From contig NZ_FOWE01000004.1 in NCBI RefSeq assembly GCF_900115395.1, forward strand, positions 248,001 to 312,000: a stretch of 64,000 nt of DNA. Direction: 5' to 3'. Made by a program: the position numbers and the translations under genes. Positions 1 to 64,000 of the stretch are shown here, in pieces. Numbering within the stretch: the first letter of the stretch is position 1; each line of letters begins with the position of its first letter. The notes beneath the pieces are model-generated. The model ran no database searches, was not told the DNA's origin, and was given only the letters and a program-made list of their open reading frames with translations. The DNA is from Geodermatophilus obscurus (lineage in GTDB: Bacteria > Actinomycetota > Actinomycetes > Mycobacteriales > Geodermatophilaceae).

Positions 1-39
1 GGGCCGCGCCCCTCTCGTCGACGTGCGTGAGGCGGTCTG

Positions 40-1233
40 TCACTGCAGTGCTCCCTCGATCAGGACGACGTCCACCTCGGCGCCGGTCGGCAGCTCGGTG
101 ACGTCCTCGGGCACGACGACCAGGCAGTTGGCCCGGGCCAGGTGGGCGACCAGGTGCGAGCCGGGACCGCCGACCTGGGAGACACGGCCGGCGTCGTAGC
201 GGCCGCGGAGGAACTGCCGGCGCCCGGCGGGGGAGCGCAGCGGCGCGGTGAGCACCGCCGGCGCGCGCAGCCGGTCAGGCGCGGCGTGGCCGAGCGCGCG
301 GCGCAGCGCCGGGCGGACGAACACCTCGAACGAGACGAACGAGCTGACCGGGTTGCCCGGCAGCGTCACGACCGGGACGCCGTCGACGGTGCCCGCGCCC
401 TGCGGGCCGCCGGGCTGCATGGCCACCTTGCCGAACTCGACGGTGCCCAGCGTCCTGAACGCGTCCTTGACCACCTCGTAGGCGCCGGCGCTCACCCCGC
501 CGCTGGTGACCAGCAGGTCGGCGTCGGCCAGCTCGGAGCGCACGGTGGTGAGGAACTCGTCGACGTCGTCGGGGACGAAGTGCAGCCGCCGGGCGGTGCC
601 GCCGGCGTCCTCGACCGCGGCGCACAGCAGCAGCGAGTTGGACTCGTAGACCTGCCCGGGGAGCAGCGGCTCGCCCGGCTCGACCAGCTCGCTGCCGGTG
701 GACAGGACCAGCACCCGTGGCCGGCGGCGCACCCACAGGGTCCGCGCGCCGACGGCGGCGGCCAGGCCCAGCTGTGCCGCGCCCAGCGGTGAGCCGGCCT
801 CCAGCGCGACGGTGCCGGCGGTGATGTCCTCCCCGGCGCGGCGCAGGTGGGTGCCGGCATCGGGGGCGTCGCGGATCTCGACGACGTCGGTGGCGGCGTC
901 GGTCAGCTCGACCGGCACGACGACGTCGGCGCCCGGTGGCAGCAGCCCGCCGGTCATGATCCGCTGCACGGTGCCCGGGGCGAGGGGATCGACGCCGGTG
1001 CGGCCGGCCGGGATGTCGTCGGCGACGGGCAGCCTTACGGGCAGGTCCGCCAGGTCCGCCGAGCGGGCCGCGTAGCCGTCCATCGCCGAGTTGTCGAAGC
1101 CGGGCAGCGGCACCCCGGCGCGCACGTCCCGGGCGAGCACGCGGCCGTGTGCCGCCGGGACGGGGACCTCCTCCTCGCCGAGGGGCGCGAGCAGGGCGGC
1201 CACCACCGCCTGGTGTTCCTCGACCGTGCGCAC
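40..1233 (-). CDS. moeA: Molybdopterin molybdenumtransferase MoeA
   Basis: This enzyme inserts molybdate into adenylylated molybdopterin in the last step of molybdenum cofactor synthesis in the cytoplasm. The family motif FDNSAMDGYA is at about residues 46-55, followed by the MPT-binding domain with STGSELVEPG near 178, TSGGVSAGAYE and LPGNPVSSF. The length of about 397 residues is normal. I prefer the GTG at 1233, which gives VRTVEEHQ, typical of the family. The reading frame stays open back to an ATG at 1278, but that ATG lies inside an inverted repeat and adds an arginine-rich tail unlike MoeA. The gene is divergent from the carbonic anhydrase gene. Family assignment is secure; the start is less so. 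Confidence 0.93.
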   Translation of the reverse strand: MRTVEEHQAVVAALLAPLGEEEVPVPAAHGRVLARDVRAGVPLPGFDNSAMDGYAARSADLADLPVRLPVADDIPAGRTGVDPLAPGTVQRIMTGGLLPPGADVVVPVELTDAATDVVEIRDAPDAGTHLRRAGEDITAGTVALEAGSPLGAAQLGLAAAVGARTLWVRRRPRVLVLSTGSELVEPGEPLLPGQVYESNSLLLCAAVEDAGGTARRLHFVPDDVDEFLTTVRSELADADLLVTSGGVSAGAYEVVKDAFRTLGTVEFGKVAMQPGGPQGAGTVDGVPVVTLPGNPVSSFVSFEVFVRPALRRALGHAAPDRLRAPAVLTAPLRSPAGRRQFLRGRYDAGRVSQVGGPGSHLVAHLARANCLVVVPEDVTELPTGAEVDVVLIEGALQ

Positions 1234-1271
1234 CCGGCCATCCTGTCCGATGCGCCCGCGGGCGCGCCGTC

Positions 1272-1334
1272 GAGGCATAGGAAGCTGTGCGCACGTCCGC
1301 GCGCCCGAGACGTGCGGAGAGCTTCCTATGCCTC
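1272..1334. promoter_or_regulatory. Long inverted repeat between moeA and carbonic anhydrase
   Basis: GAGGCATAGGAAGCT at 1272-1286 is perfectly inverted as AGCTTCCTATGCCTC at 1320-1334. The inner parts (1287-1297 and 1309-1319) continue the pairing with 9 of 11 matches, leaving an 11-base centre. Each arm, read outwards, contains TATGCC, which could serve as a -10 box for the gene on that side. A shared operator/promoter or a small REP-like element are both possible. Confidence 0.7.
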
Positions 1335-1356
1335 ACCGACCGGGAGGGACGCGCAC

Positions 1357-1857
1357 ATGCCCGAGTACGAGCAGATGCTGGCCGCGAACGAGCAGTGGGC
1401 CCGCGACTTCGCAGGCGAGCTGCCGGTGGCCCCGGCGCGGAGGGTCGCGGTCGTCGCGTGCATGGACTCGCGCATGCCGCTGTTCCCGCTCCTGGGCCTG
1501 GCCGTGGGTGACGCGCACGTCATCCGCAACGCCGGCGGCGTGGTCACCGACGACACCATCCGCTCGCTGACCATCTCCCAGCACCTGCTGGGCACGCGCG
1601 AGATCGTGCTCGTGCACCACACCGACTGCGGCCTGCAGAAGACCGACGACGCCTCCTTCACCGACCTGGTCGAGCAGGCGACCGGCGCGCGCCCGCCGTG
1701 GCCGGCGCGGGCCTTCACCGACGTCGACGACGACGTCCGCGAGTCGATCCGGCTGCTGCAGGAGAGCCCGTTCCTGCTGTCGAAGGAGGTCTGCGGCACC
1801 GTCTACGACGTCTCGACTGGCCGACTCCGCCGGGTGGACGGCGCCGCGACCCCGTGA
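1357..1857 (+). CDS. Beta-class carbonic anhydrase (small form)
   Basis: The product interconverts CO2 and bicarbonate with a zinc ion. The zinc ligands are visible: CMDSR near residue 35 (Cys and the Asp-Arg dyad) and HHTDC near residue 90 (His-x2-Cys). At 166 residues it is the short plant-type beta class common in actinobacteria. The ATG at 1357 follows a GGGAGG ribosome site; upstream in-frame sequence belongs to the inverted repeat and to antisense of moeA. It is divergent from moeA and may share the repeat as a control region. A role in supplying bicarbonate for carboxylation is general family knowledge, not shown here. Confidence 0.9.
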   Translation: MPEYEQMLAANEQWARDFAGELPVAPARRVAVVACMDSRMPLFPLLGLAVGDAHVIRNAGGVVTDDTIRSLTISQHLLGTREIVLVHHTDCGLQKTDDASFTDLVEQATGARPPWPARAFTDVDDDVRESIRLLQESPFLLSKEVCGTVYDVSTGRLRRVDGAATP

Positions 1858-1876
1858 CCCGCCGCCCCGGCCCGCC

Positions 1877-1882
1877 TACCCT
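1877..1882 (+). promoter_or_regulatory. Probable -10 box for leaderless lipoprotein mRNA
   Basis: TACCCT ends 8 bases before the GTG start at 1891. This spacing places transcription start at or next to the start codon, as in actinobacterial leaderless genes. There is no Shine-Dalgarno sequence. Confidence 0.45.
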
Positions 1883-1890
1883 GCCCGCTC

Positions 1891-3099
1891 GTGACGGGGA
1901 CGCGGGGTCGACGGGTGGCGGTCGGGGCGGCCGCCGCGGCGGCAGCGGTGCTGCTGACGGGGTGCACGACCACGGTGAGCGGGACGGCGACACCGCTGGC
2001 CGGCGCACCGCCGACGACGAGCGAGCCGCCGGCACCCACGACACCGGCGGAGCCGCCGGTCGACGTCACGCCCGCACCGGAGCCCTCCGTCGGCACGCTG
2101 CTCGAGGCGCACCGCATCGCCTCGGTGACCTCCCTGGTCCAGGCCACCTTCCCGGCGCGGACCGACACCTGCTTCCCGTCCGGCCCGTGGAGCGACTCCG
2201 CCGCGCTGGACGCCGCCTACTTCGGCAGCGGGACGGCCGGGCCGGTCCTCGACCGCTGGGGCTTCGTCACCGCGTGGGGCCAGTGCAACAGCGACCCCGC
2301 TGACGGTGCCGGCACCCTGACCATGGTCGCCGAGCTGTCGGACCCCGAGTCCGCGCGGCGGGCCGCCGCCGAGCTCGCCGCCGACCAGGCCGGCGGCTAC
2401 GAGGCGGCCGAGATCCCGGGGATCGACGGCGAGGTGCTGCTGCAGGAGGGCGGCGGCGAGGACGTCGTCCAGGCGTTCGTGCCGGTCGGCCGGATGCTGG
2501 CCTACGCGTACCACTCCACCGCGCCCGGTCAGGGGCTCGACGAGGCGGGCCGGCTGATGGCCGACCAGGTGGGGCTGCTCGAGGGGTTCACGCCGACACC
2601 GCAGGACCAGGTGCCCTCCCTGCCCACCGACCCCGACGGCCTCCAGCAGGTCACCCTCGACCCGCCGGGGGAGTTCACCGAGTTCTCCGGCCCCTACGAT
2701 CTCGAGGGCTACCTGCGGCTGGCGATCGACCCCGCGCGCGAGCGCGACCTGCTCCGCGCCAACGGGTTCCGCGGCTTCTACTCCAAGCAGTCGGCCGAGG
2801 GCGACCTGAGCTACGCGGTGGCGCTCTACGCCTTCCCGTCGTCGGCGGAGACCAACGCCGTCTACACGGCCTTCGCCGAGCTGGAGGAGGCCGAGTTCGG
2901 CGGCACCCGCTTCACCCTGCCCTCGGTCCCGGACGCGCCGTGCTTCTGGTTCGAGTCGGGCGACGGCTACTACCAGCGCTGCTACGTCGGCTACGGCAGC
3001 CACCTGGCCAGCGTGGACGTGCTCGGTCTCGGGGCGTCCGCCGACGTCGCCGCCATGGACCGCCTGCTGCCCGCCCAGCGCGACCTCATCGACGGCTGA
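1891..3099 (+). CDS. Secreted lipoprotein of unknown function
   Basis: A 402-residue protein with a classic lipoprotein signal: basic N-terminus (TRGRR), an alanine-rich hydrophobic stretch and a lipobox LLTGC, with lipidated Cys near residue 28. A Pro/Thr-rich linker follows to about residue 65, then a soluble region with two similar-looking halves, each with a DPxxAR-type helix and an FP/FV strand. It resembles the actinobacterial lipoproteins grouped as DUF7373, but I am not certain of that family. It probably sits on the outer face of the membrane. Nothing around it points to a pathway. A terminator-like repeat follows directly. Confidence 0.75.
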
Positions 3100-3101
3100 C
3101 G

Positions 3102-3172
3102 GGCCCTCCTGCCCCCCACGCCTCGCTCCGCTGGACGCGGGCGCCTGCAGGAGGGCCGTTCCGGCACGTCGC
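3102..3172 (+). repeat. Intergenic repeat family A, copy 1 (terminator-like)
   Basis: An 11-bp stem, GGCCCTCCTGC (3102-3112) with GCAGGAGGGCC (3147-3157), encloses a loop holding CCCCCACGCCTCGC. It is followed by a tail CCGTTCCGGCACGTCGC (3156-3172). The loop and tail recur at 19277-19347 and 27538-27651 with a different stem sequence. Its place just after the lipoprotein stop suggests transcription termination. Confidence 0.75.
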
Positions 3173-3199
3173 GTCGGCCCTCCGGGCCACTGGTATCGT

Positions 3200-3279
3200 G
3201 GTCGGCTGGTGCGCGGCCGGTCGGCTGGTGCGCGCGTGCCGCTCCGTCTCCCGTGCTCGGTGAGGCGATCCCACCAGCC
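3200..3279 (+). promoter_or_regulatory. Possible structured rplM leader with tandem repeat
   Basis: GGTCGGCTGGTGCGCG occurs at 3200-3215 and again at 3219-3234. The core GGCTGGTG of either copy can pair with CACCAGCC at 3272-3279, just upstream of the rplM ribosome site, so two left arms compete for one right arm. A possible -10 box TATCGT lies at 3193-3198. This could be an autoregulatory ribosomal-protein leader; that is inference from pairing only. Confidence 0.4.
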
Positions 3280-3305
3280 ACCCGACGACGACGGAGGACA
3301 GCGCC

Positions 3306-3749
3306 GTGCGCACGTACTCACCCAAGCCCGGCGAGGTCGACCGGGTCTGGCACGTCATCGACGCCACCGACGTGGTGCTCGGTCGACTCGCCACCCAGAT
3401 CGCGACCCTGCTGCGCGGCAAGCACAAGCCCCAGTTCGCACCGCACGTCGACGTCGGCGACTTCGTCGTCGTCGTGAACGCCGGCAAGGTCGCGCTCACC
3501 GGTTCCAAGCGGGACCAGAAGACCGCCTACCGGCACTCGGGCTACCCGGGTGGTCTGCGGGCGATCAACGTCGGCGACCAGATCCGCACGCACCCCGACC
3601 GTGTCGTCGAGCGGGCCGTCAAGGGCATGCTGCCGCACAACAGCCTCGGCCGGCAGATGATCAAGAAGCTGAAGGTGTACGCGGGCCCCGAGCACCCGCA
3701 CGCCGCCCAGCAGCCCCAGACCTTCGAGATCAAGCAGGTTGCCCAGTGA
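3306..3749 (+). CDS. rplM: 50S ribosomal protein L13
   Basis: An early-assembling protein of the large ribosomal subunit. The 147-residue product has the family's [13 protein letters not shown]-terminus, the KHKPQFAPH segment and the [14 protein letters not shown]-terminal region. The GTG start follows GGAGGA. The stop overlaps the rpsI start by GTGA, so the two are translationally coupled, as is usual for L13 and S9. The 5' leader carries a tandem repeat that may fold with sequence close to the ribosome site. Confidence 0.98.
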
Positions 3750-4165
3750 CCACGCCCATGACCGTGACCGACCCCGAGGGTCGTCCCGTGCAGACCGTCG
3801 GCCGGCGCAAGGAGGCCATCGTCCGCGTGCGCCTCGTGCCCGGCACCGGCCAGTTCCGCCTCAACGGCCGGACCATCGAGGAGTACTTTCCGAACAAGGT
3901 CCACCAGCAGCTCATCCGTGAGCCGTTCGTGATCCTCGAGAAGGCCGAGCAGTACGACGTCATCGGCATCCTGCACGGCGGTGGCGTCAGCGGGCAGGCC
4001 GGCGCGCTGCGCCTGGCGATCGCCCGTGCCCTCATCGAGGTCGAGGCCGACGACCGTCCCGCCCTGAAGAAGGCCGGCTTCCTCACCCGTGACGCCCGCG
4101 TCACCGAGCGCAAGAAGTACGGGCTCAAGAAGGCCCGCAAGGCGCCTCAGTACTCGAAGCGCTGA
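3746..4165 (+). CDS. rpsI: 30S ribosomal protein S9
   Basis: A small-subunit protein whose C-terminal tail reaches the P-site tRNA. The 139-residue product shows [17 protein letters not shown], the [19 protein letters not shown] core and the required basic C-terminus [13 protein letters not shown] chose the GTG at 3746, which overlaps the rplM stop, giving [12 protein letters not shown]; the ATG at 3758 is a possible alternative. glmM follows after 11 bases, so rplM-rpsI-glmM is likely one operon. Confidence 0.98.
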
Positions 4166-4176
4166 CCGGCACCGCC

Positions 4177-5520
4177 GTGGGTCGCCTCTTCGGGACCGAC
4201 GGCGTCCGGGGTCGGGCCAATGCCGACCTCACGCCGGAGTTGGCCCTCTCGGTGGCCCGTGCGGCCGCCGGGGTGCTCGCCGACCGCGACGGGACCTCGC
4301 GTCCCGTCGCGGTCGTCGGCCGTGACCCCCGCGCCAGCGGGGAGATGCTCGAGGCCGCCGTGGTCGCGGGCCTGGCCAGTGCGGGCGCCGAGGTCCTCCG
4401 CGTGGGCGTGCTCCCGACGCCGGCCGTCGCCTTCCTCACCGCCGAGACCGGCGCCGACCTCGGCGTCATGATCTCGGCGAGTCACAACCCGATGCCCGAC
4501 AACGGCATCAAGCTGTTCAGCCGCGGCGGCCACAAGCTGCCCGACGCGGTCGAGGCGGCCATCGAGTCGACCGTCCTGACCGGCGACGGGACCGGCCACC
4601 GGCCGGCCGGCGCCGACATCGGCCGGGTCCGCGACCTCCCCGGGGGCACCGCCGACTACGTCAGCCACCTGCTGTCCACGGTGCCGTCCCCGGTGCCGGG
4701 CCTGCGGGTGGTCGTCGACTGCGCGCACGGGTCCGCCGCCACCTGCGCGCCCGAGGTGTACCGCCGCGCCGGGGCCGAGGTCACCGTCATCGGCGGGGAG
4801 CCCGACGGCTGGAACACCAACGACGGCGTGGGCTCCACCCACCTCGGGCCGCTCGTCGAGACGGTCCGGGCCACCGGCGCCGACCTCGGCATCGCCCACG
4901 ACGGCGACGCCGACCGCTGCCTGGCGGTCACCGCCACCGGCGAGGTCGTCGACGGCGACGCGATCCTCGCCGTCTGCGCGCTGGGCCTCAAGGAGCGGGG
5001 GGCGCTGGCGCAGGACACCGTCGTCGCCACCGTGATGAGCAACCTCGGCTTCCACCACACGATGCGCGACGCCGGTATCGCGGTGCAGACCACCGCCGTG
5101 GGGGACCGCTACGTCCTCGAGGCGCTGCGCGCGCACGGGCTCAGCCTGGGTGGGGAGCAGAGCGGCCACCTGGTCTTCCTCGACCACGCCACCACCGGCG
5201 ACGGCCTGCTCACCGGGCTGGCGCTGCTGTCCCGCATGGCGGCCACCGGTGCGTCGCTCGCCGAGCTCGCCTCGGTGGTGCAGCGGCTGCCGCAGACCCT
5301 GGTGAACGTGCCGGTCCGCGACCGTCTCGCCGTCGTCGAGAGCGAGGTCGTCGCCGGCGCGGTGAACGCCGCGGAGGAGGAGCTCGGCGACGACGGCCGC
5401 GTGCTGCTGCGCCCCTCGGGCACCGAGCAGCTCGTGCGCGTGATGGTCGAGGCCCCCACCCAGGAGCGGGCCGACGGCATCGCCCGGGCCCTCGCCGAGG
5501 TCGTCGCCGCCGTCGAGTGA
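4177..5520 (+). CDS. glmM: Phosphoglucosamine mutase
   Basis: Converts glucosamine-6-phosphate to glucosamine-1-phosphate on the route to UDP-GlcNAc for peptidoglycan. The 447-residue protein begins [15 protein letters not shown], has the phosphoserine loop [12 protein letters not shown] near residue 100, the metal-binding DGDADRC near residue 243, the sugar loop GGEQSGH and the phosphate-binding [11 protein letters not shown] near the C-terminus. All key residues are present. It is 11 bases after rpsI, and glmS, the preceding enzyme of the same pathway, lies 119 bases downstream. Confidence 0.97.
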
Positions 5521-5625
5521 GGCCCCGGCCGGGAGGCCGAGGAGGCCGGCGGTGCCGGACGGGGCGGATGTGACGAGTGGGCCCGTCTCACTCTCCGGGA
5601 GGGCGGAACGGGCCCGCTCCGCCGG

Positions 5626-5631
5626 TACCCT
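5626..5631 (+). promoter_or_regulatory. Probable -10 box for glmS
   Basis: TACCCT ends 8 bases before the glmS ATG and there is no ribosome site in between, which suggests a leaderless glmS transcript separate from the rplM-rpsI-glmM operon. Confidence 0.45.
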
Positions 5632-5639
5632 CGGTGCTC

Positions 5640-7514
<1,875 letters not shown>

Positions 7515-7534
7515 GGCCCCGCACGGTCTGACGG

Positions 7535-7584
7535 CCTCCCTGCAGGGGCCCGCCGCGAGCTTGCGAGTGGTGGGGGCAGGGAGG
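7535..7584 (+). terminator. Hairpin terminator after glmS
   Basis: CCTCCCTGC (7535-7543) pairs with GCAGGGAGG (7576-7584), extended outward by a G-U and a G-C pair. The loop contains CGCGAGCTTGCGAG, like other terminator loops in this window. There is no U tract, as is common in high-GC actinobacteria. Confidence 0.65.
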
Positions 7585-7592
7585 TCCTCCGA

Positions 7593-7676
7593 CTGATCGT
7601 GCTGCGTCCTGGCTCACCGCGGGTGGTGAGCCTGGACGCGTCGCGGTGAGCCTGGACGCGTCAGGGTGGGCCAGGA
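7593..7676. repeat. Intergenic repeat family B, copy 1
   Basis: A 26-base block at 7593-7618 is identical to 21092-21117. It ends CGTCCTGGCTCACC and is followed by GGTGAGCCTGGACGCGTC twice (from 7626 and 7646) and a third decayed unit (GGTGGGCCAGGACG). The left block can pair with either right unit, with one mismatch (T for A). Confidence 0.75.
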
Positions 7677-7711
7677 CGGCGCCGCCGGCGGGCGCACGGC
7701 AGACTGTGCCG

Positions 7712-8089
7712 GTGATCGTCGGGGTCGGCATCGACGTGGTGCCCGTGGCCCGGTTCGCCGAGTCGCTCGTGCGCACCCCGGCGGTCCGCGACCGGCTGTT
7801 CACCCCGGCCGAGCAGACCACCCCGTCCGGCACCCCGCGCACCCCGGAGTCGCTGGCCGCGCGGTTCGCCGCGAAGGAGGCGCTGGTCAAGGCGCTCGGC
7901 GCCCCCCGCGGCCTGCGCTGGCACGACGCCGAGGTGATCGTCGGCGATCTCGGCCGGCCGCACCTCGAGGTCCGCGGCACGGTCGCCGCCCGGGCCGCGG
8001 AGCTGGGCGTCACCTCCTGGCACGTCTCGCTCAGCCACGACGGCGGCATCGCGTCGGCGGTGGTCGTCGCCGAGGGAGGGTCGGCGTGA
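7712..8089 (+). CDS. acpS: Holo-[acyl-carrier-protein] synthase
   Basis: Transfers 4'-phosphopantetheine from CoA to acyl carrier proteins. The start at GTG 7712 gives [18 protein letters not shown], matching the family's opening with the metal-binding Asp; a longer frame back to 7646 only translates repeat family [19 protein letters not shown] near residue 50 carries the second metal/CoA motif. At 125 residues the length is normal. The stop overlaps the GTG of nnr (GTGA), and acpS-nnr-alr form a tightly coupled run found together in many actinobacteria. Confidence 0.94.
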
Positions 8090-9540
8090 TCGGGCTGTCC
8101 ACCGCTGCCGAGGTGCGGGCTGCGGAGGAGGTGCTGCTGGCCGCCACCCGCGAGGGCGCGCTCATGCACCGCGCGGCCACCGGGCTGGCCACCGTGTGCC
8201 TGCGCCTGCTCGGGCGGGCGCACGGCACCCGCGTGACGCTGCTGGTCGGCGCCGGAAACAACGGCGGCGACGCCCTGTTCGCCGGCGCGCGGCTGGCCGC
8301 CCGTGGCGCCCGCGTCACCGCCGTCCTCCTCGACCCCGCCCGCGCGCACCCCGCCGGACTGGCCGCGCTGCGCCGCGCCGGCGGGCGCACCACCGGCCCC
8401 GACGGCGACGACGGGCTCGACCGCGCCGACCTCGTCCTCGACGGCATCGTCGGCATCGGCGGCCGCGGGGGCCTGCGCCCGGACGCCGCACGGCTGGCGG
8501 ACCGGGCGGCCACCGGTCCGGGGATCCCCGTCGCCGTCGACGTCCCCAGCGGCGTGGACGCCGACACCGGCGCGGTCGGGGGTGCGGCGTTCGCCGCGGT
8601 GCACACGGTCACCTTCGGTGCGGTCAAGCCCGGCCTGGTGGTGGGGGAGGGCCGCGGGCACGCCGGCGAGGTCCACCTGGTCGACATCGGTCTCGGTCCG
8701 CTCCTGGCACCCGCGCGCGCCCACCAGCTCACCGACGCCGACGTCGCCGGGCACCTGGAGCCGCCCGGCGCCACCGACGACAAGTACTCCCGCGGCGTGG
8801 TCGGCGTCGTGGCCGGCTCGGCGGTCTACCCCGGCGCCGCGGTGCTGTGCACCGGTGCCGCACTGCGCACCCGGCCGGGCCTGGTCCGCTACGCCGGCAC
8901 GGCCGCCGACGGAGTGCGCGCGGCATGGCCGGAGGCCATCGTCACCGACGGCCGGCCCGGCGACGCCGGCCGCGTCCAGGCCTGGGTCGTCGGCCCCGGG
9001 ATGGGCACCGACGACGCCGCCCGGAGCCTGGTGGCCGAGGTGCTGGCCACCGACCTGCCGGTGGTGCTCGACGCCGACGCGCTGACGCTGGCCGCCCGCG
9101 AGCCGGAGCTGGTCCGCGGCCGCGCGGCGCCCACCGTGCTCACCCCGCACGACCGCGAGTTCGAGCGGTTCGGCGTCGCGGTGGGCGCCGACCGCATCGG
9201 CAGCGCCCGGCGGCTGGCCGCCGACCTCGGTGCCGTCGTCCTGCTCAAGGGCGACGCCACCGTCGTCGCCGCTCCGGACGGCACCGCGTTCGTCAACGCG
9301 ACGGGCACCGCCGACCTCGCCACCGCCGGCAGCGGCGACGTCCTCTCGGGGATCCTCGGGTCGCTGCTGGCCGCGGGCACGCCGCCCGCGGGGACCGCCG
9401 CGGCCGCGGCGCACCTGCACGGCCGCACCGGGCAGGTCGCCGCCGCGCGGGGGCCGATCGTCGCCGGCGACCTCGTGCGGCGGCTCCCCGAGGCGGTGGC
9501 GCGGGTGCGGGGCCCGGTCCTGGGAGACTCGGGGGCGTGA
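8086..9540 (+). CDS. nnr: Bifunctional NAD(P)HX epimerase/dehydratase
   Basis: Repairs hydrated NADH and NADPH: the N-terminal YjeF_N half (about residues 1-210, with [10 protein letters not shown]) epimerises NAD(P)HX, and the C-terminal half (about 220-484, ADP-dependent kinase-like fold with [17 protein letters not shown] and [10 protein letters not shown]) removes water using ADP. The 484-residue length fits the fused bacterial form. A GAGGGAGG site precedes the GTG, which overlaps the acpS stop; its own stop overlaps the alr start. Confidence 0.94.
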
Positions 9541-10667
9541 ACACGTCCCGGGCCGAGGTGGTCGTCGACCTCGACGCGATCGCAGCCAACACGGCGGTGC
9601 TGCGCGAGCGCGTCGGCCGGCCGCTCATGGCCGTGGTCAAGGCCGACGGCTACGGGCACGGCCTGGTGCCGGCCGCGCGCGCGGTGCTGGCCGGTGGTGC
9701 GGACGCCTTGGGCGTCGCGGTCCTCGAGGAGGCGCTGGCCCTGCGCGCCGCCGGCGTCACCGCACCGCTGCTGGCCTGGCTGCACACCCCCGGCACCGAC
9801 TTCGCACCCGCGCTGGAGGCCGACGTCGAGGTCTCGGTCAACGCCGAGTGGGGCCTGGCCGAGGTGGTCGACGCCGCCCGCGCCACCGGCCGTCCCGCCC
9901 GCCTGCACCTGTTCGTCGACACCGGACTGTCCCGCGAGGGCGCCACGGTCGCCGACTGGCCCGGCCTGGTCGCCGCGGCCGCCCGCGCGCAGGCCGCCGG
10001 CGAGGTGGAGGTCGTCGGGCTGTGGAGCCACATGGCCTACGCCGACGCGCCCACCCACCCCACGATCGGCGCGCAGGTGCGGCTGTTCGACGAGGCCGTC
10101 GACCTCGCCCGCGCCGCCGGGGTCGACGGCCGCCGGCACCTGGCCAACTCCGCCGCCACCGTCGCGCTGCCGGACACCTGGTACGACATGGTCCGCCCCG
10201 GCATCGCCCTCTACGGCCTCGACCCGCTCGGCGGCGACCCCGCCGACCACGGCCTCACCCCGGCGATGACCGTGCGCGCCCGGGTGGCGCTCATCAAGCG
10301 GGTGGCCGCCGGCGCCGGCGTCTCCTACGGCCACACCTACGCGCCGGCCACCGACACCACGCTGGCGCTGGTGCCGGTCGGCTACGCCGACGGCGTCCCG
10401 CGGGCCGCGGGCAACCGCGCGCCGGTGCTGGCCGGCGGCGCGCAGCGCACCATCGCCGGGCGGGTCTGCATGGACCAGTTCGTCCTCGACGTCGGCGACG
10501 CGGCCGTGGCGCCGGGCGACGAGGTGGTCCTGTGGGGCCCGGGCGCCGGCGGCGAGCCGACCGCCCAGCAGTGGGCCGACGCGGTCGACACGATCCACTA
10601 CGAGCTGGTCACCCGGGTCGGCGGGCGCTTCACCCGCCGGTACACCGGGTCCGCGGGGGCGGTCTGA
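9537..10667 (+). CDS. alr: Alanine racemase
   Basis: A PLP enzyme making D-alanine for peptidoglycan. The 376-residue protein opens SRAEVVVDLDAIAANTAVLR and has the PLP lysine in VVKADGYGHG near residue 38. The catalytic tyrosine of the second subunit is in GVSYGHTYAP near residue 265, with the C-terminal beta domain GRVCMDQFVLDVG after it. The GTG at 9537 overlaps the nnr stop and its stop overlaps the next ATG (TGATG), so translation is coupled along acpS-nnr-alr-hydrolase. Confidence 0.97.
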   Translation: MNTSRAEVVVDLDAIAANTAVLRERVGRPLMAVVKADGYGHGLVPAARAVLAGGADALGVAVLEEALALRAAGVTAPLLAWLHTPGTDFAPALEADVEVSVNAEWGLAEVVDAARATGRPARLHLFVDTGLSREGATVADWPGLVAAAARAQAAGEVEVVGLWSHMAYADAPTHPTIGAQVRLFDEAVDLARAAGVDGRRHLANSAATVALPDTWYDMVRPGIALYGLDPLGGDPADHGLTPAMTVRARVALIKRVAAGAGVSYGHTYAPATDTTLALVPVGYADGVPRAAGNRAPVLAGGAQRTIAGRVCMDQFVLDVGDAAVAPGDEVVLWGPGAGGEPTAQQWADAVDTIHYELVTRVGGRFTRRYTGSAGAV

Positions 10668-11866
10668 TGGCACGCAGCAGGACACCGGCGCACTCCGGCC
10701 TCGCCGGGGCGCTGGAACGGCACCCGGCGGTCGGCGTCGCCGGCGCCGTCGTCGGCCTGGCGGCCGCGACCACCGCCGTCGGCGTGGCCGTCGCGCGCAT
10801 CGCCACCCGGCGGGTGCGGGCCGACCGGATCAGCCCCACCGGGTCCCTGCCCGAGGGCGCCACCGACGCCGAGCTGCGCGAGGACGACCCGCTCGGCCCC
10901 GCGTCCCGCCGGGCCGACCGCACCGCGCTGGTGCAGGCCGACGACGGCGTGCTGCTCGCGGTGGAGGAGGTCGGCCCGCTCGACGCGCCGCTGACCGTCG
11001 TCTTCGTGCACGGCTACACGCTGTCGATGGCGTCGTGGACCTTCCAGCGGCGGTCGCTGGGCGCCCAGCTCGCCACCGCCAACGGGCACCGGCCGGCGGC
11101 CCGCCTCGTCTTCTACGACCAGCGCGGGCACGGCGCCTCCTCGCGGGGGCCGGCCGAGAACTCGACCATCGACCAGCTCGCCCGTGACCTCGCGGCCGTG
11201 CTCGAGGCCCGGGTGCCCACGGGGCCGGTCGTGCTGGTCGGGCACTCCATGGGCGGGATGACCGTCATGGGCCTGGCCGACGTCCACCCGGAGCTGTTCG
11301 GCACCACGGTCACCGGTGCGGCGCTGGTGGCGACGTCGAGCGGCAACCTCGCCGACCTCGACTTCGGCCTGCCCGACGTCCTCACGCGGGTCCGCGCCGC
11401 CGTGCTGCCGATCGCGGCGTTCGCCATGCGCCGCCGGCCGGCCTTCGCCGAGCGCACCCGCCGGCTGGCCGCCGACGTCGTCTCCGCCGTCACCTGGTCG
11501 CTGTCGTTCGCTTCCACCGACGTCGACCCGCGGCTGGGCCGCTACGTCGACGCGATGATCGGCGGCACCCCGGTCGACGTGATCGCGGAGTTCTACCCGG
11601 CGCTGGCCGGCCTCGACGAGACGGGGGCGCTGGCGCCGCTGCGGCAGGTGCCCACGCTGGTGCTCACCGGCGACGCGGACAAGATGATCCCGAAGGGGCA
11701 CAGCGACACGCTCGTCGAGCTGCTCGGCGGCGAGGGGCCGATGGTCGAGTACGTCGTCGTCCCCGACGCGGGGCACCTCGTGCAGATGGAGAAGCCCGAG
11801 GAGGTCACCCGCGCGCTGTCGGGCCTGGTGCGCCGCGTGACCACGCGGACCGGCGTCCGCGACTGA
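10667..11866 (+). CDS. Alpha/beta hydrolase, membrane-anchored
   Basis: A 399-residue serine hydrolase. Residues about 20-45 form a hydrophobic segment (VGVAGAVVGLAAATTAVGVAVA) that is probably an N-terminal anchor. The hydrolase core follows: HGYTLSM oxyanion region, nucleophile elbow GHSMGG near residue 190, an Asp in LTGDADKMIP and the catalytic His in DAGHLVQMEKPEEV. The substrate is unknown. It overlaps alr by one base, and this alr-hydrolase-tsaE/UDG neighbourhood is common in actinobacteria, though the reason is not known to me. Confidence 0.88.
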   Translation: MARSRTPAHSGLAGALERHPAVGVAGAVVGLAAATTAVGVAVARIATRRVRADRISPTGSLPEGATDAELREDDPLGPASRRADRTALVQADDGVLLAVEEVGPLDAPLTVVFVHGYTLSMASWTFQRRSLGAQLATANGHRPAARLVFYDQRGHGASSRGPAENSTIDQLARDLAAVLEARVPTGPVVLVGHSMGGMTVMGLADVHPELFGTTVTGAALVATSSGNLADLDFGLPDVLTRVRAAVLPIAAFAMRRRPAFAERTRRLAADVVSAVTWSLSFASTDVDPRLGRYVDAMIGGTPVDVIAEFYPALAGLDETGALAPLRQVPTLVLTGDADKMIPKGHSDTLVELLGGEGPMVEYVVVPDAGHLVQMEKPEEVTRALSGLVRRVTTRTGVRD

Positions 11867-11870
11867 CGGC

Positions 11871-12422
11871 TCAGGGCAGGCCGTCGAGGTTGCGGCCGAC
11901 CAGCTGGTCGCGGGTCCGGCGGGCGACGTCGCAACCGTCGCCCCAGGACAGCACCCACGGCGAGACCCCGCTGGCCGGCAGCACCGGCCGTGCCGGCGGC
12001 TCCAGGACGGCCGCCCGCAGGTCCTGGTCGGTGAGCTGACCCGGCCCGTCGAGCGCCACGTGCAGCACCGGCCCGACGTCGGCGGCGCGGGCCCGCTCGA
12101 GCGCCCGGCGCCCGGCCGCGGTGCGACCGCCGAAGCGGCCGACCAGGCGCTCCTCGCGCAACCGCCGGGCGAGGCGGACGACCCGGTCGTCGGCCAGCGC
12201 CCGCCACCGCACGGTCCCCACCGACCGGCGTCCCCGGCCGCCGACCGCGTCGAGGACGGCGGCCTCGACCGGGTGCCGCCGCTGGGCGTCGACCACCTGC
12301 AGCTCGCCGGGGGAGACCGCGCGGACCCGGCCGGTCACCAGCAGCGCCACCAGGGCGGTGTCGACCACCCGGGAGGGGCCTCCGGCCAGACAGGCGACGT
12401 CGTACACGTCCGGCTGCGTCAT
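11871..12422 (-). CDS. TIGR04222-type domain protein
   Basis: A 183-residue protein of unknown function. Residues 5-30 (VYDVACLAGGPSRVVDTALVALLVTGRV) match the opening of the TIGR04222 domain, which is usually found in actinobacterial membrane proteins with Gly/Cys-rich tails. Here there is no membrane segment or tail, so it is a short soluble version. The ATG at 12422 follows GGGAGGAGCC. It converges on the hydrolase gene with a gap of only four bases and is divergent from the uracil-DNA glycosylase gene. Confidence 0.68.
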   Translation of the reverse strand: MTQPDVYDVACLAGGPSRVVDTALVALLVTGRVRAVSPGELQVVDAQRRHPVEAAVLDAVGGRGRRSVGTVRWRALADDRVVRLARRLREERLVGRFGGRTAAGRRALERARAADVGPVLHVALDGPGQLTDQDLRAAVLEPPARPVLPASGVSPWVLSWGDGCDVARRTRDQLVGRNLDGLP

Positions 12423-12512
12423 CGCGGCTCCTCCCGGCACGGGGTCCCGGGTCGACGGTGACAGCCCACCCGCGTGGGCGGAACCCCCCGGGCCACGGGC
12501 GGGCACCCGACA

Positions 12513-12518
12513 TAGGGT
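12513..12518 (+). promoter_or_regulatory. Probable -10 box for UDG gene
   Basis: TAGGGT ends 6 bases before the GTG start at 12525, leaving no room for a ribosome site; a leaderless mRNA is likely. Confidence 0.45.
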
Positions 12519-12524
12519 CGGGAC

Positions 12525-13151
12525 GTGGCCCCTCGTCCGCCCCGGTTCGACGCCGCCGCCGACGAGGTCGCCCGCACCGCCGCCGCGGCGCAGGACTGGG
12601 CGGCGCTGGCCGCGGCCGCCACTCCCTGCGTCGCCTGCCCCGAGCTGGCCGCGACCCGGCAGCACGTCGTCGTCGGCGACCCGCCGGCGCGCGGCCGGGC
12701 GCGGTTCGCGCTGATCGGCGAGGCGCCGGGCGCGAACGAGGACGACACCGGCCGGCCGTTCGTCGGGAAGTCGGGGCAGCTGCTCGACCAGCTGCTGCGG
12801 GAGGCCGGGCTGGACCGGGCCGAGGCCGCCGTCCTCAACATCGTCAAGTGCCGCCCGCCGGGCAACCGCACGCCGAGGACGCCGGAGGTCGCACGCTGCA
12901 GCGGCTGGCTGCGCCGCCAGCTGGAGCTGCTCGACCCGCCGGTCGTCGTGGCGCTGGGGCTGTCGTCGGCGACGTGGTTCCTGGGTCCCAGGACCGTGCT
13001 CGCCGAGGCGCGCGGCCGCCCGCACGACGTCGGCGGCCGTGCCGTCTGGGCCACCTACCACCCGTCGGCGGCCATCCGGTTCGGCCCGGCGGGGGCGCCG
13101 CGGGCCGGCCTGCTCGCCGACCTGACCTCCGTCGCGGCGAGCCTGCGGTGA
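12525..13151 (+). CDS. Uracil-DNA glycosylase, iron-sulfur family 4-like
   Basis: Removes uracil from DNA to start base-excision repair. The 208-residue protein has the family motif GEAPGANEDDTGRPFVGKSG near residue 65. Cluster cysteines fit a 4Fe-4S UDG: CVAC near residue 36, VKCRPPGNR near 107 and ARCSGW near 124. The C-terminal TYHPSAAIR supplies the uracil-contacting His. It heads a coupled unit with tsaE, the two overlapping by GTGA. Confidence 0.92.
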   Translation: MAPRPPRFDAAADEVARTAAAAQDWAALAAAATPCVACPELAATRQHVVVGDPPARGRARFALIGEAPGANEDDTGRPFVGKSGQLLDQLLREAGLDRAEAAVLNIVKCRPPGNRTPRTPEVARCSGWLRRQLELLDPPVVVALGLSSATWFLGPRTVLAEARGRPHDVGGRAVWATYHPSAAIRFGPAGAPRAGLLADLTSVAASLR

Positions 13152-13594
13152 GGCGCGAGCACGTCCTGCCCACGGTCGAGGACACCCGGGCGCTCGGCGC
13201 CGCGCTGGCCGCCGTCGTCCGGCCCGGGGACCTGCTGGTGCTCACCGGACCGCTGGGCGCCGGCAAGACCGCGCTCACCCAGGGCCTGGGTGCCGCGCTC
13301 GGCGTGACCGAGCCGGTCACCTCGCCCACCTTCGTCATCGCCCGCGTGCACCGCGGCGGGCGGCTGCCGCTGGTGCACGTCGACGCCTACCGCCTCGGCG
13401 GGGTCGCCGACGTCGACGACCTCGACCTCGACGCCTCGACCGCGGAGTCGGTCACCGTCGTCGAGTGGGGTGCCGGGCTGGTCGAGCAGCTCGCCGACGA
13501 GCACCTGGAGGTGCGGCTGGACCGCAGCGACGACGACGTCCGCACCGCCGTCCTCGTCCCGGGAGGCCCGGGCTGGGAGGCCCGGCTGAGCTGA
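13148..13594 (+). CDS. tsaE: tRNA t6A37 biosynthesis ATPase TsaE
   Basis: The ATPase of the TsaBDE complex that makes N6-threonylcarbamoyladenosine in tRNAs. The 148-residue protein has Walker A GPLGAGKTALTQGLG near residue 36, the SPTFVIARVH switch and the HVDAYRLG motif near residue 80. The GTG at 13148 overlaps the UDG stop. The partners tsaB and tsaD lie 1.1-2.2 kb downstream, interrupted by two GNAT genes. It abuts the next gene, which is on the opposite strand. Confidence 0.96.
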   Translation: MRREHVLPTVEDTRALGAALAAVVRPGDLLVLTGPLGAGKTALTQGLGAALGVTEPVTSPTFVIARVHRGGRLPLVHVDAYRLGGVADVDDLDLDASTAESVTVVEWGAGLVEQLADEHLEVRLDRSDDDVRTAVLVPGGPGWEARLS

Positions 13595-14104
13595 TCAGCC
13601 GGTCCAGCGCACCTCGCCGTCGCGCACCTCGCCGGTGGGGGTGAGCCCGCACCGGCGGGCCACCGCGCCCGACGCCGCGTGTCCCGGGTGCACCCACGCG
13701 CCGAACCGCCCGACGCCGTGCCCGCGCAGCTCCGCGACGACCGCGCGGGCCGCCTCCGACGCGAGCCCGCGCCCGTGGGACGCCGTGCCGACCAGCCAGG
13801 CGAGGTCGGCCACGAGGACGTCGCCGTCGCGGCTGACGGTGGCCTGCACGAAGCCGGCGACCGCGCCGGTGTCCCGCAGCCGCAGCACCCAGTTCAGCCA
13901 GCCCTCCGCGCCGTCGGGGGAGATCCCGGCGGCCTGCCGCTCGTGCCGGGCGCGCAGCTCGCCGCGCGTGGGCGGCGCCCCGCCGGTGAACGCGTACAGG
14001 GCCGGGTCGGCGAGCACGGGGTGCAGCTCTACGGTGTGCGCCGTGGTCAGCGGCTCGAGACGCAGCCGCGGCGTCACGACGACGTCCGCGACCGGCCAGC
14101 CCAC
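13595..14104 (-). CDS. GNAT acetyltransferase (RimJ/RimL type)
   Basis: A 169-residue acetyltransferase opening with TPRLRLEPLTTAH and having the acetyl-CoA loop VGTASHGRGLASEAARAVVAEL near residue 105. These are features of the RimJ/RimL-like group that often acts on N-termini or small amines. The substrate is unknown. The GTG at 14104 is the best start; GTG 14077 is an alternative. It ends exactly where tsaE ends and starts 55 bases from the divergent GNAT gene. Confidence 0.82.
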   Translation of the reverse strand: MGWPVADVVVTPRLRLEPLTTAHTVELHPVLADPALYAFTGGAPPTRGELRARHERQAAGISPDGAEGWLNWVLRLRDTGAVAGFVQATVSRDGDVLVADLAWLVGTASHGRGLASEAARAVVAELRGHGVGRFGAWVHPGHAASGAVARRCGLTPTGEVRDGEVRWTG

Positions 14105-14159
14105 GCGGTCAGCCTCGCACCGCACGGCCACGGGGGTCCCGGCACCGCCGCGGGTCGAG

Positions 14160-14639
14160 GTGGTGGCCCTCGGCGGCCCGGTGTTCACCGCGCTGGCCGA
14201 CGGGGACGTCAGCACCGCGCCGGTGCCGCTGCCGGCGGCCCTCGCCGACCCCGCGGAGGCGCCGCTGTGGCGGATGCGGGCGCGGCAGGTGGCCGCCGAC
14301 CCGTCGGTGGCGGCCTGGGTGACCGGCGTCGTCCGGGACCTCGACCGCGGGGTGGTGGTCGGCCGCGCCGGCTTCCACGGCCCGCCCGACGCCCGCGGGA
14401 TGGTGGAGATCGGCTACGCAGTGCTGCCGGAGCACCGGCGTCGCGGGTACGCGCGGGCCGCCCTGGCCGTGCTGCTCGACCGCGCCCGCCGGGAGCCGGA
14501 CGTGCGGGTGGTCCGGCTGGCGATCGCGCCCGGCAACGCGGCGTCCCTGGCGGTGGCGCGCCCGTTCGGCTTCCGCGTGGTGGGGGAGCAGGTGGACGAG
14601 GTCGACGGCCCCGAGGTGCTGTACGAGCTCGACCTGTGA
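14160..14639 (+). CDS. GNAT acetyltransferase
   Basis: A 159-residue GNAT protein. The acetyl-CoA binding stretch VLPEHRRRGYARAALAVLLDRA is near residues 87-108, followed by LAIAPGNAASLAVARPFGF, a typical motif B. There is no plausible start upstream of the tandem GTGGTG at 14160-14165. It is divergent from another GNAT gene and sits between tsaE and tsaB. Whether it belongs functionally with the t6A genes is unknown. Confidence 0.82.
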   Translation: MVALGGPVFTALADGDVSTAPVPLPAALADPAEAPLWRMRARQVAADPSVAAWVTGVVRDLDRGVVVGRAGFHGPPDARGMVEIGYAVLPEHRRRGYARAALAVLLDRARREPDVRVVRLAIAPGNAASLAVARPFGFRVVGEQVDEVDGPEVLYELDL

Positions 14640-14709
14640 CCGCGCAGCCTCCCCCGCATGCTCCGAGGTGGTCCGCGGGATCGTGAGCAGGGGCGACCGG
14701 GCGGGCGAC

Positions 14710-14715
14710 TAGCCT
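14710..14715 (+). promoter_or_regulatory. Probable -10 box for tsaB-rimI-tsaD
   Basis: TAGCCT ends 8 bases before the GTG of tsaB; there is no ribosome site, so a leaderless mRNA is likely. Confidence 0.45.
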
Positions 14716-14723
14716 CGACGGTC

Positions 14724-15359
14724 GTGCTCGTCCTCGCCCTCGACACCGCGACCCCCACGCTGGTCGCCGGGGTCGCCCGCCGGACCGGCGGCGACGCCGA
14801 GGTGCTCGCCGAGCGGGCGGTGCCCTCGGGCAACCGGCACGCCGAGCTGCTGGTCCCCGCCGTGCGCGAGGCGCTGGCCGCCGCGGGCGTGGCCCTCGCC
14901 GACGTCGGCGCCGTCGTCGCCGGGCTGGGGCCCGGGCCGTTCACCGGGCTGCGGGTCGGCGTGGTCACCGCCGCGGCGCTGGCCGACGCCCGCGGCATCC
15001 CCGCGGTCGGCGTCTGCTCGCTCGACGCGGTCGGGTCCGGTGCCCGCACGGTGGTCACCGACGCGCGGCGCCGGGAGGTCTACTGGGCCGCCTACGACGC
15101 CACCGGCGCGCGGGTCGAGGGGCCCGGCGTCGTCCGCCCCGAGGAGGCGCGCCTCACCGGCCCGCTGGTCGGCGACCCGCGGTTCGCCGACCGCCTCGGT
15201 GCGCCCGTCGAGCCCGCCGGGGTGACGACGGCCGGGCTGCTGCGCGCCGCGGCGGCCCTGCTCGACGACCCGTCGGCCGCCGGCCCGCTCGTCCCGCTGT
15301 ACCTGCGCCGCCCCGACGCGGTCCCGCCGACGTCGTTCAAGCCGGTGACCACGTCATGA
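14724..15359 (+). CDS. tsaB: tRNA t6A37 biosynthesis protein TsaB
   Basis: The non-catalytic partner of TsaD in the threonylcarbamoyl-transfer complex. The 211-residue ASKHA-fold protein opens [18 protein letters not shown] and has the conserved [21 protein letters not shown] near residue 70. GTG 14724 is chosen because the family begins at this strand; a longer frame from 14658 would add unrelated sequence across the -10 box. ATGA overlap with rimI. Confidence 0.95.
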
Positions 15360-15802
15360 CGGTTCGCCTGCGGCCCATGCGGCTGGCCGACCTCGACGCC
15401 GTCCTCGCGCTGGAGGAGGAGCTCTTCGCGCCCGACACCTGGACCCGCGCCATGTACCGCGACGAGTTGGCGCGCACCGACACCCGGCACTACCTGGTCG
15501 CCGAGGACGGGGACACCGTGGTCGGGTACGCCGGGCTCATCGCCTACGACGACGAGGCGCACGTGGCGACGATCGGCGTGGCCCGGGACCGGCAGGGCGA
15601 GGGCACCGGCGCGCTGCTGCTCGACGCGCTGCTCACCGAGGCCGACCGCCGCAGCCCCGTCGTGCTGCTCGAGGTGCGCGCCGACAACGAGGTGGCGCAG
15701 GGCCTCTACCGACGGCGGGGGTTCACCGAGATCGGCCGGCGCCGCGGCTACTACCAGCCGAGCAACACCGACGCGGTCGTGATGAAGAGGGAGAAGCGGT
15801 GA
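15356..15802 (+). CDS. rimI: Ribosomal protein S18-alanine N-acetyltransferase
   Basis: A 148-residue GNAT protein with [22 protein letters not shown] at the start, the acetyl-CoA loop [19 protein letters not shown] near residue 80 and the RimI hallmark [29 protein letters not shown] near residue 105. It overlaps tsaB and tsaD by four bases each, the standard tsaB-rimI-tsaD order in many bacteria. In actinobacteria the true acetylation target may be broader than S18. Confidence 0.95.
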
Positions 15803-16833
15803 GCGAGCCGCTGGTCATCGGGTTCGAGACCTCGTGCGACGAGACCGGCGTGGGGGTCGTCCGCGGGCACACGCTGCTCGCCGACGCGCTGGCCACGTCG
15901 GTGGGGGAGCACGAGCGCTTCGGCGGCGTCGTCCCGGAGATCGCCTCCCGGGCGCACCTGGAGGCGATGGTCCCCACCGTCCACCGCGCGCTGGCCGACG
16001 CCGGCGTGTCCGCCACCGACGTCGACGCGGTCGCCGTCACCGCCGGCCCGGGCCTGACCGGGGCGCTGCTGGTCGGGCTCGCCGCCGCGAAGGCCTACGC
16101 GCTCGCGCTGGACGTGCCGCTGTACGGGGTCAACCACCTCGCCGCCCACGTCGCCGTCGACGAGCTGCAGCACGGGCCGCTGGCCGAGCCGTCGCTGGCG
16201 CTGCTGGTCTCCGGCGGGCACAGTTCGCTGCTGCTGGTGCCCGACCTCGCCCGGGAGGTCACCTCGCTGGGCCGCACGATCGACGACGCCGCCGGCGAGG
16301 CCTTCGACAAGGTCGCCCGGGTGCTGGGCATGCCCTTCCCCGGCGGCCCGCCCATCGACCGCGCCGCCCGAGACGGCGACGCCTCGGCCATCGACTTCCC
16401 GCGCGGGCTCACCGGCCCCCGCGACGCCGCCTACGACTTCAGCTTCTCCGGCCTGAAGACCGCCGTCGCCCGCTGGGTCGAGGCGCGGCAGCGGGCGGGG
16501 GAGCCGGTGCCGGTGGCCGACGTCGCGGCCTCGTTCCAGGAGGCGGTGGCCGACGTGCTCACCGCCAAGGCCGTGCGCGCCTGCCGCGACCACGGCGTCG
16601 ACCACCTGGTGCTCGGCGGGGGAGTGGCGGCCAACTCGCGGCTGCGGGCGCTGGCGGAGGAGCGCTGTGCCGCGGCCGGGATCGTGCTGCGCGTGCCCAG
16701 CCCGCGGCTGTGCACCGACAACGGGGCGATGGTCGCCGCGCTCGGCTCGCGGCTGGTCGCGGCCGGCGTCGCCCCGTCGGCGCCCGACCTCGGCGCCGAC
16801 AGCTCGCTGCCCATCGACGTGGTCACCCGCTGA
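15799..16833 (+). CDS. tsaD: tRNA N6-adenosine threonylcarbamoyltransferase TsaD
   Basis: Transfers the threonylcarbamoyl group to A37 of ANN-decoding tRNAs. The 344-residue protein opens [16 protein letters not shown]. The metal-binding histidines are in [11 protein letters not shown] near residue 112, and [13 protein letters not shown] and the [12 protein letters not shown] phosphate loop follow. All expected motifs are present. The stop lies inside the end of the opposite-strand Clp-N gene (11-base overlap). Confidence 0.97.
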
Positions 16834-17305
16834 GCGCAGCGGCGTCACGGAGCCGGGCGCGGTCGACGCCGAGGGCGGCGAGCGCGCGGGCGGCGGTGCC
16901 GCGCTCGAGGTCGCAGACGGCCGCGACGACGTGCGCGCCGTGCAGCGGCGAGCGCGCCGCCTTCGCCGCCGCGACCGCCGCGCGGAAGACCTGCTGGGCC
17001 TGCGGCGTCGACCGCATCGGGCCGGTGACCGGTCCGCGCAGCGCCCCCTCGGCGGGGCCGGCGACGACCCCCACCGACGCCAGCGCCTCGGCGTGCGCGG
17101 CCTCGACGGCGCCCCGCAGCCGGCCGGCGTCGACGCCGGCCCGCGCCAGGGCGGCGGCCGCCGTGCCGTCCGGCAGCGCCGCGGCGGCCAGCAGCAGGTG
17201 CTCGGGCCCCGGCGCCGGCTCCCCGCTCCGGCGCGCCTCGGCCTCGGCGCCGGTGAGCAGCGCCCGCACCGTCCGCAGGTCCCGTACCGCAGTGACGATC
17301 CCCAT
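16823..17305 (-). CDS. Clp N-terminal (repeat) domain protein
   Basis: A 160-residue protein made of two Clp-R repeats and nothing else. Repeat 1 (about residues 10-75) includes [28 protein letters not shown]; repeat 2 (about 85-155) includes [29 protein letters not shown]. Such domains dock substrates or adaptors on ClpC/ClpB; here there is no AAA+ module. It starts at ATG 17305, 16 bases after a small HTH gene, so the two form an operon. A role as adaptor or inhibitor of Clp is inference. Confidence 0.82.
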
Positions 17306-17321
17306 GTGACGACTCCTCGGG

Positions 17322-17537
17322 TCAGTGGCCGCGCCGCGCGCGGACCTCGGTGGCGAACCTCTTGTGGGCGGCCTGCGCGCTGATGCCGAGCGCCTCGCCG
17401 ACCTGGGCCCACGTCCAGCCCCGGCCGACCGCCTCGACCACCGCCTCGACCTCCAGCCGGCTCGCGAGCCGGCGCAGGGCGACGACGGCGGCCAGCGCCT
17501 GCTCCGGGTCATCGGGACCCGGGATCTCGACCGCCAC
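17322..17537 (-). CDS. Small helix-turn-helix DNA-binding protein
   Basis: A 71-residue protein whose C-terminal half, WTWAQVGEALGISAQAAHKRF, is a clear HTH with a recognition helix. The N-terminal half (EQALAAVVALRRLASRLEVEAVVEAV) is likely a dimerising helix. The GTG start at 17537 has a perfect 20-bp palindrome beginning two bases upstream, so autoregulation is likely. It is the first gene of a two-gene unit with the Clp-N-domain protein. Confidence 0.85.
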   Translation of the reverse strand: MAVEIPGPDDPEQALAAVVALRRLASRLEVEAVVEAVGRGWTWAQVGEALGISAQAAHKRFATEVRARRGH

Positions 17538-17538
17538 G

Positions 17539-17583
17539 CCATCAACCTAGGTTGATGGCCGCGTGTCCGTCAACCCGGGTTGA
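17539..17583. promoter_or_regulatory. Double palindromic operator upstream of HTH/Clp-N pair
   Basis: CCATCAACCTAGGTTGATGG (17539-17558) is a perfect 20-bp palindrome. A second, TCAACCCGGGTTGA (17570-17583), shares the TCAACC/GGTTGA half-sites, with 28 bp centre to centre. The second lies in the last codons of the methyltransferase gene. The likely ligand is the HTH protein encoded immediately downstream. Confidence 0.8.
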
Positions 17584-18781
17584 TGGCACAGACGAGCGCC
17601 GTGGGGGCGCCGGCCACCCGGGTGACCACGACGGTCGCCGTCCCCGTGCCCGCCCCGCGCAGCTGCCGGGCGAGGGTCTCGGGCTCGATCGCCGACCCGC
17701 GCTTCTTCACCACCACCCGGCCGACGCCGCGGGTCCGCAGCAGCGCGCGCAGCCGCTTGAGGTTGAACGGCAGCACCTCGTCGACCCGGTACGAGGTGAC
17801 CCAGGGGGTCGCGGCGCGGTCGCCGGAGGTCAGGTAGGCGATGGTCGGGTCGACCAGGGTGGCGCCCAGCCCGGCCGCGACCGGGGACACCAGCCCCGAC
17901 CGGATGACGGCCGGGTCGGGCTCGTGCAGCCAGCCGCGCACGGGGCCGGTGTCGGCGGGTCCGGGGTCGGCCTCCGCGGTGAGCTCGTGCACGACGCCGT
18001 CGCGGACGACGGTCGCCCGGCGCCACGTCTCCGCCACCCCGCGGCCCCACAGCAGCGCCTCGACGATCGACCCGCGCACCGACACCCACTCCGCCTCGAC
18101 GCCCTCCGGCACCCGCTCGTGGTCCAGTCCCGGCGCCACCTTGACCACCGCGCGCGGCACCCGGTCGAGCAGCGTGGTCACCGTCGACCAGGGCGGCGAC
18201 CAGCGGTCGGGGTCGAGCAGGCGGCGCCCGCCGGCCCGCCGGGCGGGGTCGAGGACGGCGGCGCGGCAGCCGGCCACCTCCCCGCCGCGGGCGGCAGCGA
18301 CCAGCTCGACGACGTCGCCGGCGACGACCCACACGTCGTCGTGCACGCCGAGGGCCGCGGCGTTGGCGGCGGTCAGCTCCCGGGCGAGCGGGTCGCGGTC
18401 GACGGCGAGCACCCGCGCCCCGGCCCGGGCCAGCGCCACGGTGTCGGTGCCCGCCGCGCAGCCGAGGTCGGCCGCGGAGTCGGTGCCGTCGGCGAGCAGC
18501 CGGGCGGCGCGGCGGGTGGCGAGCTCCGGGCGGCCGGCCTGCTCGAGGGTGTCGGCGGTGAGGAACAGCCGGTCGGCGTCGGCGCCGAACACCGGCCGGG
18601 CACGCGCCCGCAGCCGGGCCAGCTCCCACGCCGGGCCGGCCAGCTCCGGGCCGACCTCACCGCGCAGCCGGGCCACCCCGGCGAGCACGTCGGCGCCGCC
18701 GTCGAGCAGGGCCGCCGCGCGGGCCGTGGCCGCCGCCCCCTCCGGAGTGCGCAGCAGGGCGAGCGCGGCGGTGTCGGGCAC
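17570..18781 (-). CDS. Class I SAM methyltransferase, THUMP-like domain
   Basis: A 403-residue protein. The SAM-binding motif [27 protein letters not shown] is near residues 120-147 and a catalytic-type [17 protein letters not shown] follows near 190. The C-terminal part ends with a THUMP-like [21 protein letters not shown] region. RNA is the probable substrate but the target is unknown. GTG 18781 (after GGAGG) is preferred; the frame runs on to 18868 but that would cross the CIRCE promoter of groES. It is divergent from groES. Confidence 0.85.
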
Positions 18782-18826
18782 GGGAGGAGCCTCCCCCAGA
18801 CCTGCCCGTCCGGCCGGGGGGCCCTG

Positions 18827-18860
18827 TTGAGTGGCTGGCACTCTCATGGGTAGAGTGCCA
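18827..18860 (+). promoter_or_regulatory. groES promoter with CIRCE (HrcA) operator
   Basis: TGGCACTC (18836-18843), nine bases, then GAGTGCCA (18853-18860) form the CIRCE element (GCACTC-N9-GAGTGC) bound by the heat-shock repressor HrcA. It overlaps a candidate promoter, TTGAGT (18827-18832) and TAGAGT (18851-18856) with an 18-bp spacer. The leader to groES is about 100 bases. Confidence 0.9.
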
Positions 18861-18962
18861 ATCGACACGGGCAGGAGCCTGACCCCCGCGACGGCAGGCC
18901 CGGCCCCCGTGCCACAGCATGCAAGACCACCAGCCGTCCGATCCCGAAGGGGGCGTCACCCC

Positions 18963-19271
18963 GTGACGACCGCTACCAAGGTCACCATCAAGCCGCTCGA
19001 GGACCGCGTCGTCGTCCAGGCCAACGAGGCCGAGACCACCACCGCCTCCGGCCTGGTCATCCCGGACACCGCCAAGGAGAAGCCGCAGGAGGGCACGGTC
19101 GTCGCCGTGGGCCCCGGCCGCGTCGACGACAACGGCAACCGCGTCCCGCTCGACGTCAACGTCGGCGACGTCGTCATCTACTCGAAGTACGGCGGCACCG
19201 AGGTCAAGTACGCCGGCGAGGAGTACCTCGTGCTCTCCGCCCGCGACCTGCTCGCCGTCGTCGAGAAGTAG
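18963..19271 (+). CDS. groES: Co-chaperonin GroES
   Basis: The 10-kDa lid of the GroEL chaperonin. The 102-residue protein has [16 protein letters not shown], the mobile loop [21 protein letters not shown] (residues about 22-42) and the roof and C-terminal [17 protein letters not shown]. The GTG start follows the GAAGGGG site. CIRCE lies about 100 bases upstream. groEL begins 157 bases downstream across a terminator-like repeat. Confidence 0.97.
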
Positions 19272-19276
19272 TCGAA

Positions 19277-19347
19277 GGACCCCGTCGCCCCCCACCGCTC
19301 GCGAGCTCGCGGCGGGGCCTTGCGACGGGGCCGTTCCAGCACCTCGC
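19277..19347 (+). repeat. Intergenic repeat family A, copy 2 (between groES and groEL)
   Basis: CCCCGTCGC (19280-19288) pairs with GCGACGGGG (19322-19330); the loop has CGCTCGCGAGCTCGCGG, itself self-complementary, and the tail CCGTTCCAGCACCTCGC spans 19331-19347. Its position inside the groES-groEL transcript suggests partial termination or RNA processing. Confidence 0.75.
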
Positions 19348-19371
19348 GTCCGCCCCGGCGACCCGAACTGA

Positions 19372-21072
<1,701 letters not shown>

Positions 21073-21091
21073 CCGCGCATGATCAGGTGAG

Positions 21092-21163
21092 CTGATCGTG
21101 CTGCGTCCTGGCTCACCGTCCATGGTGAGCCAGGACGCGCGGCGGTGAGCCAGGACGCGCGGC
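21092..21163. repeat. Intergenic repeat family B, copy 2
   Basis: The 26-base block 21092-21117 equals 7593-7618. CGTCCTGGCTCACC (21104-21117) pairs perfectly with GGTGAGCCAGGACG (21124-21137) over a 6-base loop. The unit GGTGAGCCAGGACGCGCGGC is then exactly repeated (21124-21143 and 21144-21163), giving two equal partners for one left arm. Confidence 0.8.
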
Positions 21164-21220
21164 AGACACGCGACCCGGGGCGCCGGCGGACACGCGAACC
21201 GGGACGCCGGCCGAAACACC

Positions 21221-21256
21221 AGAGGGCCGGTCCAGCAGCTACTGGACCGGCCCTCT
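21221..21256. terminator. Strong bidirectional hairpin between groEL and whiB3
   Basis: AGAGGGCCGGTCCAG (21221-21235) is perfectly complementary to CTGGACCGGCCCTCT (21242-21256) over a six-base loop. It lies between two convergent genes and can serve both. Confidence 0.85.
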
Positions 21257-21276
21257 CGTCGTGTATCGGTGGGGCG

Positions 21277-21576
21277 CTAGACCCCCGCGGCGACGGCGGC
21301 GGGCTCCGCGGCGATGAGCCGGGCCCGCTCCTCCTCGCTCATGCCGCCCCAGACCCCGTAGGGCTCGCGGACGCTGAGCGCGTGCTTGAGGCAGGCCTCG
21401 ACGACCGGGCACTTGCCGCAGACGGCCTTCGCGGCGGCCTGGCGGCGGGCCCGGGCGGGGCCCCGCTCGCCGTCCGGGTGGAAGAACAGGGCCGTGCTCT
21501 CACCACGGCAGGCGCCGTGCAACTGCCAGTCCCAGACCTCGGCCACGGGTGTCGGCAGTCGGCGGATGTCGGCCAT
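21277..21576 (-). CDS. whiB3: WhiB-family iron-sulfur regulator, WhiB3/WhiD type
   Basis: A 99-residue redox-sensing 4Fe-4S transcription factor that acts with the main sigma factor. The four cluster cysteines are in GACRG, AVCGKCPVV and EACLKHAL, followed by the GVWGG turn. WDWQLHGACRG, FFHPDGERG and EPYGVWGG match WhiB3 of mycobacteria and WhiD of Streptomyces better than other WhiB classes, from memory. ATG 21576 follows GAGGAGG. It is back to back with bldM, the order seen in Streptomyces (whiD-bldM), which supports the class call. Confidence 0.92.
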   Translation of the reverse strand: MADIRRLPTPVAEVWDWQLHGACRGESTALFFHPDGERGPARARRQAAAKAVCGKCPVVEACLKHALSVREPYGVWGGMSEEERARLIAAEPAAVAAGV

Positions 21577-21819
21577 GTCGGTCCTCCTCGGCTCAGTGCG
21601 AGCCGGAGGGGGCGGTCCGGCTGCATGGGGCCGGTGCCCGAGGGCCGCGAGGGCCAAACACGTCGCGATCGAGCATTTTCCCGGCCCGCGTCTCCCCCCG
21701 CAGGGTGAGCACGGCTGTTCCCTCCCCGGACCGGCGGTCAAGGTGACTGCAGGCCGTGCCGTTCCCCGGGTCGAGTGACCCGGGCGCCCCGTTCGGCCGG
21801 GGGAGACGAGGAGCAACAC

Positions 21820-22557
21820 GTGATCGACGACAGGATGCGTGGACCCGGCCACGGGGCCACGACCGTGTGGGTGTACGACGAGCGCCGCCGCGTCCGCGAC
21901 GACGTCGCCTCCCGCCTGGTGGCCCTGCCCTTCGTGGGCCGGGTCGAGGTCGTCGGTGACGCCGTCGCGCTGATGCAGCGGCTGGCCACCCGGCAGCCCG
22001 ACGTGCTGCTGGTCGGCACGCAGCGCGCCGTCGACACCGGCCTGACCGTGGCGACGCAGGTGCTGCGGACCCACCCGGGCGTCCCGGTGCTCGTGCTGGG
22101 CGCGCCCGACGACGCCGAGACGGTGCGCGCGTCGGTCGCCGTCGGCGCCCGGGGCTACCTGCGCTGGGACGCCAGCGCCCTGGAGATGGGCCTGGGCCTG
22201 TCCCGCGTGGGCCTTCGCCCCGACGGCCCCCGCCCGCCGCAGCCGGTGAGCGCCCCGGTGCCGCTGGCCTCGGTCGGGGCCCCGGCTCCCGCGTGGGCCA
22301 CGCCGCTCAACGGTGCCGGCCCCCGTGCGGTCAGCTCGACGGTCCGCGAGACCACGCCGGCGGTGACGCTGTCCATGCGGGAGATGCAGGTCCTCACCGG
22401 CATGAGCCAGGGCAAGAGCAACGCCCAGATCGGCCGCGAGCTCTACCTGTCCGAGGACACGATCAAGACCCACGCTCGCCGGCTGTTCCGCAAGCTCGGC
22501 GCCAAGGACCGGGCCGAGGCCGTCGCGACGGGCTTCCGCCGCGGGATGATGTCCTGA
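21820..22557 (+). CDS. bldM: BldM-like orphan response regulator
   Basis: A 245-residue LuxR-type regulator. The N-terminal receiver (about residues 10-125) is atypical: an expected acidic pocket (DD) is replaced by VWVYDERRR, and the phosphorylation-site region reads DVLLVGTQR without the usual Asp, so it may work without phosphorylation. A Pro/Ala linker follows. The HTH (SMREMQVLTGMSQGKSNAQIG, then SEDTIKTHARRLFRKLGAKDRAEAVATGFRRG) closely resembles Streptomyces BldM. GTG 21820 follows GAGGAG; a longer frame from 21775 lacks a ribosome site. Divergent from whiB3. Confidence 0.85.
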   Translation: MIDDRMRGPGHGATTVWVYDERRRVRDDVASRLVALPFVGRVEVVGDAVALMQRLATRQPDVLLVGTQRAVDTGLTVATQVLRTHPGVPVLVLGAPDDAETVRASVAVGARGYLRWDASALEMGLGLSRVGLRPDGPRPPQPVSAPVPLASVGAPAPAWATPLNGAGPRAVSSTVRETTPAVTLSMREMQVLTGMSQGKSNAQIGRELYLSEDTIKTHARRLFRKLGAKDRAEAVATGFRRGMMS

Positions 22558-22574
22558 CCTGCTGAGTTCGCGCC

Positions 22575-22607
22575 GAGGGGCCCCTCCGATTCCCGGAGGG
22601 GCCCCTC
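22575..22607. terminator. Hairpin terminator between bldM and DUF5319 gene
   Basis: GAGGGGCCCCTCCG (22575-22588) pairs with CGGAGGGGCCCCTC (22594-22607) over a five-base loop; the genes on either side converge. Confidence 0.85.
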
Positions 22608-22637
22608 GCCGCGTTCCCGGCCCGGTGGGGTCCTCGG

Positions 22638-23027
22638 CTACTCGTCGCGGGCGTGCCGGCCGCCGGGGGAGCCGCCGGGCTCCTCGCGCTCGGCCATGGC
22701 GGTCACCCCGTCGGCGTAGCCGCTGGCGTAGTCCCAGCTGACGTAGTCGTCGGGGTCGGGGTCGAAGGGCGGTTCGTGCCGGCCGGTCTGCCCCTCCTCG
22801 AGCAGCTGGCGCAGGTTGGCCTGCATCAGCGCCCAGTCGACGTGGTGTTCCTCGTCGCAGTCGGGGCAGTCGACGACGATGCCCTTGATGCCGGTCGGTT
22901 CGAGCAGCGTCCGGAAGACCTCGAGCTCGGCGAGGTCGTCGAGGACCCCGGCCCGCTCCTCCATGGTCAGCGGCGGCGGGTCCGACGGCGTGCTGCCGGA
23001 GTCCGGGACGTCGTCGAAGGGACTCAC
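22638..23027 (-). CDS. DUF5319 family protein
   Basis: A 129-residue acidic protein of unknown function found throughout actinobacteria near guaB. The core reads MEERAGVLDDLAELEVFRTLLEPTG, then GIVVDCPDCDEEHHVDW, in which the CPDC and HH could hold a zinc ion, and PDDYVSWDYASGYADG near residue 95. The GTG at 23027 follows a strong GGGAGGAGG. It is divergent from guaB with about 210 bases between. Family assignment is from recognition of the core motif. Confidence 0.82.
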   Translation of the reverse strand: MSPFDDVPDSGSTPSDPPPLTMEERAGVLDDLAELEVFRTLLEPTGIKGIVVDCPDCDEEHHVDWALMQANLRQLLEEGQTGRHEPPFDPDPDDYVSWDYASGYADGVTAMAEREEPGGSPGGRHARDE

Positions 23028-23102
23028 GGTGCCTCCTCCCTCGTGCTGCGGCGGTTCGCGCGCACGGGCGCGCGGGCTCGCACGTCCGGGGGACCACGGT
23101 AG

Positions 23103-24755
<1,653 letters not shown>

Positions 24756-24760
24756 GCCAC

Positions 24761-24820
24761 TTGTCCAACGTCGGGTCCACCCGTCAGACCGTCGAGGCAC
24801 CGAACTACCGGGGGCGCTGA
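24761..24820 (+). other. Duplicated guaB 3' end (mini-ORF)
   Basis: Bases 24788-24820 again encode [10 protein letters not shown] and stop, as guaB does at 24723-24755. Six of the ten sense codons differ, every one at a synonymous third position. Read from the TTG at 24761 it is a 19-residue [22 protein letters not shown], ending two bases before the guaB3 start. A remnant of a displaced second guaB, or a translated mini-gene, would both fit. Confidence 0.8.
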
Positions 24821-24822
24821 CC

Positions 24823-25974
24823 ATGCCCGCTCGCGACACCGTCGAGATCGGCCTCAACCGCTTCGCCCGCCGGGGCTACGACCTCGACGAGGTGTCGATC
24901 GTCCCGTCCCGCCGCACCCGCGACGTCGACGACGTCTCCACCGCCTGGCAGATCGACGCCTTCCGGTTCGAGATCCCGCTGGTGACCAGCCCCAGCGACG
25001 CCGTCGTCAGCCCCGCGACGGCGATCGCCGTCGGCCAGGCGGGCGGCCTCGGCGTGCTGAACGCCGAGGGGCTGTGGACCCGCTACGACGACCCGCTGCC
25101 GGTCTACCGGCAGCTGCGCGAGGCCGGCGCGGAGGCGCCGCCGCCGGTGTCGCTGCTGCAGCAGGTCTACGCCGAGCCGGTGAAGGCCGACCTGATCGGC
25201 GCCCGGATCAAGGAGATGCGCGACGCCGGGGTGACCACGGCCGTGCGCGTGTCGCCGCAGCACACCGAGCTGCTCGCGCCGACGGTGCTCGCCGCCGGGG
25301 TCGACCTGCTGGTCATCCAGGGCACGATCGTCTCCGCCGAGCACGTGACCACCCAGGGCGCCGCGCTCAACCTCAAGTCCTTCATCGCCGACCTCGACGT
25401 CCCGGTGATCGTGGGCGGTGCGGCCAACTACACGACCGCGCTGCACCTCATGCGCACCGGCGCGGCCGGCGTGATCGTCGGCGTCGGCGCCGACAGCTTC
25501 TCCACCGGCGACGCCGTCATGGGCATCCGGGTGCCGCTGGCCAGCGCGATCGCCGACGCCGCGGCCGCTCGCCGCGACTACCTCGACGAGACCGGTGGCC
25601 GGTACGTGCACGTCATCGCCAACGGCCGGATCGAGACCAGCGGCGCCATCGCCCGGGCCCTGGCCTGCGGCGCCGACGCCGTGCAGCTCGGCGAGCCGCT
25701 GCGCGCGGCGAGGGAGGCCCCGGCCTCCGGCGTGTGGTGGGACTCGGTGGCCGCGCACCCGCGGCTGCCGCGCGGCGGGACGTCGGCGCCGGTGCCCGCC
25801 CGGGGGTCGCTGGAGCAGCTGCTGCTCGGCCCGGCCGAGACCTCCGACGGCCGCACCAACCTCTTCGGCGCGCTGCGCCGCACGATGGCCAAGACCGGCT
25901 ACCGCGACCTCAAGGAGTTCCAGCGCGTGGACCTCGTGATCGGCGGCGCCCCGGCCGGCGACAGCGCCGACTGA
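24823..25974 (+). CDS. guaB3: GuaB3-family IMP dehydrogenase-related protein
   Basis: A 383-residue actinobacterial GuaB paralogue without CBS domains. It opens [23 protein letters not shown] and keeps the barrel loops ([35 protein letters not shown]) but lacks the catalytic GSICTT cysteine loop ([14 protein letters not shown] instead), so the IMPDH reaction is unlikely as in GuaB. Its role is unknown to me; some annotations call it GMP reductase-like. It overlaps guaA by ATGA, so guaB-guaB3-guaA is a unit. Confidence 0.9.
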
Positions 25975-27536
25975 TGGACTTCCCGACCGTCCTCGTCGTC
26001 GACTTCGGCGCGCAGTACGCCCAGCTCATCGCCCGGCGCATCCGCGAGGCCGGCGTCTACTCCGAGATCGTCCCGTCGTCGGTGTCCGCGGAGGAGATCC
26101 TGGAGCGGGAGCCGGCGGCGGTCGTGCTGTCGGGCGGCCCGTCCAGCGTCTACGCCGAGGGCGCGCCGCAGGTCGACCCCACGCTGTTCGAGGGCGGGGT
26201 GCCGGCGTTCGGCATCTGCTACGGGTTCCAGGCGATGGCGCAGTCCCTCGGCGGCACCGTCGCGCACACCGGCGGCCGCGAGTACGGCCGCACCCCGCTG
26301 ACGGTCACCACCGGCGGCCGGCTCTTCGGCGACCTGCCGGTCGAGCAGCCGGTGTGGATGAGCCACGGCGACGCCGTCAGCGCCCCGCCGCCCGGGTTCA
26401 CCGTCACCGCCACCTCCAGCGGCGCGCCGGTCGCGGCGTTCGAGGACGTCGACCGGCGGCTGGCCGGCGTGCAGTTCCACCCCGAGGTGCGGCACACCGC
26501 GCACGGCCAGACGGTGCTCGAGCACTTCCTGTTCGACATCGCCGGCCTGGAGCCGACCTGGACGGCGGCCAACGTCGTCGAGGAGCAGGTCGAGCGGATC
26601 CGCGCGCAGGTGGGGGAGGGCCGGGCGCTGTGCGCGCTGTCGGGCGGTGTCGACTCCGCCGTCGCCGCGGCGCTCGTGCAGCGGGCCATCGGTGACCGGC
26701 TGACCTGCGTGTACGTCGACCACGGGCTCATGCGCGAGGGCGAGACCGAGCAGATCGAGCGGGACTTCGTCGCCGTCACCCGGGTGGACCTGCGGGTGGT
26801 CGACGCCCGGGAGCGGTTCCTCGGCGCGCTGGCCGGGATCAGCGACCCGGAGGAGAAGCGCAAGACGATCGGCCGGGAGTTCATCCGGGTCTTCGAGCAG
26901 GCCGCGCTCGACGTCGTCGGCGACGCGGCCGACCACGGGGAGCGCGTCGACTTCCTCGTGCAGGGGACGCTCTACCCCGACGTCGTCGAGTCCGGCGGCG
27001 GCACGGGGACGGCGAACATCAAGAGCCACCACAACGTCGGCGGGCTGCCCGAGGACCTGCAGTTCACCCTCGTCGAGCCGCTGCGGACGCTGTTCAAGGA
27101 CGAGGTCCGCGCGGTCGGCGTCGAGCTGCGGCTGCCCGAGGCGATGGTGTGGCGCCAGCCGTTCCCCGGCCCGGGCCTGGGGATCCGGATCGTCGGCGAG
27201 GTGACCCAGGAGCGCCTCGACGTGCTGCGGCAGGCCGACGCGATCGTGCGCGCCGAGCTCACCGCCGCCGGCCTGGACCGCGAGATCTGGCAGTGCCCGG
27301 TGGTGCTGCTGGCCGACGTCCGCTCGGTGGGTGTGCAGGGCGACGGCCGCACCTACGGCCACCCGGTGGTGCTGCGCCCGGTGTCCAGCGAGGACGCCAT
27401 GACCGCCGACTGGACCCGGCTGCCCTACGACGTGCTCGCCCGGATCTCCACCCGCATCACCAACGAGGTCCGCGAGGTCAACCGCGTCGTCCTCGACGTC
27501 ACGAGCAAGCCGCCCGGCACCATCGAGTGGGAATGA
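25974..27536 (+). CDS. guaA: GMP synthase (glutamine-hydrolysing)
   Basis: Aminates XMP to GMP. The 520-residue protein has a class I glutamine amidotransferase domain ([12 protein letters not shown], nucleophile [11 protein letters not shown] near residue 82, HPEVRHT). Next come the ATP-pyrophosphatase P-loop [12 protein letters not shown] near residue 224 and the dimerisation domain ending with [18 protein letters not shown] 25974 overlaps the guaB3 stop. The active-site residue set is complete. Confidence 0.98.
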
Positions 27537-27537
27537 G

Positions 27538-27651
27538 GACCCCGTCGCCCCCACGCCTCGCAGGCTCGGCGCGGGCCCCCGCGACGGGGCCGTTCCAGCA
27601 CGTCGCCTGCTCGGGCCGGGGCCCTGCGACGAGGCCGTTCCAGCACGTCAC
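27538..27651 (+). repeat. Intergenic repeat family A, copy 3 plus a half copy
   Basis: CCCCGTCGC (27540-27548) pairs with GCGACGGGG (27581-27589), the same stem as copy 2; the loop has CCCCCACGCCTCGC as in copy 1. The tail CCGTTCCAGCACGTCGC is at 27590-27606. A second right arm and tail (TGCGACGAGG, then CCGTTCCAGCACGTCAC at 27635-27651) follows and runs into the stop codon of the WYL gene. Confidence 0.78.
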
Positions 27652-28343
27652 CCGGGGGACCTGACGGCGTGCGCGTCCGGGGGCGGGGTGCCGTAGACCG
27701 CGGGGTCCCGCTCGGGTGCGACCTCGGTGGTGAGGTCGGCGGCCTCGATGCGGTCCCAGCGGAACCAGCGCGGCGCGTCCCGTTCCCGGCACCAGCCGAC
27801 CAGGTACCACCGGTCCCCGGTGCGGGCGAGCAGATGCGGCTCCACCCGGCGGCGGGACGCCGCCCCGCGACGGTCGCGGTAGGTGATCGCCACGACGCGC
27901 CGCCGGGCCAGCGCCTCCTCCACCACGGGCGCGGGGTCGGGACGCCCGCCGGGCCGCCCGCGCACCCACACCCGGCCGCCGAGCCGCTCGGTCTCCGCCC
28001 GCGCCGCGGCACCGAGGCCGTCGAGCACCTTCGCCAGCGCCGCCCGGCCGTCGGCGGCGAACGGCGCGTCCGTCGCCCCGGCCAGCGCGAGGGTGACCGC
28101 GACGGCCTGCGCCGGCGTCAGGTTGACCGGCGGGAGGGTGGCCGAGGCGTCGAGCACGTAGCCCCCGCCGGGACCCGAGCCCGCCCAGATCGGGACGCCG
28201 GCCTGCTGCAGGGCGCTGACGTCGCGCTTGACGGTGCGGGTGGACACCTCCAGCCACTCCGCGAGGCGCTGCGCCGTCCGGCCGCGCGACCCGGCCCGCC
28301 GCAGTTCCTCGGTGAGCGCGTGCAGCCGGTCGGTGCGGTTCAC
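27648..28343 (-). CDS. WYL-domain transcriptional regulator (DeoR-like HTH)
   Basis: A 231-residue regulator. The N-terminal HTH (TDRLHALTEELRRAG, RTAQRLAEWLEVSTRTVKRDVSALQQAGVPI, then a GPGGGY wing) occupies residues 1-65. A linker and a WYL ligand-sensing domain with ITYRDRRGAASRRRVEPHLLARTGDRWYLVGW follow near residues 140-190. GTG 28343 is chosen because VNRTDRLHALTEELR is the family start; the longer frame crosses the operator. It is divergent from the hydrolase gene it probably controls. Confidence 0.92.
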   Translation of the reverse strand: MNRTDRLHALTEELRRAGSRGRTAQRLAEWLEVSTRTVKRDVSALQQAGVPIWAGSGPGGGYVLDASATLPPVNLTPAQAVAVTLALAGATDAPFAADGRAALAKVLDGLGAAARAETERLGGRVWVRGRPGGRPDPAPVVEEALARRRVVAITYRDRRGAASRRRVEPHLLARTGDRWYLVGWCRERDAPRWFRWDRIEAADLTTEVAPERDPAVYGTPPPDAHAVRSPG

Positions 28344-28362
28344 GATCGCGAGGATCGCAGGA

Positions 28363-28388
28363 GTCGGTGACAGGACGGTGTCACCGAC
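28363..28388. promoter_or_regulatory. Inverted-repeat operator between WYL regulator and hydrolase
   Basis: GTCGGTGACA (28363-28372) is perfectly inverted as TGTCACCGAC (28379-28388) with a six-base centre. It lies midway between the divergent starts at 28343 and 28409, the expected place for the WYL regulator to act on both. Confidence 0.8.
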
Positions 28389-28408
28389 GCCCGAGCAGAG
28401 TGACCGGC

Positions 28409-28993
28409 ATGGCATCCATCGCGCTGTTCCACTCCGTCCTCGGCGTCCGGCCGGGCATCTCCGACGCCGCGGGGCGCCTGCGCGCGGCCGGCCATGACGT
28501 CCTCGTCGTCGACCAGTACGACGGGCGGGTCTTCGACGACTACGGCGAGGCCGGCAGGTACGTCGAGGAGGTCGGCTTCCCGGCGCTCATGGCCCGCGCC
28601 GCGGACGCCGTCCGCGACCTGCCCGACGGCTTCGTGGCCGCCGGCTTCTCCAACGGCGCCGGGATGGCCGAGCACGTGGCCACCCGGCGCCGGGTCAGCG
28701 GCGTGCTGCTGGCCTCCGGAGCGCTGCCGATGGCCGTCCTCGGGGCGCCGTCCTGGCCGGCCGGCGTGGCGGCGCAGCTGCACCGCGCCACCGGGGATCC
28801 GCACGCGTCCGCCGAGTGGGACGAGGCCCTGGCCGCCGACGTCGCGGCCGCCGGCGGTGTCCTGGAGGTGGTCCGGTACGAGGTGGCGGGCCACCTGTTC
28901 ACCGACCCGAGCCTGCCCGCCGAGTACGACGCGGCGGCCACCGAGAGGTTCTGGCGGGAGGCGCTGTCGTTCGTCGGCCGGGTCGTCGGCTGA
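28409..28993 (+). CDS. Dienelactone hydrolase family protein
   Basis: A 194-residue alpha/beta hydrolase. The nucleophile elbow reads AAGFSNGAGM near residue 86, so Ser replaces the Cys of classical dienelactone hydrolase; an Asp (VVDQYDG or GDPHAS region) and the His in VAGHLFTDP near residue 170 complete a plausible triad. The substrate is unknown and Ser suggests a general esterase. ATG 28409 matches the family start (MASIALFHSVLGVRPG). Probably repressed by the divergent WYL regulator. Confidence 0.86.
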   Translation: MASIALFHSVLGVRPGISDAAGRLRAAGHDVLVVDQYDGRVFDDYGEAGRYVEEVGFPALMARAADAVRDLPDGFVAAGFSNGAGMAEHVATRRRVSGVLLASGALPMAVLGAPSWPAGVAAQLHRATGDPHASAEWDEALAADVAAAGGVLEVVRYEVAGHLFTDPSLPAEYDAAATERFWREALSFVGRVVG

Positions 28994-28997
28994 GGGC

Positions 28998-29019
28998 GGA
29001 CGGTGGCACCGGACCGTCC
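28998..29019 (+). terminator. Short hairpin after dienelactone hydrolase gene
   Basis: GGACGGT (28998-29004) pairs with ACCGTCC (29013-29019) over eight bases, four bases after the stop codon. Confidence 0.5.
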
Positions 29020-29172
29020 GGTCTCGCCTCTCGCGCTCACCACCGGTGACGGCGGGCCGGTGTGGTCTGGGTCACACGCCGGAGCGGGGGCCGGTCCGCC
29101 GTCGCCCTCCCGTCCCGCGATTAGCGTCCCGCGCCTCGGCCGACGGCGGCCGGGGGGACACGGGGAGTGGTC

Positions 29173-31977
29173 ATGGCGACCTGGGCCGGACACCTGCGGC
29201 GGACGACGCGAGCGGCGGGGGTCGGGGTCCTCGCCCTCCTCCTGGTGGTCTCGGCGTGCCTCGCGGTCATCGCGCAGAGCGCGGCGCCGGCGGCCGCCGC
29301 GCCACAGGCGGGCTTCACCGACACCACCGCCTTCAGCGGCCTGGTCAACCCGACGGCGGTCCGCTTCGCGCCCGACGGACGGGTCTTCGTCGCCGAGAAG
29401 CGGGGCACCGTCCAGGTGTTCGACGGCCTCGCCGACACCACGCCGACGCAGGTGGCCGACCTCCGCACCGAGGTCCACAACTTCTGGGACCGCGGGCTGC
29501 TCGGGCTGGCGGTCGACCCCGGGTTCCCGGCCCGCCCGTACCTCTACGCGCTGTACACCTTCGACGGGCCGGTCGGCGGGACCGCGCCCCGGTGGGGGAC
29601 GGCGGGCGCCGACAGCGATCCCTGCCCGAGCCCGCCCGGTGCCACCAGTGACGGCTGCGTCGTCAGCGGGAAGCTGGTCAAGCTCACCCTGACCGGCACG
29701 ACGACGACCAAGCAGGACCTGGTCCACGACTGGTGCCAGCAGTACCCCAGCCACAGCACCGGGGACCTCGTCTTCGGCCGCGACGGCGCGCTCTACGCCT
29801 CCGCCGGTGACGGCGCGAGCTTCGACTTCGCCGACTTCGGCCAGGACGGCAACCCGGTCAACCCCTGCGGCGACCCGCCGGGCGGGGTCGGCGGGGCGAT
29901 GACGCCGCCCACGGCGCAGGGCGGTGCGCTCCGCTCCCAGGACCTGCGGACTGGCGGCGACCCGGTGACCCTCGACGGCACGGTCATCCGCGTCTCCCCG
30001 GACACCGGCGCGGCCCTGCCGGACAACCCGAACGCGGCGTCCGCCGACGCCAACGCGCGGCGGATCGTGGCCTACGGCCTGCGCAACCCGTTCCGAATGA
30101 CGCAGCGCCCCGGCACCGACGAGGTGTGGATCGGCGACGTCGGCTGGGGGACCTTCGAGGAGATCGACCGCCTCGCGGCACCGACGGCCGGCGTCACCAA
30201 CTTCGGCTGGCCCTGCTACGAGGGCAACGACCGTCAGGCCGCCTACGACGGGTTGAACCTGACGGTCTGCGAGGACCTCTACGCGCAGGGCCCCTCCGCC
30301 GTCACCGCGCCCTACTACCCGTACCGGCACGGTCAGCCGCTCAACGCCAACGACAACTGCAACGTCACCCGCGGGTCCTCGACCTCCGGTGTCTCGTTCC
30401 AGTTCTACGCGGGCGGTCCCTACCCGGCGGAGTACGACGGCGCGCTGTTCTTCTCCGACTACTCGCGCAACTGCATCTGGGTGATGACCCGGGGCACCGA
30501 CGGCCTCCCGGACCGGCTCAAGGCACGCCCCTTCGTCACCGACGCCGCCGGCCCGGTGGACCTGGAGCTCTCCCCGCAGGGTGAGCTCTTCTACGCCGAC
30601 CTCAACGGCGGGACCATCCGGCGCGTCGCCTACGCCGGGACCGGCCCCACGCCCACGACGTGCCCGGCGGGCCAGTACCTCGCCGAGTACTTCCCGAACA
30701 AGACGCTCACCGGCCCGGCCGCGGCCACCGCCTGTGAGGCGGCCCCGCTGTCCCACGACTGGGGCACGGGCGCCCCGGCGGGCGTCGGGCCCGACAACTT
30801 CTCGGCCCGCTGGACCGGCACCTTCGACTTCACCGGCGGGGACACCACGTTCACCGCCGTGACCGACGACGGGATGCGCGTGGCGGTGGACGGGACCCCG
30901 GTGATCGACGAGTGGCGGGACCAGTCACCCACCACCTTCACCGCGACCAGACCGCTGACGGCGGGCGCCCACCAGGTGCGCGTCGAGTGGTTCGAGACCG
31001 GCGGCGACGCCGTCGCGAAGCTGGCCTGGGCCGCCGCGGGCCCGGCGACCGGCGACCCGGTCCCGCAGATCACCACCCCCGCGGCGGGGACGACGTGGCA
31101 GGTCGGCGAGACGATCGCCTTCACCGGCTCGGCGACCGACGCGGCCGGCCGGCCGCTCCCGGCGAGCGCGCTGACCTGGGAGATGGTGCTGCAGCACTGC
31201 CCCGACGCCTGTCACGACCACCCGCTGCAGTCGTGGTCCGGGGTGAGCGGCGCGTCCATCGCCGCGCCGGACCACGAGTACCCGGCCCACCTCGAGCTGC
31301 GGCTCACGGCGCGGGACGCCACCGGGCGGACGGCCACGGTCGTGCGGGAGCTGCAGCCGCGGACCGTGCAGGTCACGGTGACCACGCAGCCCGCCGGCCT
31401 GCAGGCCACGCTGGGCTCGCGGACGGCGGCCACCCCGTTCACCGCCACGGTGATCGTGGGCGGGCGGACCGGCCTGTCGGCCCCGAGTCCGCAGACGTCG
31501 GGCGGGCTAGTCCACGACTTCGCCTCGTGGTCCGACGGCGGTGCGCAGACGCACCAGGTCACCGTGGGGGCCACCCCGGTCACCTACACGGCGACCTACC
31601 GGTCCGCCTGCGGTGCCGGCCAGTTCCGCGCCGAGTACTTCGGCAACCGGACGCTGTCGGGGACGCCGGCCTCGAGCGCCTGCGAGGCGGCTCCGCTGAA
31701 CCGCACCTGGGGGACCGGAGGACCGCCGGGGGTCGGCCAGAACAACTTCTCGGCGCGCTGGACCGGCGTCTTCTCCTTCACCGCCGGTGCCCACACCTTC
31801 ACCGCCGCCGGTGACGACGGGATCCGCGTGTACGTCGACGGTCAGCTCAGGATCGACCGCTGGGCGGCCGGCGGCACGGGCACGGCGACCCTCACCCTGA
31901 CCGAGGGGACACACGAGGTCCGGGTCGAGTACTTCGAGAAGACGGGCCAGGCGTCGGCCCGGGTGTCGTGGACCTGA
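29173..31977 (+). CDS. Secreted PQQ-type sugar dehydrogenase with two PA14 domains
   Basis: A 934-residue exported protein. A signal peptide (RRTTRAAGVGVLALLLVVSACLAVIAQ, cleaved near AAAAPQ) is followed by a six-bladed beta-propeller of the glucose/sorbosone dehydrogenase type, about residues 50-490. Its motifs include GLVNPTAVRFAPDGRVFVAEKRG, RGLLGLAVDPGF and AYGLRNPFRM. PA14 domain 1 (about 495-620, YLAEYFPNKTLTG) and PA14 domain 2 (about 815-934, FRAEYFGNRTLSG) flank an Ig-like region. PA14 suggests carbohydrate binding outside the cell. ATG 29173 sits 5 bases after GGGGAG; GTG 29167 is an alternative. Confidence 0.87.
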   Translation: MATWAGHLRRTTRAAGVGVLALLLVVSACLAVIAQSAAPAAAAPQAGFTDTTAFSGLVNPTAVRFAPDGRVFVAEKRGTVQVFDGLADTTPTQVADLRTEVHNFWDRGLLGLAVDPGFPARPYLYALYTFDGPVGGTAPRWGTAGADSDPCPSPPGATSDGCVVSGKLVKLTLTGTTTTKQDLVHDWCQQYPSHSTGDLVFGRDGALYASAGDGASFDFADFGQDGNPVNPCGDPPGGVGGAMTPPTAQGGALRSQDLRTGGDPVTLDGTVIRVSPDTGAALPDNPNAASADANARRIVAYGLRNPFRMTQRPGTDEVWIGDVGWGTFEEIDRLAAPTAGVTNFGWPCYEGNDRQAAYDGLNLTVCEDLYAQGPSAVTAPYYPYRHGQPLNANDNCNVTRGSSTSGVSFQFYAGGPYPAEYDGALFFSDYSRNCIWVMTRGTDGLPDRLKARPFVTDAAGPVDLELSPQGELFYADLNGGTIRRVAYAGTGPTPTTCPAGQYLAEYFPNKTLTGPAAATACEAAPLSHDWGTGAPAGVGPDNFSARWTGTFDFTGGDTTFTAVTDDGMRVAVDGTPVIDEWRDQSPTTFTATRPLTAGAHQVRVEWFETGGDAVAKLAWAAAGPATGDPVPQITTPAAGTTWQVGETIAFTGSATDAAGRPLPASALTWEMVLQHCPDACHDHPLQSWSGVSGASIAAPDHEYPAHLELRLTARDATGRTATVVRELQPRTVQVTVTTQPAGLQATLGSRTAATPFTATVIVGGRTGLSAPSPQTSGGLVHDFASWSDGGAQTHQVTVGATPVTYTATYRSACGAGQFRAEYFGNRTLSGTPASSACEAAPLNRTWGTGGPPGVGQNNFSARWTGVFSFTAGAHTFTAAGDDGIRVYVDGQLRIDRWAAGGTGTATLTLTEGTHEVRVEYFEKTGQASARVSWT

Positions 31978-32000
31978 CCCGGCGCCCCGGCTGACGACGG

Positions 32001-32039
32001 ACGAGGGCCCGGGGAGCTGGTCGCTCCCCGGGCCCTCGT
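32001..32039. terminator. Strong bidirectional hairpin
   Basis: A perfect 17-bp stem, ACGAGGGCCCGGGGAGC (32001-32017) with GCTCCCCGGGCCCTCGT (32023-32039), has a five-base loop. It lies between two convergent genes. Confidence 0.88.
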
Positions 32040-32057
32040 CGGTCCGCCCCCGTCGTG

Positions 32058-32351
32058 TCAGCGCCTGTGGCGCACCTTCCGCACCTCGCTCACCAGGAGC
32101 GCGACCCCCGCACCGATCAGCAGCAGCCACAGCAGGCCGCCGTCGGCGAGGAAGCCGAGCGGGATGGTCACCCCGACGATGAACACCAGCGCCAGGACCA
32201 CGAAGGCGACGCCGGGCACCAGGGCCACCAGGTCGGGACGGCGCCGGCGCGGCTCCGGGACGGCGAGGGCCGGCGTGTGCTGCCAGTCCTCGGCCAGCGC
32301 GCGCTCCTGCCAGGCGGTCGGGGTGGTCGGGAACTCGCTGTAGTCAGGCAC
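32058..32351 (-). CDS. Small membrane protein, two transmembrane segments
   Basis: A 97-residue protein. The N-terminus (MPDYSEFPTTPTAWQERALAEDW) is soluble; two hydrophobic helices (LVALVPGVAFVVLALVFIVGV and GGLLWLLLIGAGVALLV) are joined by a short turn, and the C-terminus is basic (SEVRKVRHRR). Function unknown. It overlaps the upstream PspC-domain gene by eight bases, so both are translated together and probably act together at the membrane. Confidence 0.8.
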   Translation of the reverse strand: MPDYSEFPTTPTAWQERALAEDWQHTPALAVPEPRRRRPDLVALVPGVAFVVLALVFIVGVTIPLGFLADGGLLWLLLIGAGVALLVSEVRKVRHRR

Positions 32352-33255
32352 GGGACACCTCCACGTTGCCGACCCCGTGGTCGATGGTCAGGACGAGCGC
32401 GGGGTCGCGGTCGCCGTCCTCGTCTCCGCCGTCGTCCTCGTCCGCGTCCTCGGCCGGGAAGTAGCCGTCGCCGCTCTGGCCGAAGATCTCGGTGTTCCCG
32501 CCGTCCTGGTCGAGCACGACGCGGACGGCGACGTCGTCGGGCACCTCCACCTCGAGGTTGCCCAGGTCCTGGTCGATGCGGATCTCCCGCCCGCCGAGGT
32601 CGTCGCCGTCGATCTCCGACAGGTCGATCTCCATGTTGCCGGCGCCCAGGCGGTAGACGGCCTCGACGTCCTCGACGCTGGTCGGCTGGTACTCGCGGTT
32701 CCCCACGCCGCCGCCGGGCCCGTGCCCGTCCTCGTCCCAGTCGTGCACCGACGAGGCGAACATCAGCGCCAGCGTGAGCACCGAGCCCAGCGCGATCAAC
32801 CCGCCGCGGGGAGCCCGTCCCCGGGCGAACGCGGAGGCGACCAGCCCGAGGCCGACCACCAGCAGTGCCCCGGCCAGGAAGCCGCGCGCACCGAGGTCGA
32901 GGCCGGTGTAGCGGGTCAGCAGCACCATCAGGCCGACGACGATCAGCAGCCCGGCGACGGTGATCCCGGCGACGGGGGAGCGGGGCCCGGGCGGTGCGGC
33001 CGGTGTGCCGTCGGCCGGCGTGCGGGGGCCGGCCGGCATGAGCAGCCACAGCAGCAGGTAGACGGCGATGCCGGTACCGCCGGCGAGCGTGAGGGCGACG
33101 AAGCCGACGCGCCACAGCAGCGCGTCGACGCCGCTGTACTGGGCGAGCCCCCCGGCGACGCCGCCGGCGACCTTGTCGGTGCGGCTGCGGCGCAGCGCCG
33201 GCCGGGGGGGCGGGGGTTCGAGGAGCGGGGCCCCGGGAGGGAAGGGAGCGGTCAT
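32344..33255 (-). CDS. PspC-domain membrane protein with adhesin-like C-terminal region
   Basis: A 303-residue protein. A PspC domain lies at about residues 22-80 (RRSRTDKVAGGVAGGLAQYSGVDALLWRVGF, then a transmembrane helix), followed by three or four more transmembrane helices to about 180. A soluble domain with short repeating strands (RLGAGNMEIDLSE, QDLGNLEVEVP, DGGNTEIFG, HGVGNVEVS) resembles the putative adhesin/cell-wall-sensing fold that often follows PspC. ATG 33255 follows GGGAGCG. It is divergent from a kinase that also has a PspC domain; a joint role in envelope-stress sensing is likely. Confidence 0.85.
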   Translation of the reverse strand: MTAPFPPGAPLLEPPPPRPALRRSRTDKVAGGVAGGLAQYSGVDALLWRVGFVALTLAGGTGIAVYLLLWLLMPAGPRTPADGTPAAPPGPRSPVAGITVAGLLIVVGLMVLLTRYTGLDLGARGFLAGALLVVGLGLVASAFARGRAPRGGLIALGSVLTLALMFASSVHDWDEDGHGPGGGVGNREYQPTSVEDVEAVYRLGAGNMEIDLSEIDGDDLGGREIRIDQDLGNLEVEVPDDVAVRVVLDQDGGNTEIFGQSGDGYFPAEDADEDDGGDEDGDRDPALVLTIDHGVGNVEVSRA

Positions 33256-33363
33256 GGCACAGAGCGTGCCGAGCCGGGACGCGCCGCGGCATCGGGGAAG
33301 GCCCCCATCCGACCCTGGTCCTGCCCGTCCGGGGTCCTCCCGGTACCGGAGGAGGCCCGCGCG

Positions 33364-34647
33364 GTGCACCATCGGACCGTGACCAGGACCGTGCCGACCC
33401 CCGTGGGCGGGCTCCCGGCCGGTGCGACGGCGCCGGCCGCCCCGCCGGCGCCGCTGCTGACCGTGCCGCACGCCGGCCTCCCCGCGACGTCCGGGGCCTC
33501 CGGCCGCCCCCCGCTGGTCCGTCCCCGCTCGGGACGGATGCTGGCGGGCGTGGCGGCCGGGACGGCGGCGCACCTGCGCGCTGACCCGCTCCTGGTGCGG
33601 GCGGTGTTCCTCGCCCTCGCGGTGGCCGGCGTCGGCCTCGTCGTCTATCCGGTGCTGTGGTTCTTCATGCCGCTGGGCGAGGCGGCGCCGGAGGTGGCCC
33701 AGGAGCCCAGCCGCCGGCAGACCCTCGCCATGGTCCTGCTCGGGCTCGGCGCGCTCGTCCTGGTCACCAACCTCGCCACCTGGGGCGAGAACCAGCTCAT
33801 CGCCCCGCTGCTGCTGGTCGGCGGCGGCCTGGCCGTCATCTGGCGGCAGATCGACACCGACCGGACCCTCGCCCGGCCCGGCGTCCGCTGGGTGCTGGCC
33901 GGCGGCGCGGTGCTCGCGGCGGTCGGCCTGGTGCTGCTGCTGGCGACCACGGGCCAGCTGGCCAACGCCCGCAACGGGTTCGTCGCGACGCTGGTCATCC
34001 TCGTCGGCGTCGTGCTGGCCACCGCCCCGTTCTGGCGGCGGCTGCTGGACTCCCGCGAGGACGAGCGCACCGCCCGCATCCGGTCGGAGGAGCGGGCCGC
34101 CGTCGCCGCCCACCTGCACGACTCGGTGCTGCAGACCCTCGCGCTCATCCAGCGGCACTCCGGCGACCAGCAGGCCGTCGCGCGGCTGGCCCGCAGCCAG
34201 GAGCGCGAGCTGCGCAGCTGGCTGTACGAGCCGGCGAAGGTGACCGGCGGGGGCACGTGGGCGTCGCTGGTGTCGGAGATGGTCGCCGAGGTGGAGGCCG
34301 ACCACGAGCTCACCGTCGACCCGGTCGTCGTCGGCGACACCCCGCTCGACGACGCGGTCGCCGCCCTCGGCGCGGCCACCCGCGAGGCGCTGGTCAACGC
34401 CGCCAAGCACGCCGGCGTCCCCTCCGCCGACCTCTACACCGAGGTGACGGCGCAGCAGGTGTCGGTCTTCGTGCGCGACCGCGGCGCCGGGTTCGACCCC
34501 GCCACGGTGCCGTCCGACCGGCGCGGCCTGCGCGACTCGGTCACCGGGCGGCTGACCCGGCTCGGCGGCACGGCCGTGGTCCGGTCCGCGCCGGGCGAGG
34601 GCACCGAGGTCGAGCTCTGCCTGCCCCGCGAGGCGGCGGCCGCGTGA
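33364..34647 (+). CDS. Sensor histidine kinase with N-terminal PspC domain
   Basis: A 427-residue kinase. A PspC domain (RSGRMLAGVAAGTAAHLRADPLLVRAVF, about residues 55-110) precedes four further membrane helices. The dimerisation/phosphoacceptor box EERAAVAAHLHDSVLQTLALIQR is near residue 245 (His in HLHDS). An HATPase with LGAATREALVNAAKHAG (N box), FVRDRGAGFDP and RRGLRDSVTGRLTRLGG follows. It resembles the NarL-partner kinases of the PspC/MacS type. GTG 33364 sits 8 bases after a perfect GGAGGAGG. It overlaps its regulator gene by four bases. Confidence 0.9.
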   Translation: MHHRTVTRTVPTPVGGLPAGATAPAAPPAPLLTVPHAGLPATSGASGRPPLVRPRSGRMLAGVAAGTAAHLRADPLLVRAVFLALAVAGVGLVVYPVLWFFMPLGEAAPEVAQEPSRRQTLAMVLLGLGALVLVTNLATWGENQLIAPLLLVGGGLAVIWRQIDTDRTLARPGVRWVLAGGAVLAAVGLVLLLATTGQLANARNGFVATLVILVGVVLATAPFWRRLLDSREDERTARIRSEERAAVAAHLHDSVLQTLALIQRHSGDQQAVARLARSQERELRSWLYEPAKVTGGGTWASLVSEMVAEVEADHELTVDPVVVGDTPLDDAVAALGAATREALVNAAKHAGVPSADLYTEVTAQQVSVFVRDRGAGFDPATVPSDRRGLRDSVTGRLTRLGGTAVVRSAPGEGTEVELCLPREAAAA

Positions 34648-35312
34648 GCGCACCGCAGCGCCCGTCCGTCTTCCTCGTCGACGACCACGCGATGGTCCGC
34701 GCCGGCGTGCGCCACGAGCTCGGCGACGCGGTGACCGTCGCCGGGGAGGCCGCGGACGCCGACTCCGCGATCGCCGGCATCCGCGCCGCCGTCCCCGACG
34801 TCGTGCTGCTCGACGTCCACCTGCCCGGCGGCGGTGGCCGCGCGGTGCTCGAGGCGCTGCGGGCCGAGCTGCCGGGGGTGAAGTGGCTGGCTTTGTCGGT
34901 GTCCGACGCCGCCGAGGACGTCATCGCCGTCATCCGCGCCGGCGCGCGCGGCTACGTCACCAAGACGATCTCCGGGCCGGAGCTGGTCGCGGCGGTGCAG
35001 CGCGTCGCCGAGGGCGACGTCGTCTTCAGCCCGCGGCTGGCCGGGTTCGTGCTCGACGCCTTCGCCGCGACCTCCCCGTCGGCCCCGCAGCCGGAGGACC
35101 CGGCGACCGACCCCGGGCTGGACCTGCTCAGCGCTCGGGAGCGCGAGGTCATGCAGCTGCTGGCACGCGGGTACACCTACCGCGAGATCGGCTCGCGGCT
35201 GTTCATCTCGGTGAAGACGGTGGAGTCGCACGCGTCGAACGTGCTGCGCAAGCTGCAGCTGTCCAACCGCAACGAGCTCACCCGCTGGGCCGCCACCAAC
35301 CGGCTGCTCTGA
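34644..35312 (+). CDS. NarL/LuxR-type response regulator
   Basis: A 222-residue regulator. The receiver has FLVDDHAMVRAGV (acidic pocket DD), the phospho-acceptor Asp in DVVLLDVHLPGG near residue 55 and the Lys in GYVTKTIS near 108. The LuxR HTH (LSAREREVMQLLARGYTYREIGSRLFISVKTVESHASNVLRKL) is at about 160-205. It is coupled to the PspC kinase by GTGA. Likely targets are the divergent PspC genes and envelope functions, by analogy. Confidence 0.94.
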   Translation: MSAPQRPSVFLVDDHAMVRAGVRHELGDAVTVAGEAADADSAIAGIRAAVPDVVLLDVHLPGGGGRAVLEALRAELPGVKWLALSVSDAAEDVIAVIRAGARGYVTKTISGPELVAAVQRVAEGDVVFSPRLAGFVLDAFAATSPSAPQPEDPATDPGLDLLSAREREVMQLLARGYTYREIGSRLFISVKTVESHASNVLRKLQLSNRNELTRWAATNRLL

Positions 35313-35318
35313 CCGGCC

Positions 35319-35336
35319 GGACGGAGTGTTCCGTCC
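35319..35336 (+). terminator. Short hairpin after response regulator
   Basis: GGACGGA (35319-35325) pairs with TCCGTCC (35330-35336) over GTGT, six bases past the stop codon. Confidence 0.5.
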
Positions 35337-35451
35337 CCCTCGGTGCTCCTCCCGCGGGTCGGGCGTGACTCGTGTGACTCGGGTGGCGTGTCGCGCCTGG
35401 CACATGTCGACGAATCGACGAGGGACTGCGGACCGGAACCGTCACTGAACT

Positions 35452-35457
35452 TAGAGT
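35452..35457 (+). promoter_or_regulatory. Probable -10 box for surface-polymer operon
   Basis: TAGAGT ends 9 bases before the ATG at 35467, with no ribosome site; a leaderless start for the long glycosyltransferase-exporter operon is likely. Confidence 0.4.
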
Positions 35458-35466
35458 GACTGCGCC

Positions 35467-36528
35467 ATGACTGAGACGTACGCACCGGCGCCTGACGGTC
35501 ACCCCATCGAGTGGATCGCCACCGAGACGGAGCGCGCCTGGCCGTCCGTGTCGGTCGTCATGCCCGTCCTCAACGAGGCGCGGCACCTGGCCACCAGCGT
35601 GGTCGAGATCCTGGCCCAGGAGTACGGCGGCGACGTCGAACTCGTCATCGCGCTCGGTCCGTCCCGGGACGACACCGACCGCATCGCCCGCGAGCTGGCG
35701 GCCGGCGACAGCCGGATCAAGCTGGTCCGCAACCCGACCGGGCGCACCCCGGCCGGGCTGAACATCGCCGTCCAGGCGTCCAGCCACGGGATCATCGCCC
35801 GCGTCGACGGGCACGGCATCCTGCTGGCCGGCTACCTCGAGCGGGCCGTGCGCCTCCTCGAGCGGACCGGGGCTGCCAACGTCGGTGGGCTGATGCTCGC
35901 CGTCGGCGAGACCGGCTTCGAGCAGGCGGTCGCCCGGGCGTACTCCTCGAAGGTCGGCCTCGGCGGCGGCAGCTTCCACGTCGGCGGCGTCGAGGGTCCG
36001 GCCGACACCGTCTACCTCGGGGTGTTCCGCCGCGAGGTGCTCGAGCGGCTCGGCGGCTTCGACGAGCACTACCACCGCGCGCAGGACTGGGAGCTCAACC
36101 ACCGCATCCGCCAGTCCGGCGGGGTGGTGTGGTTCTCCCCGGACCTCGCGGTCACGTACCGCCCCCGCTCCTCCTGGACCGAGCTGGTCCGGCAGTTCTT
36201 CCACACCGGCCGCTGGCGCCGCGAGGTCATCCGCCGGCACCCCGACTCGGTGCGCCCCCGCTACCTGGCCCCGCCGGCCGTCACCGCAGCCATCGTCGCC
36301 GGGACCGCCGCCGGCGTGGCCGGCGCGGTGACCGGCCACCAGGCCCTGCAGTGGGGCTGGCTGGCGCCGGCCGCCTACTGCGTCGGGGTCGTGAGCGCCG
36401 CCGCGGCGGAGTCCGAGGGCCTGTCCTGGCGCGCGCGGGCCTGGCTGCCCGCCGTCCTCGCCACCGTGCACCTCAGCTGGGGCAGCGGCTTCCTCTTCGG
36501 CAGCCGTCCGTGCGGCGGTGGCCGGTGA
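35467..36528 (+). CDS. Family 2 glycosyltransferase (ExoA-like)
   Basis: A 353-residue GT-A enzyme opening VSVVMPVLNEARHLATSVVEIL at residue 28. Nucleotide-sugar binding is seen in DDTDRI and a DGHG (ARVDGHG) in place of the common DxD. An acceptor/base motif AQDWELNHRIRQSGG is near residue 212. Two or three C-terminal hydrophobic segments (about 275-345) suggest membrane association. It looks like ExoA-type transferases of succinoglycan synthesis. First gene of the exporter operon; GTGA overlap with the permease gene. Confidence 0.88.
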   Translation: MTETYAPAPDGHPIEWIATETERAWPSVSVVMPVLNEARHLATSVVEILAQEYGGDVELVIALGPSRDDTDRIARELAAGDSRIKLVRNPTGRTPAGLNIAVQASSHGIIARVDGHGILLAGYLERAVRLLERTGAANVGGLMLAVGETGFEQAVARAYSSKVGLGGGSFHVGGVEGPADTVYLGVFRREVLERLGGFDEHYHRAQDWELNHRIRQSGGVVWFSPDLAVTYRPRSSWTELVRQFFHTGRWRREVIRRHPDSVRPRYLAPPAVTAAIVAGTAAGVAGAVTGHQALQWGWLAPAAYCVGVVSAAAAESEGLSWRARAWLPAVLATVHLSWGSGFLFGSRPCGGGR

Positions 36529-37379
36529 CGGCGACCGCCGAGCGCGTCGAGGTGCCGGTCCCGGTGTCCGCGCGGCACCCCCGGCGCCCACGGCGCGGGA
36601 TCACGGCCCGCCCGGCCGCGCTCTGGGGACGGCGCCGCGCGGTGCGCCTGCTCGTCGCCCGCGACCTCAAGGTCCGCTACGCCTCATCGGCGCTGGGCTA
36701 CCTGTGGTCGGTCCTCGAGCCGCTGGCGCTGGCCGGCATCTACTGGTTCGTCTTCACGCAGGTCTTCACCCGCACGGTCGGCGCGGAGCCCTACATCGTC
36801 TTCCTGCTCGCCGGGCTGCTCCCGTGGACGTGGTTCAACGGGGCGGTCACCGAGGCGGCGCGGGCGCTGCACACCGAGGCCAAGCTGGTGCGCTCCACCA
36901 ACGTGCCGCGCGAGGTGTGGGTCGTGCGGGTCGTGCTGTCCAAGGGCGTCGAGTTCCTGCTGAGCCTGCCGGTCCTGTTCGGTTTCGCCCTCGCCTTCGG
37001 GGCGCCGCTGGACTGGCACCTGGTCCTGCTGCTGCCCGGCGCGGTGCTGATGGCGGTGCTCGTCCTCGGCGTCGGCCTGCTGCTGGCCCCCATGGTCGTG
37101 CTCGTGCGCGACCTCGAGCGGGTGGTGCGCATCGCGCTGCGGCTCGGCTTCTACGCGACCCCGGTCATCTTCGCCGTCTCCGACGTGCCCGGCCGGCTGT
37201 CGGCGGTCTTCGCACTCAACCCGCTGGCCGGTGTCATCGAGCTCAACCGGGCGGGCTTCTCCACCGAGCCGGTGCAGTGGTCCCTGGTCGGGATCTCCGT
37301 CTCCGCCGCCGCCGTCCTGCTGGCCGCCGGCTGGGCCGTCTTCGCCCGGCTCGAGCGCACCGTGCTCAAGGAGATCTGA
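36525..37379 (+). CDS. ABC-2 type polysaccharide exporter permease (Wzm/TagG type)
   Basis: A 284-residue permease with six hydrophobic segments, starting after VRLLVARDLKVRYASSALGYLWSVLEPL, the hallmark of Wzm/TagG permeases. Together with the ATPase gene that follows by ATG overlap it exports lipid-linked polymers such as O-antigen or teichoic acid across the membrane. The start is the GTG at 36525 overlapping the previous stop. Confidence 0.93.
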   Translation: MTATAERVEVPVPVSARHPRRPRRGITARPAALWGRRRAVRLLVARDLKVRYASSALGYLWSVLEPLALAGIYWFVFTQVFTRTVGAEPYIVFLLAGLLPWTWFNGAVTEAARALHTEAKLVRSTNVPREVWVVRVVLSKGVEFLLSLPVLFGFALAFGAPLDWHLVLLLPGAVLMAVLVLGVGLLLAPMVVLVRDLERVVRIALRLGFYATPVIFAVSDVPGRLSAVFALNPLAGVIELNRAGFSTEPVQWSLVGISVSAAAVLLAAGWAVFARLERTVLKEI

Positions 37380-38128
37380 TGCCCGCAGCGACGGACCCGG
37401 TGGTCTCGGTCGAGGACGTGGCGGTGCGCTTCCACCGCGGACGGCGGCACCGCAGCCTGCGCGACTACCTCATCCGCGGCGAGGGCGGCGTGCGGCGCGA
37501 CGAGTTCTGGGCGCTGCGCGACGTCAGCTTCTCCATCGGGCAAGGGGAGACGATCGGCGTCGTCGGCCGCAACGGCCAGGGCAAGTCGACCCTGCTCAAG
37601 CTGATCGCCGGCGTGCTGCTGCCCGACCGCGGCACCGTCGACGTGCGCGCGGGGGTGGCCCCGCTGATCGAGATCACCGGCGGGTTCGTCGCCGACCTCA
37701 CCGTGCGCGAGAACATCGGGCTCACCGCGGGGCTGCACGGCATGTCGCGGGCGGTGATCGGCGAGCGCTTCGACGAGATCGTCGACTTCGCCGAGATCGA
37801 GGAGTTCCTCGACACCCCGTACAAGCACCTGTCGAGCGGGATGAAGGTGCGGGTCGCCTTCGCCGTCGTGTCCCGGCTCGAGGAGCCGGTGGTCCTCGTC
37901 GACGAGGTGCTCGCGGTGGGCGACAAGGTCTTCAAGCGCAAGTGCCACGCGCGCATCGAGGAGATGGTCGCGGAGGGACGGACGCTGTTCCTGGTGTCCC
38001 ACAACGACGGCGACCTGCGCCGCTTCTGCGCGCGCGGGCTGTACCTGCGGGAGGGACGGCTCGTGGGGGACGGGCCGATGGATGAGGTACTCGCGGCCTA
38101 CGCGGACGAGACCCGGGAGAGCGCGTGA
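37379..38128 (+). CDS. ABC polysaccharide exporter ATPase (Wzt/TagH type)
   Basis: A 249-residue ATPase. Walker A is GRNGQGKSTLLKLIAG near residue 62, signature LSSGMKVRVAFAV near 145, Walker B VVLVDEVLAVGD near 166 and the H-loop LVSHN near 200. The LKEI/RFHRG N-terminal strand and the short signature (LSSGM instead of LSGGQ) are typical of Wzt/TagH. There is no C-terminal carbohydrate-binding domain, so export is of the TagH/short-Wzt kind without chain-end recognition. Confidence 0.94.
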   Translation: MPAATDPVVSVEDVAVRFHRGRRHRSLRDYLIRGEGGVRRDEFWALRDVSFSIGQGETIGVVGRNGQGKSTLLKLIAGVLLPDRGTVDVRAGVAPLIEITGGFVADLTVRENIGLTAGLHGMSRAVIGERFDEIVDFAEIEEFLDTPYKHLSSGMKVRVAFAVVSRLEEPVVLVDEVLAVGDKVFKRKCHARIEEMVAEGRTLFLVSHNDGDLRRFCARGLYLREGRLVGDGPMDEVLAAYADETRESA

Positions 38129-38177
38129 GCGCGGGCCGTGCCGTGCCCGCACACGCACCCGGCGGGGGAGGGGACCG

Positions 38178-39917
38178 ATGAGTCCGAGCCTGAACACGAT
38201 CGTCCCGCTGCACGTGCAGCAGCGGGTGTACCGGGCGCTGCCCGCGCCGGCGTGGCGGGTCGTCCGCGACGTCGGCCGGGGGTCGACCTCCCTGCAGGCC
38301 GCGGCCCGCGACCTGCGGCTCGAGCGCATGCGCCGGGCCGCGGCCGACCGGGTCGAGGGCCCGGTGACGGCGGTGCGCTACCGGGGCGAGCGGTTCCTGG
38401 CCCGCCCCGTCGACACCTTCTCCGCCTCGGCGGTCCTCGCGGCCAACGCGGCGTTCGTGGCGGACGCGCTCGACGGGGCCGGCATCCGGTACCTGGTCGT
38501 CGACGCGCCGGTGAACGGCCGCCGGGTGCTGGCCGTGGCCGAGCACGACCGGGCGGCCGCGTGGGCCGCGCTGGACGCCGCGGCGCGGCGGGACCCCGCC
38601 TACCGGCAGCAGGTGCACCCCCGCGGCAACGAGCGCAGCCGGCGGCTGTCCCGCCCGGCCGGCCGCGTCCCGGCGGGGGACGCGTACACGGTGTTCCGCG
38701 TGCTGGCCGCCCCGGGCGCGGCCGAGGCCCTGTGCGGGCCGGAGCTGGGGTGCGTGCTCGAGTTCTGGCGCGTCCTGGCCGAGGACCAGCCCGACGACCA
38801 CACCACCGGTGAGCCACTGGCGGCCGGGTCGTGGGTCGCGCCCCGCCGCAACCCGTGGGTGGACGCCCTCCCCAGCACGATCGGCGAGCCGGCCCGCTGG
38901 GACGTCGACGGCGTCAGCCGGCCGGCCCTCCCCGTCCTCACCCCCCGGCACGCCTACGACGTCGACTTCCCGGTCGACGTCGTCTACACCTGGGTGGACG
39001 GCAGCGACCCCGCGTGGCGGGAGCGCAAGGCGGCCGTGCACTCCGCCGTCGGCCTCGGCGAGCTCAACGAGTTCGCGAGCAACGAGTCCCGCTTCCTGTC
39101 CCGCGACGAGCTGCGGTACTCCCTGCGGTCCCTGGACATGTACGCCGGCTGGGTCCGCCACGTCTACCTCGTCACCGACGACCAGGTGCCGCCGTGGCTG
39201 GACACCGACAACCCGCGGCTCACCGTCGTCAGCCACCGGGAGCTCTTCGGCGACCGGGGCCGGCTGCCGACCTTCAACTCGCACGCGATCGAGTCGCAGC
39301 TGCACCACGTCGAGGGCCTCAGCGACCACTTCCTCTACCTGAACGACGACTTCTTCTTCGGCCGCCCGGTCCGCCCGCGCCTGTTCTTCGAGGGCAACGG
39401 CATCGCGCACTTCTTCCCGTCGACGGCGAAGCTCGGCCTGGGGCCGACCGGGGCCTTCGACCGGCCGGTGATGAGCGGCGGCAAGAACAACCGCGAGCTG
39501 CTCTTCAAGGCCTTCGACCGGACGGTCACCAACAAGTTCAAGCACGCGCCGAACGCGCTGCTGAAGGACGTGCTGGCCGAGATGGAGGAGCGCTTCCCCG
39601 AGCAGTTCGCCGAGACGGCGGGCCACCAGTTCCGCCACCCCGGGGACCTGTCGGTGGTCTCGGCGTTCCACCACCACTACGCCTACCTGGCCGGGCGTGC
39701 CGTGGAGGGCCGGATCCGGTACCTCTACGCCGACATCGCGGCCCCGGAGACCGCCCGGCGGCTCGAGCGGCTGCTCGAGCGCCGCGACGTCGACACGTTC
39801 TGCCTCAACGACCACGACACCTCCGGTGTCGATCCGCTGGAGCAGCAGCACATGCTGCACGGCTTCCTGTCCCGGTACTTCCCCCTGCGCAGCAGTTTCG
39901 AGAAGAGCGAGTCGTGA
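38178..39917 (+). CDS. Stealth-family sugar-phosphate transferase
   Basis: A 579-residue protein of the stealth family, which makes phosphodiester-linked capsule or wall polymers. An N-terminal part (1-250) is family-variable. The conserved regions follow: CR1 FPVDVVYTWVDGSDPAW near 270; CR2 FNSHAIESQLHHVEGLSDHFLYLNDD-type segment near 390-415 ending FFFGRPV; CR3 (APNALLKDVLAEMEERFPEQF, HQFRHPGD) near 485-515; CR4 CLNDHDT near 550. ATG 38178 is 4 bases after GGGGAGGGG. GTGA overlap with the next gene. Confidence 0.92.
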   Translation: MSPSLNTIVPLHVQQRVYRALPAPAWRVVRDVGRGSTSLQAAARDLRLERMRRAAADRVEGPVTAVRYRGERFLARPVDTFSASAVLAANAAFVADALDGAGIRYLVVDAPVNGRRVLAVAEHDRAAAWAALDAAARRDPAYRQQVHPRGNERSRRLSRPAGRVPAGDAYTVFRVLAAPGAAEALCGPELGCVLEFWRVLAEDQPDDHTTGEPLAAGSWVAPRRNPWVDALPSTIGEPARWDVDGVSRPALPVLTPRHAYDVDFPVDVVYTWVDGSDPAWRERKAAVHSAVGLGELNEFASNESRFLSRDELRYSLRSLDMYAGWVRHVYLVTDDQVPPWLDTDNPRLTVVSHRELFGDRGRLPTFNSHAIESQLHHVEGLSDHFLYLNDDFFFGRPVRPRLFFEGNGIAHFFPSTAKLGLGPTGAFDRPVMSGGKNNRELLFKAFDRTVTNKFKHAPNALLKDVLAEMEERFPEQFAETAGHQFRHPGDLSVVSAFHHHYAYLAGRAVEGRIRYLYADIAAPETARRLERLLERRDVDTFCLNDHDTSGVDPLEQQHMLHGFLSRYFPLRSSFEKSES

Positions 39918-42835
39918 GCCCCACCGCCACAGCACCTGTCGAGGGACCGAGCCCGGCGCGGCCCCGGTTCAGCGTCGTCTCGGCCGTCTACAACGTCGCC
40001 GAGTACATCGAGGCCTTCCTGTCCTCGCTGGACCGGCAGACCTACGGCATCGAGAATCTCGAGATCATCCTGGTCGACGACGGGTCGACCGACGGTGCCG
40101 GTGAGATCGCTCGTCGGTGGGCGGAGTCGACCCCGGCGCGGGTCCACGTGATCCGTCAGGAGAACGCCGGCCAGGGCGCGGCCCGCAACGCCGGGATCGA
40201 GCTGGCGACCGGCGAGTGGGTGACCTTCGCCGACCCGGACGACGTCCTGGCCGACGACTACTTCAGCGAGGTGGCTGCCTTCCTCGGCACCCAGCGCAAG
40301 ACGCCGGACCTGCTCGCCACCCGGCTCCTGGTCTTCACCGACGACCCGGCCGCGCACGTGGACAAGCACGCGCTCCGCAAGAACTTCGGCCGGGGCAACC
40401 AACTGGTCGACATGAGCCAGTACCCGAACCGGATCCACCTGTCGGCTGGGACGGCGTTCCTGCCGCTGGACCGGCTGCGCGCGAATGGGAACAGGTTCGA
40501 CCCGCGCATCCGGCCGACCTTCGAGGACGGTCACCTCATCGGTGTCCACCTGCTCGAGTCGGCCGCCCCGCTGGTGGGGTTCATCGCGTCCGCCGGCTAC
40601 TACTACCGCAAGCGCGCCGACGGGACGTCGTCGGTGCAGTCGGCGTGGACGCGGGACGACAAGTACCTCGCCGTCCCGCGTTACGGGTACCTCGACCTCC
40701 TCCGCCGTGGCGCGCAGCGGTACGGCCGGCCACCGGTGTGGCTGCAGAACACCGTGCTCTACGACCTGCTCTGGTACTTCAAGGCCGACAGCAGGCTCAT
40801 CTCTGCCACCGGCGCCGTGCGGCCGGAGGTGCAGGACGAGTTCCACGCCCTGTGCCGCGAGATCTTCGCCCTGATCGACGTCGAGACGATCATGGGCTTC
40901 CAGGTCTCATCCACCGCCTACTGGCTGCGCAATGCCCTGGTCGTCGGCTACAAGGACCTGCGGACCAGGCCGAGCCAGGTCCGCCTCGACCAGCTGGACG
41001 AGCGCCAGCGGCTGGTGCGCGCCCGCTACACCTACGGCGGACCCCGGCCGCGGGAGGAGTTCTCGTGGCGCGGGCGGCAGGTCGAGCCGGTCCACCAGAA
41101 GGTCCGCTCGATCGAGTTCTTCGGCCGGGCGGTCGCCCAGGAGCGGATCGTGTGGCTGCCGGCGGACGGGACCCTGCGCATCACGCTCGACGGCCGGCCG
41201 GTCCCGCTGTCCACCCGGGCGCCCAGCGACCTGCCCTACCAGGTCACCGCGCTCCGCCTGTCCAAGGAACTGGGCGCCTCGCGGCCCGACCTGGCCTCCG
41301 GACCGGACGTCGGCGCCACCGGACTCGTACGCGTCGTCGGTGCTCCGGCGCGGTGGCTCTCCGCTCTCGTCACGTGGTTCGCGGCCTGGGTCGACCGCGA
41401 GCAGTGGACGGCTCGCATCACCCGACGCCGAGCCGCGGGTCCCTCCGCCCGGCGGCGGTACGCCGACGCCTGGGTCCTGATGGACCGACAGGAGCAGGCC
41501 CAGGACAGTGCCGAGCACCTGTACCGCTACCTCAAGCGCAAGCGGCCGCAGGTCAACGCCTGGTTCGTCCTCGACCGGCAGTCCCCGGACTGGCGACGGC
41601 TGCAGCGAGAGGGCTTCAAGCTGGTCGCGCACGGGTCCGTGCAGTGGCGCATGTTGCTGCTCAACGCACGACACGTGGTGTCCTCGCACGCCAACGCGTT
41701 CGCGATGGCCCCCCTGCCGCACGCCCTGTACGGGCGGCCGCAGTGGCAGTTCACCTTCCTGCAGCACGGGGTGGGCAAGGACGACTACTCGCGCTGGCTG
41801 AACGACAAGCGGATCTCCCTCCTGATGACGACGACGGAGGCCGAGGAGCGGTCCTTCACCGGGGACGGGACGCCGTACGTGTTCACCACCAAGGAGGTCA
41901 AGCGGACGGGGCTTCCCCGCCACGACGCCCTGCTGGCGAAGGCGCGGAAGCTCGCCGATCGGGACGTGGACCGCATCCTCGTCATGCCGACGTGGCGCCG
42001 GTCCCTGGCCGAGGGGATGCCCGAGTCGCTGACCCCGGAGGAGAGGGCGGCGGCCTTCCGCGCATCCGAGTACGCGCAGCACTGGTTCGGCCTGCTGCAG
42101 GCCCCGGAGCTGCGCCAGGTGGCCGAGCGCACCGGGTCCCGCGTGGCGTTCCTGCCCCACCCCAACATGACGCCGTTCCTGCACGACAGTGACGTCCCGG
42201 GGCACGTGGAGCTGCTGCGGTGGGCGGACGTCGACGTCCAGGACGTGTTCGCCCGCACGGCGCTGCTGATCACGGACTACTCGTCGATCGCGTTCGAGGT
42301 CGCGCTGCTCGGCCGGCCCACCGTCTACTTCCAGTTCGACCGCGACGAGTTCTTCTCGGGCGCGCAGCCCTACCGCCGCGGCTACTTCAGCTACGAGCGC
42401 GACGGTTTCGGGCCCGTGACGACCTCGCTGGAGGAGGCCGTGTCGGCCCTCGAGAAGCTCGCCGTCGAGGGCCTGCGGCCCGACGAGGCGATCGAGCGCC
42501 GCATCCGGGCGACCTTCGGCGAGCCGGCCGGCGACGCCTGCTACCAGGTGTTCAAGGCCATCCGCGAGCTCGACCGACCGGTCCGAGCCCAGGTGGTCGC
42601 CGGTCCCAGTGGGGTCGAGGTGGCGGCCGGCGACGCGGCGGCAGTGGTCGAGGGACCGGGGACGCCGACGACGGAGGGTCTGGCGCCCGGCGACGGGCTC
42701 ACCGGCGCCCAACTGGTCGAAGACGCCCTGAACGACGCCGCACTGCACGAACCGGAACTCGCCGACGAGGGCCTCTCCGAGGACTTCGAGGCGGTCGGCG
42801 CCGACGGCGTGACGGTCGGGGCGGACCAGCTGTGA
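39914..42835 (+). CDS. GT2 glycosyltransferase fused to CDP-glycerol-type phosphotransferase
   Basis: A 973-residue two-domain protein. The GT2 domain occupies about residues 18-330 (RFSVVSAVYNVAEYIEAFLSSL, VDDGSTDGAGE, FADPDDVL). A linker of about 200 residues follows. The TagF-like domain, about 520-895, has LQHGVGKDDYSRWLN, TGLPRHDALL, MPTWRRSL, FLPHPNM and ITDYSSIAFEVALLGRPTVYFQ. The last 75 residues are acidic and low in complexity (AGDAAAVVEGPG and so on). One chain could add both a sugar and a polyol phosphate. Start at GTG 39914. Confidence 0.92.
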   Translation: MSPTATAPVEGPSPARPRFSVVSAVYNVAEYIEAFLSSLDRQTYGIENLEIILVDDGSTDGAGEIARRWAESTPARVHVIRQENAGQGAARNAGIELATGEWVTFADPDDVLADDYFSEVAAFLGTQRKTPDLLATRLLVFTDDPAAHVDKHALRKNFGRGNQLVDMSQYPNRIHLSAGTAFLPLDRLRANGNRFDPRIRPTFEDGHLIGVHLLESAAPLVGFIASAGYYYRKRADGTSSVQSAWTRDDKYLAVPRYGYLDLLRRGAQRYGRPPVWLQNTVLYDLLWYFKADSRLISATGAVRPEVQDEFHALCREIFALIDVETIMGFQVSSTAYWLRNALVVGYKDLRTRPSQVRLDQLDERQRLVRARYTYGGPRPREEFSWRGRQVEPVHQKVRSIEFFGRAVAQERIVWLPADGTLRITLDGRPVPLSTRAPSDLPYQVTALRLSKELGASRPDLASGPDVGATGLVRVVGAPARWLSALVTWFAAWVDREQWTARITRRRAAGPSARRRYADAWVLMDRQEQAQDSAEHLYRYLKRKRPQVNAWFVLDRQSPDWRRLQREGFKLVAHGSVQWRMLLLNARHVVSSHANAFAMAPLPHALYGRPQWQFTFLQHGVGKDDYSRWLNDKRISLLMTTTEAEERSFTGDGTPYVFTTKEVKRTGLPRHDALLAKARKLADRDVDRILVMPTWRRSLAEGMPESLTPEERAAAFRASEYAQHWFGLLQAPELRQVAERTGSRVAFLPHPNMTPFLHDSDVPGHVELLRWADVDVQDVFARTALLITDYSSIAFEVALLGRPTVYFQFDRDEFFSGAQPYRRGYFSYERDGFGPVTTSLEEAVSALEKLAVEGLRPDEAIERRIRATFGEPAGDACYQVFKAIRELDRPVRAQVVAGPSGVEVAAGDAAAVVEGPGTPTTEGLAPGDGLTGAQLVEDALNDAALHEPELADEGLSEDFEAVGADGVTVGADQL

Positions 42836-43752
42836 CCACCGGCGTTGTGTCAGTGCCCTCCAGCAACCCAATGCCGTTCGAGCCAGTGCGCGTTGCCGTC
42901 CTGGGGAGTTGCGTCAGCCGAGATCTCTTCAACAGTCGATTCAATCCCAACTACAAAGACTTGTTCGAGTGTGTTGCGCTGAGCAATCAGGTGTCACTCA
43001 TCAGTTTGATGAGCGGACGCGTAGACGTACCCCCGGCCCGGATGGGCAACCTCGATCCGTATGGACAGCGCGAGGTCACCAAGGAGGTCACGCGGTCGTT
43101 CTTGGACGAGCTCTTGATCCAACGGCCGGGGTATCTGCTCATCGACCTGTTTGCGGATGTGCACTTCGGTTGCTTCTCCGTCAATGGGTCCTATCTGACG
43201 CGTAACCGCTGGAAGATCATGCGGACGCCGTTCTTCTCGGAATCCGACACGGTCGACCTCGTCCCTGGGGCGGACAGGGCGGGCTACCTTGTGATGTGGC
43301 GCGACGCGCTGGACCGCCTGCTGGCCTTCCTCGGTCGCGAGCTACCGGAAACCCGCTTGGTCCTGCACCGGGCGCGTAACGTCACGCGGTCTGTGGCTGA
43401 AGACGGCTCGGAGCGCTCCCTGGGCCGGGAAGCGGAACTGCGGGACATGAACGACTGGTGGGAGACTCTCGACGCGGAGTTGTCCTCGCGAGGTGTCGAC
43501 CGGGTGATCAACGTCTTCACGGACGACCTGACCAGCACCGACAGTCATCCGTGGGGCCCGTTCGCAGTGCACTACACGCTGGATTACCACCCGGCCGCCC
43601 TGACCAGGCTGACCCAGATCGTCCTGGCCGACGTCCGGAGCGCCGCCGACGGCACGGCCCTGGCGCGTTCGGTACCGTCGCGCCTCTTCGTGCACGGGCG
43701 CGCGCGGCTCGGCGGGCTAAGGAGCCTGACGCGGCGGCGACCAGTCGGCTGA
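42832..43752 (+). CDS. DUF6270-like protein
   Basis: A 306-residue protein opening VAVLGSCVSRDLFNSRF at residue 20, which matches the DUF6270 family often found in polysaccharide loci and thought to have an SGNH-hydrolase-like fold (GSC near the N-terminus, YHPAALTRL near the C-terminus). Function is not established. Codon use differs from its neighbours: many TTG, AGT, CAA and AAC/AAG codons and visibly lower GC in the first 300 bases. GTGA overlap with the previous gene keeps it in the operon. Confidence 0.78.
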   Translation: MTTGVVSVPSSNPMPFEPVRVAVLGSCVSRDLFNSRFNPNYKDLFECVALSNQVSLISLMSGRVDVPPARMGNLDPYGQREVTKEVTRSFLDELLIQRPGYLLIDLFADVHFGCFSVNGSYLTRNRWKIMRTPFFSESDTVDLVPGADRAGYLVMWRDALDRLLAFLGRELPETRLVLHRARNVTRSVAEDGSERSLGREAELRDMNDWWETLDAELSSRGVDRVINVFTDDLTSTDSHPWGPFAVHYTLDYHPAALTRLTQIVLADVRSAADGTALARSVPSRLFVHGRARLGGLRSLTRRRPVG

Positions 43753-44711
43753 GCCTGTTGCGTGTCTCCGTCGGCCTCCTGCGTGGGCGACCCGTTCCGC
43801 GAGGTGGTGGTGGGTGCCGGTCCTGACCACAGCGATGGGGACGCCAGCTCCGTCGGGAGCATGACGACGGTGCGCGAGCCGGACGGTGTCGAGGAGCACC
43901 GACTCGAGCGTTGGGCGGTGGTGCCCCTCAGCCGCTCACCAGGTGGTCCGGTGTGACCGAACCACAGTCCGCGACCACCAGCTGACGCGCACTCCCGGCC
44001 TCAAGCGTCGGCCTCGGGTGCGCGGTGAGGGGTCGACGCTCGACGTGGTCGCGAGTGTCTGACCACGAGGGTTGCCGGCGCGCAGCACCGAGCCCGTAGT
44101 CCAGGCGCTGATCGCCGCCTCTCGGGACCGCGATCTCGCCGACGCGGAGCGTCGTGGACTGCGTGATGACGGGGTGTTGGTGCTCCTGCCGGTGGAGGTG
44201 GCAGAGCGCTGACAGGGGGTGTCGCTCCTGCAGCGTCTCCGCCTCCCGCGCATGGCGGGCCATGGACAGCTCGACTCGGCACCGATCGCGATCGGCGCGC
44301 CTGCGCCCCTGCTGGACGAGCGCCGACCTGTATCCGCCGCCAGGCGGTACAGGCTCGACGACGGTTGAGGATTCGGGCGCGCCACCTCTCCGGGATGCTC
44401 CGCGCGCGGCGAGCGCGGGGTGGCTTGAGGCTGCGGTCTCGCAGGATGGGCGTCGAGTCGGGCGGTTGCTCATCGCCGAGCCGGAGCGTCCCGACACAGC
44501 GTCGCCGTGGCGTGGCCGCGGGCGCGGAGGAGCTCGCTCTCTCACCCGGACGACGCCGGTGACGGGTCCGCCCCGGCCTGCTCCGGGTGGAGCAGCGTCG
44601 GACGTCGCGTGCGGCGACCGTGCTGCCGCACCCATCATGAAGACCGTGGCGGGAGTCGCGAGGTTCCACGCCGTGGCCACGGCACGTGCACCGGACCCAG
44701 CCGAGACCCGC
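43753..44711. other. 959-base stretch without a convincing gene
   Basis: No frame gives a recognisable protein; long frames on either strand are Arg/Pro/Ala-rich shadows broken by stops. The best short coding-like frames are 43762-43956 (+, 64 codons) and a TTG-started 44072-44212 (+, 46 residues) that reads LADAERRGLRDDGVLVLLP. They may be fragments of decayed genes. It marks the junction between the exporter operon and the opposite-strand gtr genes. Confidence 0.55.
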
Positions 44712-45137
44712 TCAGGAGGCGGATGCGGCGGACCGGAGCGTCGGTGCTCCGTTGCTCCCGGACCGCGCTCGCTGATCTCCGTCAGACATCACCGTGGCGG
44801 TCACGAGGTAGGTGATCGGGATGGCGAGGACAGCGACCGGAAGGGGGGCGATTCGCTCGTCCAGCCCGAGGACGTCGACCGCAACGGGGAGCCCGGCCGT
44901 GGTGACCACGACGTTCGCCAGGTTCGACAGAGGGAACAGGAGGAACGTGCGCCACGAGGGCGCCCTGTTGAACGTGACGTAGCAGTTGAGGAAGTACGAG
45001 CACACCATCGCGATGGCGGTGGCCAGCACGTGTGCCAGGACGTATGGGATCGCGGCGTGGAGGGCCAGATAGCACCCGTAGTAGATGCCGGTGTTGAGAA
45101 CTCCTACAGCGGCGAAGCGGAGCAGGCGCCCCAGCAT
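44712..45137 (-). CDS. GtrA-family membrane protein
   Basis: A 141-residue protein with four transmembrane helices of the GtrA family: LLRFAAVGVLNTGIYYGCYLAL, then VLAHVLATAIAMVCSYFLNCYVTFN with the family motif SYFLNCYVTF, then LSNLANVVVTTAGLPVAV and LPVAVLAIPITYLVTATVM. GtrA proteins are proposed to flip polyprenyl-phosphate-linked sugars. Its ATG shares a base with the stop of the upstream GT2 gene (coordinates 45137), so the two are coupled. Lower GC than the flanking core genes. Confidence 0.92.
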   Translation of the reverse strand: MLGRLLRFAAVGVLNTGIYYGCYLALHAAIPYVLAHVLATAIAMVCSYFLNCYVTFNRAPSWRTFLLFPLSNLANVVVTTAGLPVAVDVLGLDERIAPLPVAVLAIPITYLVTATVMSDGDQRARSGSNGAPTLRSAASAS

Positions 45138-46186
45138 CAGTGGGTGAGCTCGAGGTCCGCGGCCTCGCGCTCGGTGTCCGTGCGGAGGGTCGGGCTCAGC
45201 TGGGCGAACTGCTCGTAGCGGGCGCCCAGTGGCACGGTGACGGGCGTAGCGGCCCCTTCACTGCTCTCCTTGAGGAGGAAGTGCGGCCGGCCCTTCGATT
45301 CGACGTAGATGCGCCCCAGGTACTCCCCGGTGACGCCCAGCAGGATCATCTGCAGACCGCCGAATCCCACTACCGCGCAGATGGTCGTCACGTATCCGGG
45401 CACGGCGTTGCCCTGGACGAGGGCGTCCGTGACCACCCAGGCCGCGTAGAGGAAAGCGACGAAAGCGGCCAGTGCGCCGACGTGGATGGCGAGTCGAAGA
45501 GGCTTGCTGTTGAACGAGACGACCGAGTCGATGCCGTAGTCCACCAGATCGCGGAGCCGCCACTTGCTCTCGCCGGCCTCGCGCGCCACGTTGTCGTAGT
45601 CGACGGTCGTGGTGTTGAAGCCGATCCAGGAGAACAGTCCCTTGGAGAAGCGGTTGCACTCGCCCAGTGCAAGCACGGCCCGGACCGCGGTCCTGCTCAG
45701 GACCCTGAAGTCGCCGACGCCGTCCTCGAGGCGGACGTCGATCAGCCGGTTGATCACCAGGTAGTAGGCGCGTGAGACGAGGGTCCGGAACAGGGCGTCA
45801 CCGGTCCGGTTGCGCCGGGCCACCACCTGGTCGTAGCCCTTGTCCAGGAAGGTGAGCATCTCCGCGATGAGCTGCGGGGGGTGTTGGAGGTCAGCGTCCA
45901 TGATGACCACCGCCTCGCCCCGCGTCTGACTCAGCCCAGCCAGCATCGCCGACTCCTTGCCGAAGTTCCGGCTCAGTGCCAGGTACCGGAAGCGGGGATC
46001 GCTGACAGCCGTCCTCCGCAGGATCGCCAAGGTGTCATCCCGGCTTCCGTCGTCGACGAGGATCACCTCGAAGTCGTCGGTGATCGCAGGCAAGTGGTCC
46101 TTCAGCGCCTCGACGAGTCCGTCGAGAACGGCCTCCTCGTTATAGCAAGGCACGACGACTGAGAGCTTCACGGCATCCGTTTCCAT
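45137..46186 (-). CDS. Polyprenyl-phosphate glycosyltransferase (GtrB/DPMS type)
   Basis: A 349-residue GT2 enzyme: LSVVVPCYNEEAVLDGLVEAL, ILVDDGSRDDTL, MDADLQHPP (DxD) and RRNRTGD near residue 125. Two C-terminal transmembrane helices (about 235-258 and 265-295, FGGLQMILLGVTGEYLGRIYVESKGRPHF) identify the bactoprenol glycosyltransferase class. It makes a polyprenyl-phosphate sugar for use outside the membrane. The partner GtrA is downstream; a large multi-pass protein lies divergent, completing a Gtr-like set. Confidence 0.94.
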   Translation of the reverse strand: METDAVKLSVVVPCYNEEAVLDGLVEALKDHLPAITDDFEVILVDDGSRDDTLAILRRTAVSDPRFRYLALSRNFGKESAMLAGLSQTRGEAVVIMDADLQHPPQLIAEMLTFLDKGYDQVVARRNRTGDALFRTLVSRAYYLVINRLIDVRLEDGVGDFRVLSRTAVRAVLALGECNRFSKGLFSWIGFNTTTVDYDNVAREAGESKWRLRDLVDYGIDSVVSFNSKPLRLAIHVGALAAFVAFLYAAWVVTDALVQGNAVPGYVTTICAVVGFGGLQMILLGVTGEYLGRIYVESKGRPHFLLKESSEGAATPVTVPLGARYEQFAQLSPTLRTDTEREAADLELTH

Positions 46187-46611
46187 GACAGGGACACTCG
46201 ATCCGGGCTGGCAGTTCGAGGCTAGTCGAGGGGATGCCGACGAGATGCCATTTGCGCGGACGCAACTGATCGTCCGACCTCCTCCGCATCACTCGTCACG
46301 GTCGCCGCATTGGTCACTGGACTGTCGTCCCGGCTTCAGCCTCATCTCTCGAGTGCAGAGTCAAGCGCATCTGCCCGTTGGAGGAAGACGTGACCGTCCT
46401 GAGCTGTACACGTCCGCCCCATGTGTCGGATCACCTGCACCAGGGGCACCAGCGGCATCAGTCAGCCCATTGTCCTCACCCAGCTCGGTGTCTCGCGCGC
46501 GTGTCGCTTATCTTTGATTCGGCGTCGAGTTCCATCCACATTCTGTGGACGAACCGTCGCGCCGCCGTCTAGCGAGGTCCCACGGTCCTCGGTCGTCTGG
46601 AGGACCTGCGC
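46187..46611. other. 425-base divergent intergenic region
   Basis: AT-richer than the surroundings and without a supported gene; it separates the divergent gtrB and DUF6056-like genes and so should carry both promoters. The right side ends with TCTGGAGGA before the GTG at 46612. No clear operator or repeat was seen. Confidence 0.6.
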
Positions 46612-48123
46612 GTGAACTCGACCCTATTGTCCCCCGAGCAGTTGCGGAGCCGTGTCATCACGCTCGGATGGGAGAGGGTGTTCCTAGTCGCCTTGTTCCT
46701 GGCTTTCTCCGGGTTGGCCCTGCTGTTTCCCTTCAGCGGTGACGACTGGGCGTGGGGTTCCCGCATCGGACAGGAGCGCCTATCGACCTTCTTCGACAAC
46801 TACAACGGCAGGTACGCGGGCAATCTCGCTGTGCTCGTTCTGACCCGGTCGGGCTTTCTCGCGGCACTCGTCGTGGCCGCCACCGTCACGGCTATCGTCT
46901 TCCTCGTCGTCGACCTGGCCGAGAGCAGGACGCCACTGGGGTACGCGCTGGCGACCCTCCTGTTCATCGGCATGCCCGTGGCCGTCTGGCGGCAGGCGGT
47001 CGTGTGGACGTCGGGCTTCGCGAACTACGCACTGGCCGCGCTGTGCGTGCTTGTCTTCGTCCGAGTCGTCAAGGCGGACTGGCGACACGGGTCCCGGCGC
47101 CGTCTGGGCCTCGTCGAGGGTGTCGGGACGGTGATGCTCGGTGTGGTCTCAGCCCTGTTCATGGAGCACGTCACCCTGTACTTGGTGGTGGCTAGCCTGG
47201 CCTACACGACGTGCCACCGAGTCGTACGCGGTCACTTCTCCGCCCGTGCGACCTGCTGGTCCGTGGCGTTGGCCGCGGGTGCCGTCCTGATGTTCCAGAA
47301 CGAGGCTTACCGGGCTGCGGCCGGCGGGGAGAACGGCTACCAGCAGATCGACTCCAGCCTTGGCCTCGGTGCGGTGCTGCGGCTCGTGGCGAAGGCCGGC
47401 GACGTAGTCAGCCATCAGTTGGTGGTCCAGAACGTCCTGCTCAACGTGGCCGTCGTCGTGTTGGTCGGTGCTCTGCTCCTCGCGGCTGGTCCTCGAGTCA
47501 GCCACCGCGCGGCGGTTACTGTCGGCGGTCTCGCCGTGGTCTTCCTGACCTTGACGCTCGTGCTCCGGAACTCCGACACCGTTCCCTCGCTGCCCTTGTC
47601 CCTGAGGATGCTGGCGGGTGTCGCTGCGTTCCTCCTCCTCGGGCTGCTGGTGGTCGTGACCAGACTCCTCGTCTCCAGCGTGTGGCGCCGGCAGCAGGTG
47701 TACACGGCCTGCGGTTCAGTCGTCCTGCTCGCTGGGCCACTGACCATCGTCGAGCCCGTGGGGCCTCGGTGCTTCTTCCCGACGTACGTGCTGCTCATGG
47801 TCGTCGTCATGGTCCTGCTCAAGGAGGTGACCGAGACGGCAGGGGAGGGGGCCAGTCGATACGGCACCCCTGTGGTGGCGGCCGTGGCGCTGGCCACCCT
47901 CGCTGCCCACGTCGTCGTCTATGCGGTGATCCAGGTCGCGTCGGTCGAACGTCTCGACCACATCCGTGCCGAGGTCGAGGCGGGCGCCACGGAGGTCGAC
48001 ATAGAGCCGCTGCCCTTCCGCGGTCAGGTGCACCACCCGGACCCCGCGTGGGACGTCGTCAACACTCGCTTCAAGTTGTTCCACGGCCTGCCCGAGGACC
48101 TGGAACTCCGCGTCAGCGACTGA
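46612..48123 (+). CDS. Multi-pass membrane protein, DUF6056/GtrII-like
   Basis: A 503-residue protein with about eleven transmembrane helices. After the first helix a loop reads FPFSGDDWAWGSRIG and FDNYNGRYAGNL; the paired acidic DD just after helix 1 and the NGRY loop are typical of GT-C enzymes and of DUF6056 proteins. It may transfer the polyprenyl-linked sugar made by the divergent GtrB to an extracellular acceptor. The C-terminal 45 residues are soluble. GTG start after GGAGGA. Lower GC and mixed codon use set it apart from core genes. Confidence 0.78.
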   Translation: MNSTLLSPEQLRSRVITLGWERVFLVALFLAFSGLALLFPFSGDDWAWGSRIGQERLSTFFDNYNGRYAGNLAVLVLTRSGFLAALVVAATVTAIVFLVVDLAESRTPLGYALATLLFIGMPVAVWRQAVVWTSGFANYALAALCVLVFVRVVKADWRHGSRRRLGLVEGVGTVMLGVVSALFMEHVTLYLVVASLAYTTCHRVVRGHFSARATCWSVALAAGAVLMFQNEAYRAAAGGENGYQQIDSSLGLGAVLRLVAKAGDVVSHQLVVQNVLLNVAVVVLVGALLLAAGPRVSHRAAVTVGGLAVVFLTLTLVLRNSDTVPSLPLSLRMLAGVAAFLLLGLLVVVTRLLVSSVWRRQQVYTACGSVVLLAGPLTIVEPVGPRCFFPTYVLLMVVVMVLLKEVTETAGEGASRYGTPVVAAVALATLAAHVVVYAVIQVASVERLDHIRAEVEAGATEVDIEPLPFRGQVHHPDPAWDVVNTRFKLFHGLPEDLELRVSD

Positions 48124-48398
48124 GCCAGGCCCGGGCGCCTGCGTGGGCGAGTCCCCGCGGATCGCCCGGGACGTCCGACGGTGCCTGTTGTCCGGGGGAC
48201 GCCAGCGCGAGGCTGAACACGGCGAGTGCCTGGCGGTTGCCCCGGCAGGGCCGAGGCAGCCGGCCGACGCATCGGCAGAGCAGAGCTGTGCGATGCACTG
48301 TGCCCCATCCCAGCCGCGGCTGAGGATGGTGCAGCGCCCTGGCCGTCGGACGTCCTCTCCTCCGTGCACCCCGACCCGGCTCCATTGGAGGCCTCCCC

Positions 48399-49931
48399 AT
48401 GCGTTCGCTGATCACCCGCCTGGGCCGTCCGCGCTCAGCCCGCCCGGTGCCGTCCCTGCCGCCGCCCGTCCCCGAGGGCGGCCTGCGGATCGGCGTGTGC
48501 GCGATCGCGCGCAACGAGCGGGACTACCTGCTGGAGTGGGTGGCCTGGCACCGCCTGGCGGGCTTCGCCGGCATCCACGTCTACGACAACGTCTCCGACG
48601 ACGGCACCTCCGAGGTGCTCGCCGCCCTCGACGCCGCGGGCGTCGTCCACCGGACGCACTGGCCCCGCCGGGAGGGCGTCCCGCCGCAGCGGCACGCCTA
48701 CCAGCACTTCCTCGAGAACCATGCCGGGCGGTACGACTGGGTGCTCGTCTGCGACCTCGACGAGTTCGTGGTGCCGCGTACCGGCACGGTGGAGGAGTTC
48801 ATCCGGCGCGGCCTCGAGCGCGACCCCTCGATCACCGCCTTCGCCCTGCCGTGGCTGGTGTTCGGCTCCGGCGGTCAGGAGGAGCAGCGCGCCGGCCTCG
48901 TCGTCGAGCGGTTCACCAACTGCGCGGAGAAGCCCGGCCCGAGCGTGAAGACCGTCGTCCGCAGCGACGCGGTGCTGGCGATGCGGACCCACGTCGCCGA
49001 CCTCATGTGGGGCCGCTACGCCGACAACCGCTACGAGAGCCCGCGCTGGTCCGACCGCATGCCGATCGACGTCGTCGACGCCGTCGACGGCGAGGTGCTG
49101 GTGCACCACTACTTCACCAAGTCCCGCGCCGAGTGGACGCGCCGCCGGCAGCTGCCCAAGGCCGACCGCGCCGCCGTCGCCCACCGGGACCTGGCGATGT
49201 TCGAGAAGTACGTGCAGCTGCCGCGGCAGGAGGACCGGGCCGCACGGATGGCCGACGCCGTCCGGCAGGAGGTCCGCCGGCTGGAGCAGGTGCTCGACGC
49301 CTCCCCGGCCCGCGAGCTCGTGCCCGTCGTCCACTCGGTCTCGCGCGACGGCGTCATCGGCACCGTCGAGGGCCTGCGGCCGGGGCAGGACTGCCGGGTC
49401 CGCGTCGTCATCGGCGACGTCGTCGAGCGGGTGGTCACCTGCGACCGGCTCGTCGACGGCCGCCCGGCGTTCCTCGCCGCCACCAAGTGGCAGGAGGTGC
49501 CGCCCACCGAGGTGCGGGTGAGCGTGGTCGGTTCCCTGCGGTCGGTGACGGCTCCCAACGACTCGCGCCGCAAGAGGCGGGACGTCCTCGCGACCGTGCG
49601 CCGGGTCATGCCTGCCGCGGAGGAGAAGATCTTCACGCTGTCGCTGGAGCTCGCGCGCACCGAGCAGGGCATGCGACAGCTGGCGGCCCTGGGCCCGGCG
49701 ACCTTCGACAAGTACCCCTGGTACGGGTCGCTCCTCGAGGGGCTGACGGCGCTGCACCACGGGGACCCGGCCGGGCGGGAGGTCGTCCTGGCGGCCGCGC
49801 GCACCCACCCCCGCGGCTGCCGGCAGATGGCCGAGAAGCTGGCCGAGAAGGAGGTCGGCTACGCGCTGGACCTGCTCCGCGACGCCGGCCTGTCGACGAC
49901 CACCCTGGCCGCCGCCGCCGCGTCGGTCTGA
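48399..49931 (+). CDS. Glycosyltransferase, GT2/GT92-like
   Basis: A 510-residue protein. The N-terminal 250 residues contain LRIGVCAIARNERDYLLEWVAWHRLAGF, VYDNVSDDGTSEVL and a DxD in WVLVCDLDEFVV, matching the Glyco_tranf_2_4/GT92 group. HHYFTKSRAEWTRRRQL near 230 is the group's C-terminal signature. The remaining 250 residues are unassigned, mixed beta then helical. ATG 48399 follows GGAGG. GC returns to the genome level here, so it marks the right edge of the lower-GC patch. Confidence 0.85.
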   Translation: MRSLITRLGRPRSARPVPSLPPPVPEGGLRIGVCAIARNERDYLLEWVAWHRLAGFAGIHVYDNVSDDGTSEVLAALDAAGVVHRTHWPRREGVPPQRHAYQHFLENHAGRYDWVLVCDLDEFVVPRTGTVEEFIRRGLERDPSITAFALPWLVFGSGGQEEQRAGLVVERFTNCAEKPGPSVKTVVRSDAVLAMRTHVADLMWGRYADNRYESPRWSDRMPIDVVDAVDGEVLVHHYFTKSRAEWTRRRQLPKADRAAVAHRDLAMFEKYVQLPRQEDRAARMADAVRQEVRRLEQVLDASPARELVPVVHSVSRDGVIGTVEGLRPGQDCRVRVVIGDVVERVVTCDRLVDGRPAFLAATKWQEVPPTEVRVSVVGSLRSVTAPNDSRRKRRDVLATVRRVMPAAEEKIFTLSLELARTEQGMRQLAALGPATFDKYPWYGSLLEGLTALHHGDPAGREVVLAAARTHPRGCRQMAEKLAEKEVGYALDLLRDAGLSTTTLAAAAASV

Positions 49932-49942
49932 GCCGGGAGCGC

Positions 49943-49980
49943 CCGCGGCCGGCGTCCCCCGGGAGGGACGCAGGCCGCGG
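49943..49980. terminator. Hairpin between convergent genes
   Basis: CCGCGGCC (49943-49950) plus GCGTCCC (49952-49958) pair with GGGACGC (49965-49971) plus GGCCGCGG (49973-49980): a 15-bp stem with one bulged base on each side and a six-base loop. Confidence 0.82.
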
Positions 49981-49992
49981 TGCGTCCGGGGG

Positions 49993-51240
49993 TCAGCGGC
50001 GGGAGAGCGCGGCGTGCCGGCCCGCCGGCGCGAAGGACTGCGGGGGCATCCGCGTCGTCTCGTCGTCGGGGAGGTCCGCCGCCACGTTCCGGCCGCGGAC
50101 GGCGGCGGGCGCGGCCGCGGCGGCCGCCGGCGCGACGGACGGGGCCCCGGCCGGGTGCCGGCGGGCCGGCTCCTCCAGCGTCCGCTGCACGCTGCGGCGC
50201 AGCCGCGCCGAGAACGGGCGCTCGACGTACCGGTGGACCAGCCAGGCCAGCGCGAGTCCCACACCCACCGCGAGGGCCAGCACCAGGTGCCCGGGCAGCC
50301 GCGGGCTGAGCAGCTCGATCACGTACCGGCCCCAGAACTCGTGCACCAGGTACAGGGGGTAGGTGAGGGCCCCGAGCACGGTCAGCCAGCCCCAGGAGAC
50401 CGCGCGCAGCCGGGTCATCGACGCGGCGGCCACGACGGCGAAGCAGCCCAGCGTCACCACCCACACGACGACGGAGCTGTGCTCGACGGCCGTGATGTCG
50501 TCGATGCGTCCGCGGGCGCCGTGGTCGGCGGCGTTGGCGGCGAAGACGGCGTTCCCCGCGACGACGAGCCAGGCCAGCAGCGAGTGGCCCTCGCGGGTGA
50601 TGAAGAAGAGCATCATGCCGCCGGCGAACAGCGGGGCGTGGGTGGGCATGAGCACGGCCTCCAGCAGCGGCGAGCCGGTGCTGCCGGCCACGGCGGCGGC
50701 CACCGGCCACAGCGCGCAGAACGCCAGGAGCCGGCCCCGGGTGATCCCGACGACCATGAGCAGGCCGACCAGCACGTAGAACCGCAGCTCGATCCAGAGC
50801 GTCCAGTAGACGCCCTCGAGCCGGTGCACACCCCACGCCTCGTGCGCCATGGTCAGGTTGACCAGCACCTCGCCCACGTCGGTAGGACGGCCCTCCGGCC
50901 ACAGCACCAGCAGCAGGAACGCACTCAGCAGCGCGCCGGCCCAGTAGGCGGGGAACAGCCGCCCGATCCGCGAGGCGGTGTAGGAGGCCACCGAGCGGTC
51001 CCAGGCCGTCATGAGGATGACGAACCCGCTGATCACGAAGAAGAACTCGACCCCGAGCGTCCCGTACGCCGCGTACTGCGACAGCGTGGGGAAGACCCGG
51101 TCGGGCGTCGTCCCCCACACCTCGCTCTCGCGCGCCGTGAAGTGGAAGCCGACGACGGACATCGCGGCGACGAAACGCAGGCCGTCCAGCACCCGGAAGC
51201 GCGGCGGCGGCTCGACAGCCGGAGAGCTGAGGGTGACCAC
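49993..51240 (-). CDS. Acyltransferase 3 family membrane protein
   Basis: A 415-residue O-acyltransferase of the OafA type with about ten membrane helices. RFRVLDGLRFVAAMSVVGFHF carries the catalytic-type His near residue 33, GVEFFFVISGFVI is the second family motif, and a Arg/Tyr-rich loop (SYTASRIGRLFPAYW) follows. The last 70 residues (EEPARRHPAGAPSVAPAAAAA) are a disordered cytoplasmic tail. It probably acetylates surface glycans. It is alone on its strand between two + genes. Confidence 0.92.
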   Translation of the reverse strand: MVTLSSPAVEPPPRFRVLDGLRFVAAMSVVGFHFTARESEVWGTTPDRVFPTLSQYAAYGTLGVEFFFVISGFVILMTAWDRSVASYTASRIGRLFPAYWAGALLSAFLLLVLWPEGRPTDVGEVLVNLTMAHEAWGVHRLEGVYWTLWIELRFYVLVGLLMVVGITRGRLLAFCALWPVAAAVAGSTGSPLLEAVLMPTHAPLFAGGMMLFFITREGHSLLAWLVVAGNAVFAANAADHGARGRIDDITAVEHSSVVVWVVTLGCFAVVAAASMTRLRAVSWGWLTVLGALTYPLYLVHEFWGRYVIELLSPRLPGHLVLALAVGVGLALAWLVHRYVERPFSARLRRSVQRTLEEPARRHPAGAPSVAPAAAAAAPAAVRGRNVAADLPDDETTRMPPQSFAPAGRHAALSRR

Positions 51241-51417
51241 TCCGTCACGCTAAAGGCGGGGTCCGGGGGAGGGAGGTACCTCGCACCCGGCCGGGGGCGC
51301 ACCCGACGCCTCCGCCACACGCGTCACGCGCGCCCCGCGACACGGACGGGTGAGCTGGCCTCAACGTCGCCCCTCATCTGCCGATCACCTCGGGGACCGG
51401 ACCCTGGGAGGGCGCAC

Positions 51418-52740
51418 GTGATCGGCAACCGGCTCCGTCGACGGCCCCTGGGCGCGGCCCTGCTCACCGCGGTCCTGACCACCGCGCTCGCGGCCGGCAC
51501 GGCGACCGCGACACCCGCCGCGGCGGCCCCGGTCACCGCGGCCGCCTGGAGCGGCACGTCGGCGCACCCGTTCAGCGACCCGGTCTGGTTCCCGCTGCGC
51601 GACCCGGCCCGCGTCTCCTGCACGTTCTCCAACCCGGGCACGCCGGCGTACCCGGCGGGCTGCAACGGCTACCACGGCTACTGGGCGATGGACCTGCTCG
51701 GCGAGAAGGGCGACCCCGTCCACGCCGCCGGCGCCGGCGTCTTCCACGTCGGCGCGCGCGACACCGGCTGCCGCACGTCGGGCAGCGAGACCAGCGGCAC
51801 GTGGGCGTGGGTCGACCACGGCGGCGGCCTGGTCACCAAGTACAACCACCTCGACACGATCACCGCGGGCCTCGACGACGGCGAGCTGGTCACCCCGGCC
51901 ACGCGGATCGGGACCATGGGCAGCACCGGCGACGTCGCCCCGTGCAGGACGAACTACCTGCACTTCGAGGTGCGCACCGGCGGCATCACCGGACCGCGGA
52001 TCGACCCGCGCACGCTGTACGCCTGCGAGGGCTCGACCCGGCGCAGCTACCCCGGGCACTGGGGCTACCGCTCGTGGAACGACCTGCCCAAGGCCCAGCA
52101 GTGGACGCCGACCCTGACGAATGCCTGCCTCCCGGCCGCGGCCGCCACGCCGTCGGCGCCCCAGCGGCCCACCGCCACCCGCGGGGACCGGACGGTGCGG
52201 CTGTCCTGGGCGCGCCCGGCGACCTCGCCGTCGACGATCGACCGCTACACGATCGCGACCGAGATCTGGGGGCCCAGCGTGGGCGCCTGGCACTCGACGA
52301 GCTACCGGACGGTGCCGGCCTCGCAGCTGTCGACCACCTTCACCGGCCTGGACAACGGCCGCACCTACCGCTTCCGCGTCGTGGCCCACAACGCGGCCGG
52401 CCACAGTGCCTGGACCGGCTGGGTGAAGGGCATCCCGGCCACCGCCCCGCTCGCCCCGCGCACCGACCGCAACCTCACCGCGGGGAGCACCTACGTCCGG
52501 TTCGGCTGGTACGGCAGCGTCCCGCAGGGCGCGCCGGTCACCTCGTACGAGGCGCGGATCCAGTACTGGGACGGGTCGCGGTGGACCGCGTGGACCTCCG
52601 TCCGGGTGCCGGCCGCCGAGCTGACGTACCGCTGGGACGGCCTGCGCCGGGGCACCGTCCACCAGGTGACGGTGCGGGCCCACAGTGCGGCCGGCAGCAG
52701 CCCGTGGGGCACCACCCGCAAGCTCACCACCCTCCCGTGA
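51418..52740 (+). CDS. Secreted M23-type peptidase with two fibronectin III domains
   Basis: A 440-residue exported protein. A signal peptide (RRRPLGAALLTAVLTTALAAGTATATPAAA) precedes an M23 domain, about residues 45-230. Metal-site candidates are His86 and Asp92 in YHGYWAMDLLG (His-x5-Asp), KYNHLD near 145 and YLHFEV near 180. The usual His-x-His motif is Tyr-Leu-His here, so one catalytic His is missing. Two FN3 domains follow (SAPQRPTATRGDRTVRLSW and TYVRFGWYGSVP). It could cut peptidoglycan or, if inactive, only bind it. GTG 51418 follows GGGAGGG. Confidence 0.87.
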   Translation: MIGNRLRRRPLGAALLTAVLTTALAAGTATATPAAAAPVTAAAWSGTSAHPFSDPVWFPLRDPARVSCTFSNPGTPAYPAGCNGYHGYWAMDLLGEKGDPVHAAGAGVFHVGARDTGCRTSGSETSGTWAWVDHGGGLVTKYNHLDTITAGLDDGELVTPATRIGTMGSTGDVAPCRTNYLHFEVRTGGITGPRIDPRTLYACEGSTRRSYPGHWGYRSWNDLPKAQQWTPTLTNACLPAAAATPSAPQRPTATRGDRTVRLSWARPATSPSTIDRYTIATEIWGPSVGAWHSTSYRTVPASQLSTTFTGLDNGRTYRFRVVAHNAAGHSAWTGWVKGIPATAPLAPRTDRNLTAGSTYVRFGWYGSVPQGAPVTSYEARIQYWDGSRWTAWTSVRVPAAELTYRWDGLRRGTVHQVTVRAHSAAGSSPWGTTRKLTTLP

Positions 52741-52940
52741 CGCGCGAGCGGTCCCGCGACGCGACCGCCTGACCGCACACCCTGACGGGCGGCTCCCGTC
52801 GTCGGCGGGACGGCGGGCGGCGATGATGACCGGGTGTCCGCCCGACCTCCGAGCGCACCCGGGACCCCGGGCGGTCCGTCCTGAGCCAGGGCCGGGCCGG
52901 AGGGCGCGGGCGGTGGTCACTGCCGCTCGCCCTGCCGGTC

Positions 52941-54005
52941 GTGCTGGCCGTGGGAGCGGCGCTCGTGCTCGGCGGCGCGGAGCCGACCTCCGGGACGGCC
53001 CCCGCGGCGCTGACCGGTGCCCCGCGGACGAGCCCGCAGGCCGCAGCCGAGCCCGGGCCGGCGTCGGAACCGAAGGCGGAGCCCGAGCCGACCGCGACGG
53101 TCACGGCCTGGCACTGGAACGTCGCGGGCAACACCCTGCACGGCGGCTCGGTCACCGACGGGCTGGTCGACGCCGTCGTCGCCTCGGTCCTCGCCACCGG
53201 CGCAGACCTCGTCTCGCTCAACGAGGTCTGCGAGCAGCAGTACGCGGCCGTCGGCGCCCGGCTGCGGGAGCTCGGGTGGCCGGCCGACCCGGCCGCGTCC
53301 TCGGCCTTCCGGGCCACGCTGGCCGGCCCCGACGTGTGCGCCGGCCGGCCGGCCGGTCTCGCGGTGTTCAGCGCCCACCCGGTCGGCGCGGTCGAGGCGG
53401 TCACGCTGCCCCACGACGGCTCGCGGGAGCAGCGGGCCCTGCTGTGCGTGTCCGCGCGCGACCCGGCGGGGCTGCGTTTCTGCACCACGCACGTGACCAC
53501 GAGCGGGGGCGCGTCGCCGGTGGACGGCCGGCCGCACAACGAGGCGCAGCTCGCGGCCGTGCTCGCCTCCGTGGAGGCCGGCCACGCCGCGGGCGACACC
53601 GTGGTCGTCGCCGGGGACCTCAACGCCCAGCCGCACTACCGCCGGCTCGACGGCTGGTACGCGCCCGGGACGGCGGGCTCGGGAGGCGGGCGCGGCAGCT
53701 ACCGGGAGCTCGACGACACCGATCCGGGGTGCCCGGGCACCGGCGAGTGGACCGCCACCGGCCCGGCCGGCGCCCCGCCCCCGTGCGGCGGCGGCGCGCC
53801 GTGCACGCCGGCGGACACCCGTGGCTGCGCCAAGATCGACCACCTGTTCGTCCGGCAGGACCGCATCACCGGCGCCTACACCGCCGACGCCCTCGACACC
53901 CCGCTGACCTGCACCTCCGTGGCCGGCCGGCCGGACCTGCCCGCCGGCGCGTGCTCCGACCACCGTCCGCTCGTCGGCACCGTCACCGTGCAGGTGCGCC
54001 GCTGA
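52941..54005 (+). CDS. Secreted endonuclease/exonuclease/phosphatase-fold protein
   Basis: An EEP-fold hydrolase, about 354 residues from GTG 52941. Catalytic motifs: WHWNVAGN, SLNEVC (metal Glu), THVTTS, AGDLNAQP near residue 225 and CSDHRPLVG near the C-terminus. The N-terminus is hydrophobic (VLAVGAALVLGG) but has no basic residues; the frame is open back to 52830 and the extension (GGRGRWSLPLALP) would complete a signal peptide, perhaps from the CTG at 52881. The start is therefore uncertain. The substrate may be nucleic acid or a phosphodiester. Confidence 0.85.
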   Translation: MLAVGAALVLGGAEPTSGTAPAALTGAPRTSPQAAAEPGPASEPKAEPEPTATVTAWHWNVAGNTLHGGSVTDGLVDAVVASVLATGADLVSLNEVCEQQYAAVGARLRELGWPADPAASSAFRATLAGPDVCAGRPAGLAVFSAHPVGAVEAVTLPHDGSREQRALLCVSARDPAGLRFCTTHVTTSGGASPVDGRPHNEAQLAAVLASVEAGHAAGDTVVVAGDLNAQPHYRRLDGWYAPGTAGSGGGRGSYRELDDTDPGCPGTGEWTATGPAGAPPPCGGGAPCTPADTRGCAKIDHLFVRQDRITGAYTADALDTPLTCTSVAGRPDLPAGACSDHRPLVGTVTVQVRR

Positions 54006-54009
54006 GCGG

Positions 54010-54822
54010 TCAGCCCGCGCGCAGGCGCGAGGACGACACGATCGCCACGAAGTGCCCCGCCACGGCCAGCAGCGACGCCGGGATCAGCGCGACCAGCAGC
54101 ACGTGCGTGCCGGTCAGACCCCCGGCGACGAGGTCGACCACCGCGAAGACGAGCACGATCAGGCTCAGCTCGATCGAGTGGTACAGCCGGTGGAACGGCA
54201 CGAAGCGGGCCAGCCGCCGCAGCCGGGCCAGGCCCTGGGCCCGCGGCGCCGTCGTCACCTCGTCGTCGGCCACGCGGGGCAGGCCGGCGGCCGCCCGCGC
54301 GACGTGCACCATGTCGTTGAGGGCCTTGTTGAGCACGATCACCAGGGCCAGCAGCGCGCCGAGGCAGGCCCAGCCGAACCCGTCGCCGTCGAGCAGCGCG
54401 CCCGGGCCCCCCGCCGCGCGCACGCCCAGCCCGAGCGGGATCAGCGACTCGGCGGTGTAGTGGCCGAACCGGTCGAGGAAGACCCCCATCGGGCTGGAGG
54501 TGGCGCGCCAGCGGGCGACCTCGCCGTCGCTGGCGTCGAAGAGCATCTGCAGCTGCGCGCACAGCACCGACAGCAGCGGCCCGGCGATGCCGGGGACCAG
54601 CAGGGCCAGGCCCGCGCCCCAGCCGAACAGGATCATCAGCCAGGTGACGTTGTTCGCCGACAGCCCGGCCCGCACCAGCACGCGGGTGAGGTAGGGCGAG
54701 ACCTGCCGCATGTAGAGGTCGCCGGTCCAGTGCTCGGCGGTGCGGCGGCCGCGGATCGCCGGCGGCTGGGTGACCTCGCGCAGCTGGGCGATCGTGGGCC
54801 GGGCGGGACGCTCGGCGGTCAC
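54010..54822 (-). CDS. CDP-alcohol phosphatidyltransferase family protein
   Basis: A 270-residue membrane enzyme with about six helices. The family motif DASDGEVARWRATSSPMGVFLDRFGHY is near residues 92-119: D-x2-DG-x2-AR-x8-G-x3-D-x3-x, in which the fourth Asp, the presumed base, is His. That change may be normal in this subfamily. It would join a CDP-activated alcohol to an acceptor alcohol. GTG 54822 overlaps the stop of the TagF-like gene (GTGA). Last gene of a four-gene minus-strand run. Confidence 0.85.
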   Translation of the reverse strand: MTAERPARPTIAQLREVTQPPAIRGRRTAEHWTGDLYMRQVSPYLTRVLVRAGLSANNVTWLMILFGWGAGLALLVPGIAGPLLSVLCAQLQMLFDASDGEVARWRATSSPMGVFLDRFGHYTAESLIPLGLGVRAAGGPGALLDGDGFGWACLGALLALVIVLNKALNDMVHVARAAAGLPRVADDEVTTAPRAQGLARLRRLARFVPFHRLYHSIELSLIVLVFAVVDLVAGGLTGTHVLLVALIPASLLAVAGHFVAIVSSSRLRAG

Positions 54823-56057
54823 CGGAGGGCCCGCGCCGGCGCGGCCTGCAGCGCGTCGCGCTCCCGGATGACCGCGTCGACCGCGCCGAGGAACCGCTCG
54901 AGCGCCGCCTCCGGGTCCGCGCCGCCCAGGTAGTGCTCCACCAGCTCCGCCCGGCGCGCCCGCTCCGGGTCGTCGGCCAGGCAGCGGCGCACCAGGTCGC
55001 CGGCGCCGGCGGCGTCCTCGGCGGCCAGCCGGGGGAGGGCATCGAGCAGCGGCGAGGGCCCGACGACGGCGCCCGGCTCGGCCGGGACGGTGACCACGAC
55101 GGGCCGGCCGGTCGGCAGCCACTCGACGGCCAGCGAGGACACGTCGGTGACGAGCACGTCGGCGTCGGCGAAGGCCTCCGGGACGGACCGCCCGGGGTCG
55201 ACGACGCTGCCGGTCGCGGCCACGCCCTCCTCGGCGAACAGGGCCCGCAGCGCGGTGTCGGCCGCCCGCACGTCGGCCCGGTTGGCGCCGGTGCGCGGGT
55301 GGGGCCGGTAGACGACGCGGTACCCCGCGGCCAGCAGCGAGCGCACCAGTGCGACGCCGTGGCTGCGCACCGAGCTGTAGGACATCGACTGCTGCGCGCC
55401 CTCCCAGGTGGGCGCGTACAGGACGGTGACCGGGGCGCCCGCGGGGCGCTCCCGGGCCGGCAGGCGCTCGAGTCCCGGCCGCCCGACGTGCACCAGTCGG
55501 TCGGCGTCGAACCACATGAGGGTGTCCAGGACCCGGTCGGCGCCCGCCTGCCCGGCCACGAACACCCGGTCGTAGGCCTTGAGCTGGTTGGAGGCGGAGA
55601 CGGCCTTGTCGCTGTCGCCGTGCCCGAGGTGGACGTGGGCCAGCTCCGGCCACCGCAGGAAGGCGAAGTTGCGGGGGTGGTGGCTGACGTAGAGGGCCAC
55701 GGCCACGCGGCTGCGCCGGATCAGCCCCTCCATCGTCGCGGTCCAGGCCACGCAGAGCACCGGCAGCGCGGTCACCTGCCGCAGCCGCGCCGTCGTCCGG
55801 CTGTCCTGGGTCAGGACGACGACGCCGTGCCGCTCGTGCAGCGCGGTGAGCGGGCCCAGCCACTGCTCGAGCTGGTAGGCGTTGCGCAGCGGCTCGGGGA
55901 AGAAGACGACGACCCGCTGGTCGAGGACGACGTCACCGAGCCGGGCGTCCTCCCCGAGGGCGTCGGGCTCGCCGCCGGGCTGCAGGCCCAGGCGCCGGAC
56001 GAGGCGGCCGGCCGACGAGCGCAGCCGGGCGGGGGTGAGGGGGAAGAGGGCAGGCAC
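54819..56057 (-). CDS. CDP-glycerol/ribitol-type phosphotransferase (TagF-like)
   Basis: A 412-residue GT-B protein of the glyphos-transferase family. VHLGHGDSDKAVSASNQLKAYDRVFVAGQAG near residue 150 corresponds to the family's HG-x-x-K region. VTVLYAPTWEG near 230, YRPHPRTG near 270 and LVTDVSSLAVEWLPTGRPVVVTVP near 325 are the CDP-binding motifs. It probably transfers a polyol phosphate from its CDP form. There is no fused GT2 domain, unlike the product of 39914-42835. GTG 56057 follows CCAGGAG. Confidence 0.9.
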   Translation of the reverse strand: MPALFPLTPARLRSSAGRLVRRLGLQPGGEPDALGEDARLGDVVLDQRVVVFFPEPLRNAYQLEQWLGPLTALHERHGVVVLTQDSRTTARLRQVTALPVLCVAWTATMEGLIRRSRVAVALYVSHHPRNFAFLRWPELAHVHLGHGDSDKAVSASNQLKAYDRVFVAGQAGADRVLDTLMWFDADRLVHVGRPGLERLPARERPAGAPVTVLYAPTWEGAQQSMSYSSVRSHGVALVRSLLAAGYRVVYRPHPRTGANRADVRAADTALRALFAEEGVAATGSVVDPGRSVPEAFADADVLVTDVSSLAVEWLPTGRPVVVTVPAEPGAVVGPSPLLDALPRLAAEDAAGAGDLVRRCLADDPERARRAELVEHYLGGADPEAALERFLGAVDAVIRERDALQAAPARALR

Positions 56058-56148
56058 GCGGGAGCTCCTGGAGTTCGTTCGCCCGCACGCTACCTGCCGG
56101 TCACCTGGCCGGGGCCCGGCGCCGGGACCCGTGCGGCGGGTGTGACGC

Positions 56149-57024
56149 TCAGATGACCGGCGGGCGCCCGTGACGGGCCATGCGGACCACGGTGCCCCAC
56201 CGCAGCGGCCGCCGCCCGCCGCCGGCGGGGCTGCGCCAGCCCTCCCACCAGCCGGCGAACCAGGGCCGTAGGGTGGCCGGTGCGCGGACCGAGCGCACCA
56301 CCTGCAGCACGGTCCAGGACGCGACGTAGGGCACCCCGAGCACCCAGGGCAGGTTCCGGCGGGCCAGCCAGACCCGGTTGCGGGCGTTGAGCCGCAGGTA
56401 CTGGGCGTGCCGGGTCTGTGACGTCCGGGGGTGGGAGACGGCGACGTCCCCGGCATACCAGACCGTGGAACCGGCGTCCCAGACCCGCCAGGCCAGCTCG
56501 ATGCCCTCGTGGGCGTAGAAGAACGGTGCCGGCCACCCGCCGGTGGCGTCGAAGACGCTGCGCCGCACGACGACCGCGCCCTCCCACACCGAGAACGCGG
56601 GGCTCGGCTGGCGGGGGTCGCCGACCCGCAGGCGCGGCGTCCAGCGCCGCGGCGCCGGCCCGCCGTCGTCGGCGTCGACCCGCGGCTGCACCAGCCCGAG
56701 GCCCGGGTCGGCGGCGAACCGCGCGGCGACGCCGGCCAGCCAGCCGGTGCCGGTGAGCGCGGCGTCGTCGTCGAGGAACAGCAGCAGGTCGCCGGAGACG
56801 TGCGGGACGCCGGCGTTGCGGCCCGCCGGGATGCCCAGGTTCTCGGGCAGCGCCAGCGCGCGGACCTCCTCGGGCAGGCCGGTGGGCGTCCACCCGTTGC
56901 CGACGACGAGGACGTCGGTCCGCACGCCCTCCTGCACCCGCACCGACTCCAGCGCGGCGGCGAGGGTCTCCGGCCGCCGTCCCTGCGTGAGGACGACGAC
57001 GCCGACGTGAGGATCCGGTCGCAC
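56149..57024 (-). CDS. Family 2 glycosyltransferase
   Basis: A 291-residue GT2 enzyme: VGVVVLTQGRRPETLAAALESV, LVVGNGWTPTG, AGRNAGV near residue 66, LLFLDDDAAL (DxD) near 83 and the acceptor motif FYAHEGIELAWRVWDAG near 165. It resembles galactofuranosyl- or rhamnosyltransferase-like GT2 enzymes; the sugar is unknown. It starts 14 bases after the stop of the cytidylyltransferase-SDR gene and 91 bases before the TagF-like gene. Confidence 0.92.
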   Translation of the reverse strand: MRPDPHVGVVVLTQGRRPETLAAALESVRVQEGVRTDVLVVGNGWTPTGLPEEVRALALPENLGIPAGRNAGVPHVSGDLLLFLDDDAALTGTGWLAGVAARFAADPGLGLVQPRVDADDGGPAPRRWTPRLRVGDPRQPSPAFSVWEGAVVVRRSVFDATGGWPAPFFYAHEGIELAWRVWDAGSTVWYAGDVAVSHPRTSQTRHAQYLRLNARNRVWLARRNLPWVLGVPYVASWTVLQVVRSVRAPATLRPWFAGWWEGWRSPAGGGRRPLRWGTVVRMARHGRPPVI

Positions 57025-57038
57025 GGGTACCCGCCGGA

Positions 57039-58535
57039 TCAGCGCGCGCGGACGGCCAGCGGGTCCACCCCCGCGGGCAGCACGTCACCGGGCTCCTCCT
57101 CGTGGAGGACCTCCGCGGCGACCGAGGCGGACAGGTGGCTGGAGAGCTTGTCCTCGCGGCGGACGTCGACGATGTGCCCGGTCCAGGACGAGACGAGCAC
57201 GTCGAGCGAGGTCTCGGCGACGGCCCCGGAGGTCAGCAGCGTGCCCTCGGGCTCCTCCCCGAACGCCTGGGTCCGCATCGGGGTGGCGGTCCGCTCGGGG
57301 TTGACGCAGTTGACGCGCACCCCGTCGGCGGTCCACTCGTCGGCCAGCGCCTGCGTCAGGTTGACGACCGCGGCCTTGGCGGAGGAGTAGAGGCTGTAGC
57401 CGCTGCGCCCCCGGGTGTAGGAGCTGGAGGTGAAGAGCAGCAGCGACCCGCGGGTCCGCTTCAGGTGCGGGTGGAACACCTGCGCGATGTGGACGGGCGC
57501 GAGGTAGTTGACCTCGGTCGCCATGTAGACGGTCTCCTCGCTGGTCTCCGCCAGCTCGCCGCGGGGGAGGATCCCGGCGGTGTTGACCACGTGGTCGATG
57601 CGGCCCGTGGCAGCCAGCACCTGCTCGCAGGCGGCCACGATGTCGGCGCGTCGCTCCACGTGCGTGCCGGTGTCCGAGCGGCTGAAGGAGAAGGCGTCGG
57701 CCCCGTGGGACTCGGCCAGGCGCACGATGTCGGCGCCGATCCCGTAGCTGCCGCCGAAGACGACGACGGTCTTGCCGGCGAGCGCGGCGCGGTACTCCGA
57801 GTCGTCGGCGGGCCGCGGGGCGTCGTGGCTGTCGAGCTGGAAGAGCTTGTCGGCGAGGTAGACGTCGATCGGCTCGGTGACCTTCATGTTCCGGTCCTCG
57901 CCGCGCACGACGGCGATCGGGACCTCGGGGGCGTAGCGCAGGACGACGGTGCAGTCGTCGGTGGCCTCGAACGCGGGGTCCCGGGCCGCCCGCTCGTAGG
58001 CCCGCCGGATCACCGAGAGACGGAAGCACTGCGGGGTCTGACCGCGGCGGAGGAGGTGGCGCTGCAGGACGTCGTCGATCGTGGTCCCGGTGGCCGCGTC
58101 CACCTGGATGACCGTGTCCGCCGACGGGATCGCGGTGTCGACGGCCTCGTAGGTCTCCAGGGCGTCGACGCAGTCGGCGATGACCCGCTGGCTCAGCAGC
58201 GGCCGGACGGCGTCGTGGAGGACGACGTTGCACTCCTCGTCGCCCAGGGCGTCCAGGGCGCGCTGCGTGGTGGCGTTGCGCGTGGCGGCACCCTCGAGCA
58301 CGCGGGTCACCTTGGGGTAGCCGCCCGGGCGGAGGATGGCGTGGACGGCGTCGAGGTGGCCCGGCGTCATCATCACGACGATCTCGTCGATGAGCGGGGA
58401 GGCGTCGAGGAGCCCGATGGTGTGCTCGATGATCGGCTTGCCCGCGACCCGGATCAGCTGCTTGGGGATCGACAGCCCGACGCGCGTGCCCGTTCCCCCG
58501 GCCAGCACCACCGCTACGTTCCGCAATCTCGCCAC
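57039..58535 (-). CDS. Bifunctional cytidylyltransferase / short-chain dehydrogenase (CDP-ribitol type)
   Basis: A 498-residue fusion. Residues about 1-235 are an IspD/TarI-like cytidylyltransferase (VVLAGGTGTRVGLSIPKQLI, ATRNATTQRAL, HDAVRPL). Residues about 255-470 are an SDR with GGSYGIGADIV (cofactor), NTAGILPRG and SSSYTRGRSGYSLYSSAKAAV, giving Ser and the YxxxK pair. The same order is known in Haemophilus Acs1/Bcs1, which reduces ribulose-5-phosphate and makes CDP-ribitol. GTG 58535 matches the family start. First gene of the minus-strand run feeding the two phosphotransferases. Confidence 0.88.
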   Translation of the reverse strand: MARLRNVAVVLAGGTGTRVGLSIPKQLIRVAGKPIIEHTIGLLDASPLIDEIVVMMTPGHLDAVHAILRPGGYPKVTRVLEGAATRNATTQRALDALGDEECNVVLHDAVRPLLSQRVIADCVDALETYEAVDTAIPSADTVIQVDAATGTTIDDVLQRHLLRRGQTPQCFRLSVIRRAYERAARDPAFEATDDCTVVLRYAPEVPIAVVRGEDRNMKVTEPIDVYLADKLFQLDSHDAPRPADDSEYRAALAGKTVVVFGGSYGIGADIVRLAESHGADAFSFSRSDTGTHVERRADIVAACEQVLAATGRIDHVVNTAGILPRGELAETSEETVYMATEVNYLAPVHIAQVFHPHLKRTRGSLLLFTSSSYTRGRSGYSLYSSAKAAVVNLTQALADEWTADGVRVNCVNPERTATPMRTQAFGEEPEGTLLTSGAVAETSLDVLVSSWTGHIVDVRREDKLSSHLSASVAAEVLHEEEPGDVLPAGVDPLAVRAR

Positions 58536-58778
58536 TACCCGACCATAGGTGTCCACCGCCGCCGGCCCCGGCACGTCCCGCGTCGAGCGGGACGGGAGGG
58601 GAGGGATGCGATGGATGTGACGGACTCGTCCGGCCGGCGGGACCGCATGGGCGCGTGGTCGGGTCCCCTCGACGCGCCGTGGCCGGCCCATGTCGCGGTG
58701 TGACCGGCTCGCGCGGGGGTCTGGCCCCTTCGGGGTGGGCCACCCCCCGTCCCGGCGCGGACCGCGTCGGACGCGGGC

Positions 58779-58973
58779 ATGGTGGTCTGCGTGTCCCGCG
58801 ACCCCCTCGAGTCCGACGCCCGCTGCGCGGCCTGCGCCCACGAGCGCGCGGTGCACGAGCACTGCCGTCCGGGCACCGACTGCGGGCTGTGCGGGTGCGA
58901 CCGGTTCCGCCACTCCGTGCGCGACGTCGTCGCCGGCCTGCTCGGGCGCCGGAGGGCCGCCGCCCGCGTCTGA
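58779..58973 (+). CDS. Small cysteine-rich (zinc-ribbon-like) protein
   Basis: A 64-residue protein with the pattern C-x2-C (ARCAACAHE), H, then C (EHCRPG), C-x2-C-x-C (DCGLCGCDRFRH). Eight Cys/His in about 35 residues suggest one or two zinc sites. Function unknown; very small actinobacterial genes of this kind are common. GTG 58791 (VSRDPLESDARC) is an alternative start. It stands alone, convergent with the PIG-L gene. Confidence 0.6.
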   Translation: MVVCVSRDPLESDARCAACAHERAVHEHCRPGTDCGLCGCDRFRHSVRDVVAGLLGRRRAAARV

Positions 58974-58985
58974 CCCGCGGGCCGC

Positions 58986-59720
58986 TCAGGCGGTGTGCAC
59001 GACGTGGAAGGCCTCGGCCAGGCGCCCCTCGGGCAGGCCCAGCCGGCGCGCGGTCTGGGCCATCCAGCCGGTGAGGAAGCCCTCGAGGTCCTCCACGTGG
59101 GCGACCTGTGACACGTGGCTCTTCAGCGCGGCGAACTTCAGCTCGACCACGTCGGTGACGTCGACGGCGTGGTCGGCCCGCGGGCTGGCGCCCAACCACA
59201 CCTCGCCCACCGTCCAGGCCTCCAGGCCCTCGTCGGCCAGCAGTTCCGGGAATGCGAAGGGGTTGCGGGCGTCGGGGTAGACCGCGCGCAGCGTCGACTC
59301 CCCGACGGTCATGTGGTCGGGGTGGCTGGCGCCGATCCGCTCCCAGAAGCGCTCCGGCGAGCTGGTCAGCACCCGTTGCGGCCGCACCTGCCGGATCACC
59401 CGGGAGATGTCGCGCCGCAGGTCCAGCGTCAGCTCCAGCCGGCCGTCGGGGTACCCGAGGAACCGGACGTCGGTGACGCCCACGGCGGCCGCGGCCGCCC
59501 GCTGCTCCTCCCGCCGGAGCGGGCCCATCCGGTCGCGCGGGGTGTCGTCGAAGCCGCCGGCGTCGCCGTCGGTGACGATGCAGTAGGTGACCTCGGTGCC
59601 CGCGGCGGTCCAGGTGGCGACGGTCCCCGCGCTGCCGAAGTCGACGTCGTCGGGGTGGGCGAGCACACAGAGGGCGCGCTCGACGTGCTCGGCGGGCTTC
59701 GGCGGCGGGGGCGCGGTCAC
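58986..59720 (-). CDS. PIG-L family deacetylase
   Basis: A 244-residue zinc hydrolase of the LmbE/PIG-L fold. AHPDDVDFGSAGTV near residue 21 gives the HPDD zinc motif, DGDAGGFD follows near 52, and SHPDHMTVGESTL near 132 holds the third ligand. Relatives (MshB, Mca) act in mycothiol metabolism; this one may deacetylate another GlcNAc-type or amide substrate. It starts 9 bases downstream of the ECF41 sigma gene but has its own -10 box, so regulation may be partly separate. Confidence 0.9.
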   Translation of the reverse strand: MTAPPPPKPAEHVERALCVLAHPDDVDFGSAGTVATWTAAGTEVTYCIVTDGDAGGFDDTPRDRMGPLRREEQRAAAAAVGVTDVRFLGYPDGRLELTLDLRRDISRVIRQVRPQRVLTSSPERFWERIGASHPDHMTVGESTLRAVYPDARNPFAFPELLADEGLEAWTVGEVWLGASPRADHAVDVTDVVELKFAALKSHVSQVAHVEDLEGFLTGWMAQTARRLGLPEGRLAEAFHVVHTA

Positions 59721-59726
59721 CGGCGG

Positions 59727-59732
59727 AGCCTA
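59727..59732 (-). promoter_or_regulatory. Probable -10 box for PIG-L gene
   Basis: On the minus strand TAGGCT ends 6 bases before the GTG at 59720. Its TAG is also the stop codon of the sigma factor gene. A leaderless start is likely. Confidence 0.45.
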
Positions 59733-60617
59733 AGCGGGCGTCACGCGCGGGCGCAGTCCGGTGAGCTTGTCGGGGTTGAGGACGACGAGCACCTGGTGCA
59801 CCAGGCCGTCGGCCACCCCCAGCGACATCGCGACGAAGGGGCCGGCGTCGGTCCAGGCGGCGACGCCGGGCAGGCCGTTGACCTCGGCCAGCTCGAGCCG
59901 CAGTCCCGGCGAGGACGCGCCCTCGCCGGCCACGGCGGCCAGGAAGCGGGCCACCTTGTCGGCGCCGGCGATCGGCCGCAGCGCCGCCTTGGTCCGCCCG
60001 CCGCCGTCGGTGAGCAGGACGGCGTCGGGGGCGAGGGCCGCCAGGAGCGCGTCGACGTCACCACCGAGGCACGCGGCCAGGAACCGCTCGGTGACCTCCC
60101 GGTGCTCCTGCCGGCCGGCGACCGAGCGCGGCCGGCGCGCCGCCACGTGCTCCCTCGCCCGGTGCGCCAGCTGGCGGACGGCGGCCTCCGACCGGCCGAG
60201 GACGCCGGCCACCTCGACCACCGGCAGCGCGAAGACCTCGCGGAGCACGAACACCGCCCGCTCGGCGGGGGAGAGGCTCTCGAGGACGACGAGCAGCGCC
60301 AGCGAGACCTGCTCGCCGAGCACCGCGTCGTCGGCGGGGTCGCCGGCCGTGTCGGTGAGCAGCGGCTCGGGCAGCCACGGCCCGACGTAGGTCTCGCGGC
60401 GGGCCCGGGCGGAGGTCAGCCGGTCCAGCGCCAGCCGCGTCGTCGTCCGCACCAGCCAGGCGCGCGGGTCGGCGACGTCGCCGCGGTCGGCCGCCGACCA
60501 GCGCAGCCAGGCGTCCTGCACGGTGTCCTCGGCGTCGGCGACGCTGCCGAGCATCCGGTAGGCGACGCCGAACAGCAGCCGCCGGTGCGCGTCGAAGACC
60601 GGCAGCAGGTCGGTCAT
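59730..60617 (-). CDS. ECF41-type RNA polymerase sigma factor (SigJ-like)
   Basis: A 295-residue sigma factor. Region 2 (LFGVAYRMLGSVADAEDTVQDAWLRW) and region 4 (LSPAERAVFVLREVFALPVVEVAGVLGRSEAAVRQLAHRARE) occupy residues 10-170. A SnoaL-like extension follows, with the two ECF41 hallmarks DGGG (LTDGGGRTKAALRPI) and NPDKL near the C-terminus. In this family the extension regulates the sigma factor in place of an anti-sigma protein. It overlaps the AhpD-like gene by four bases, the known ECF41 partner arrangement. Confidence 0.94.
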   Translation of the reverse strand: MTDLLPVFDAHRRLLFGVAYRMLGSVADAEDTVQDAWLRWSAADRGDVADPRAWLVRTTTRLALDRLTSARARRETYVGPWLPEPLLTDTAGDPADDAVLGEQVSLALLVVLESLSPAERAVFVLREVFALPVVEVAGVLGRSEAAVRQLAHRAREHVAARRPRSVAGRQEHREVTERFLAACLGGDVDALLAALAPDAVLLTDGGGRTKAALRPIAGADKVARFLAAVAGEGASSPGLRLELAEVNGLPGVAAWTDAGPFVAMSLGVADGLVHQVLVVLNPDKLTGLRPRVTPA

Positions 60618-61186
60618 GCCCGGGCCGGGAGCTCGCAGCGGTCGCGGAAGCCCTGGCTGGACAGACCCAGCGCGCCGTTGGTGCGCGACCGGGCGTTCTC
60701 CACGGACACCATCATCGTGAGCTCGACCAGGGCGGCGTCGTCGAGGTCGCGCCGCAGGCCGGCCACCATCTCGTCGGTCACGCCCATCGGCGTGGTGCTC
60801 ATCGCCTCGGCGTACTCGACCACCCGCCGCTCGAGGTCGGTGAGCGCGTCGCCGTCCCGCCAGGAGGGAACGGCCCGCAGCTTGGCCGGGTCGATGCCGT
60901 GCTGTGCGGCGCCGACCCAGTAGCCGAAGTCCACGCACCAGGAGCAGCCGACCGTCACCGCCGCGGACATGACGGCGAGGTGCTTGAGCGTGGGGTCGAG
61001 CCGGTCCCACCTCGCGAGGGACCGCTCGTGGCGGTACTCGGTCAGGAGGACGCGGGGGTGGTGGCCCATCGCGGCGGCGGGGTCGAGCGTCGAGCCGTAG
61101 GTGCGGCGCGAGTACCAGTCGGCGACGCGGGTGAGCAGGCTGCGCGGGGGGTCGAGCGGGATGCGGGCGGTGCGGGTCTCGGTCAT
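60614..61186 (-). CDS. Carboxymuconolactone decarboxylase/AhpD-like protein
   Basis: A 190-residue protein with the redox CxxC in TVGCSWCVDFGYWVGAAQHGID near residue 80, as in AhpD-type CMD proteins, so peroxide reduction is more likely than decarboxylation. These proteins are the usual neighbours and targets of ECF41 sigma factors. ATG 61186. An ECF41-type promoter lies 32-58 bases upstream. Translationally coupled to the sigma gene. Confidence 0.92.
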   Translation of the reverse strand: MTETRTARIPLDPPRSLLTRVADWYSRRTYGSTLDPAAAMGHHPRVLLTEYRHERSLARWDRLDPTLKHLAVMSAAVTVGCSWCVDFGYWVGAAQHGIDPAKLRAVPSWRDGDALTDLERRVVEYAEAMSTTPMGVTDEMVAGLRRDLDDAALVELTMMVSVENARSRTNGALGLSSQGFRDRCELPARA

Positions 61187-61217
61187 GGCGGCGTCCTCTC
61201 CGGTGGCGTGTCATGGA

Positions 61218-61244
61218 GACGACGCAGCCCGCCGCGGTGTGACA
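61218..61244 (-). promoter_or_regulatory. ECF41-dependent promoter
   Basis: On the minus strand TGTCACA (61244-61238), 16 bases, then CGTC (61221-61218) match the published ECF41 consensus of TGTCACA and CGTC. It should drive the AhpD-like gene and the sigma gene, giving autoregulation. Confidence 0.75.
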
Positions 61245-61345
61245 GCGGCCCGGGCGGCCCACGGCCCGTCCTGCGGATCTCGTGCGCTGCCGGCCCATGT
61301 CCCCAGGGGTGTCGCCCACCGCGTCCGCGCCACCACCGTTGCCCG

Positions 61346-61680
61346 ATGGGGGACGTCGTCCGGGCCCTCCGGCAAGCGCTGGCGTGGCTGCTCTCCTCGG
61401 CCGCTGCGGCACTCGTCGCTGCGGGGGTGTGGTCCACCGTGCAGGGTGGCGGATTCCGGCCGAAGGTGGGGATCGCCTTGGTCGCCATCGCCTGCTTCCT
61501 CAGCCTGGCAGGCGGAACCATCCTCTCCAGGGCCGCTGTCGTCGAGATGGACGCTCTCTACGGCATGAGGTCCGACGTCGAGCAACCCAGCTCCGGTCGG
61601 GATTGGCCACTCCGGGGGTCTTCGTGTTCGTGGCGCTGCCACTGTTCGTCGTCGGTGGCCTGCTGGTGGGCCGAGGCTGA
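61346..61680 (+). pseudogene. Small membrane protein gene with a frameshift
   Basis: From ATG 61346 the frame encodes ALRQALAWLLSSAAAALVAAGVWSTVQ and KVGIALVAIACFLSLAGGTIL, two membrane helices, then becomes nonsense near 61600. In the frame one base earlier the sequence continues ATPGVFVFVALPLFVVGGLLVGRG and stops at 61680, a third helix. One lost base near 61595-61612 would explain it; a sequencing error is equally possible. If restored, the product is about 111 residues. Confidence 0.65.
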
Positions 61681-61687
61681 CGGTGTC

Positions 61688-61708
61688 GAGCGGCCTCGGG
61701 GGCCGCTC
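61688..61708 (+). terminator. Short hairpin
   Basis: GAGCGGCC (61688-61695) pairs with GGCCGCTC (61701-61708) over five bases, seven bases after the small membrane gene's stop. Confidence 0.6.
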
Positions 61709-61756
61709 ACGAGGGCACCACAGCAGTGGTGGCTCGCACGATCCGCAGGACAGGCC

Positions 61757-62020
61757 CTAGAGCCGGCCGCGGCCCTGGCGGAGCAGCACCAGGCCGAGGG
61801 TGGCCCCGTCGGGCCCGAGCGCGTCCTGGTAGCGGGCGAGCACCTGCTGCTCGCGGGACAGCGAGAGCCGCGTCCCGCCGGTGGCGCGGCGCAGCTCGCC
61901 GATCTCCTGCGAGACGGCGAGCCGGTGCTGCACGAGGCGGACGATCTCGGCGTCGCAGGCGTCGATCTCGCCGCGCAGCTCGGCGATGCGCTCGTCGGCG
62001 GCGGTGCTGGCGGTGGTCAT
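61757..62020 (-). CDS. Chorismate mutase, AroQ type
   Basis: An 87-residue monofunctional chorismate mutase, which turns chorismate to prephenate for Phe and Tyr. ERIAELRGEIDACDAEIVRLVQHRLAVSQEIGELRRATGG gives the first helix with the catalytic Arg (LRGEID) and a Lys replaced region (EIGELRRA); then LSREQQVLARYQDAL. The position next to pcrA is conserved in actinobacteria. ATG 62020 follows CAGGAGA. The leader has a short ORF and a terminator hairpin, suggesting attenuation. Confidence 0.88.
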   Translation of the reverse strand: MTTASTAADERIAELRGEIDACDAEIVRLVQHRLAVSQEIGELRRATGGTRLSLSREQQVLARYQDALGPDGATLGLVLLRQGRGRL

Positions 62021-62068
62021 CTCGGTCTCCTGGCGGGGGCGGGGACCTCCGGGACCCGGGAACGAGAA

Positions 62069-62097
62069 ACGCCCCGGGCTCCTCGGGCCCGGGGCGT
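62069..62097 (-). terminator. Terminator hairpin in chorismate mutase leader (possible attenuator)
   Basis: ACGCCCCGGGC and GCCCGGGGCGT (62069-62079 and 62087-62097) form a perfect 11-bp stem. On the minus strand it is followed by TTTCTCGTT, so it reads as an intrinsic terminator 49 bases upstream of the chorismate mutase start. Confidence 0.7.
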
Positions 62098-62113
62098 CTG
62101 TTGCGGCGGTTGC

Positions 62114-62179
62114 TCAGCCAGCGGCGACGGACACCGGATCCCGGTGGCCGTAGGAAAAGCGAACGGTGGCGAGCAGCAC
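62114..62179 (-). CDS. Possible leader peptide of chorismate mutase
   Basis: A 21-codon GTG-started ORF that includes RFSYGHRDPV, with one Phe and one Tyr codon. Its TGA lies 16 bases before the terminator hairpin. CACCGG/CCGGTG (62132-62137 and 62141-62146) inside the ORF could form a pause hairpin. The arrangement fits transcription attenuation by aromatic amino acids, but only two aromatic codons are present and the GTG lacks a clear ribosome site. Confidence 0.4.
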   Translation of the reverse strand: MLLATVRFSYGHRDPVSVAAG

Positions 62180-62283
62180 GTCGACGAGTGTGGCACAGCG
62201 GCCCCGACCAGCGGCCGCCCGGGCTCCCGGCGGGGCGCGTGGGACGGGTGTGGAGGACGCGGGGGAGCGTCCCCCGACCGAAC

Positions 62284-62289
62284 TACAGT
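62284..62289 (+). promoter_or_regulatory. Probable -10 box for pcrA
   Basis: TACAGT ends 9 bases before the ATG at 62299 with no ribosome site between; a leaderless or near-leaderless mRNA is likely. Confidence 0.45.
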
Positions 62290-62298
62290 GGTGTGGCT

Positions 62299-64000
62299 AT
62301 GAGCAGCGTGCAGCAGGCCCTCCCCGGAACCGCCGCGCTCCAGCGTTCCGCCCCCGGCTCGGCCGGCCGGGAACTGGACCGCATGCTGGCCGGGCTCAAC
62401 GGCCCCCAGCGCCAGGCCGTCGTCCACGAGGGCGGCCCGCTGCTCATCGTCGCCGGCGCCGGGTCGGGCAAGACCCGGGTGCTCGCCCACCGCATCGCCT
62501 ACCTGCTGGGCGCCCGCGGCGTGCAGCCCGGCGAGGTCCTGGCGATCACCTTCACCAACAAGGCCGCCGGCGAGATGAAGGAGCGGGTGGCCCAGCTGGT
62601 CGGCCCGCGCGCCCGCGCGATGTGGGTGTCGACCTTCCACTCCATGTGCGTGCGGATCCTGCGCGCCGAGGCCGCCAAGCTGGGCCTGAAGTCGTCGTTC
62701 ACGATCTACGACCAGGGCGACTCGGTCCGGCTGATGACGATGGTCGCCCGCGACCTCGACCTCGACGCCAAGCGCTACCCCGGCCGCAGCCTGGCCGCGC
62801 AGGTGTCGAACCTGAAGAACGAGCTCGTCGACGAGGAGTCGTTCAGCCCCCAGACGGCGCCGGAGAAGGTGCTCAAGGAGGCCTACACGCTCTACCAGCG
62901 CCGGCTGCGGGAGGCGCACGCGCTGGACTTCGACGACCTGATCATGACGACGGTCAACCTGCTGCAGGCCTTCCCCGACGTCGCCGAGCACTACCGCCGC
63001 CGGTTCCGGCACGTGCTGGTCGACGAGTACCAGGACACCAACCACGCGCAGTACGTCCTCGTGCGCGAGCTGGTCGGCACGGGCGAGGGTCCCGTCCCGC
63101 CGGCCGAGCTGTGCGTCGTCGGCGACGCCGACCAGTCGATCTACGCCTTCCGCGGCGCCACGATCCGCAACATCGACGAGTTCGAGCGCGACTACCCGCA
63201 GGCCACGACGATCCTGCTGGAGCAGAACTACCGCTCCACGCAGCGGATCCTCCAGGCGGCCAACACCGTCATCGCCAAGAACACCGGCCGCCGTCCCAAG
63301 AACCTGTGGACCGACGCGGGCGACGGCGAGCTGATCGAGGGCTACGTCGCGGAGAACGAGCACGACGAGGCCGCCTGGGTGGCCGAGCAGATCGACGCGC
63401 TGGTCGACGAGGGCAAGGCGCAACCCAAGGACATCGCCGTCTTCTACCGGACCAACAACGCCTCCCGGGTGTTCGAGGAGGTGTTCATCCGCGTCGGCAT
63501 GCCCTACAAGGTCGTCGGCGGGGTGCGCTTCTACGAGCGCAAGGAGGTCCGCGACGCGCTCGCCTACCTCAAGGTGGTCGCCAACCCGGCCGACGTCGTC
63601 AGCCTGCGCCGGGTGATCAACACCCCCAAGCGCGGCATCGGCGACAAGGCCGAGTCCTGCATCGAGCAGTTCGCCGACCGGGAGCGGATCGCCTTCGCCA
63701 CCGCGCTGCGGCGCTGCCCGGAGATCACCACGCTCGCGCCGCGCTCGCTCAAGGCGCTGCAGGACTTCGTGGCGCTGCTGGAGGAGTTCGAGCAGCTCGT
63801 CGAGACCGGCTCGGGCCCCGCCGCGCTGCTGGAGAGCATCCTCGACCGCACCGGCTACCTCGCCGAGCTCGAGGCCAGCACCGACCCGCAGGACGAGGGG
63901 CGCGTCGACAACCTCAACGAGCTCGTCTCGGTGGCCGCGGAGTTCGAGGCCGCCAACCCCGGCGGCACGGTCACCGACTTCCTCGAGCAGGTGTCGCTGG
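62299..64000 (+). CDS. pcrA: ATP-dependent DNA helicase PcrA/UvrD (5' part)
   Basis: A superfamily 1A 3'-5' helicase used in repair and replication restart; about 567 codons are in the window and the gene runs off the right end. LAGLNGPQRQAVV (Q motif), Walker A VAGAGSGKTRVLAHR near residue 52, AITFTNKAAGEM (Ia), VLVDEYQDTNHAQY (II), VVGDADQSIYAFRGA (III) and LLEQNYRS (IV) are all present. The later motifs V and VI lie beyond the window. The N-terminal 30 residues are a variable extension. Confidence 0.97.
   Translation, partial: MSSVQQALPGTAALQRSAPGSAGRELDRMLAGLNGPQRQAVVHEGGPLLIVAGAGSGKTRVLAHRIAYLLGARGVQPGEVLAITFTNKAAGEMKERVAQLVGPRARAMWVSTFHSMCVRILRAEAAKLGLKSSFTIYDQGDSVRLMTMVARDLDLDAKRYPGRSLAAQVSNLKNELVDEESFSPQTAPEKVLKEAYTLYQRRLREAHALDFDDLIMTTVNLLQAFPDVAEHYRRRFRHVLVDEYQDTNHAQYVLVRELVGTGEGPVPPAELCVVGDADQSIYAFRGATIRNIDEFERDYPQATTILLEQNYRSTQRILQAANTVIAKNTGRRPKNLWTDAGDGELIEGYVAENEHDEAAWVAEQIDALVDEGKAQPKDIAVFYRTNNASRVFEEVFIRVGMPYKVVGGVRFYERKEVRDALAYLKVVANPADVVSLRRVINTPKRGIGDKAESCIEQFADRERIAFATALRRCPEITTLAPRSLKALQDFVALLEEFEQLVETGSGPAALLESILDRTGYLAELEASTDPQDEGRVDNLNELVSVAAEFEAANPGGTVTDFLEQVSL

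Follow-up and report, generated by a model that had tools for sequence, protein, structure and literature searches.

Geodermatophilus is a bacterium of soil and rock. In a 64-kb stretch of its genome (the window), we found one discrete block of 23.7 kb that looks like a swappable cassette to build and export a phosphate-linked sugar/ribitol coat polymer. From its sequence, we read this island as encoding a horizontally variable, ABC-transporter-dependent, phosphodiester-linked surface glycopolymer, either a teichoic-acid-like wall polymer or a capsule (probability roughly 0.6). All island parts are members of known families, and different polymerases appear to be compatible with one constant core for priming and export.

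An island between LuxR and PIG-L genes

The island (about 35,316-58,977, no strand assigned) is inserted between genes for a LuxR response regulator (34644-35312) and a PIG-L deacetylase (58986-59720). Among the 25 genus genomes with both flanking genes on the same contig, 23 have a gap of 50-3518 bp at this site, versus 23.7 kb in the window and 16.6 kb in genome G015. Aligned with the short-gap sites of congeners, the DNA is homologous up to 35,306-35,332 and again from 58,978-58,998 onward. Since these breaks fall at almost the same edges, the span of 35467-58535 that a sequence-only reading of this DNA had delimited is a real unit with near-exact borders. No integrase or transposase was found among the island proteins scanned, and the 64-kb window gave neither a tRNA nor an Rfam match. 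Besides accessory genes, the island holds two operons whose genes are tightly coupled; overlaps of 1-4 bp between genes in both indicate translational coupling. For all parts, family matches exceeded curated cut-offs, and each of the gene types previously named was present at its assigned position.

A conserved core with exchanged modules

The minus-strand core operon encodes four proteins: an IspD-SDR fusion (57039-58538, PF01128 + PF00106), which is a predicted CDP-ribitol synthase of TarIJ/Bcs1-like type; a GT2 glycosyltransferase (56149-57024, PF00535); a small TagF-like transferase and candidate primase (54819-56057, with an uncertain start codon that may extend the gene to 56093; PF04464, 38.5 bits, cut-off 22.1); and a CDP-alcohol-phosphotransferase-like membrane protein, CDP-OH_P (54010-54822; PF01066, 28 bits, cut-off 22). 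This core was detected in seven loci from Geodermatophilus, Blastococcus, Modestobacter and Nanopelagicales. TagGH exporter genes were present in 6/6 of those core loci whose contig reaches the exporter site. A failure of the genes to co-occur in relatives had been named as grounds against the sequence-only reading; we examined this, and in other genera, too, the core is found with the exporter, so that their co-location is not due to chance.

Bcs1 combines a cytidylyltransferase and an SDR in a single chain. The best structure matches of the island IspD-SDR include ribitol-5-phosphate cytidylyltransferases, copies in the six other loci are 57-87% identical, and a 50% identical Parabacteroides homologue, annotated as a bifunctional cytidylyltransferase/SDR, lies in a polysaccharide locus. 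The IspD domain scored 139 bits against NF001183 (ribitol-5-phosphate cytidylyltransferase, cut-off 166) and 169 bits against TIGR00453 (IspD, cut-off 181). Because it stays below both curated cut-offs, the polyol could differ from ribitol. A housekeeping role in the MEP pathway was ruled out by a separate canonical IspD, above cut-off, elsewhere in the genome (C15:455216). IspD-SDR accompanies the small TagF-like gene in all loci. The latter protein shows 46-82% identity between loci and 34% to a 658-aa TagF-like enzyme of Blastococcus; its predicted model, of low-to-moderate confidence, adopts a GT-B fold and matches TagF among other structures, while a sequence comparison with solved structures gave no match. 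Copies of the core GT2 are 64-78% identical in the six other loci.

The least explained component is the CDP-OH_P protein, the modelled structure of which is nearest to AF2299 and PIP synthases. The PF01066 signature is D1xxD2GxxARx8GxxxD3xxxD4, with D4 as the presumed base. In the island protein, D96, D99 and D117 are kept and D4 is replaced by His121, invariant in 9/9 sequences, so the full signature is absent; distant homologues in the family carry Asp at D4 wherever the match extends there. We therefore call the protein CDP-alcohol-transferase-like, a divergent subfamily with His for the fourth catalytic Asp. The literature searched, which excluded most subscription journals, yielded neither a pairing of CDP-alcohol phosphatidyltransferase with CDP-ribitol nor a description of Geodermatophilus teichoic acids.

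The chain-building module differs between loci. Stealth occurs in two of them (the window and G. pulveris) and a 600-660-aa TagF-like enzyme in four others, never together, and the gene sets of the two stealth-bearing loci differ even from each other. Among the compared loci, the GT-A/TagF fusion, GtrA/GtrB/DUF6056 and DUF6270 were found in the window only, and a variant locus in Blastococcus has a TarS-linker GT2, a family of teichoic-acid glycosylation. Since relatives keep the core and swap chain-building enzymes, the coat polymer probably varies between species in the manner of capsule serotypes. Stealth and TagF-type enzymes do occur together in the unit, but the 'mixed' combination noted previously is better called a modular locus, because the separate TagF-like enzyme is one of the conserved core proteins and the stealth/GT2-TagF pair falls in the variable module.

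Exporter and proposed chain-building enzymes

The plus-strand operon opens with a GT2 glycosyltransferase (35467-36528, PF00535/PF13641), present in only 3/26 genus genomes and with 74-82% identical copies in G015, G031 and Blastococcus TF02-09. Its gene overlaps by 4 bp with that of a TagG/Wzm-like ABC exporter permease (ABC2_membrane, 36525-37379; PF01061, NCBIfam Wzm/KpsM relatives). The TagH/Wzt-like ATPase follows (37379-38128), whose matches to NCBIfam TagH (E 5e-45) and PRK13545 (E 8e-53) do not reach the respective equivalog cut-offs. An apparent TagG-TagH fusion in a first ORF list was an artefact of overlapping frames; these are two genes with a 1-base overlap.

Next in the operon is a predicted CpsY-like stealth sugar-1-phosphotransferase (38178-39917), the single gene of its kind found in the genome. 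All four conserved regions CR1-CR4 are present (PF17101, PF11380, PF17102 and PF17103, each above cut-off), and the alignment to the CpsY structure 8j2n spans the whole solved domain (E 2e-82, in another comparison 1e-82). Mycobacterium tuberculosis CpsY was shown to use UDP-GlcNAc (PMC10668966); the island enzyme shares its four regions and whole-domain alignment, but its gene is in one operon with TagGH and a TagF fusion.

This predicted fusion polymerase (39914-42835, 973 aa) combines an N-terminal GT-A (GT2) domain (PF00535) with a C-terminal TagF-like domain (PF04464) and matches TagF/TarL structures. It carries QHG (His618), LPHP (His744, assigned by motif alone) and DYSS motifs. His618 aligns with WHG/FHG of other TagFs, and equivalents of TagF H444 and H584 are both present. 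Matches in the 59 other family genomes covered the GT2 or the TagF domain alone, with no full-length homologue; two other fusions, of 1146 aa in G015 and 897 aa in a Micrococcales MAG, are different enzymes.

The motif bears on the nature of the chain. The genome's other TagFs have WHG, whereas QHG has been reported for hexose-phosphate transferases (PMC11666461), which suggests that the main chain may be rich in glycosyl-1-phosphate and that ribitol phosphate may be limited to the linker or be a minor component. An alternative that we hold at well below even odds is a poly(glycosyl-ribitol phosphate) main chain, for which the fusion would add first a sugar, then ribitol phosphate taken from island CDP-ribitol, with stealth adding side groups; this corresponds to the mixed sugar/ribitol-phosphate polymer of the sequence-only reading. 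The CDP-ribitol synthase-like gene within the island and the TarS-linker GT2 of the Blastococcus relative are in line with it, as is a glycine that the fusion has where TagF has Pro447; ribitol-phosphate transferases conserve this glycine (PMC10299916). Against it stand the QHG motif and the distribution of IspD-SDR, which comes with the small TagF-like core gene in all loci and not with the window-only fusion. The sequence-only reading is supported in that a single unit, holding both stealth and TagF-type enzymes, is related to polyol-phosphate surface polymers, but a ribitol-phosphate main chain or a new polymer goes beyond what the sequence establishes. Comparable variable teichoic-acid and capsule loci have been published.

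Proposed pathway and closest known systems

For the phosphodiester-linked glycopolymer, we infer substrates, step order, anchor and final location as follows. IspD-SDR would reduce ribulose-5-phosphate and activate the product to CDP-ribitol, from which the core GT2, the small TagF-like protein and the membrane CDP-alcohol transferase would assemble, on a membrane lipid, a primer that contains ribitol phosphate. Stealth would then transfer sugar-1-phosphate and the GT-A/TagF fusion would add a sugar together with a unit of sugar-1-phosphate (or ribitol-phosphate), the two yielding a repeating chain. After export by TagGH, the polymer would be decorated by GtrA/GtrB/DUF6056, the acyltransferase and perhaps DUF6270, and one LCP ligase encoded elsewhere in the genome may fix it to peptidoglycan. 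Outside the island we found six LCP-domain genes (PF03816), two PF00953 genes and one WecG/TagA-family gene (PF03808); within it there is no LCP ligase, TagO or TagA. The classical type I wall teichoic acid pathway uses TagO, TagA, a TagB-type primase and an LCP ligase with the polymerase; here, the PF00953, PF03808 and PF03816 genes all lie outside the island.

More speculatively, and in our view unlikely, the His-variant core protein would put ribitol phosphate from CDP-ribitol on a membrane lipid as a phospholipid-type primer or anchor, replacing the usual undecaprenyl-diphosphate sugar, with interchangeable TagF-like or stealth polymerases extending that anchor. Least probable is that at least two independent glycan pathways merely adjoin (a TagGH-exported polymer, GtrA/GtrB/DUF6056 glycosylation of another acceptor, and a core operon yielding a membrane lipid and not a polymer): GtrA/GtrB/DUF6056 and DUF6270 are window-only in a low-GC segment and CDP-OH_P resembles phospholipid head-group enzymes, but wherever the contig is sufficiently long, TagGH comes with the core operon, across several families, and a Streptomyces CDP-alcohol phosphatidyltransferase gene is reported to be syntenic with tagGH (PMC13118837).

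Several known systems resemble the proposed glycopolymer pathway in part. Group 2 capsule polymerases of GT-A/TagF-like type (CslB, Cps12B, Cps1B and Ccs2; PMC5974469) share the N-terminal GT-A and C-terminal TagF-like domains, two catalytic histidines and an ABC-transporter-type locus; the island fusion, known here from sequence, is in contrast actinobacterial, has a stealth gene in its operon and lacks a Pfam-recognised TPR region. Like TarIJ/Bcs1 and the capsule pathway of Haemophilus influenzae type b (PMC10299916), the island, where the activity is predicted, has a cytidylyltransferase and SDR in one chain, and its locus is of the capsule type and includes a TagF-like transferase; a Bcs3-type polymerase, which carries phosphatase and ribosyltransferase domains, is absent. 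Streptomyces loci for ribitol wall teichoic acid with variable teichuronic-acid-like side polymers (PMC13274773) likewise combine TarIJ and TagF genes of actinobacteria with accessory glycosyltransferases/acetyltransferases that vary, and they too have diversified between species; the present system differs by swapping the chain polymerases themselves, by having stealth and by a CDP-alcohol-transferase-like protein in its core. The capsule transition transferases CpsA/CpsC (PMC11666461) likewise include a small PF04464 protein apart from the polymerase and proposed as its primer, a role that the small TagF-like protein may play here, but a LicD-type CpsC was not recognised in the island.

Wall teichoic acid pathways besides type I have been described as uncharacterised (PMC11666461), and the question was raised whether TagF-like polymerases are involved in type II synthesis (PMC5974469); the island is a compact, bounded test case for such pathways in a Gram-positive lineage. 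In Streptomyces, variation of the wall-attached polymer between species decides the targets of umbrella toxins (PMC13274773), and coat variation may also bear on phage binding and stress survival. If the CDP-alcohol-transferase-like protein is shown to act in this pathway, a new question arises on how such polymers are anchored.

The remaining genes are accessory. The DUF6270 gene (42832-43752, plus strand; PF19786, E 2e-23; GSC motif near the start) overlaps the polymerase gene by 4 bp, and its product is a possible polymer-modifying esterase or acyltransferase. A GtrA-like flippase (44712-45137, PF04138) and a GtrB/PgfS-like polyprenyl-phosphate glycosyltransferase of the GT2 type (45137-46186, PF00535; NCBIfam PgfS E 9e-109, below the equivalog cut-off) are encoded on the minus strand. 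The DUF6056 membrane protein (46612-48123, plus strand; PF19528, E 2e-11), in a segment with a GC content of 0.67 versus 0.75 for its surroundings, is the candidate third component of this side-chain module. The Acyl_transf_3 membrane acyltransferase (49993-51240, minus strand, PF01757), with copies of 72% identity in G031 and 40% in G015, likely O-acylates the polymer. Plus-strand genes encode a GT92/GT2_4 glycosyltransferase (48399-49931; PF13704, PF01697; 76% identical copy in G. pulveris), a probably secreted M23 peptidase with fibronectin type III domains (51418-52740; PF01551, PF00041; 71% copy in G031) and an endonuclease/exonuclease/phosphatase family protein (52941-54005, PF03372), copies of which adjoin the core in G031 and Modestobacter. 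These last three, DUF6270 and the GT2 at 56149-57024 had been missing from the earlier reading.

Gene content and borders of the island

We analysed the island at about 35,316-58,977 of the window, within a genome assembly of 4.96 Mb in 22 contigs. The sequence-only reading had named a set of gene types for a surface-polymer system here, and all of them were found, each above its curated Pfam cut-off. The genes include a plus-strand operon encoding a first GT2 glycosyltransferase (35467-36528), the ABC exporter subunits TagG and TagH, a stealth protein (38178-39917), a 973-aa GT2-TagF fusion (39914-42835) and a DUF6270 protein. A minus-strand operon comprises an IspD-SDR fusion, a further GT2, a small TagF-like transferase and a CDP-alcohol-transferase-like protein with a CDP-OH_P domain (54010-54822). 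Within these two operons, five of the eight gene joints are overlaps of 1-4 bp and three are gaps of 14 to 91 bp.

The island lies between genes for a LuxR response regulator (34644-35312) and a PIG-L deacetylase (58986-59720). Counting the window's own genome, the LuxR gene was present in 25 of 26 genomes of the genus and the PIG-L gene in all 26. Both are on the same contig in 25 genomes, and in 23 of these they are only 50-3518 bp apart. The gap widens to 16.6 kb in Geodermatophilus sp. LHW52908 and to 23.7 kb in the window. Alignment to seven short-gap sites placed the island edges: the match stops at 35,306-35,332 and restarts at 58,978-58,998. In Geodermatophilus pulveris (DSM 46839), the related cluster is found about 104 kb away from the LuxR-PIG-L site. 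The GC content of the segment 42,836-48,123 is 0.67 versus 0.73-0.76 for its surroundings, which suggests that this segment entered the island later.

Other congeners carry differing single genes between LuxR and PIG-L, for example ORFs of 533 aa and 455 aa (L055:4080-5681 and L059:3137-4504, two extracted comparison loci), so insertions may have occurred repeatedly at this position. Genes for a PspC-domain histidine kinase and for the LuxR regulator (33538-35312 for the pair) immediately precede the island, and the LuxR gene is conserved genus-wide. The pair might be linked to envelope stress control.

Exchange of polymerases around a fixed core

Among the ten genus genomes sampled first (own included), close homologues of the CDP-OH_P protein occurred only in LHW52908 and G. 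pulveris, the same two genomes that carry the first GT2. We then considered a scan of 84,980 species, which is based on two short conserved peptides and would therefore miss divergent relatives; it returned eight relatives, all of them Actinomycetota and including the G. pulveris and LHW52908 loci. The four-gene core (IspD-SDR, GT2, small TagF-like transferase and CDP-OH_P protein) was present in seven loci, namely the window, LHW52908, G. pulveris, one Modestobacter, two Blastococcus and one Nanopelagicales. Six of these seven also encode TagGH, that is, every locus whose contig extends that far. A recognised IspD-SDR was absent from two additional, more distant loci with a CDP-OH_P gene and TagGH, one of which is a contig of 3.7 kb. 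The region proposed from the sequence alone is a real and coherent unit.

Around the core, the content varies. Stealth, GT92 and M23 genes are common to the window and G. pulveris, and a TagF-like enzyme of 600-660 aa is encoded in LHW52908, both Blastococcus loci and the Nanopelagicales locus. Stealth and this TagF-like enzyme were never found together, in a sample of few loci (n=7) and with counts that ignore shared ancestry. G. pulveris has a second stealth gene, encoding a 943-aa GT4-stealth fusion (L044:5302-8133), which is convergent with its CpsY-like stealth gene, and Blastococcus TF02-09 carries a GT2 bearing a TarS linker domain. The parts of the island are of known kinds; what stands out is that polymerases of different classes are exchanged while the core stays constant, together with the histidine variant of the CDP-alcohol transferase.

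A histidine variant of the CDP-alcohol transferase

In the window, the start of the CDP-OH_P gene overlaps the end of the small TagF-like gene by 4 bp, and the two genes adjoin in the other six core loci as well. An AlphaFold2 model of the protein, built from nine sequences, reached a mean pLDDT of 77, and its top structural matches were PIP synthase and AF2299 (query-normalised TM-scores 0.51-0.56). The catalytic positions D96, D99 and D117 are retained, and the fourth is His121 in all nine sequences. Distant homologues in the family have Asp at this position (5/5 of those whose printed match spans it). The neighbourhood theme of CDP-OH_P and tagGH is not unique to this family, since a CDP-alcohol phosphatidyltransferase gene is reported to be syntenic with tagGH and araM in Streptomyces (PMC13118837).

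Predicted chemistry and other polyol-phosphate loci

Like all functional readings of the island, the proposal of a phosphate-containing surface polymer is inferred from families and motifs; it is likely right. The first catalytic histidine of the fusion stands in a QHG motif, and two further TagFs encoded in this genome have WHG there; QHG has been reported in GT-B hexose-phosphate transferases (PMC11666461). The position of TagF Pro447, which is proline in glycerol-phosphate and glycine in ribitol-phosphate transferases (PMC10299916), is glycine in the fusion. Taken together, both features count against glycerol phosphate. The fusion would instead transfer hexose-1-phosphate, which we favour, or ribitol phosphate. 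For the stealth protein of the window, CpsY is nearest.

The same genome holds a second polyol-phosphate locus (G000:C11:440266-444503, extracted as L039:9266-13503) with an NTP transferase, a TagF (TWHGTPLK), a HAD protein and a mannitol-type dehydrogenase; it possibly serves a CDP-polyol teichoic acid. A third TagF (G000:C22:174635-175681; 354 aa, TWHGTPVK) is apparently solitary, the one neighbour scanned being a MalK-type ABC ATPase and not a teichoic-acid gene. Outside the genus, a locus of a Micrococcales MAG (L053:8085-15233) encodes two CDP-OH_P proteins, one of them fused to DUF5941, as well as TagGH, an NTP transferase and an 897-aa GT2-TagF with the motif LWHGVP.

Follow-up and report, generated by a model that had tools for sequence, protein, structure and literature searches.

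Leader locus

Does the short open reading frame (ORF) that lies with a hairpin ahead of a chorismate mutase (CM) gene in the soil bacterium Geodermatophilus obscurus control that gene, and if so, how? We call the whole stretch of DNA analysed, 64 kb from a genome of ∼5 Mb, the window. A preliminary description had given a 21-codon ORF with Phe and Tyr codons, its stop 16 bases before an 11-bp hairpin; these coordinates and this layout were exact. The downstream gene, taken there to be CM, indeed matched PF01817 and, above cut-off, NF005894. The features are as follows, in the direction of CM transcription, with their evidence in parentheses.

62187–62192, minus strand: -10-like box CACACT, 7 nt before GTG, marking a probable leaderless start (sequence; an xANNNT box lies 6 or 7 nt before the chosen start in 108/108 Geodermatophilaceae regions)
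62114–62179, minus strand: leader ORF, GTG start at 62179, 21 codons VLLATVRFSYGHRDPVSVAAG, TGA ending at 62114 (sequence; kept in 108/108 Geodermatophilaceae regions)
62150–62158, minus strand: sensor codons TTT TCC TAC, Phe-Ser-Tyr, termed F-x-Y (Phe 108/108, Tyr 108/108, middle Ser 20/108; TTT 103/108)
62129–62149, minus strand: 1:2 hairpin immediately 3' of the Tyr codon (covariation helix 1; more stable than synonymous-codon versions)
62126–62143, minus strand: region 2, partner of 62084–62098 in the predicted antiterminator (duplex prediction; arm-swap test)
62069–62097, minus strand: terminator-like (3:4) hairpin, perfect 11-bp stem 62097–62087 / 62079–62069 with a 7-nt loop (sequence; folding; covariation helices 2 and 3)
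62060–62068, minus strand: weak U-rich tail TTCTCGTTC (sequence; rejected by consensus terminator scan)
62027–62031, minus strand: AGGAG, likely ribosome-binding site of CM, 37 nt past the hairpin and outside it (sequence)
61757–62020, minus strand: CM gene, AroQ type, 87 aa, the candidate regulated gene (PF01817, E 4.7e-12; NF005894, E 4.2e-27, and TIGR01808, both above cut-off)
62299–63999, plus strand: UvrD/PcrA-type helicase gene, divergent from CM and running off the window (PF00580 and PF13361)

The 16-nt spacer between leader stop and hairpin occupies 62113–62098, and the hairpin stands 48 nt ahead of the CM gene. As the helicase gene is divergent, there is no upstream minus-strand gene for the hairpin to terminate. 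The T-rich run that had been described after the hairpin is present but weak: the U-tract is poor, with 5 T in the first 8 bases, and a consensus promoter and terminator scan gave no match near the CM leader.

We scanned both strands of the window for this layout, defined as a start codon 5–8 nt after ANNNT, an ORF of 12–35 codons with an F/Y pair, and a post-stop hairpin of −20 kcal/mol or lower. Leader and hairpin were found together once in the 64 kb, at the CM locus. No window match reached the gathering score in Rfam; when E up to 1 was allowed, for seven loci, there were four weak matches, all below the gathering score. Taken in full, the 169-nt leader has an ordinary folding stability: z was −1.59, and 14 of 200 shuffled versions were equally or more stable. 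An exact match to the hairpin pattern occurs at a single place in the genome of the window, the CM leader locus. The pattern search was otherwise of little use, yielding 56 places at ≤2 mismatches vs 21 for the reversed control.

Conservation within Geodermatophilaceae

CM was present in 109 of 112 Geodermatophilaceae genomes, and its upstream region was read for 108; genome G019 was left out, its CM match beginning at base 16 of its contig. Named Geodermatophilaceae records overlap these genomes and were counted once. The leader is carried by all 108 regions. To fix its start we took the closest in-frame start codon that has an xANNNT box 4–9 nt upstream, giving GTG in 107 regions and, by this rule, ATG in one (L107). 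Presence of the box is partly by construction of the rule; its spacing is not, and the last base of the box lies 6 or 7 nt before the leader start in every region. With a -10-like box so close to the start, at 6–7 nt, the mRNA probably begins at the GTG, as a leaderless transcript. The preliminary description had named a transcript start downstream of 62114, or an unconserved ORF, as reasons to give up the attenuator; the sequence evidence points the other way on both counts, since the box at 62192–62187 puts the likely transcript start at the GTG.

The first place of F-x-Y is Phe and the third Tyr in all 108 leaders. The middle residue varies, with Tyr in 55, Phe in 21, Ser in 20 (the window included), Ala in 6, Pro in 5 and Leu in 1; with Ser at the middle codon the window version is left with only one Phe and one Tyr. 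The distance from Phe to the stop is fixed at 14 codons in 108/108. Codon choice at the Phe position (62158–62156 in the window) is also nearly fixed, with TTT in 103 of the 108 leaders. By comparison, counts were TTT 0 vs TTC 250 in the 20 gene-like frames of the window, and TTT 0 vs TTC 110 in an 80-codon stretch of the Geodermatophilaceae CM regions. The fixed sensor codon is therefore one that these genes otherwise avoid. The preference is weaker in 43 leaders of other families (TTT 54 vs TTC 36).

The peptide itself is strongly kept within Geodermatophilaceae (YGHRxPVSV). This would suit a leader ORF that encodes a working small protein, with the hairpin as its ordinary terminator and CM expressed by read-through or from another promoter. 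We consider such a protein very unlikely, since the peptide after F-x-Y differs outside the family (e.g. FTYGNRPAGCHGRAA, RFFYGNRTPAPVIA, RFYFYYGTGSPAAVGRA) while the hairpin and arm pairing described below persist, and since the Phe codon is fixed as one avoided in genes.

Two co-varying hairpins

Directly after F-x-Y, 24 nt fold to a mean of −12.9 kcal/mol, vs −7.9 for versions with synonymous codons; the share of such versions that are equally stable has a median of 0.037 and a mean of 0.132. This 1:2 hairpin varies by compensatory changes. At columns 21–37 the pairs are CG 19, GC 16, GU 6, AU 1 and UA 1, with 17 unpaired; at columns 22–36 they are CG 26, AU 9, UA 6, UG 6 and GC 1, with 9 unpaired. 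The GC hairpin between leader and CM is likewise conserved and co-varying; its U-tract, however, is weak, and the consensus terminator scan does not pick it up.

The alignment scored for covariation comprised 30 Geodermatophilaceae sequences (of 61 with distinct region and arm) and 30 of the 43 others; three f3, nine f18 and one f110 sequences, whose loop lengths were expected to misalign, were left out. The 1:2 and 3:4 helices together have 21 pairs; 88.8% of their cells are paired, and 10/21 pairs have changed on both sides. The covariation score was 0.167 vs 0.084 for shuffled alignments, with 0/500 shuffles reaching the observed score, although relatedness between rows may by itself lift a score above shuffles of this kind; versions with the helices slid out of register scored ≤0.073.

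A predicted antiterminator

The segment after F-x-Y can also pair with the 5' arm and loop of the terminator. In the window the predicted duplex joins CGGG(A)TCCGG(T)G with CCCGGGCCCG, plus CGTC with GACG; in family f15 it joins GGACTCCGG with CCGGAGTCC over 9 bp. We assessed this pairing by an arm swap among 55 sequences of 14 families (43 from outside Geodermatophilaceae and 12 of the 22 distinct sequences from within). The family mean was −20.33 kcal/mol in cis vs −17.60 when permuted (sd 0.56); the cis value was reached in 0 of 20,000 permutations. The swap signal is located in the first 24 nt (z −5.97), vs z of −0.80 to +1.13 for five control segments. Families f16, f3, f4 and f5 had no cis advantage individually. 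The predicted region 2, on the 3' side of the 1:2 hairpin, thus co-varies between families with the 5' arm of the terminator (region 3). An alternative antiterminator, which the preliminary description had proposed looking for, does exist by this test, and together with conservation of the ORF it supports the leader-peptide attenuator suggested there.

Could the leader ribosome instead control access to the ribosome-binding site of CM, by translational attenuation or coupling, with the hairpin merely shaping the leader RNA? The weak U-tract would fit, and there is a precedent in the available part of PMC13236596, which so describes the cysteine genes of M. smegmatis (leaderless polycysteine ORFs, by the title of its reference). 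We judge this unlikely, as region 2 co-varies with the GC hairpin and the AGGAG at 62031–62027 is 37 nt beyond it.

Placement of the ribosome

With a ribosome placed in silico on the Phe codon, nascent RNAs extending up to the loop formed at least 5 antiterminator pairs in 55/55 sequences. Placement on the Tyr codon gave at least 5 such pairs in 53/55, and only 16/55 reached that number without a ribosome. At the stop codon 41/55 nascent RNAs still had at least 5 antiterminator pairs, among them that of the window, which had 8.7 antiterminator pairs vs 0.2 of 1:2. For full RNA at equilibrium, the terminator won in every ribosome state, stalled ones included. A preference for the terminator with the ribosome at the stop codon did not appear in the nascent RNAs, and equilibrium folding alone does not account for termination in that state. 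Antiterminator pairs persist in those 41 nascent RNAs and the completed RNA favours the terminator throughout, so the choice would have to be made during transcription, and the switch must hinge on timing or on release of the ribosome.

Leaders in other families

We sampled 40 of the 152 genomes with a CM match in other families of the order. Divergent versions of the aromatic leader were found in 34 of these 40 CM regions, by aromatic screens, used at the class level too, that had no random-sequence control, the layout-scan control covering the window only. The 34 are 31 used in tests plus L195 (read by eye), L218 (the least clear) and L219. The check for a conserved short ORF in relatives, proposed in the preliminary description, gave a positive outcome, with Phe/Tyr leaders in 108/108 regions of the family and 34/40 sampled from other families of the order; with one Phe and one Tyr, the ORF of the window is not itself rich in these residues. 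The aromatic leader was not found in six f8 regions of the order sample (L174, L176, L180–L183). For L174 and L180, a -10-like box precedes the start codon of CM itself by ∼8 nt, which is what loss of leader and terminator, leaving a leaderless CM mRNA, would look like.

At the class level, 64 genomes from beyond the order were matched, and 19 of them were sampled. The leader was found in 9/9 f18 regions fetched and in one region each of f102, f110 and f113. Seven f93, f95 and f99 regions had aromatic ORFs that were weaker or laid out differently, and these were left out of the tests. An extra complementary pair, approximately GTAGGTC / GACCTAC, flanks the stop codon in f16 leaders (L162, L178, L179, L196); it is placed between the leader hairpin and the terminator, and has one variant base in L196.

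We built a covariance model from 60 sequences. At E ≤ 0.01 it had matches in 127 of 150 genomes of the order, a count that includes weak matches and matches elsewhere. Among the CM matches listed, 75 genomes from outside the family also had an RNA-model match at E ≤ 1.4e-6; in 75/75 it lay on the same strand 36–324 nt upstream of the CM match, and 52 of these 75 had not been used to build the model. A further 13 genomes among the CM matches listed had no RNA-model match at E ≤ 1.4e-6; one of them, G214, had a weaker match (E 8.1e-6) just upstream of CM.

The model also gave secondary matches, of which 18 were fetched. Twelve precede a type I DAHP synthase gene or a gene with the same N-terminus (that of L228 matches TIGR01361 above cut-off), and 11 of these 12 have a leaderless-type aromatic leader, most also with Trp, e.g. 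MRFWYGYFRPPGADRVAERGVPR. The remaining six appear to be GC hairpins of an unrelated kind. GC-rich hairpins are common, and these six of 18, with neither aromatic leader nor such a gene, would favour reading the CM leader as a chance ORF beside a plain bidirectional terminator between two divergent genes. We find that scarcely credible: the genes diverge, so neither ends at the hairpin, F-x-Y is invariant in the family, the layout occurs once in the window, and strong model matches stand upstream of CM in 75/75.

DAHP synthase leaders

Type I DAHP synthase was present in 27 of 61 genomes sampled. A leaderless-type ORF with an aromatic codon cluster was recognised, by reading, in 11 of the 27, nine with Trp and two with F-x-Y only. 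No such ORF was found in 12 of the 27, and in four others the gene start was not located. DAHP synthase leaders with aromatic codons were L220–L223, L227, L228, L230–L232, L234 and L235, and L238–L245, L248, L252 and L257; they belong to f5, f9, f10 and f13, with one in f2. Most have Phe, Trp and Tyr, which are all the end products of the pathway (MRFWYGYF..., MQQRFYFWYGYRPG...), and where the DNA was inspected a GC hairpin follows the ORF.

In the genome of the window, a search for type I DAHP synthase gave no match. A scan of 600 nt upstream of the type II DAHP synthase gene of this genome (L265) gave no aromatic ORF of the leaderless type. A chorismate mutase type II domain is encoded by a second gene here as well (L217; G000:C11:357250-357483), and no aromatic ORF or leader was found upstream of it.

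Comparison with known attenuators

The pheL-pheA attenuator works through competing helices and a terminator. In Escherichia coli, according to the part of PMC11802643 available, it resembles the leader studied here in having product codons in a leader peptide ahead of a gene with CM activity and in being regulated by charged Phe-tRNA. It precedes a CM-prephenate dehydratase gene, whereas here the codons are for Phe and Tyr, the mRNA is probably leaderless and CM is monofunctional. The aroR-aroF attenuator of Corynebacterium glutamicum is actinobacterial too; its leader peptide contains Phe-Tyr-Phe and likewise stands ahead of a gene of the aromatic pathway (PMC11802643, available part), although aroF encodes DAHP synthase and not CM, and the two are likened here by description. 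As that source recounts, citing Neshat et al. 2014, stalling at aroR raises transcription under Phe limitation; Tyr supply is given there as without effect. The Streptomyces trp, leu and ilv leaders share a leaderless ORF, product codons and a hairpin after the ORF, as far as described in the available parts of PMC8079986 and PMC1262725, and differ in their amino acids and genes.

Within the text available, PMC8079986 describes eight leader peptides in S. lividans, many leaderless and none for CM, and PMC1262725 gives attenuators or leader peptides in Actinobacteria for trp, ilv, leu and cys genes. In the part available, the latter, a comparative study published in 2005, reports that phenylalanine and tyrosine operons of Actinobacteria showed no conserved RNA structure. 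M. tuberculosis attenuators are treated in PMC13236596, whose main text does not contain the words chorismate or phenylalanine; the available part of PMC2965389 does not mention chorismate. We recognised no CM attenuator of actinobacteria in the literature searched, which consisted mainly of titles and abstract openings, most subscription journals lying outside its scope. Judged from its sequence, the CM leader is a new, widely conserved putative example of ribosome-mediated transcription attenuation.

Proposed mechanism and significance

We conclude that the leader is very probably a ribosome-mediated transcription attenuator that would sense the charging of Phe-tRNA and Tyr-tRNA and so control chorismate mutase. 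Four points not noted before enter this reading: a start that is probably leaderless, UUU as the sensor codon, a hairpin directly behind the Tyr codon, and the breadth with which the leader occurs. Transcription would start at the GTG, giving a leaderless mRNA on which the ribosome presumably trails the polymerase. Under shortage of Phe or Tyr, the ribosome would wait at UUU or UAC and cover region 1; region 2 would then be free to capture the newly made 5' arm of the terminator ahead of synthesis of the 3' arm, and read-through into CM would follow. When both are plentiful, the ribosome would reach the stop codon, 1:2 and 3:4 would form, and transcription would end before CM; 1:2 would presumably re-form behind the ribosome or after its release. 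The otherwise avoided UUU may sharpen the sensing of Phe.

On a wider scale, we think it fairly likely that, in much of Actinomycetes, the aromatic pathway is under the control of leaderless aromatic leader peptides that form one old family. Its sensor codons would follow the branch, with Phe and Tyr before CM, and Phe, Trp and Tyr before DAHP synthase, which feeds all three; the Phe codon of CM leaders would be kept as UUU, almost unused in the genes of these genomes, to serve as a deliberately slow sensor.

Attenuators of actinomycetes are of current interest, as the work on ilvB1 in the available part of PMC13236596 illustrates. CM is the enzyme that steers the common precursor towards phenylalanine and tyrosine, and the proposed switch would raise this enzyme when those amino acids run short, so that the Phe/Tyr branch point of a large bacterial group gains a specific candidate regulator. 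One attenuator found across 14 families, with its peptide and RNA sequence changed, makes a good natural data set on attenuator evolution, and the near-fixed, avoided UUU would allow a direct test of whether sensor codons are chosen for their kinetics.
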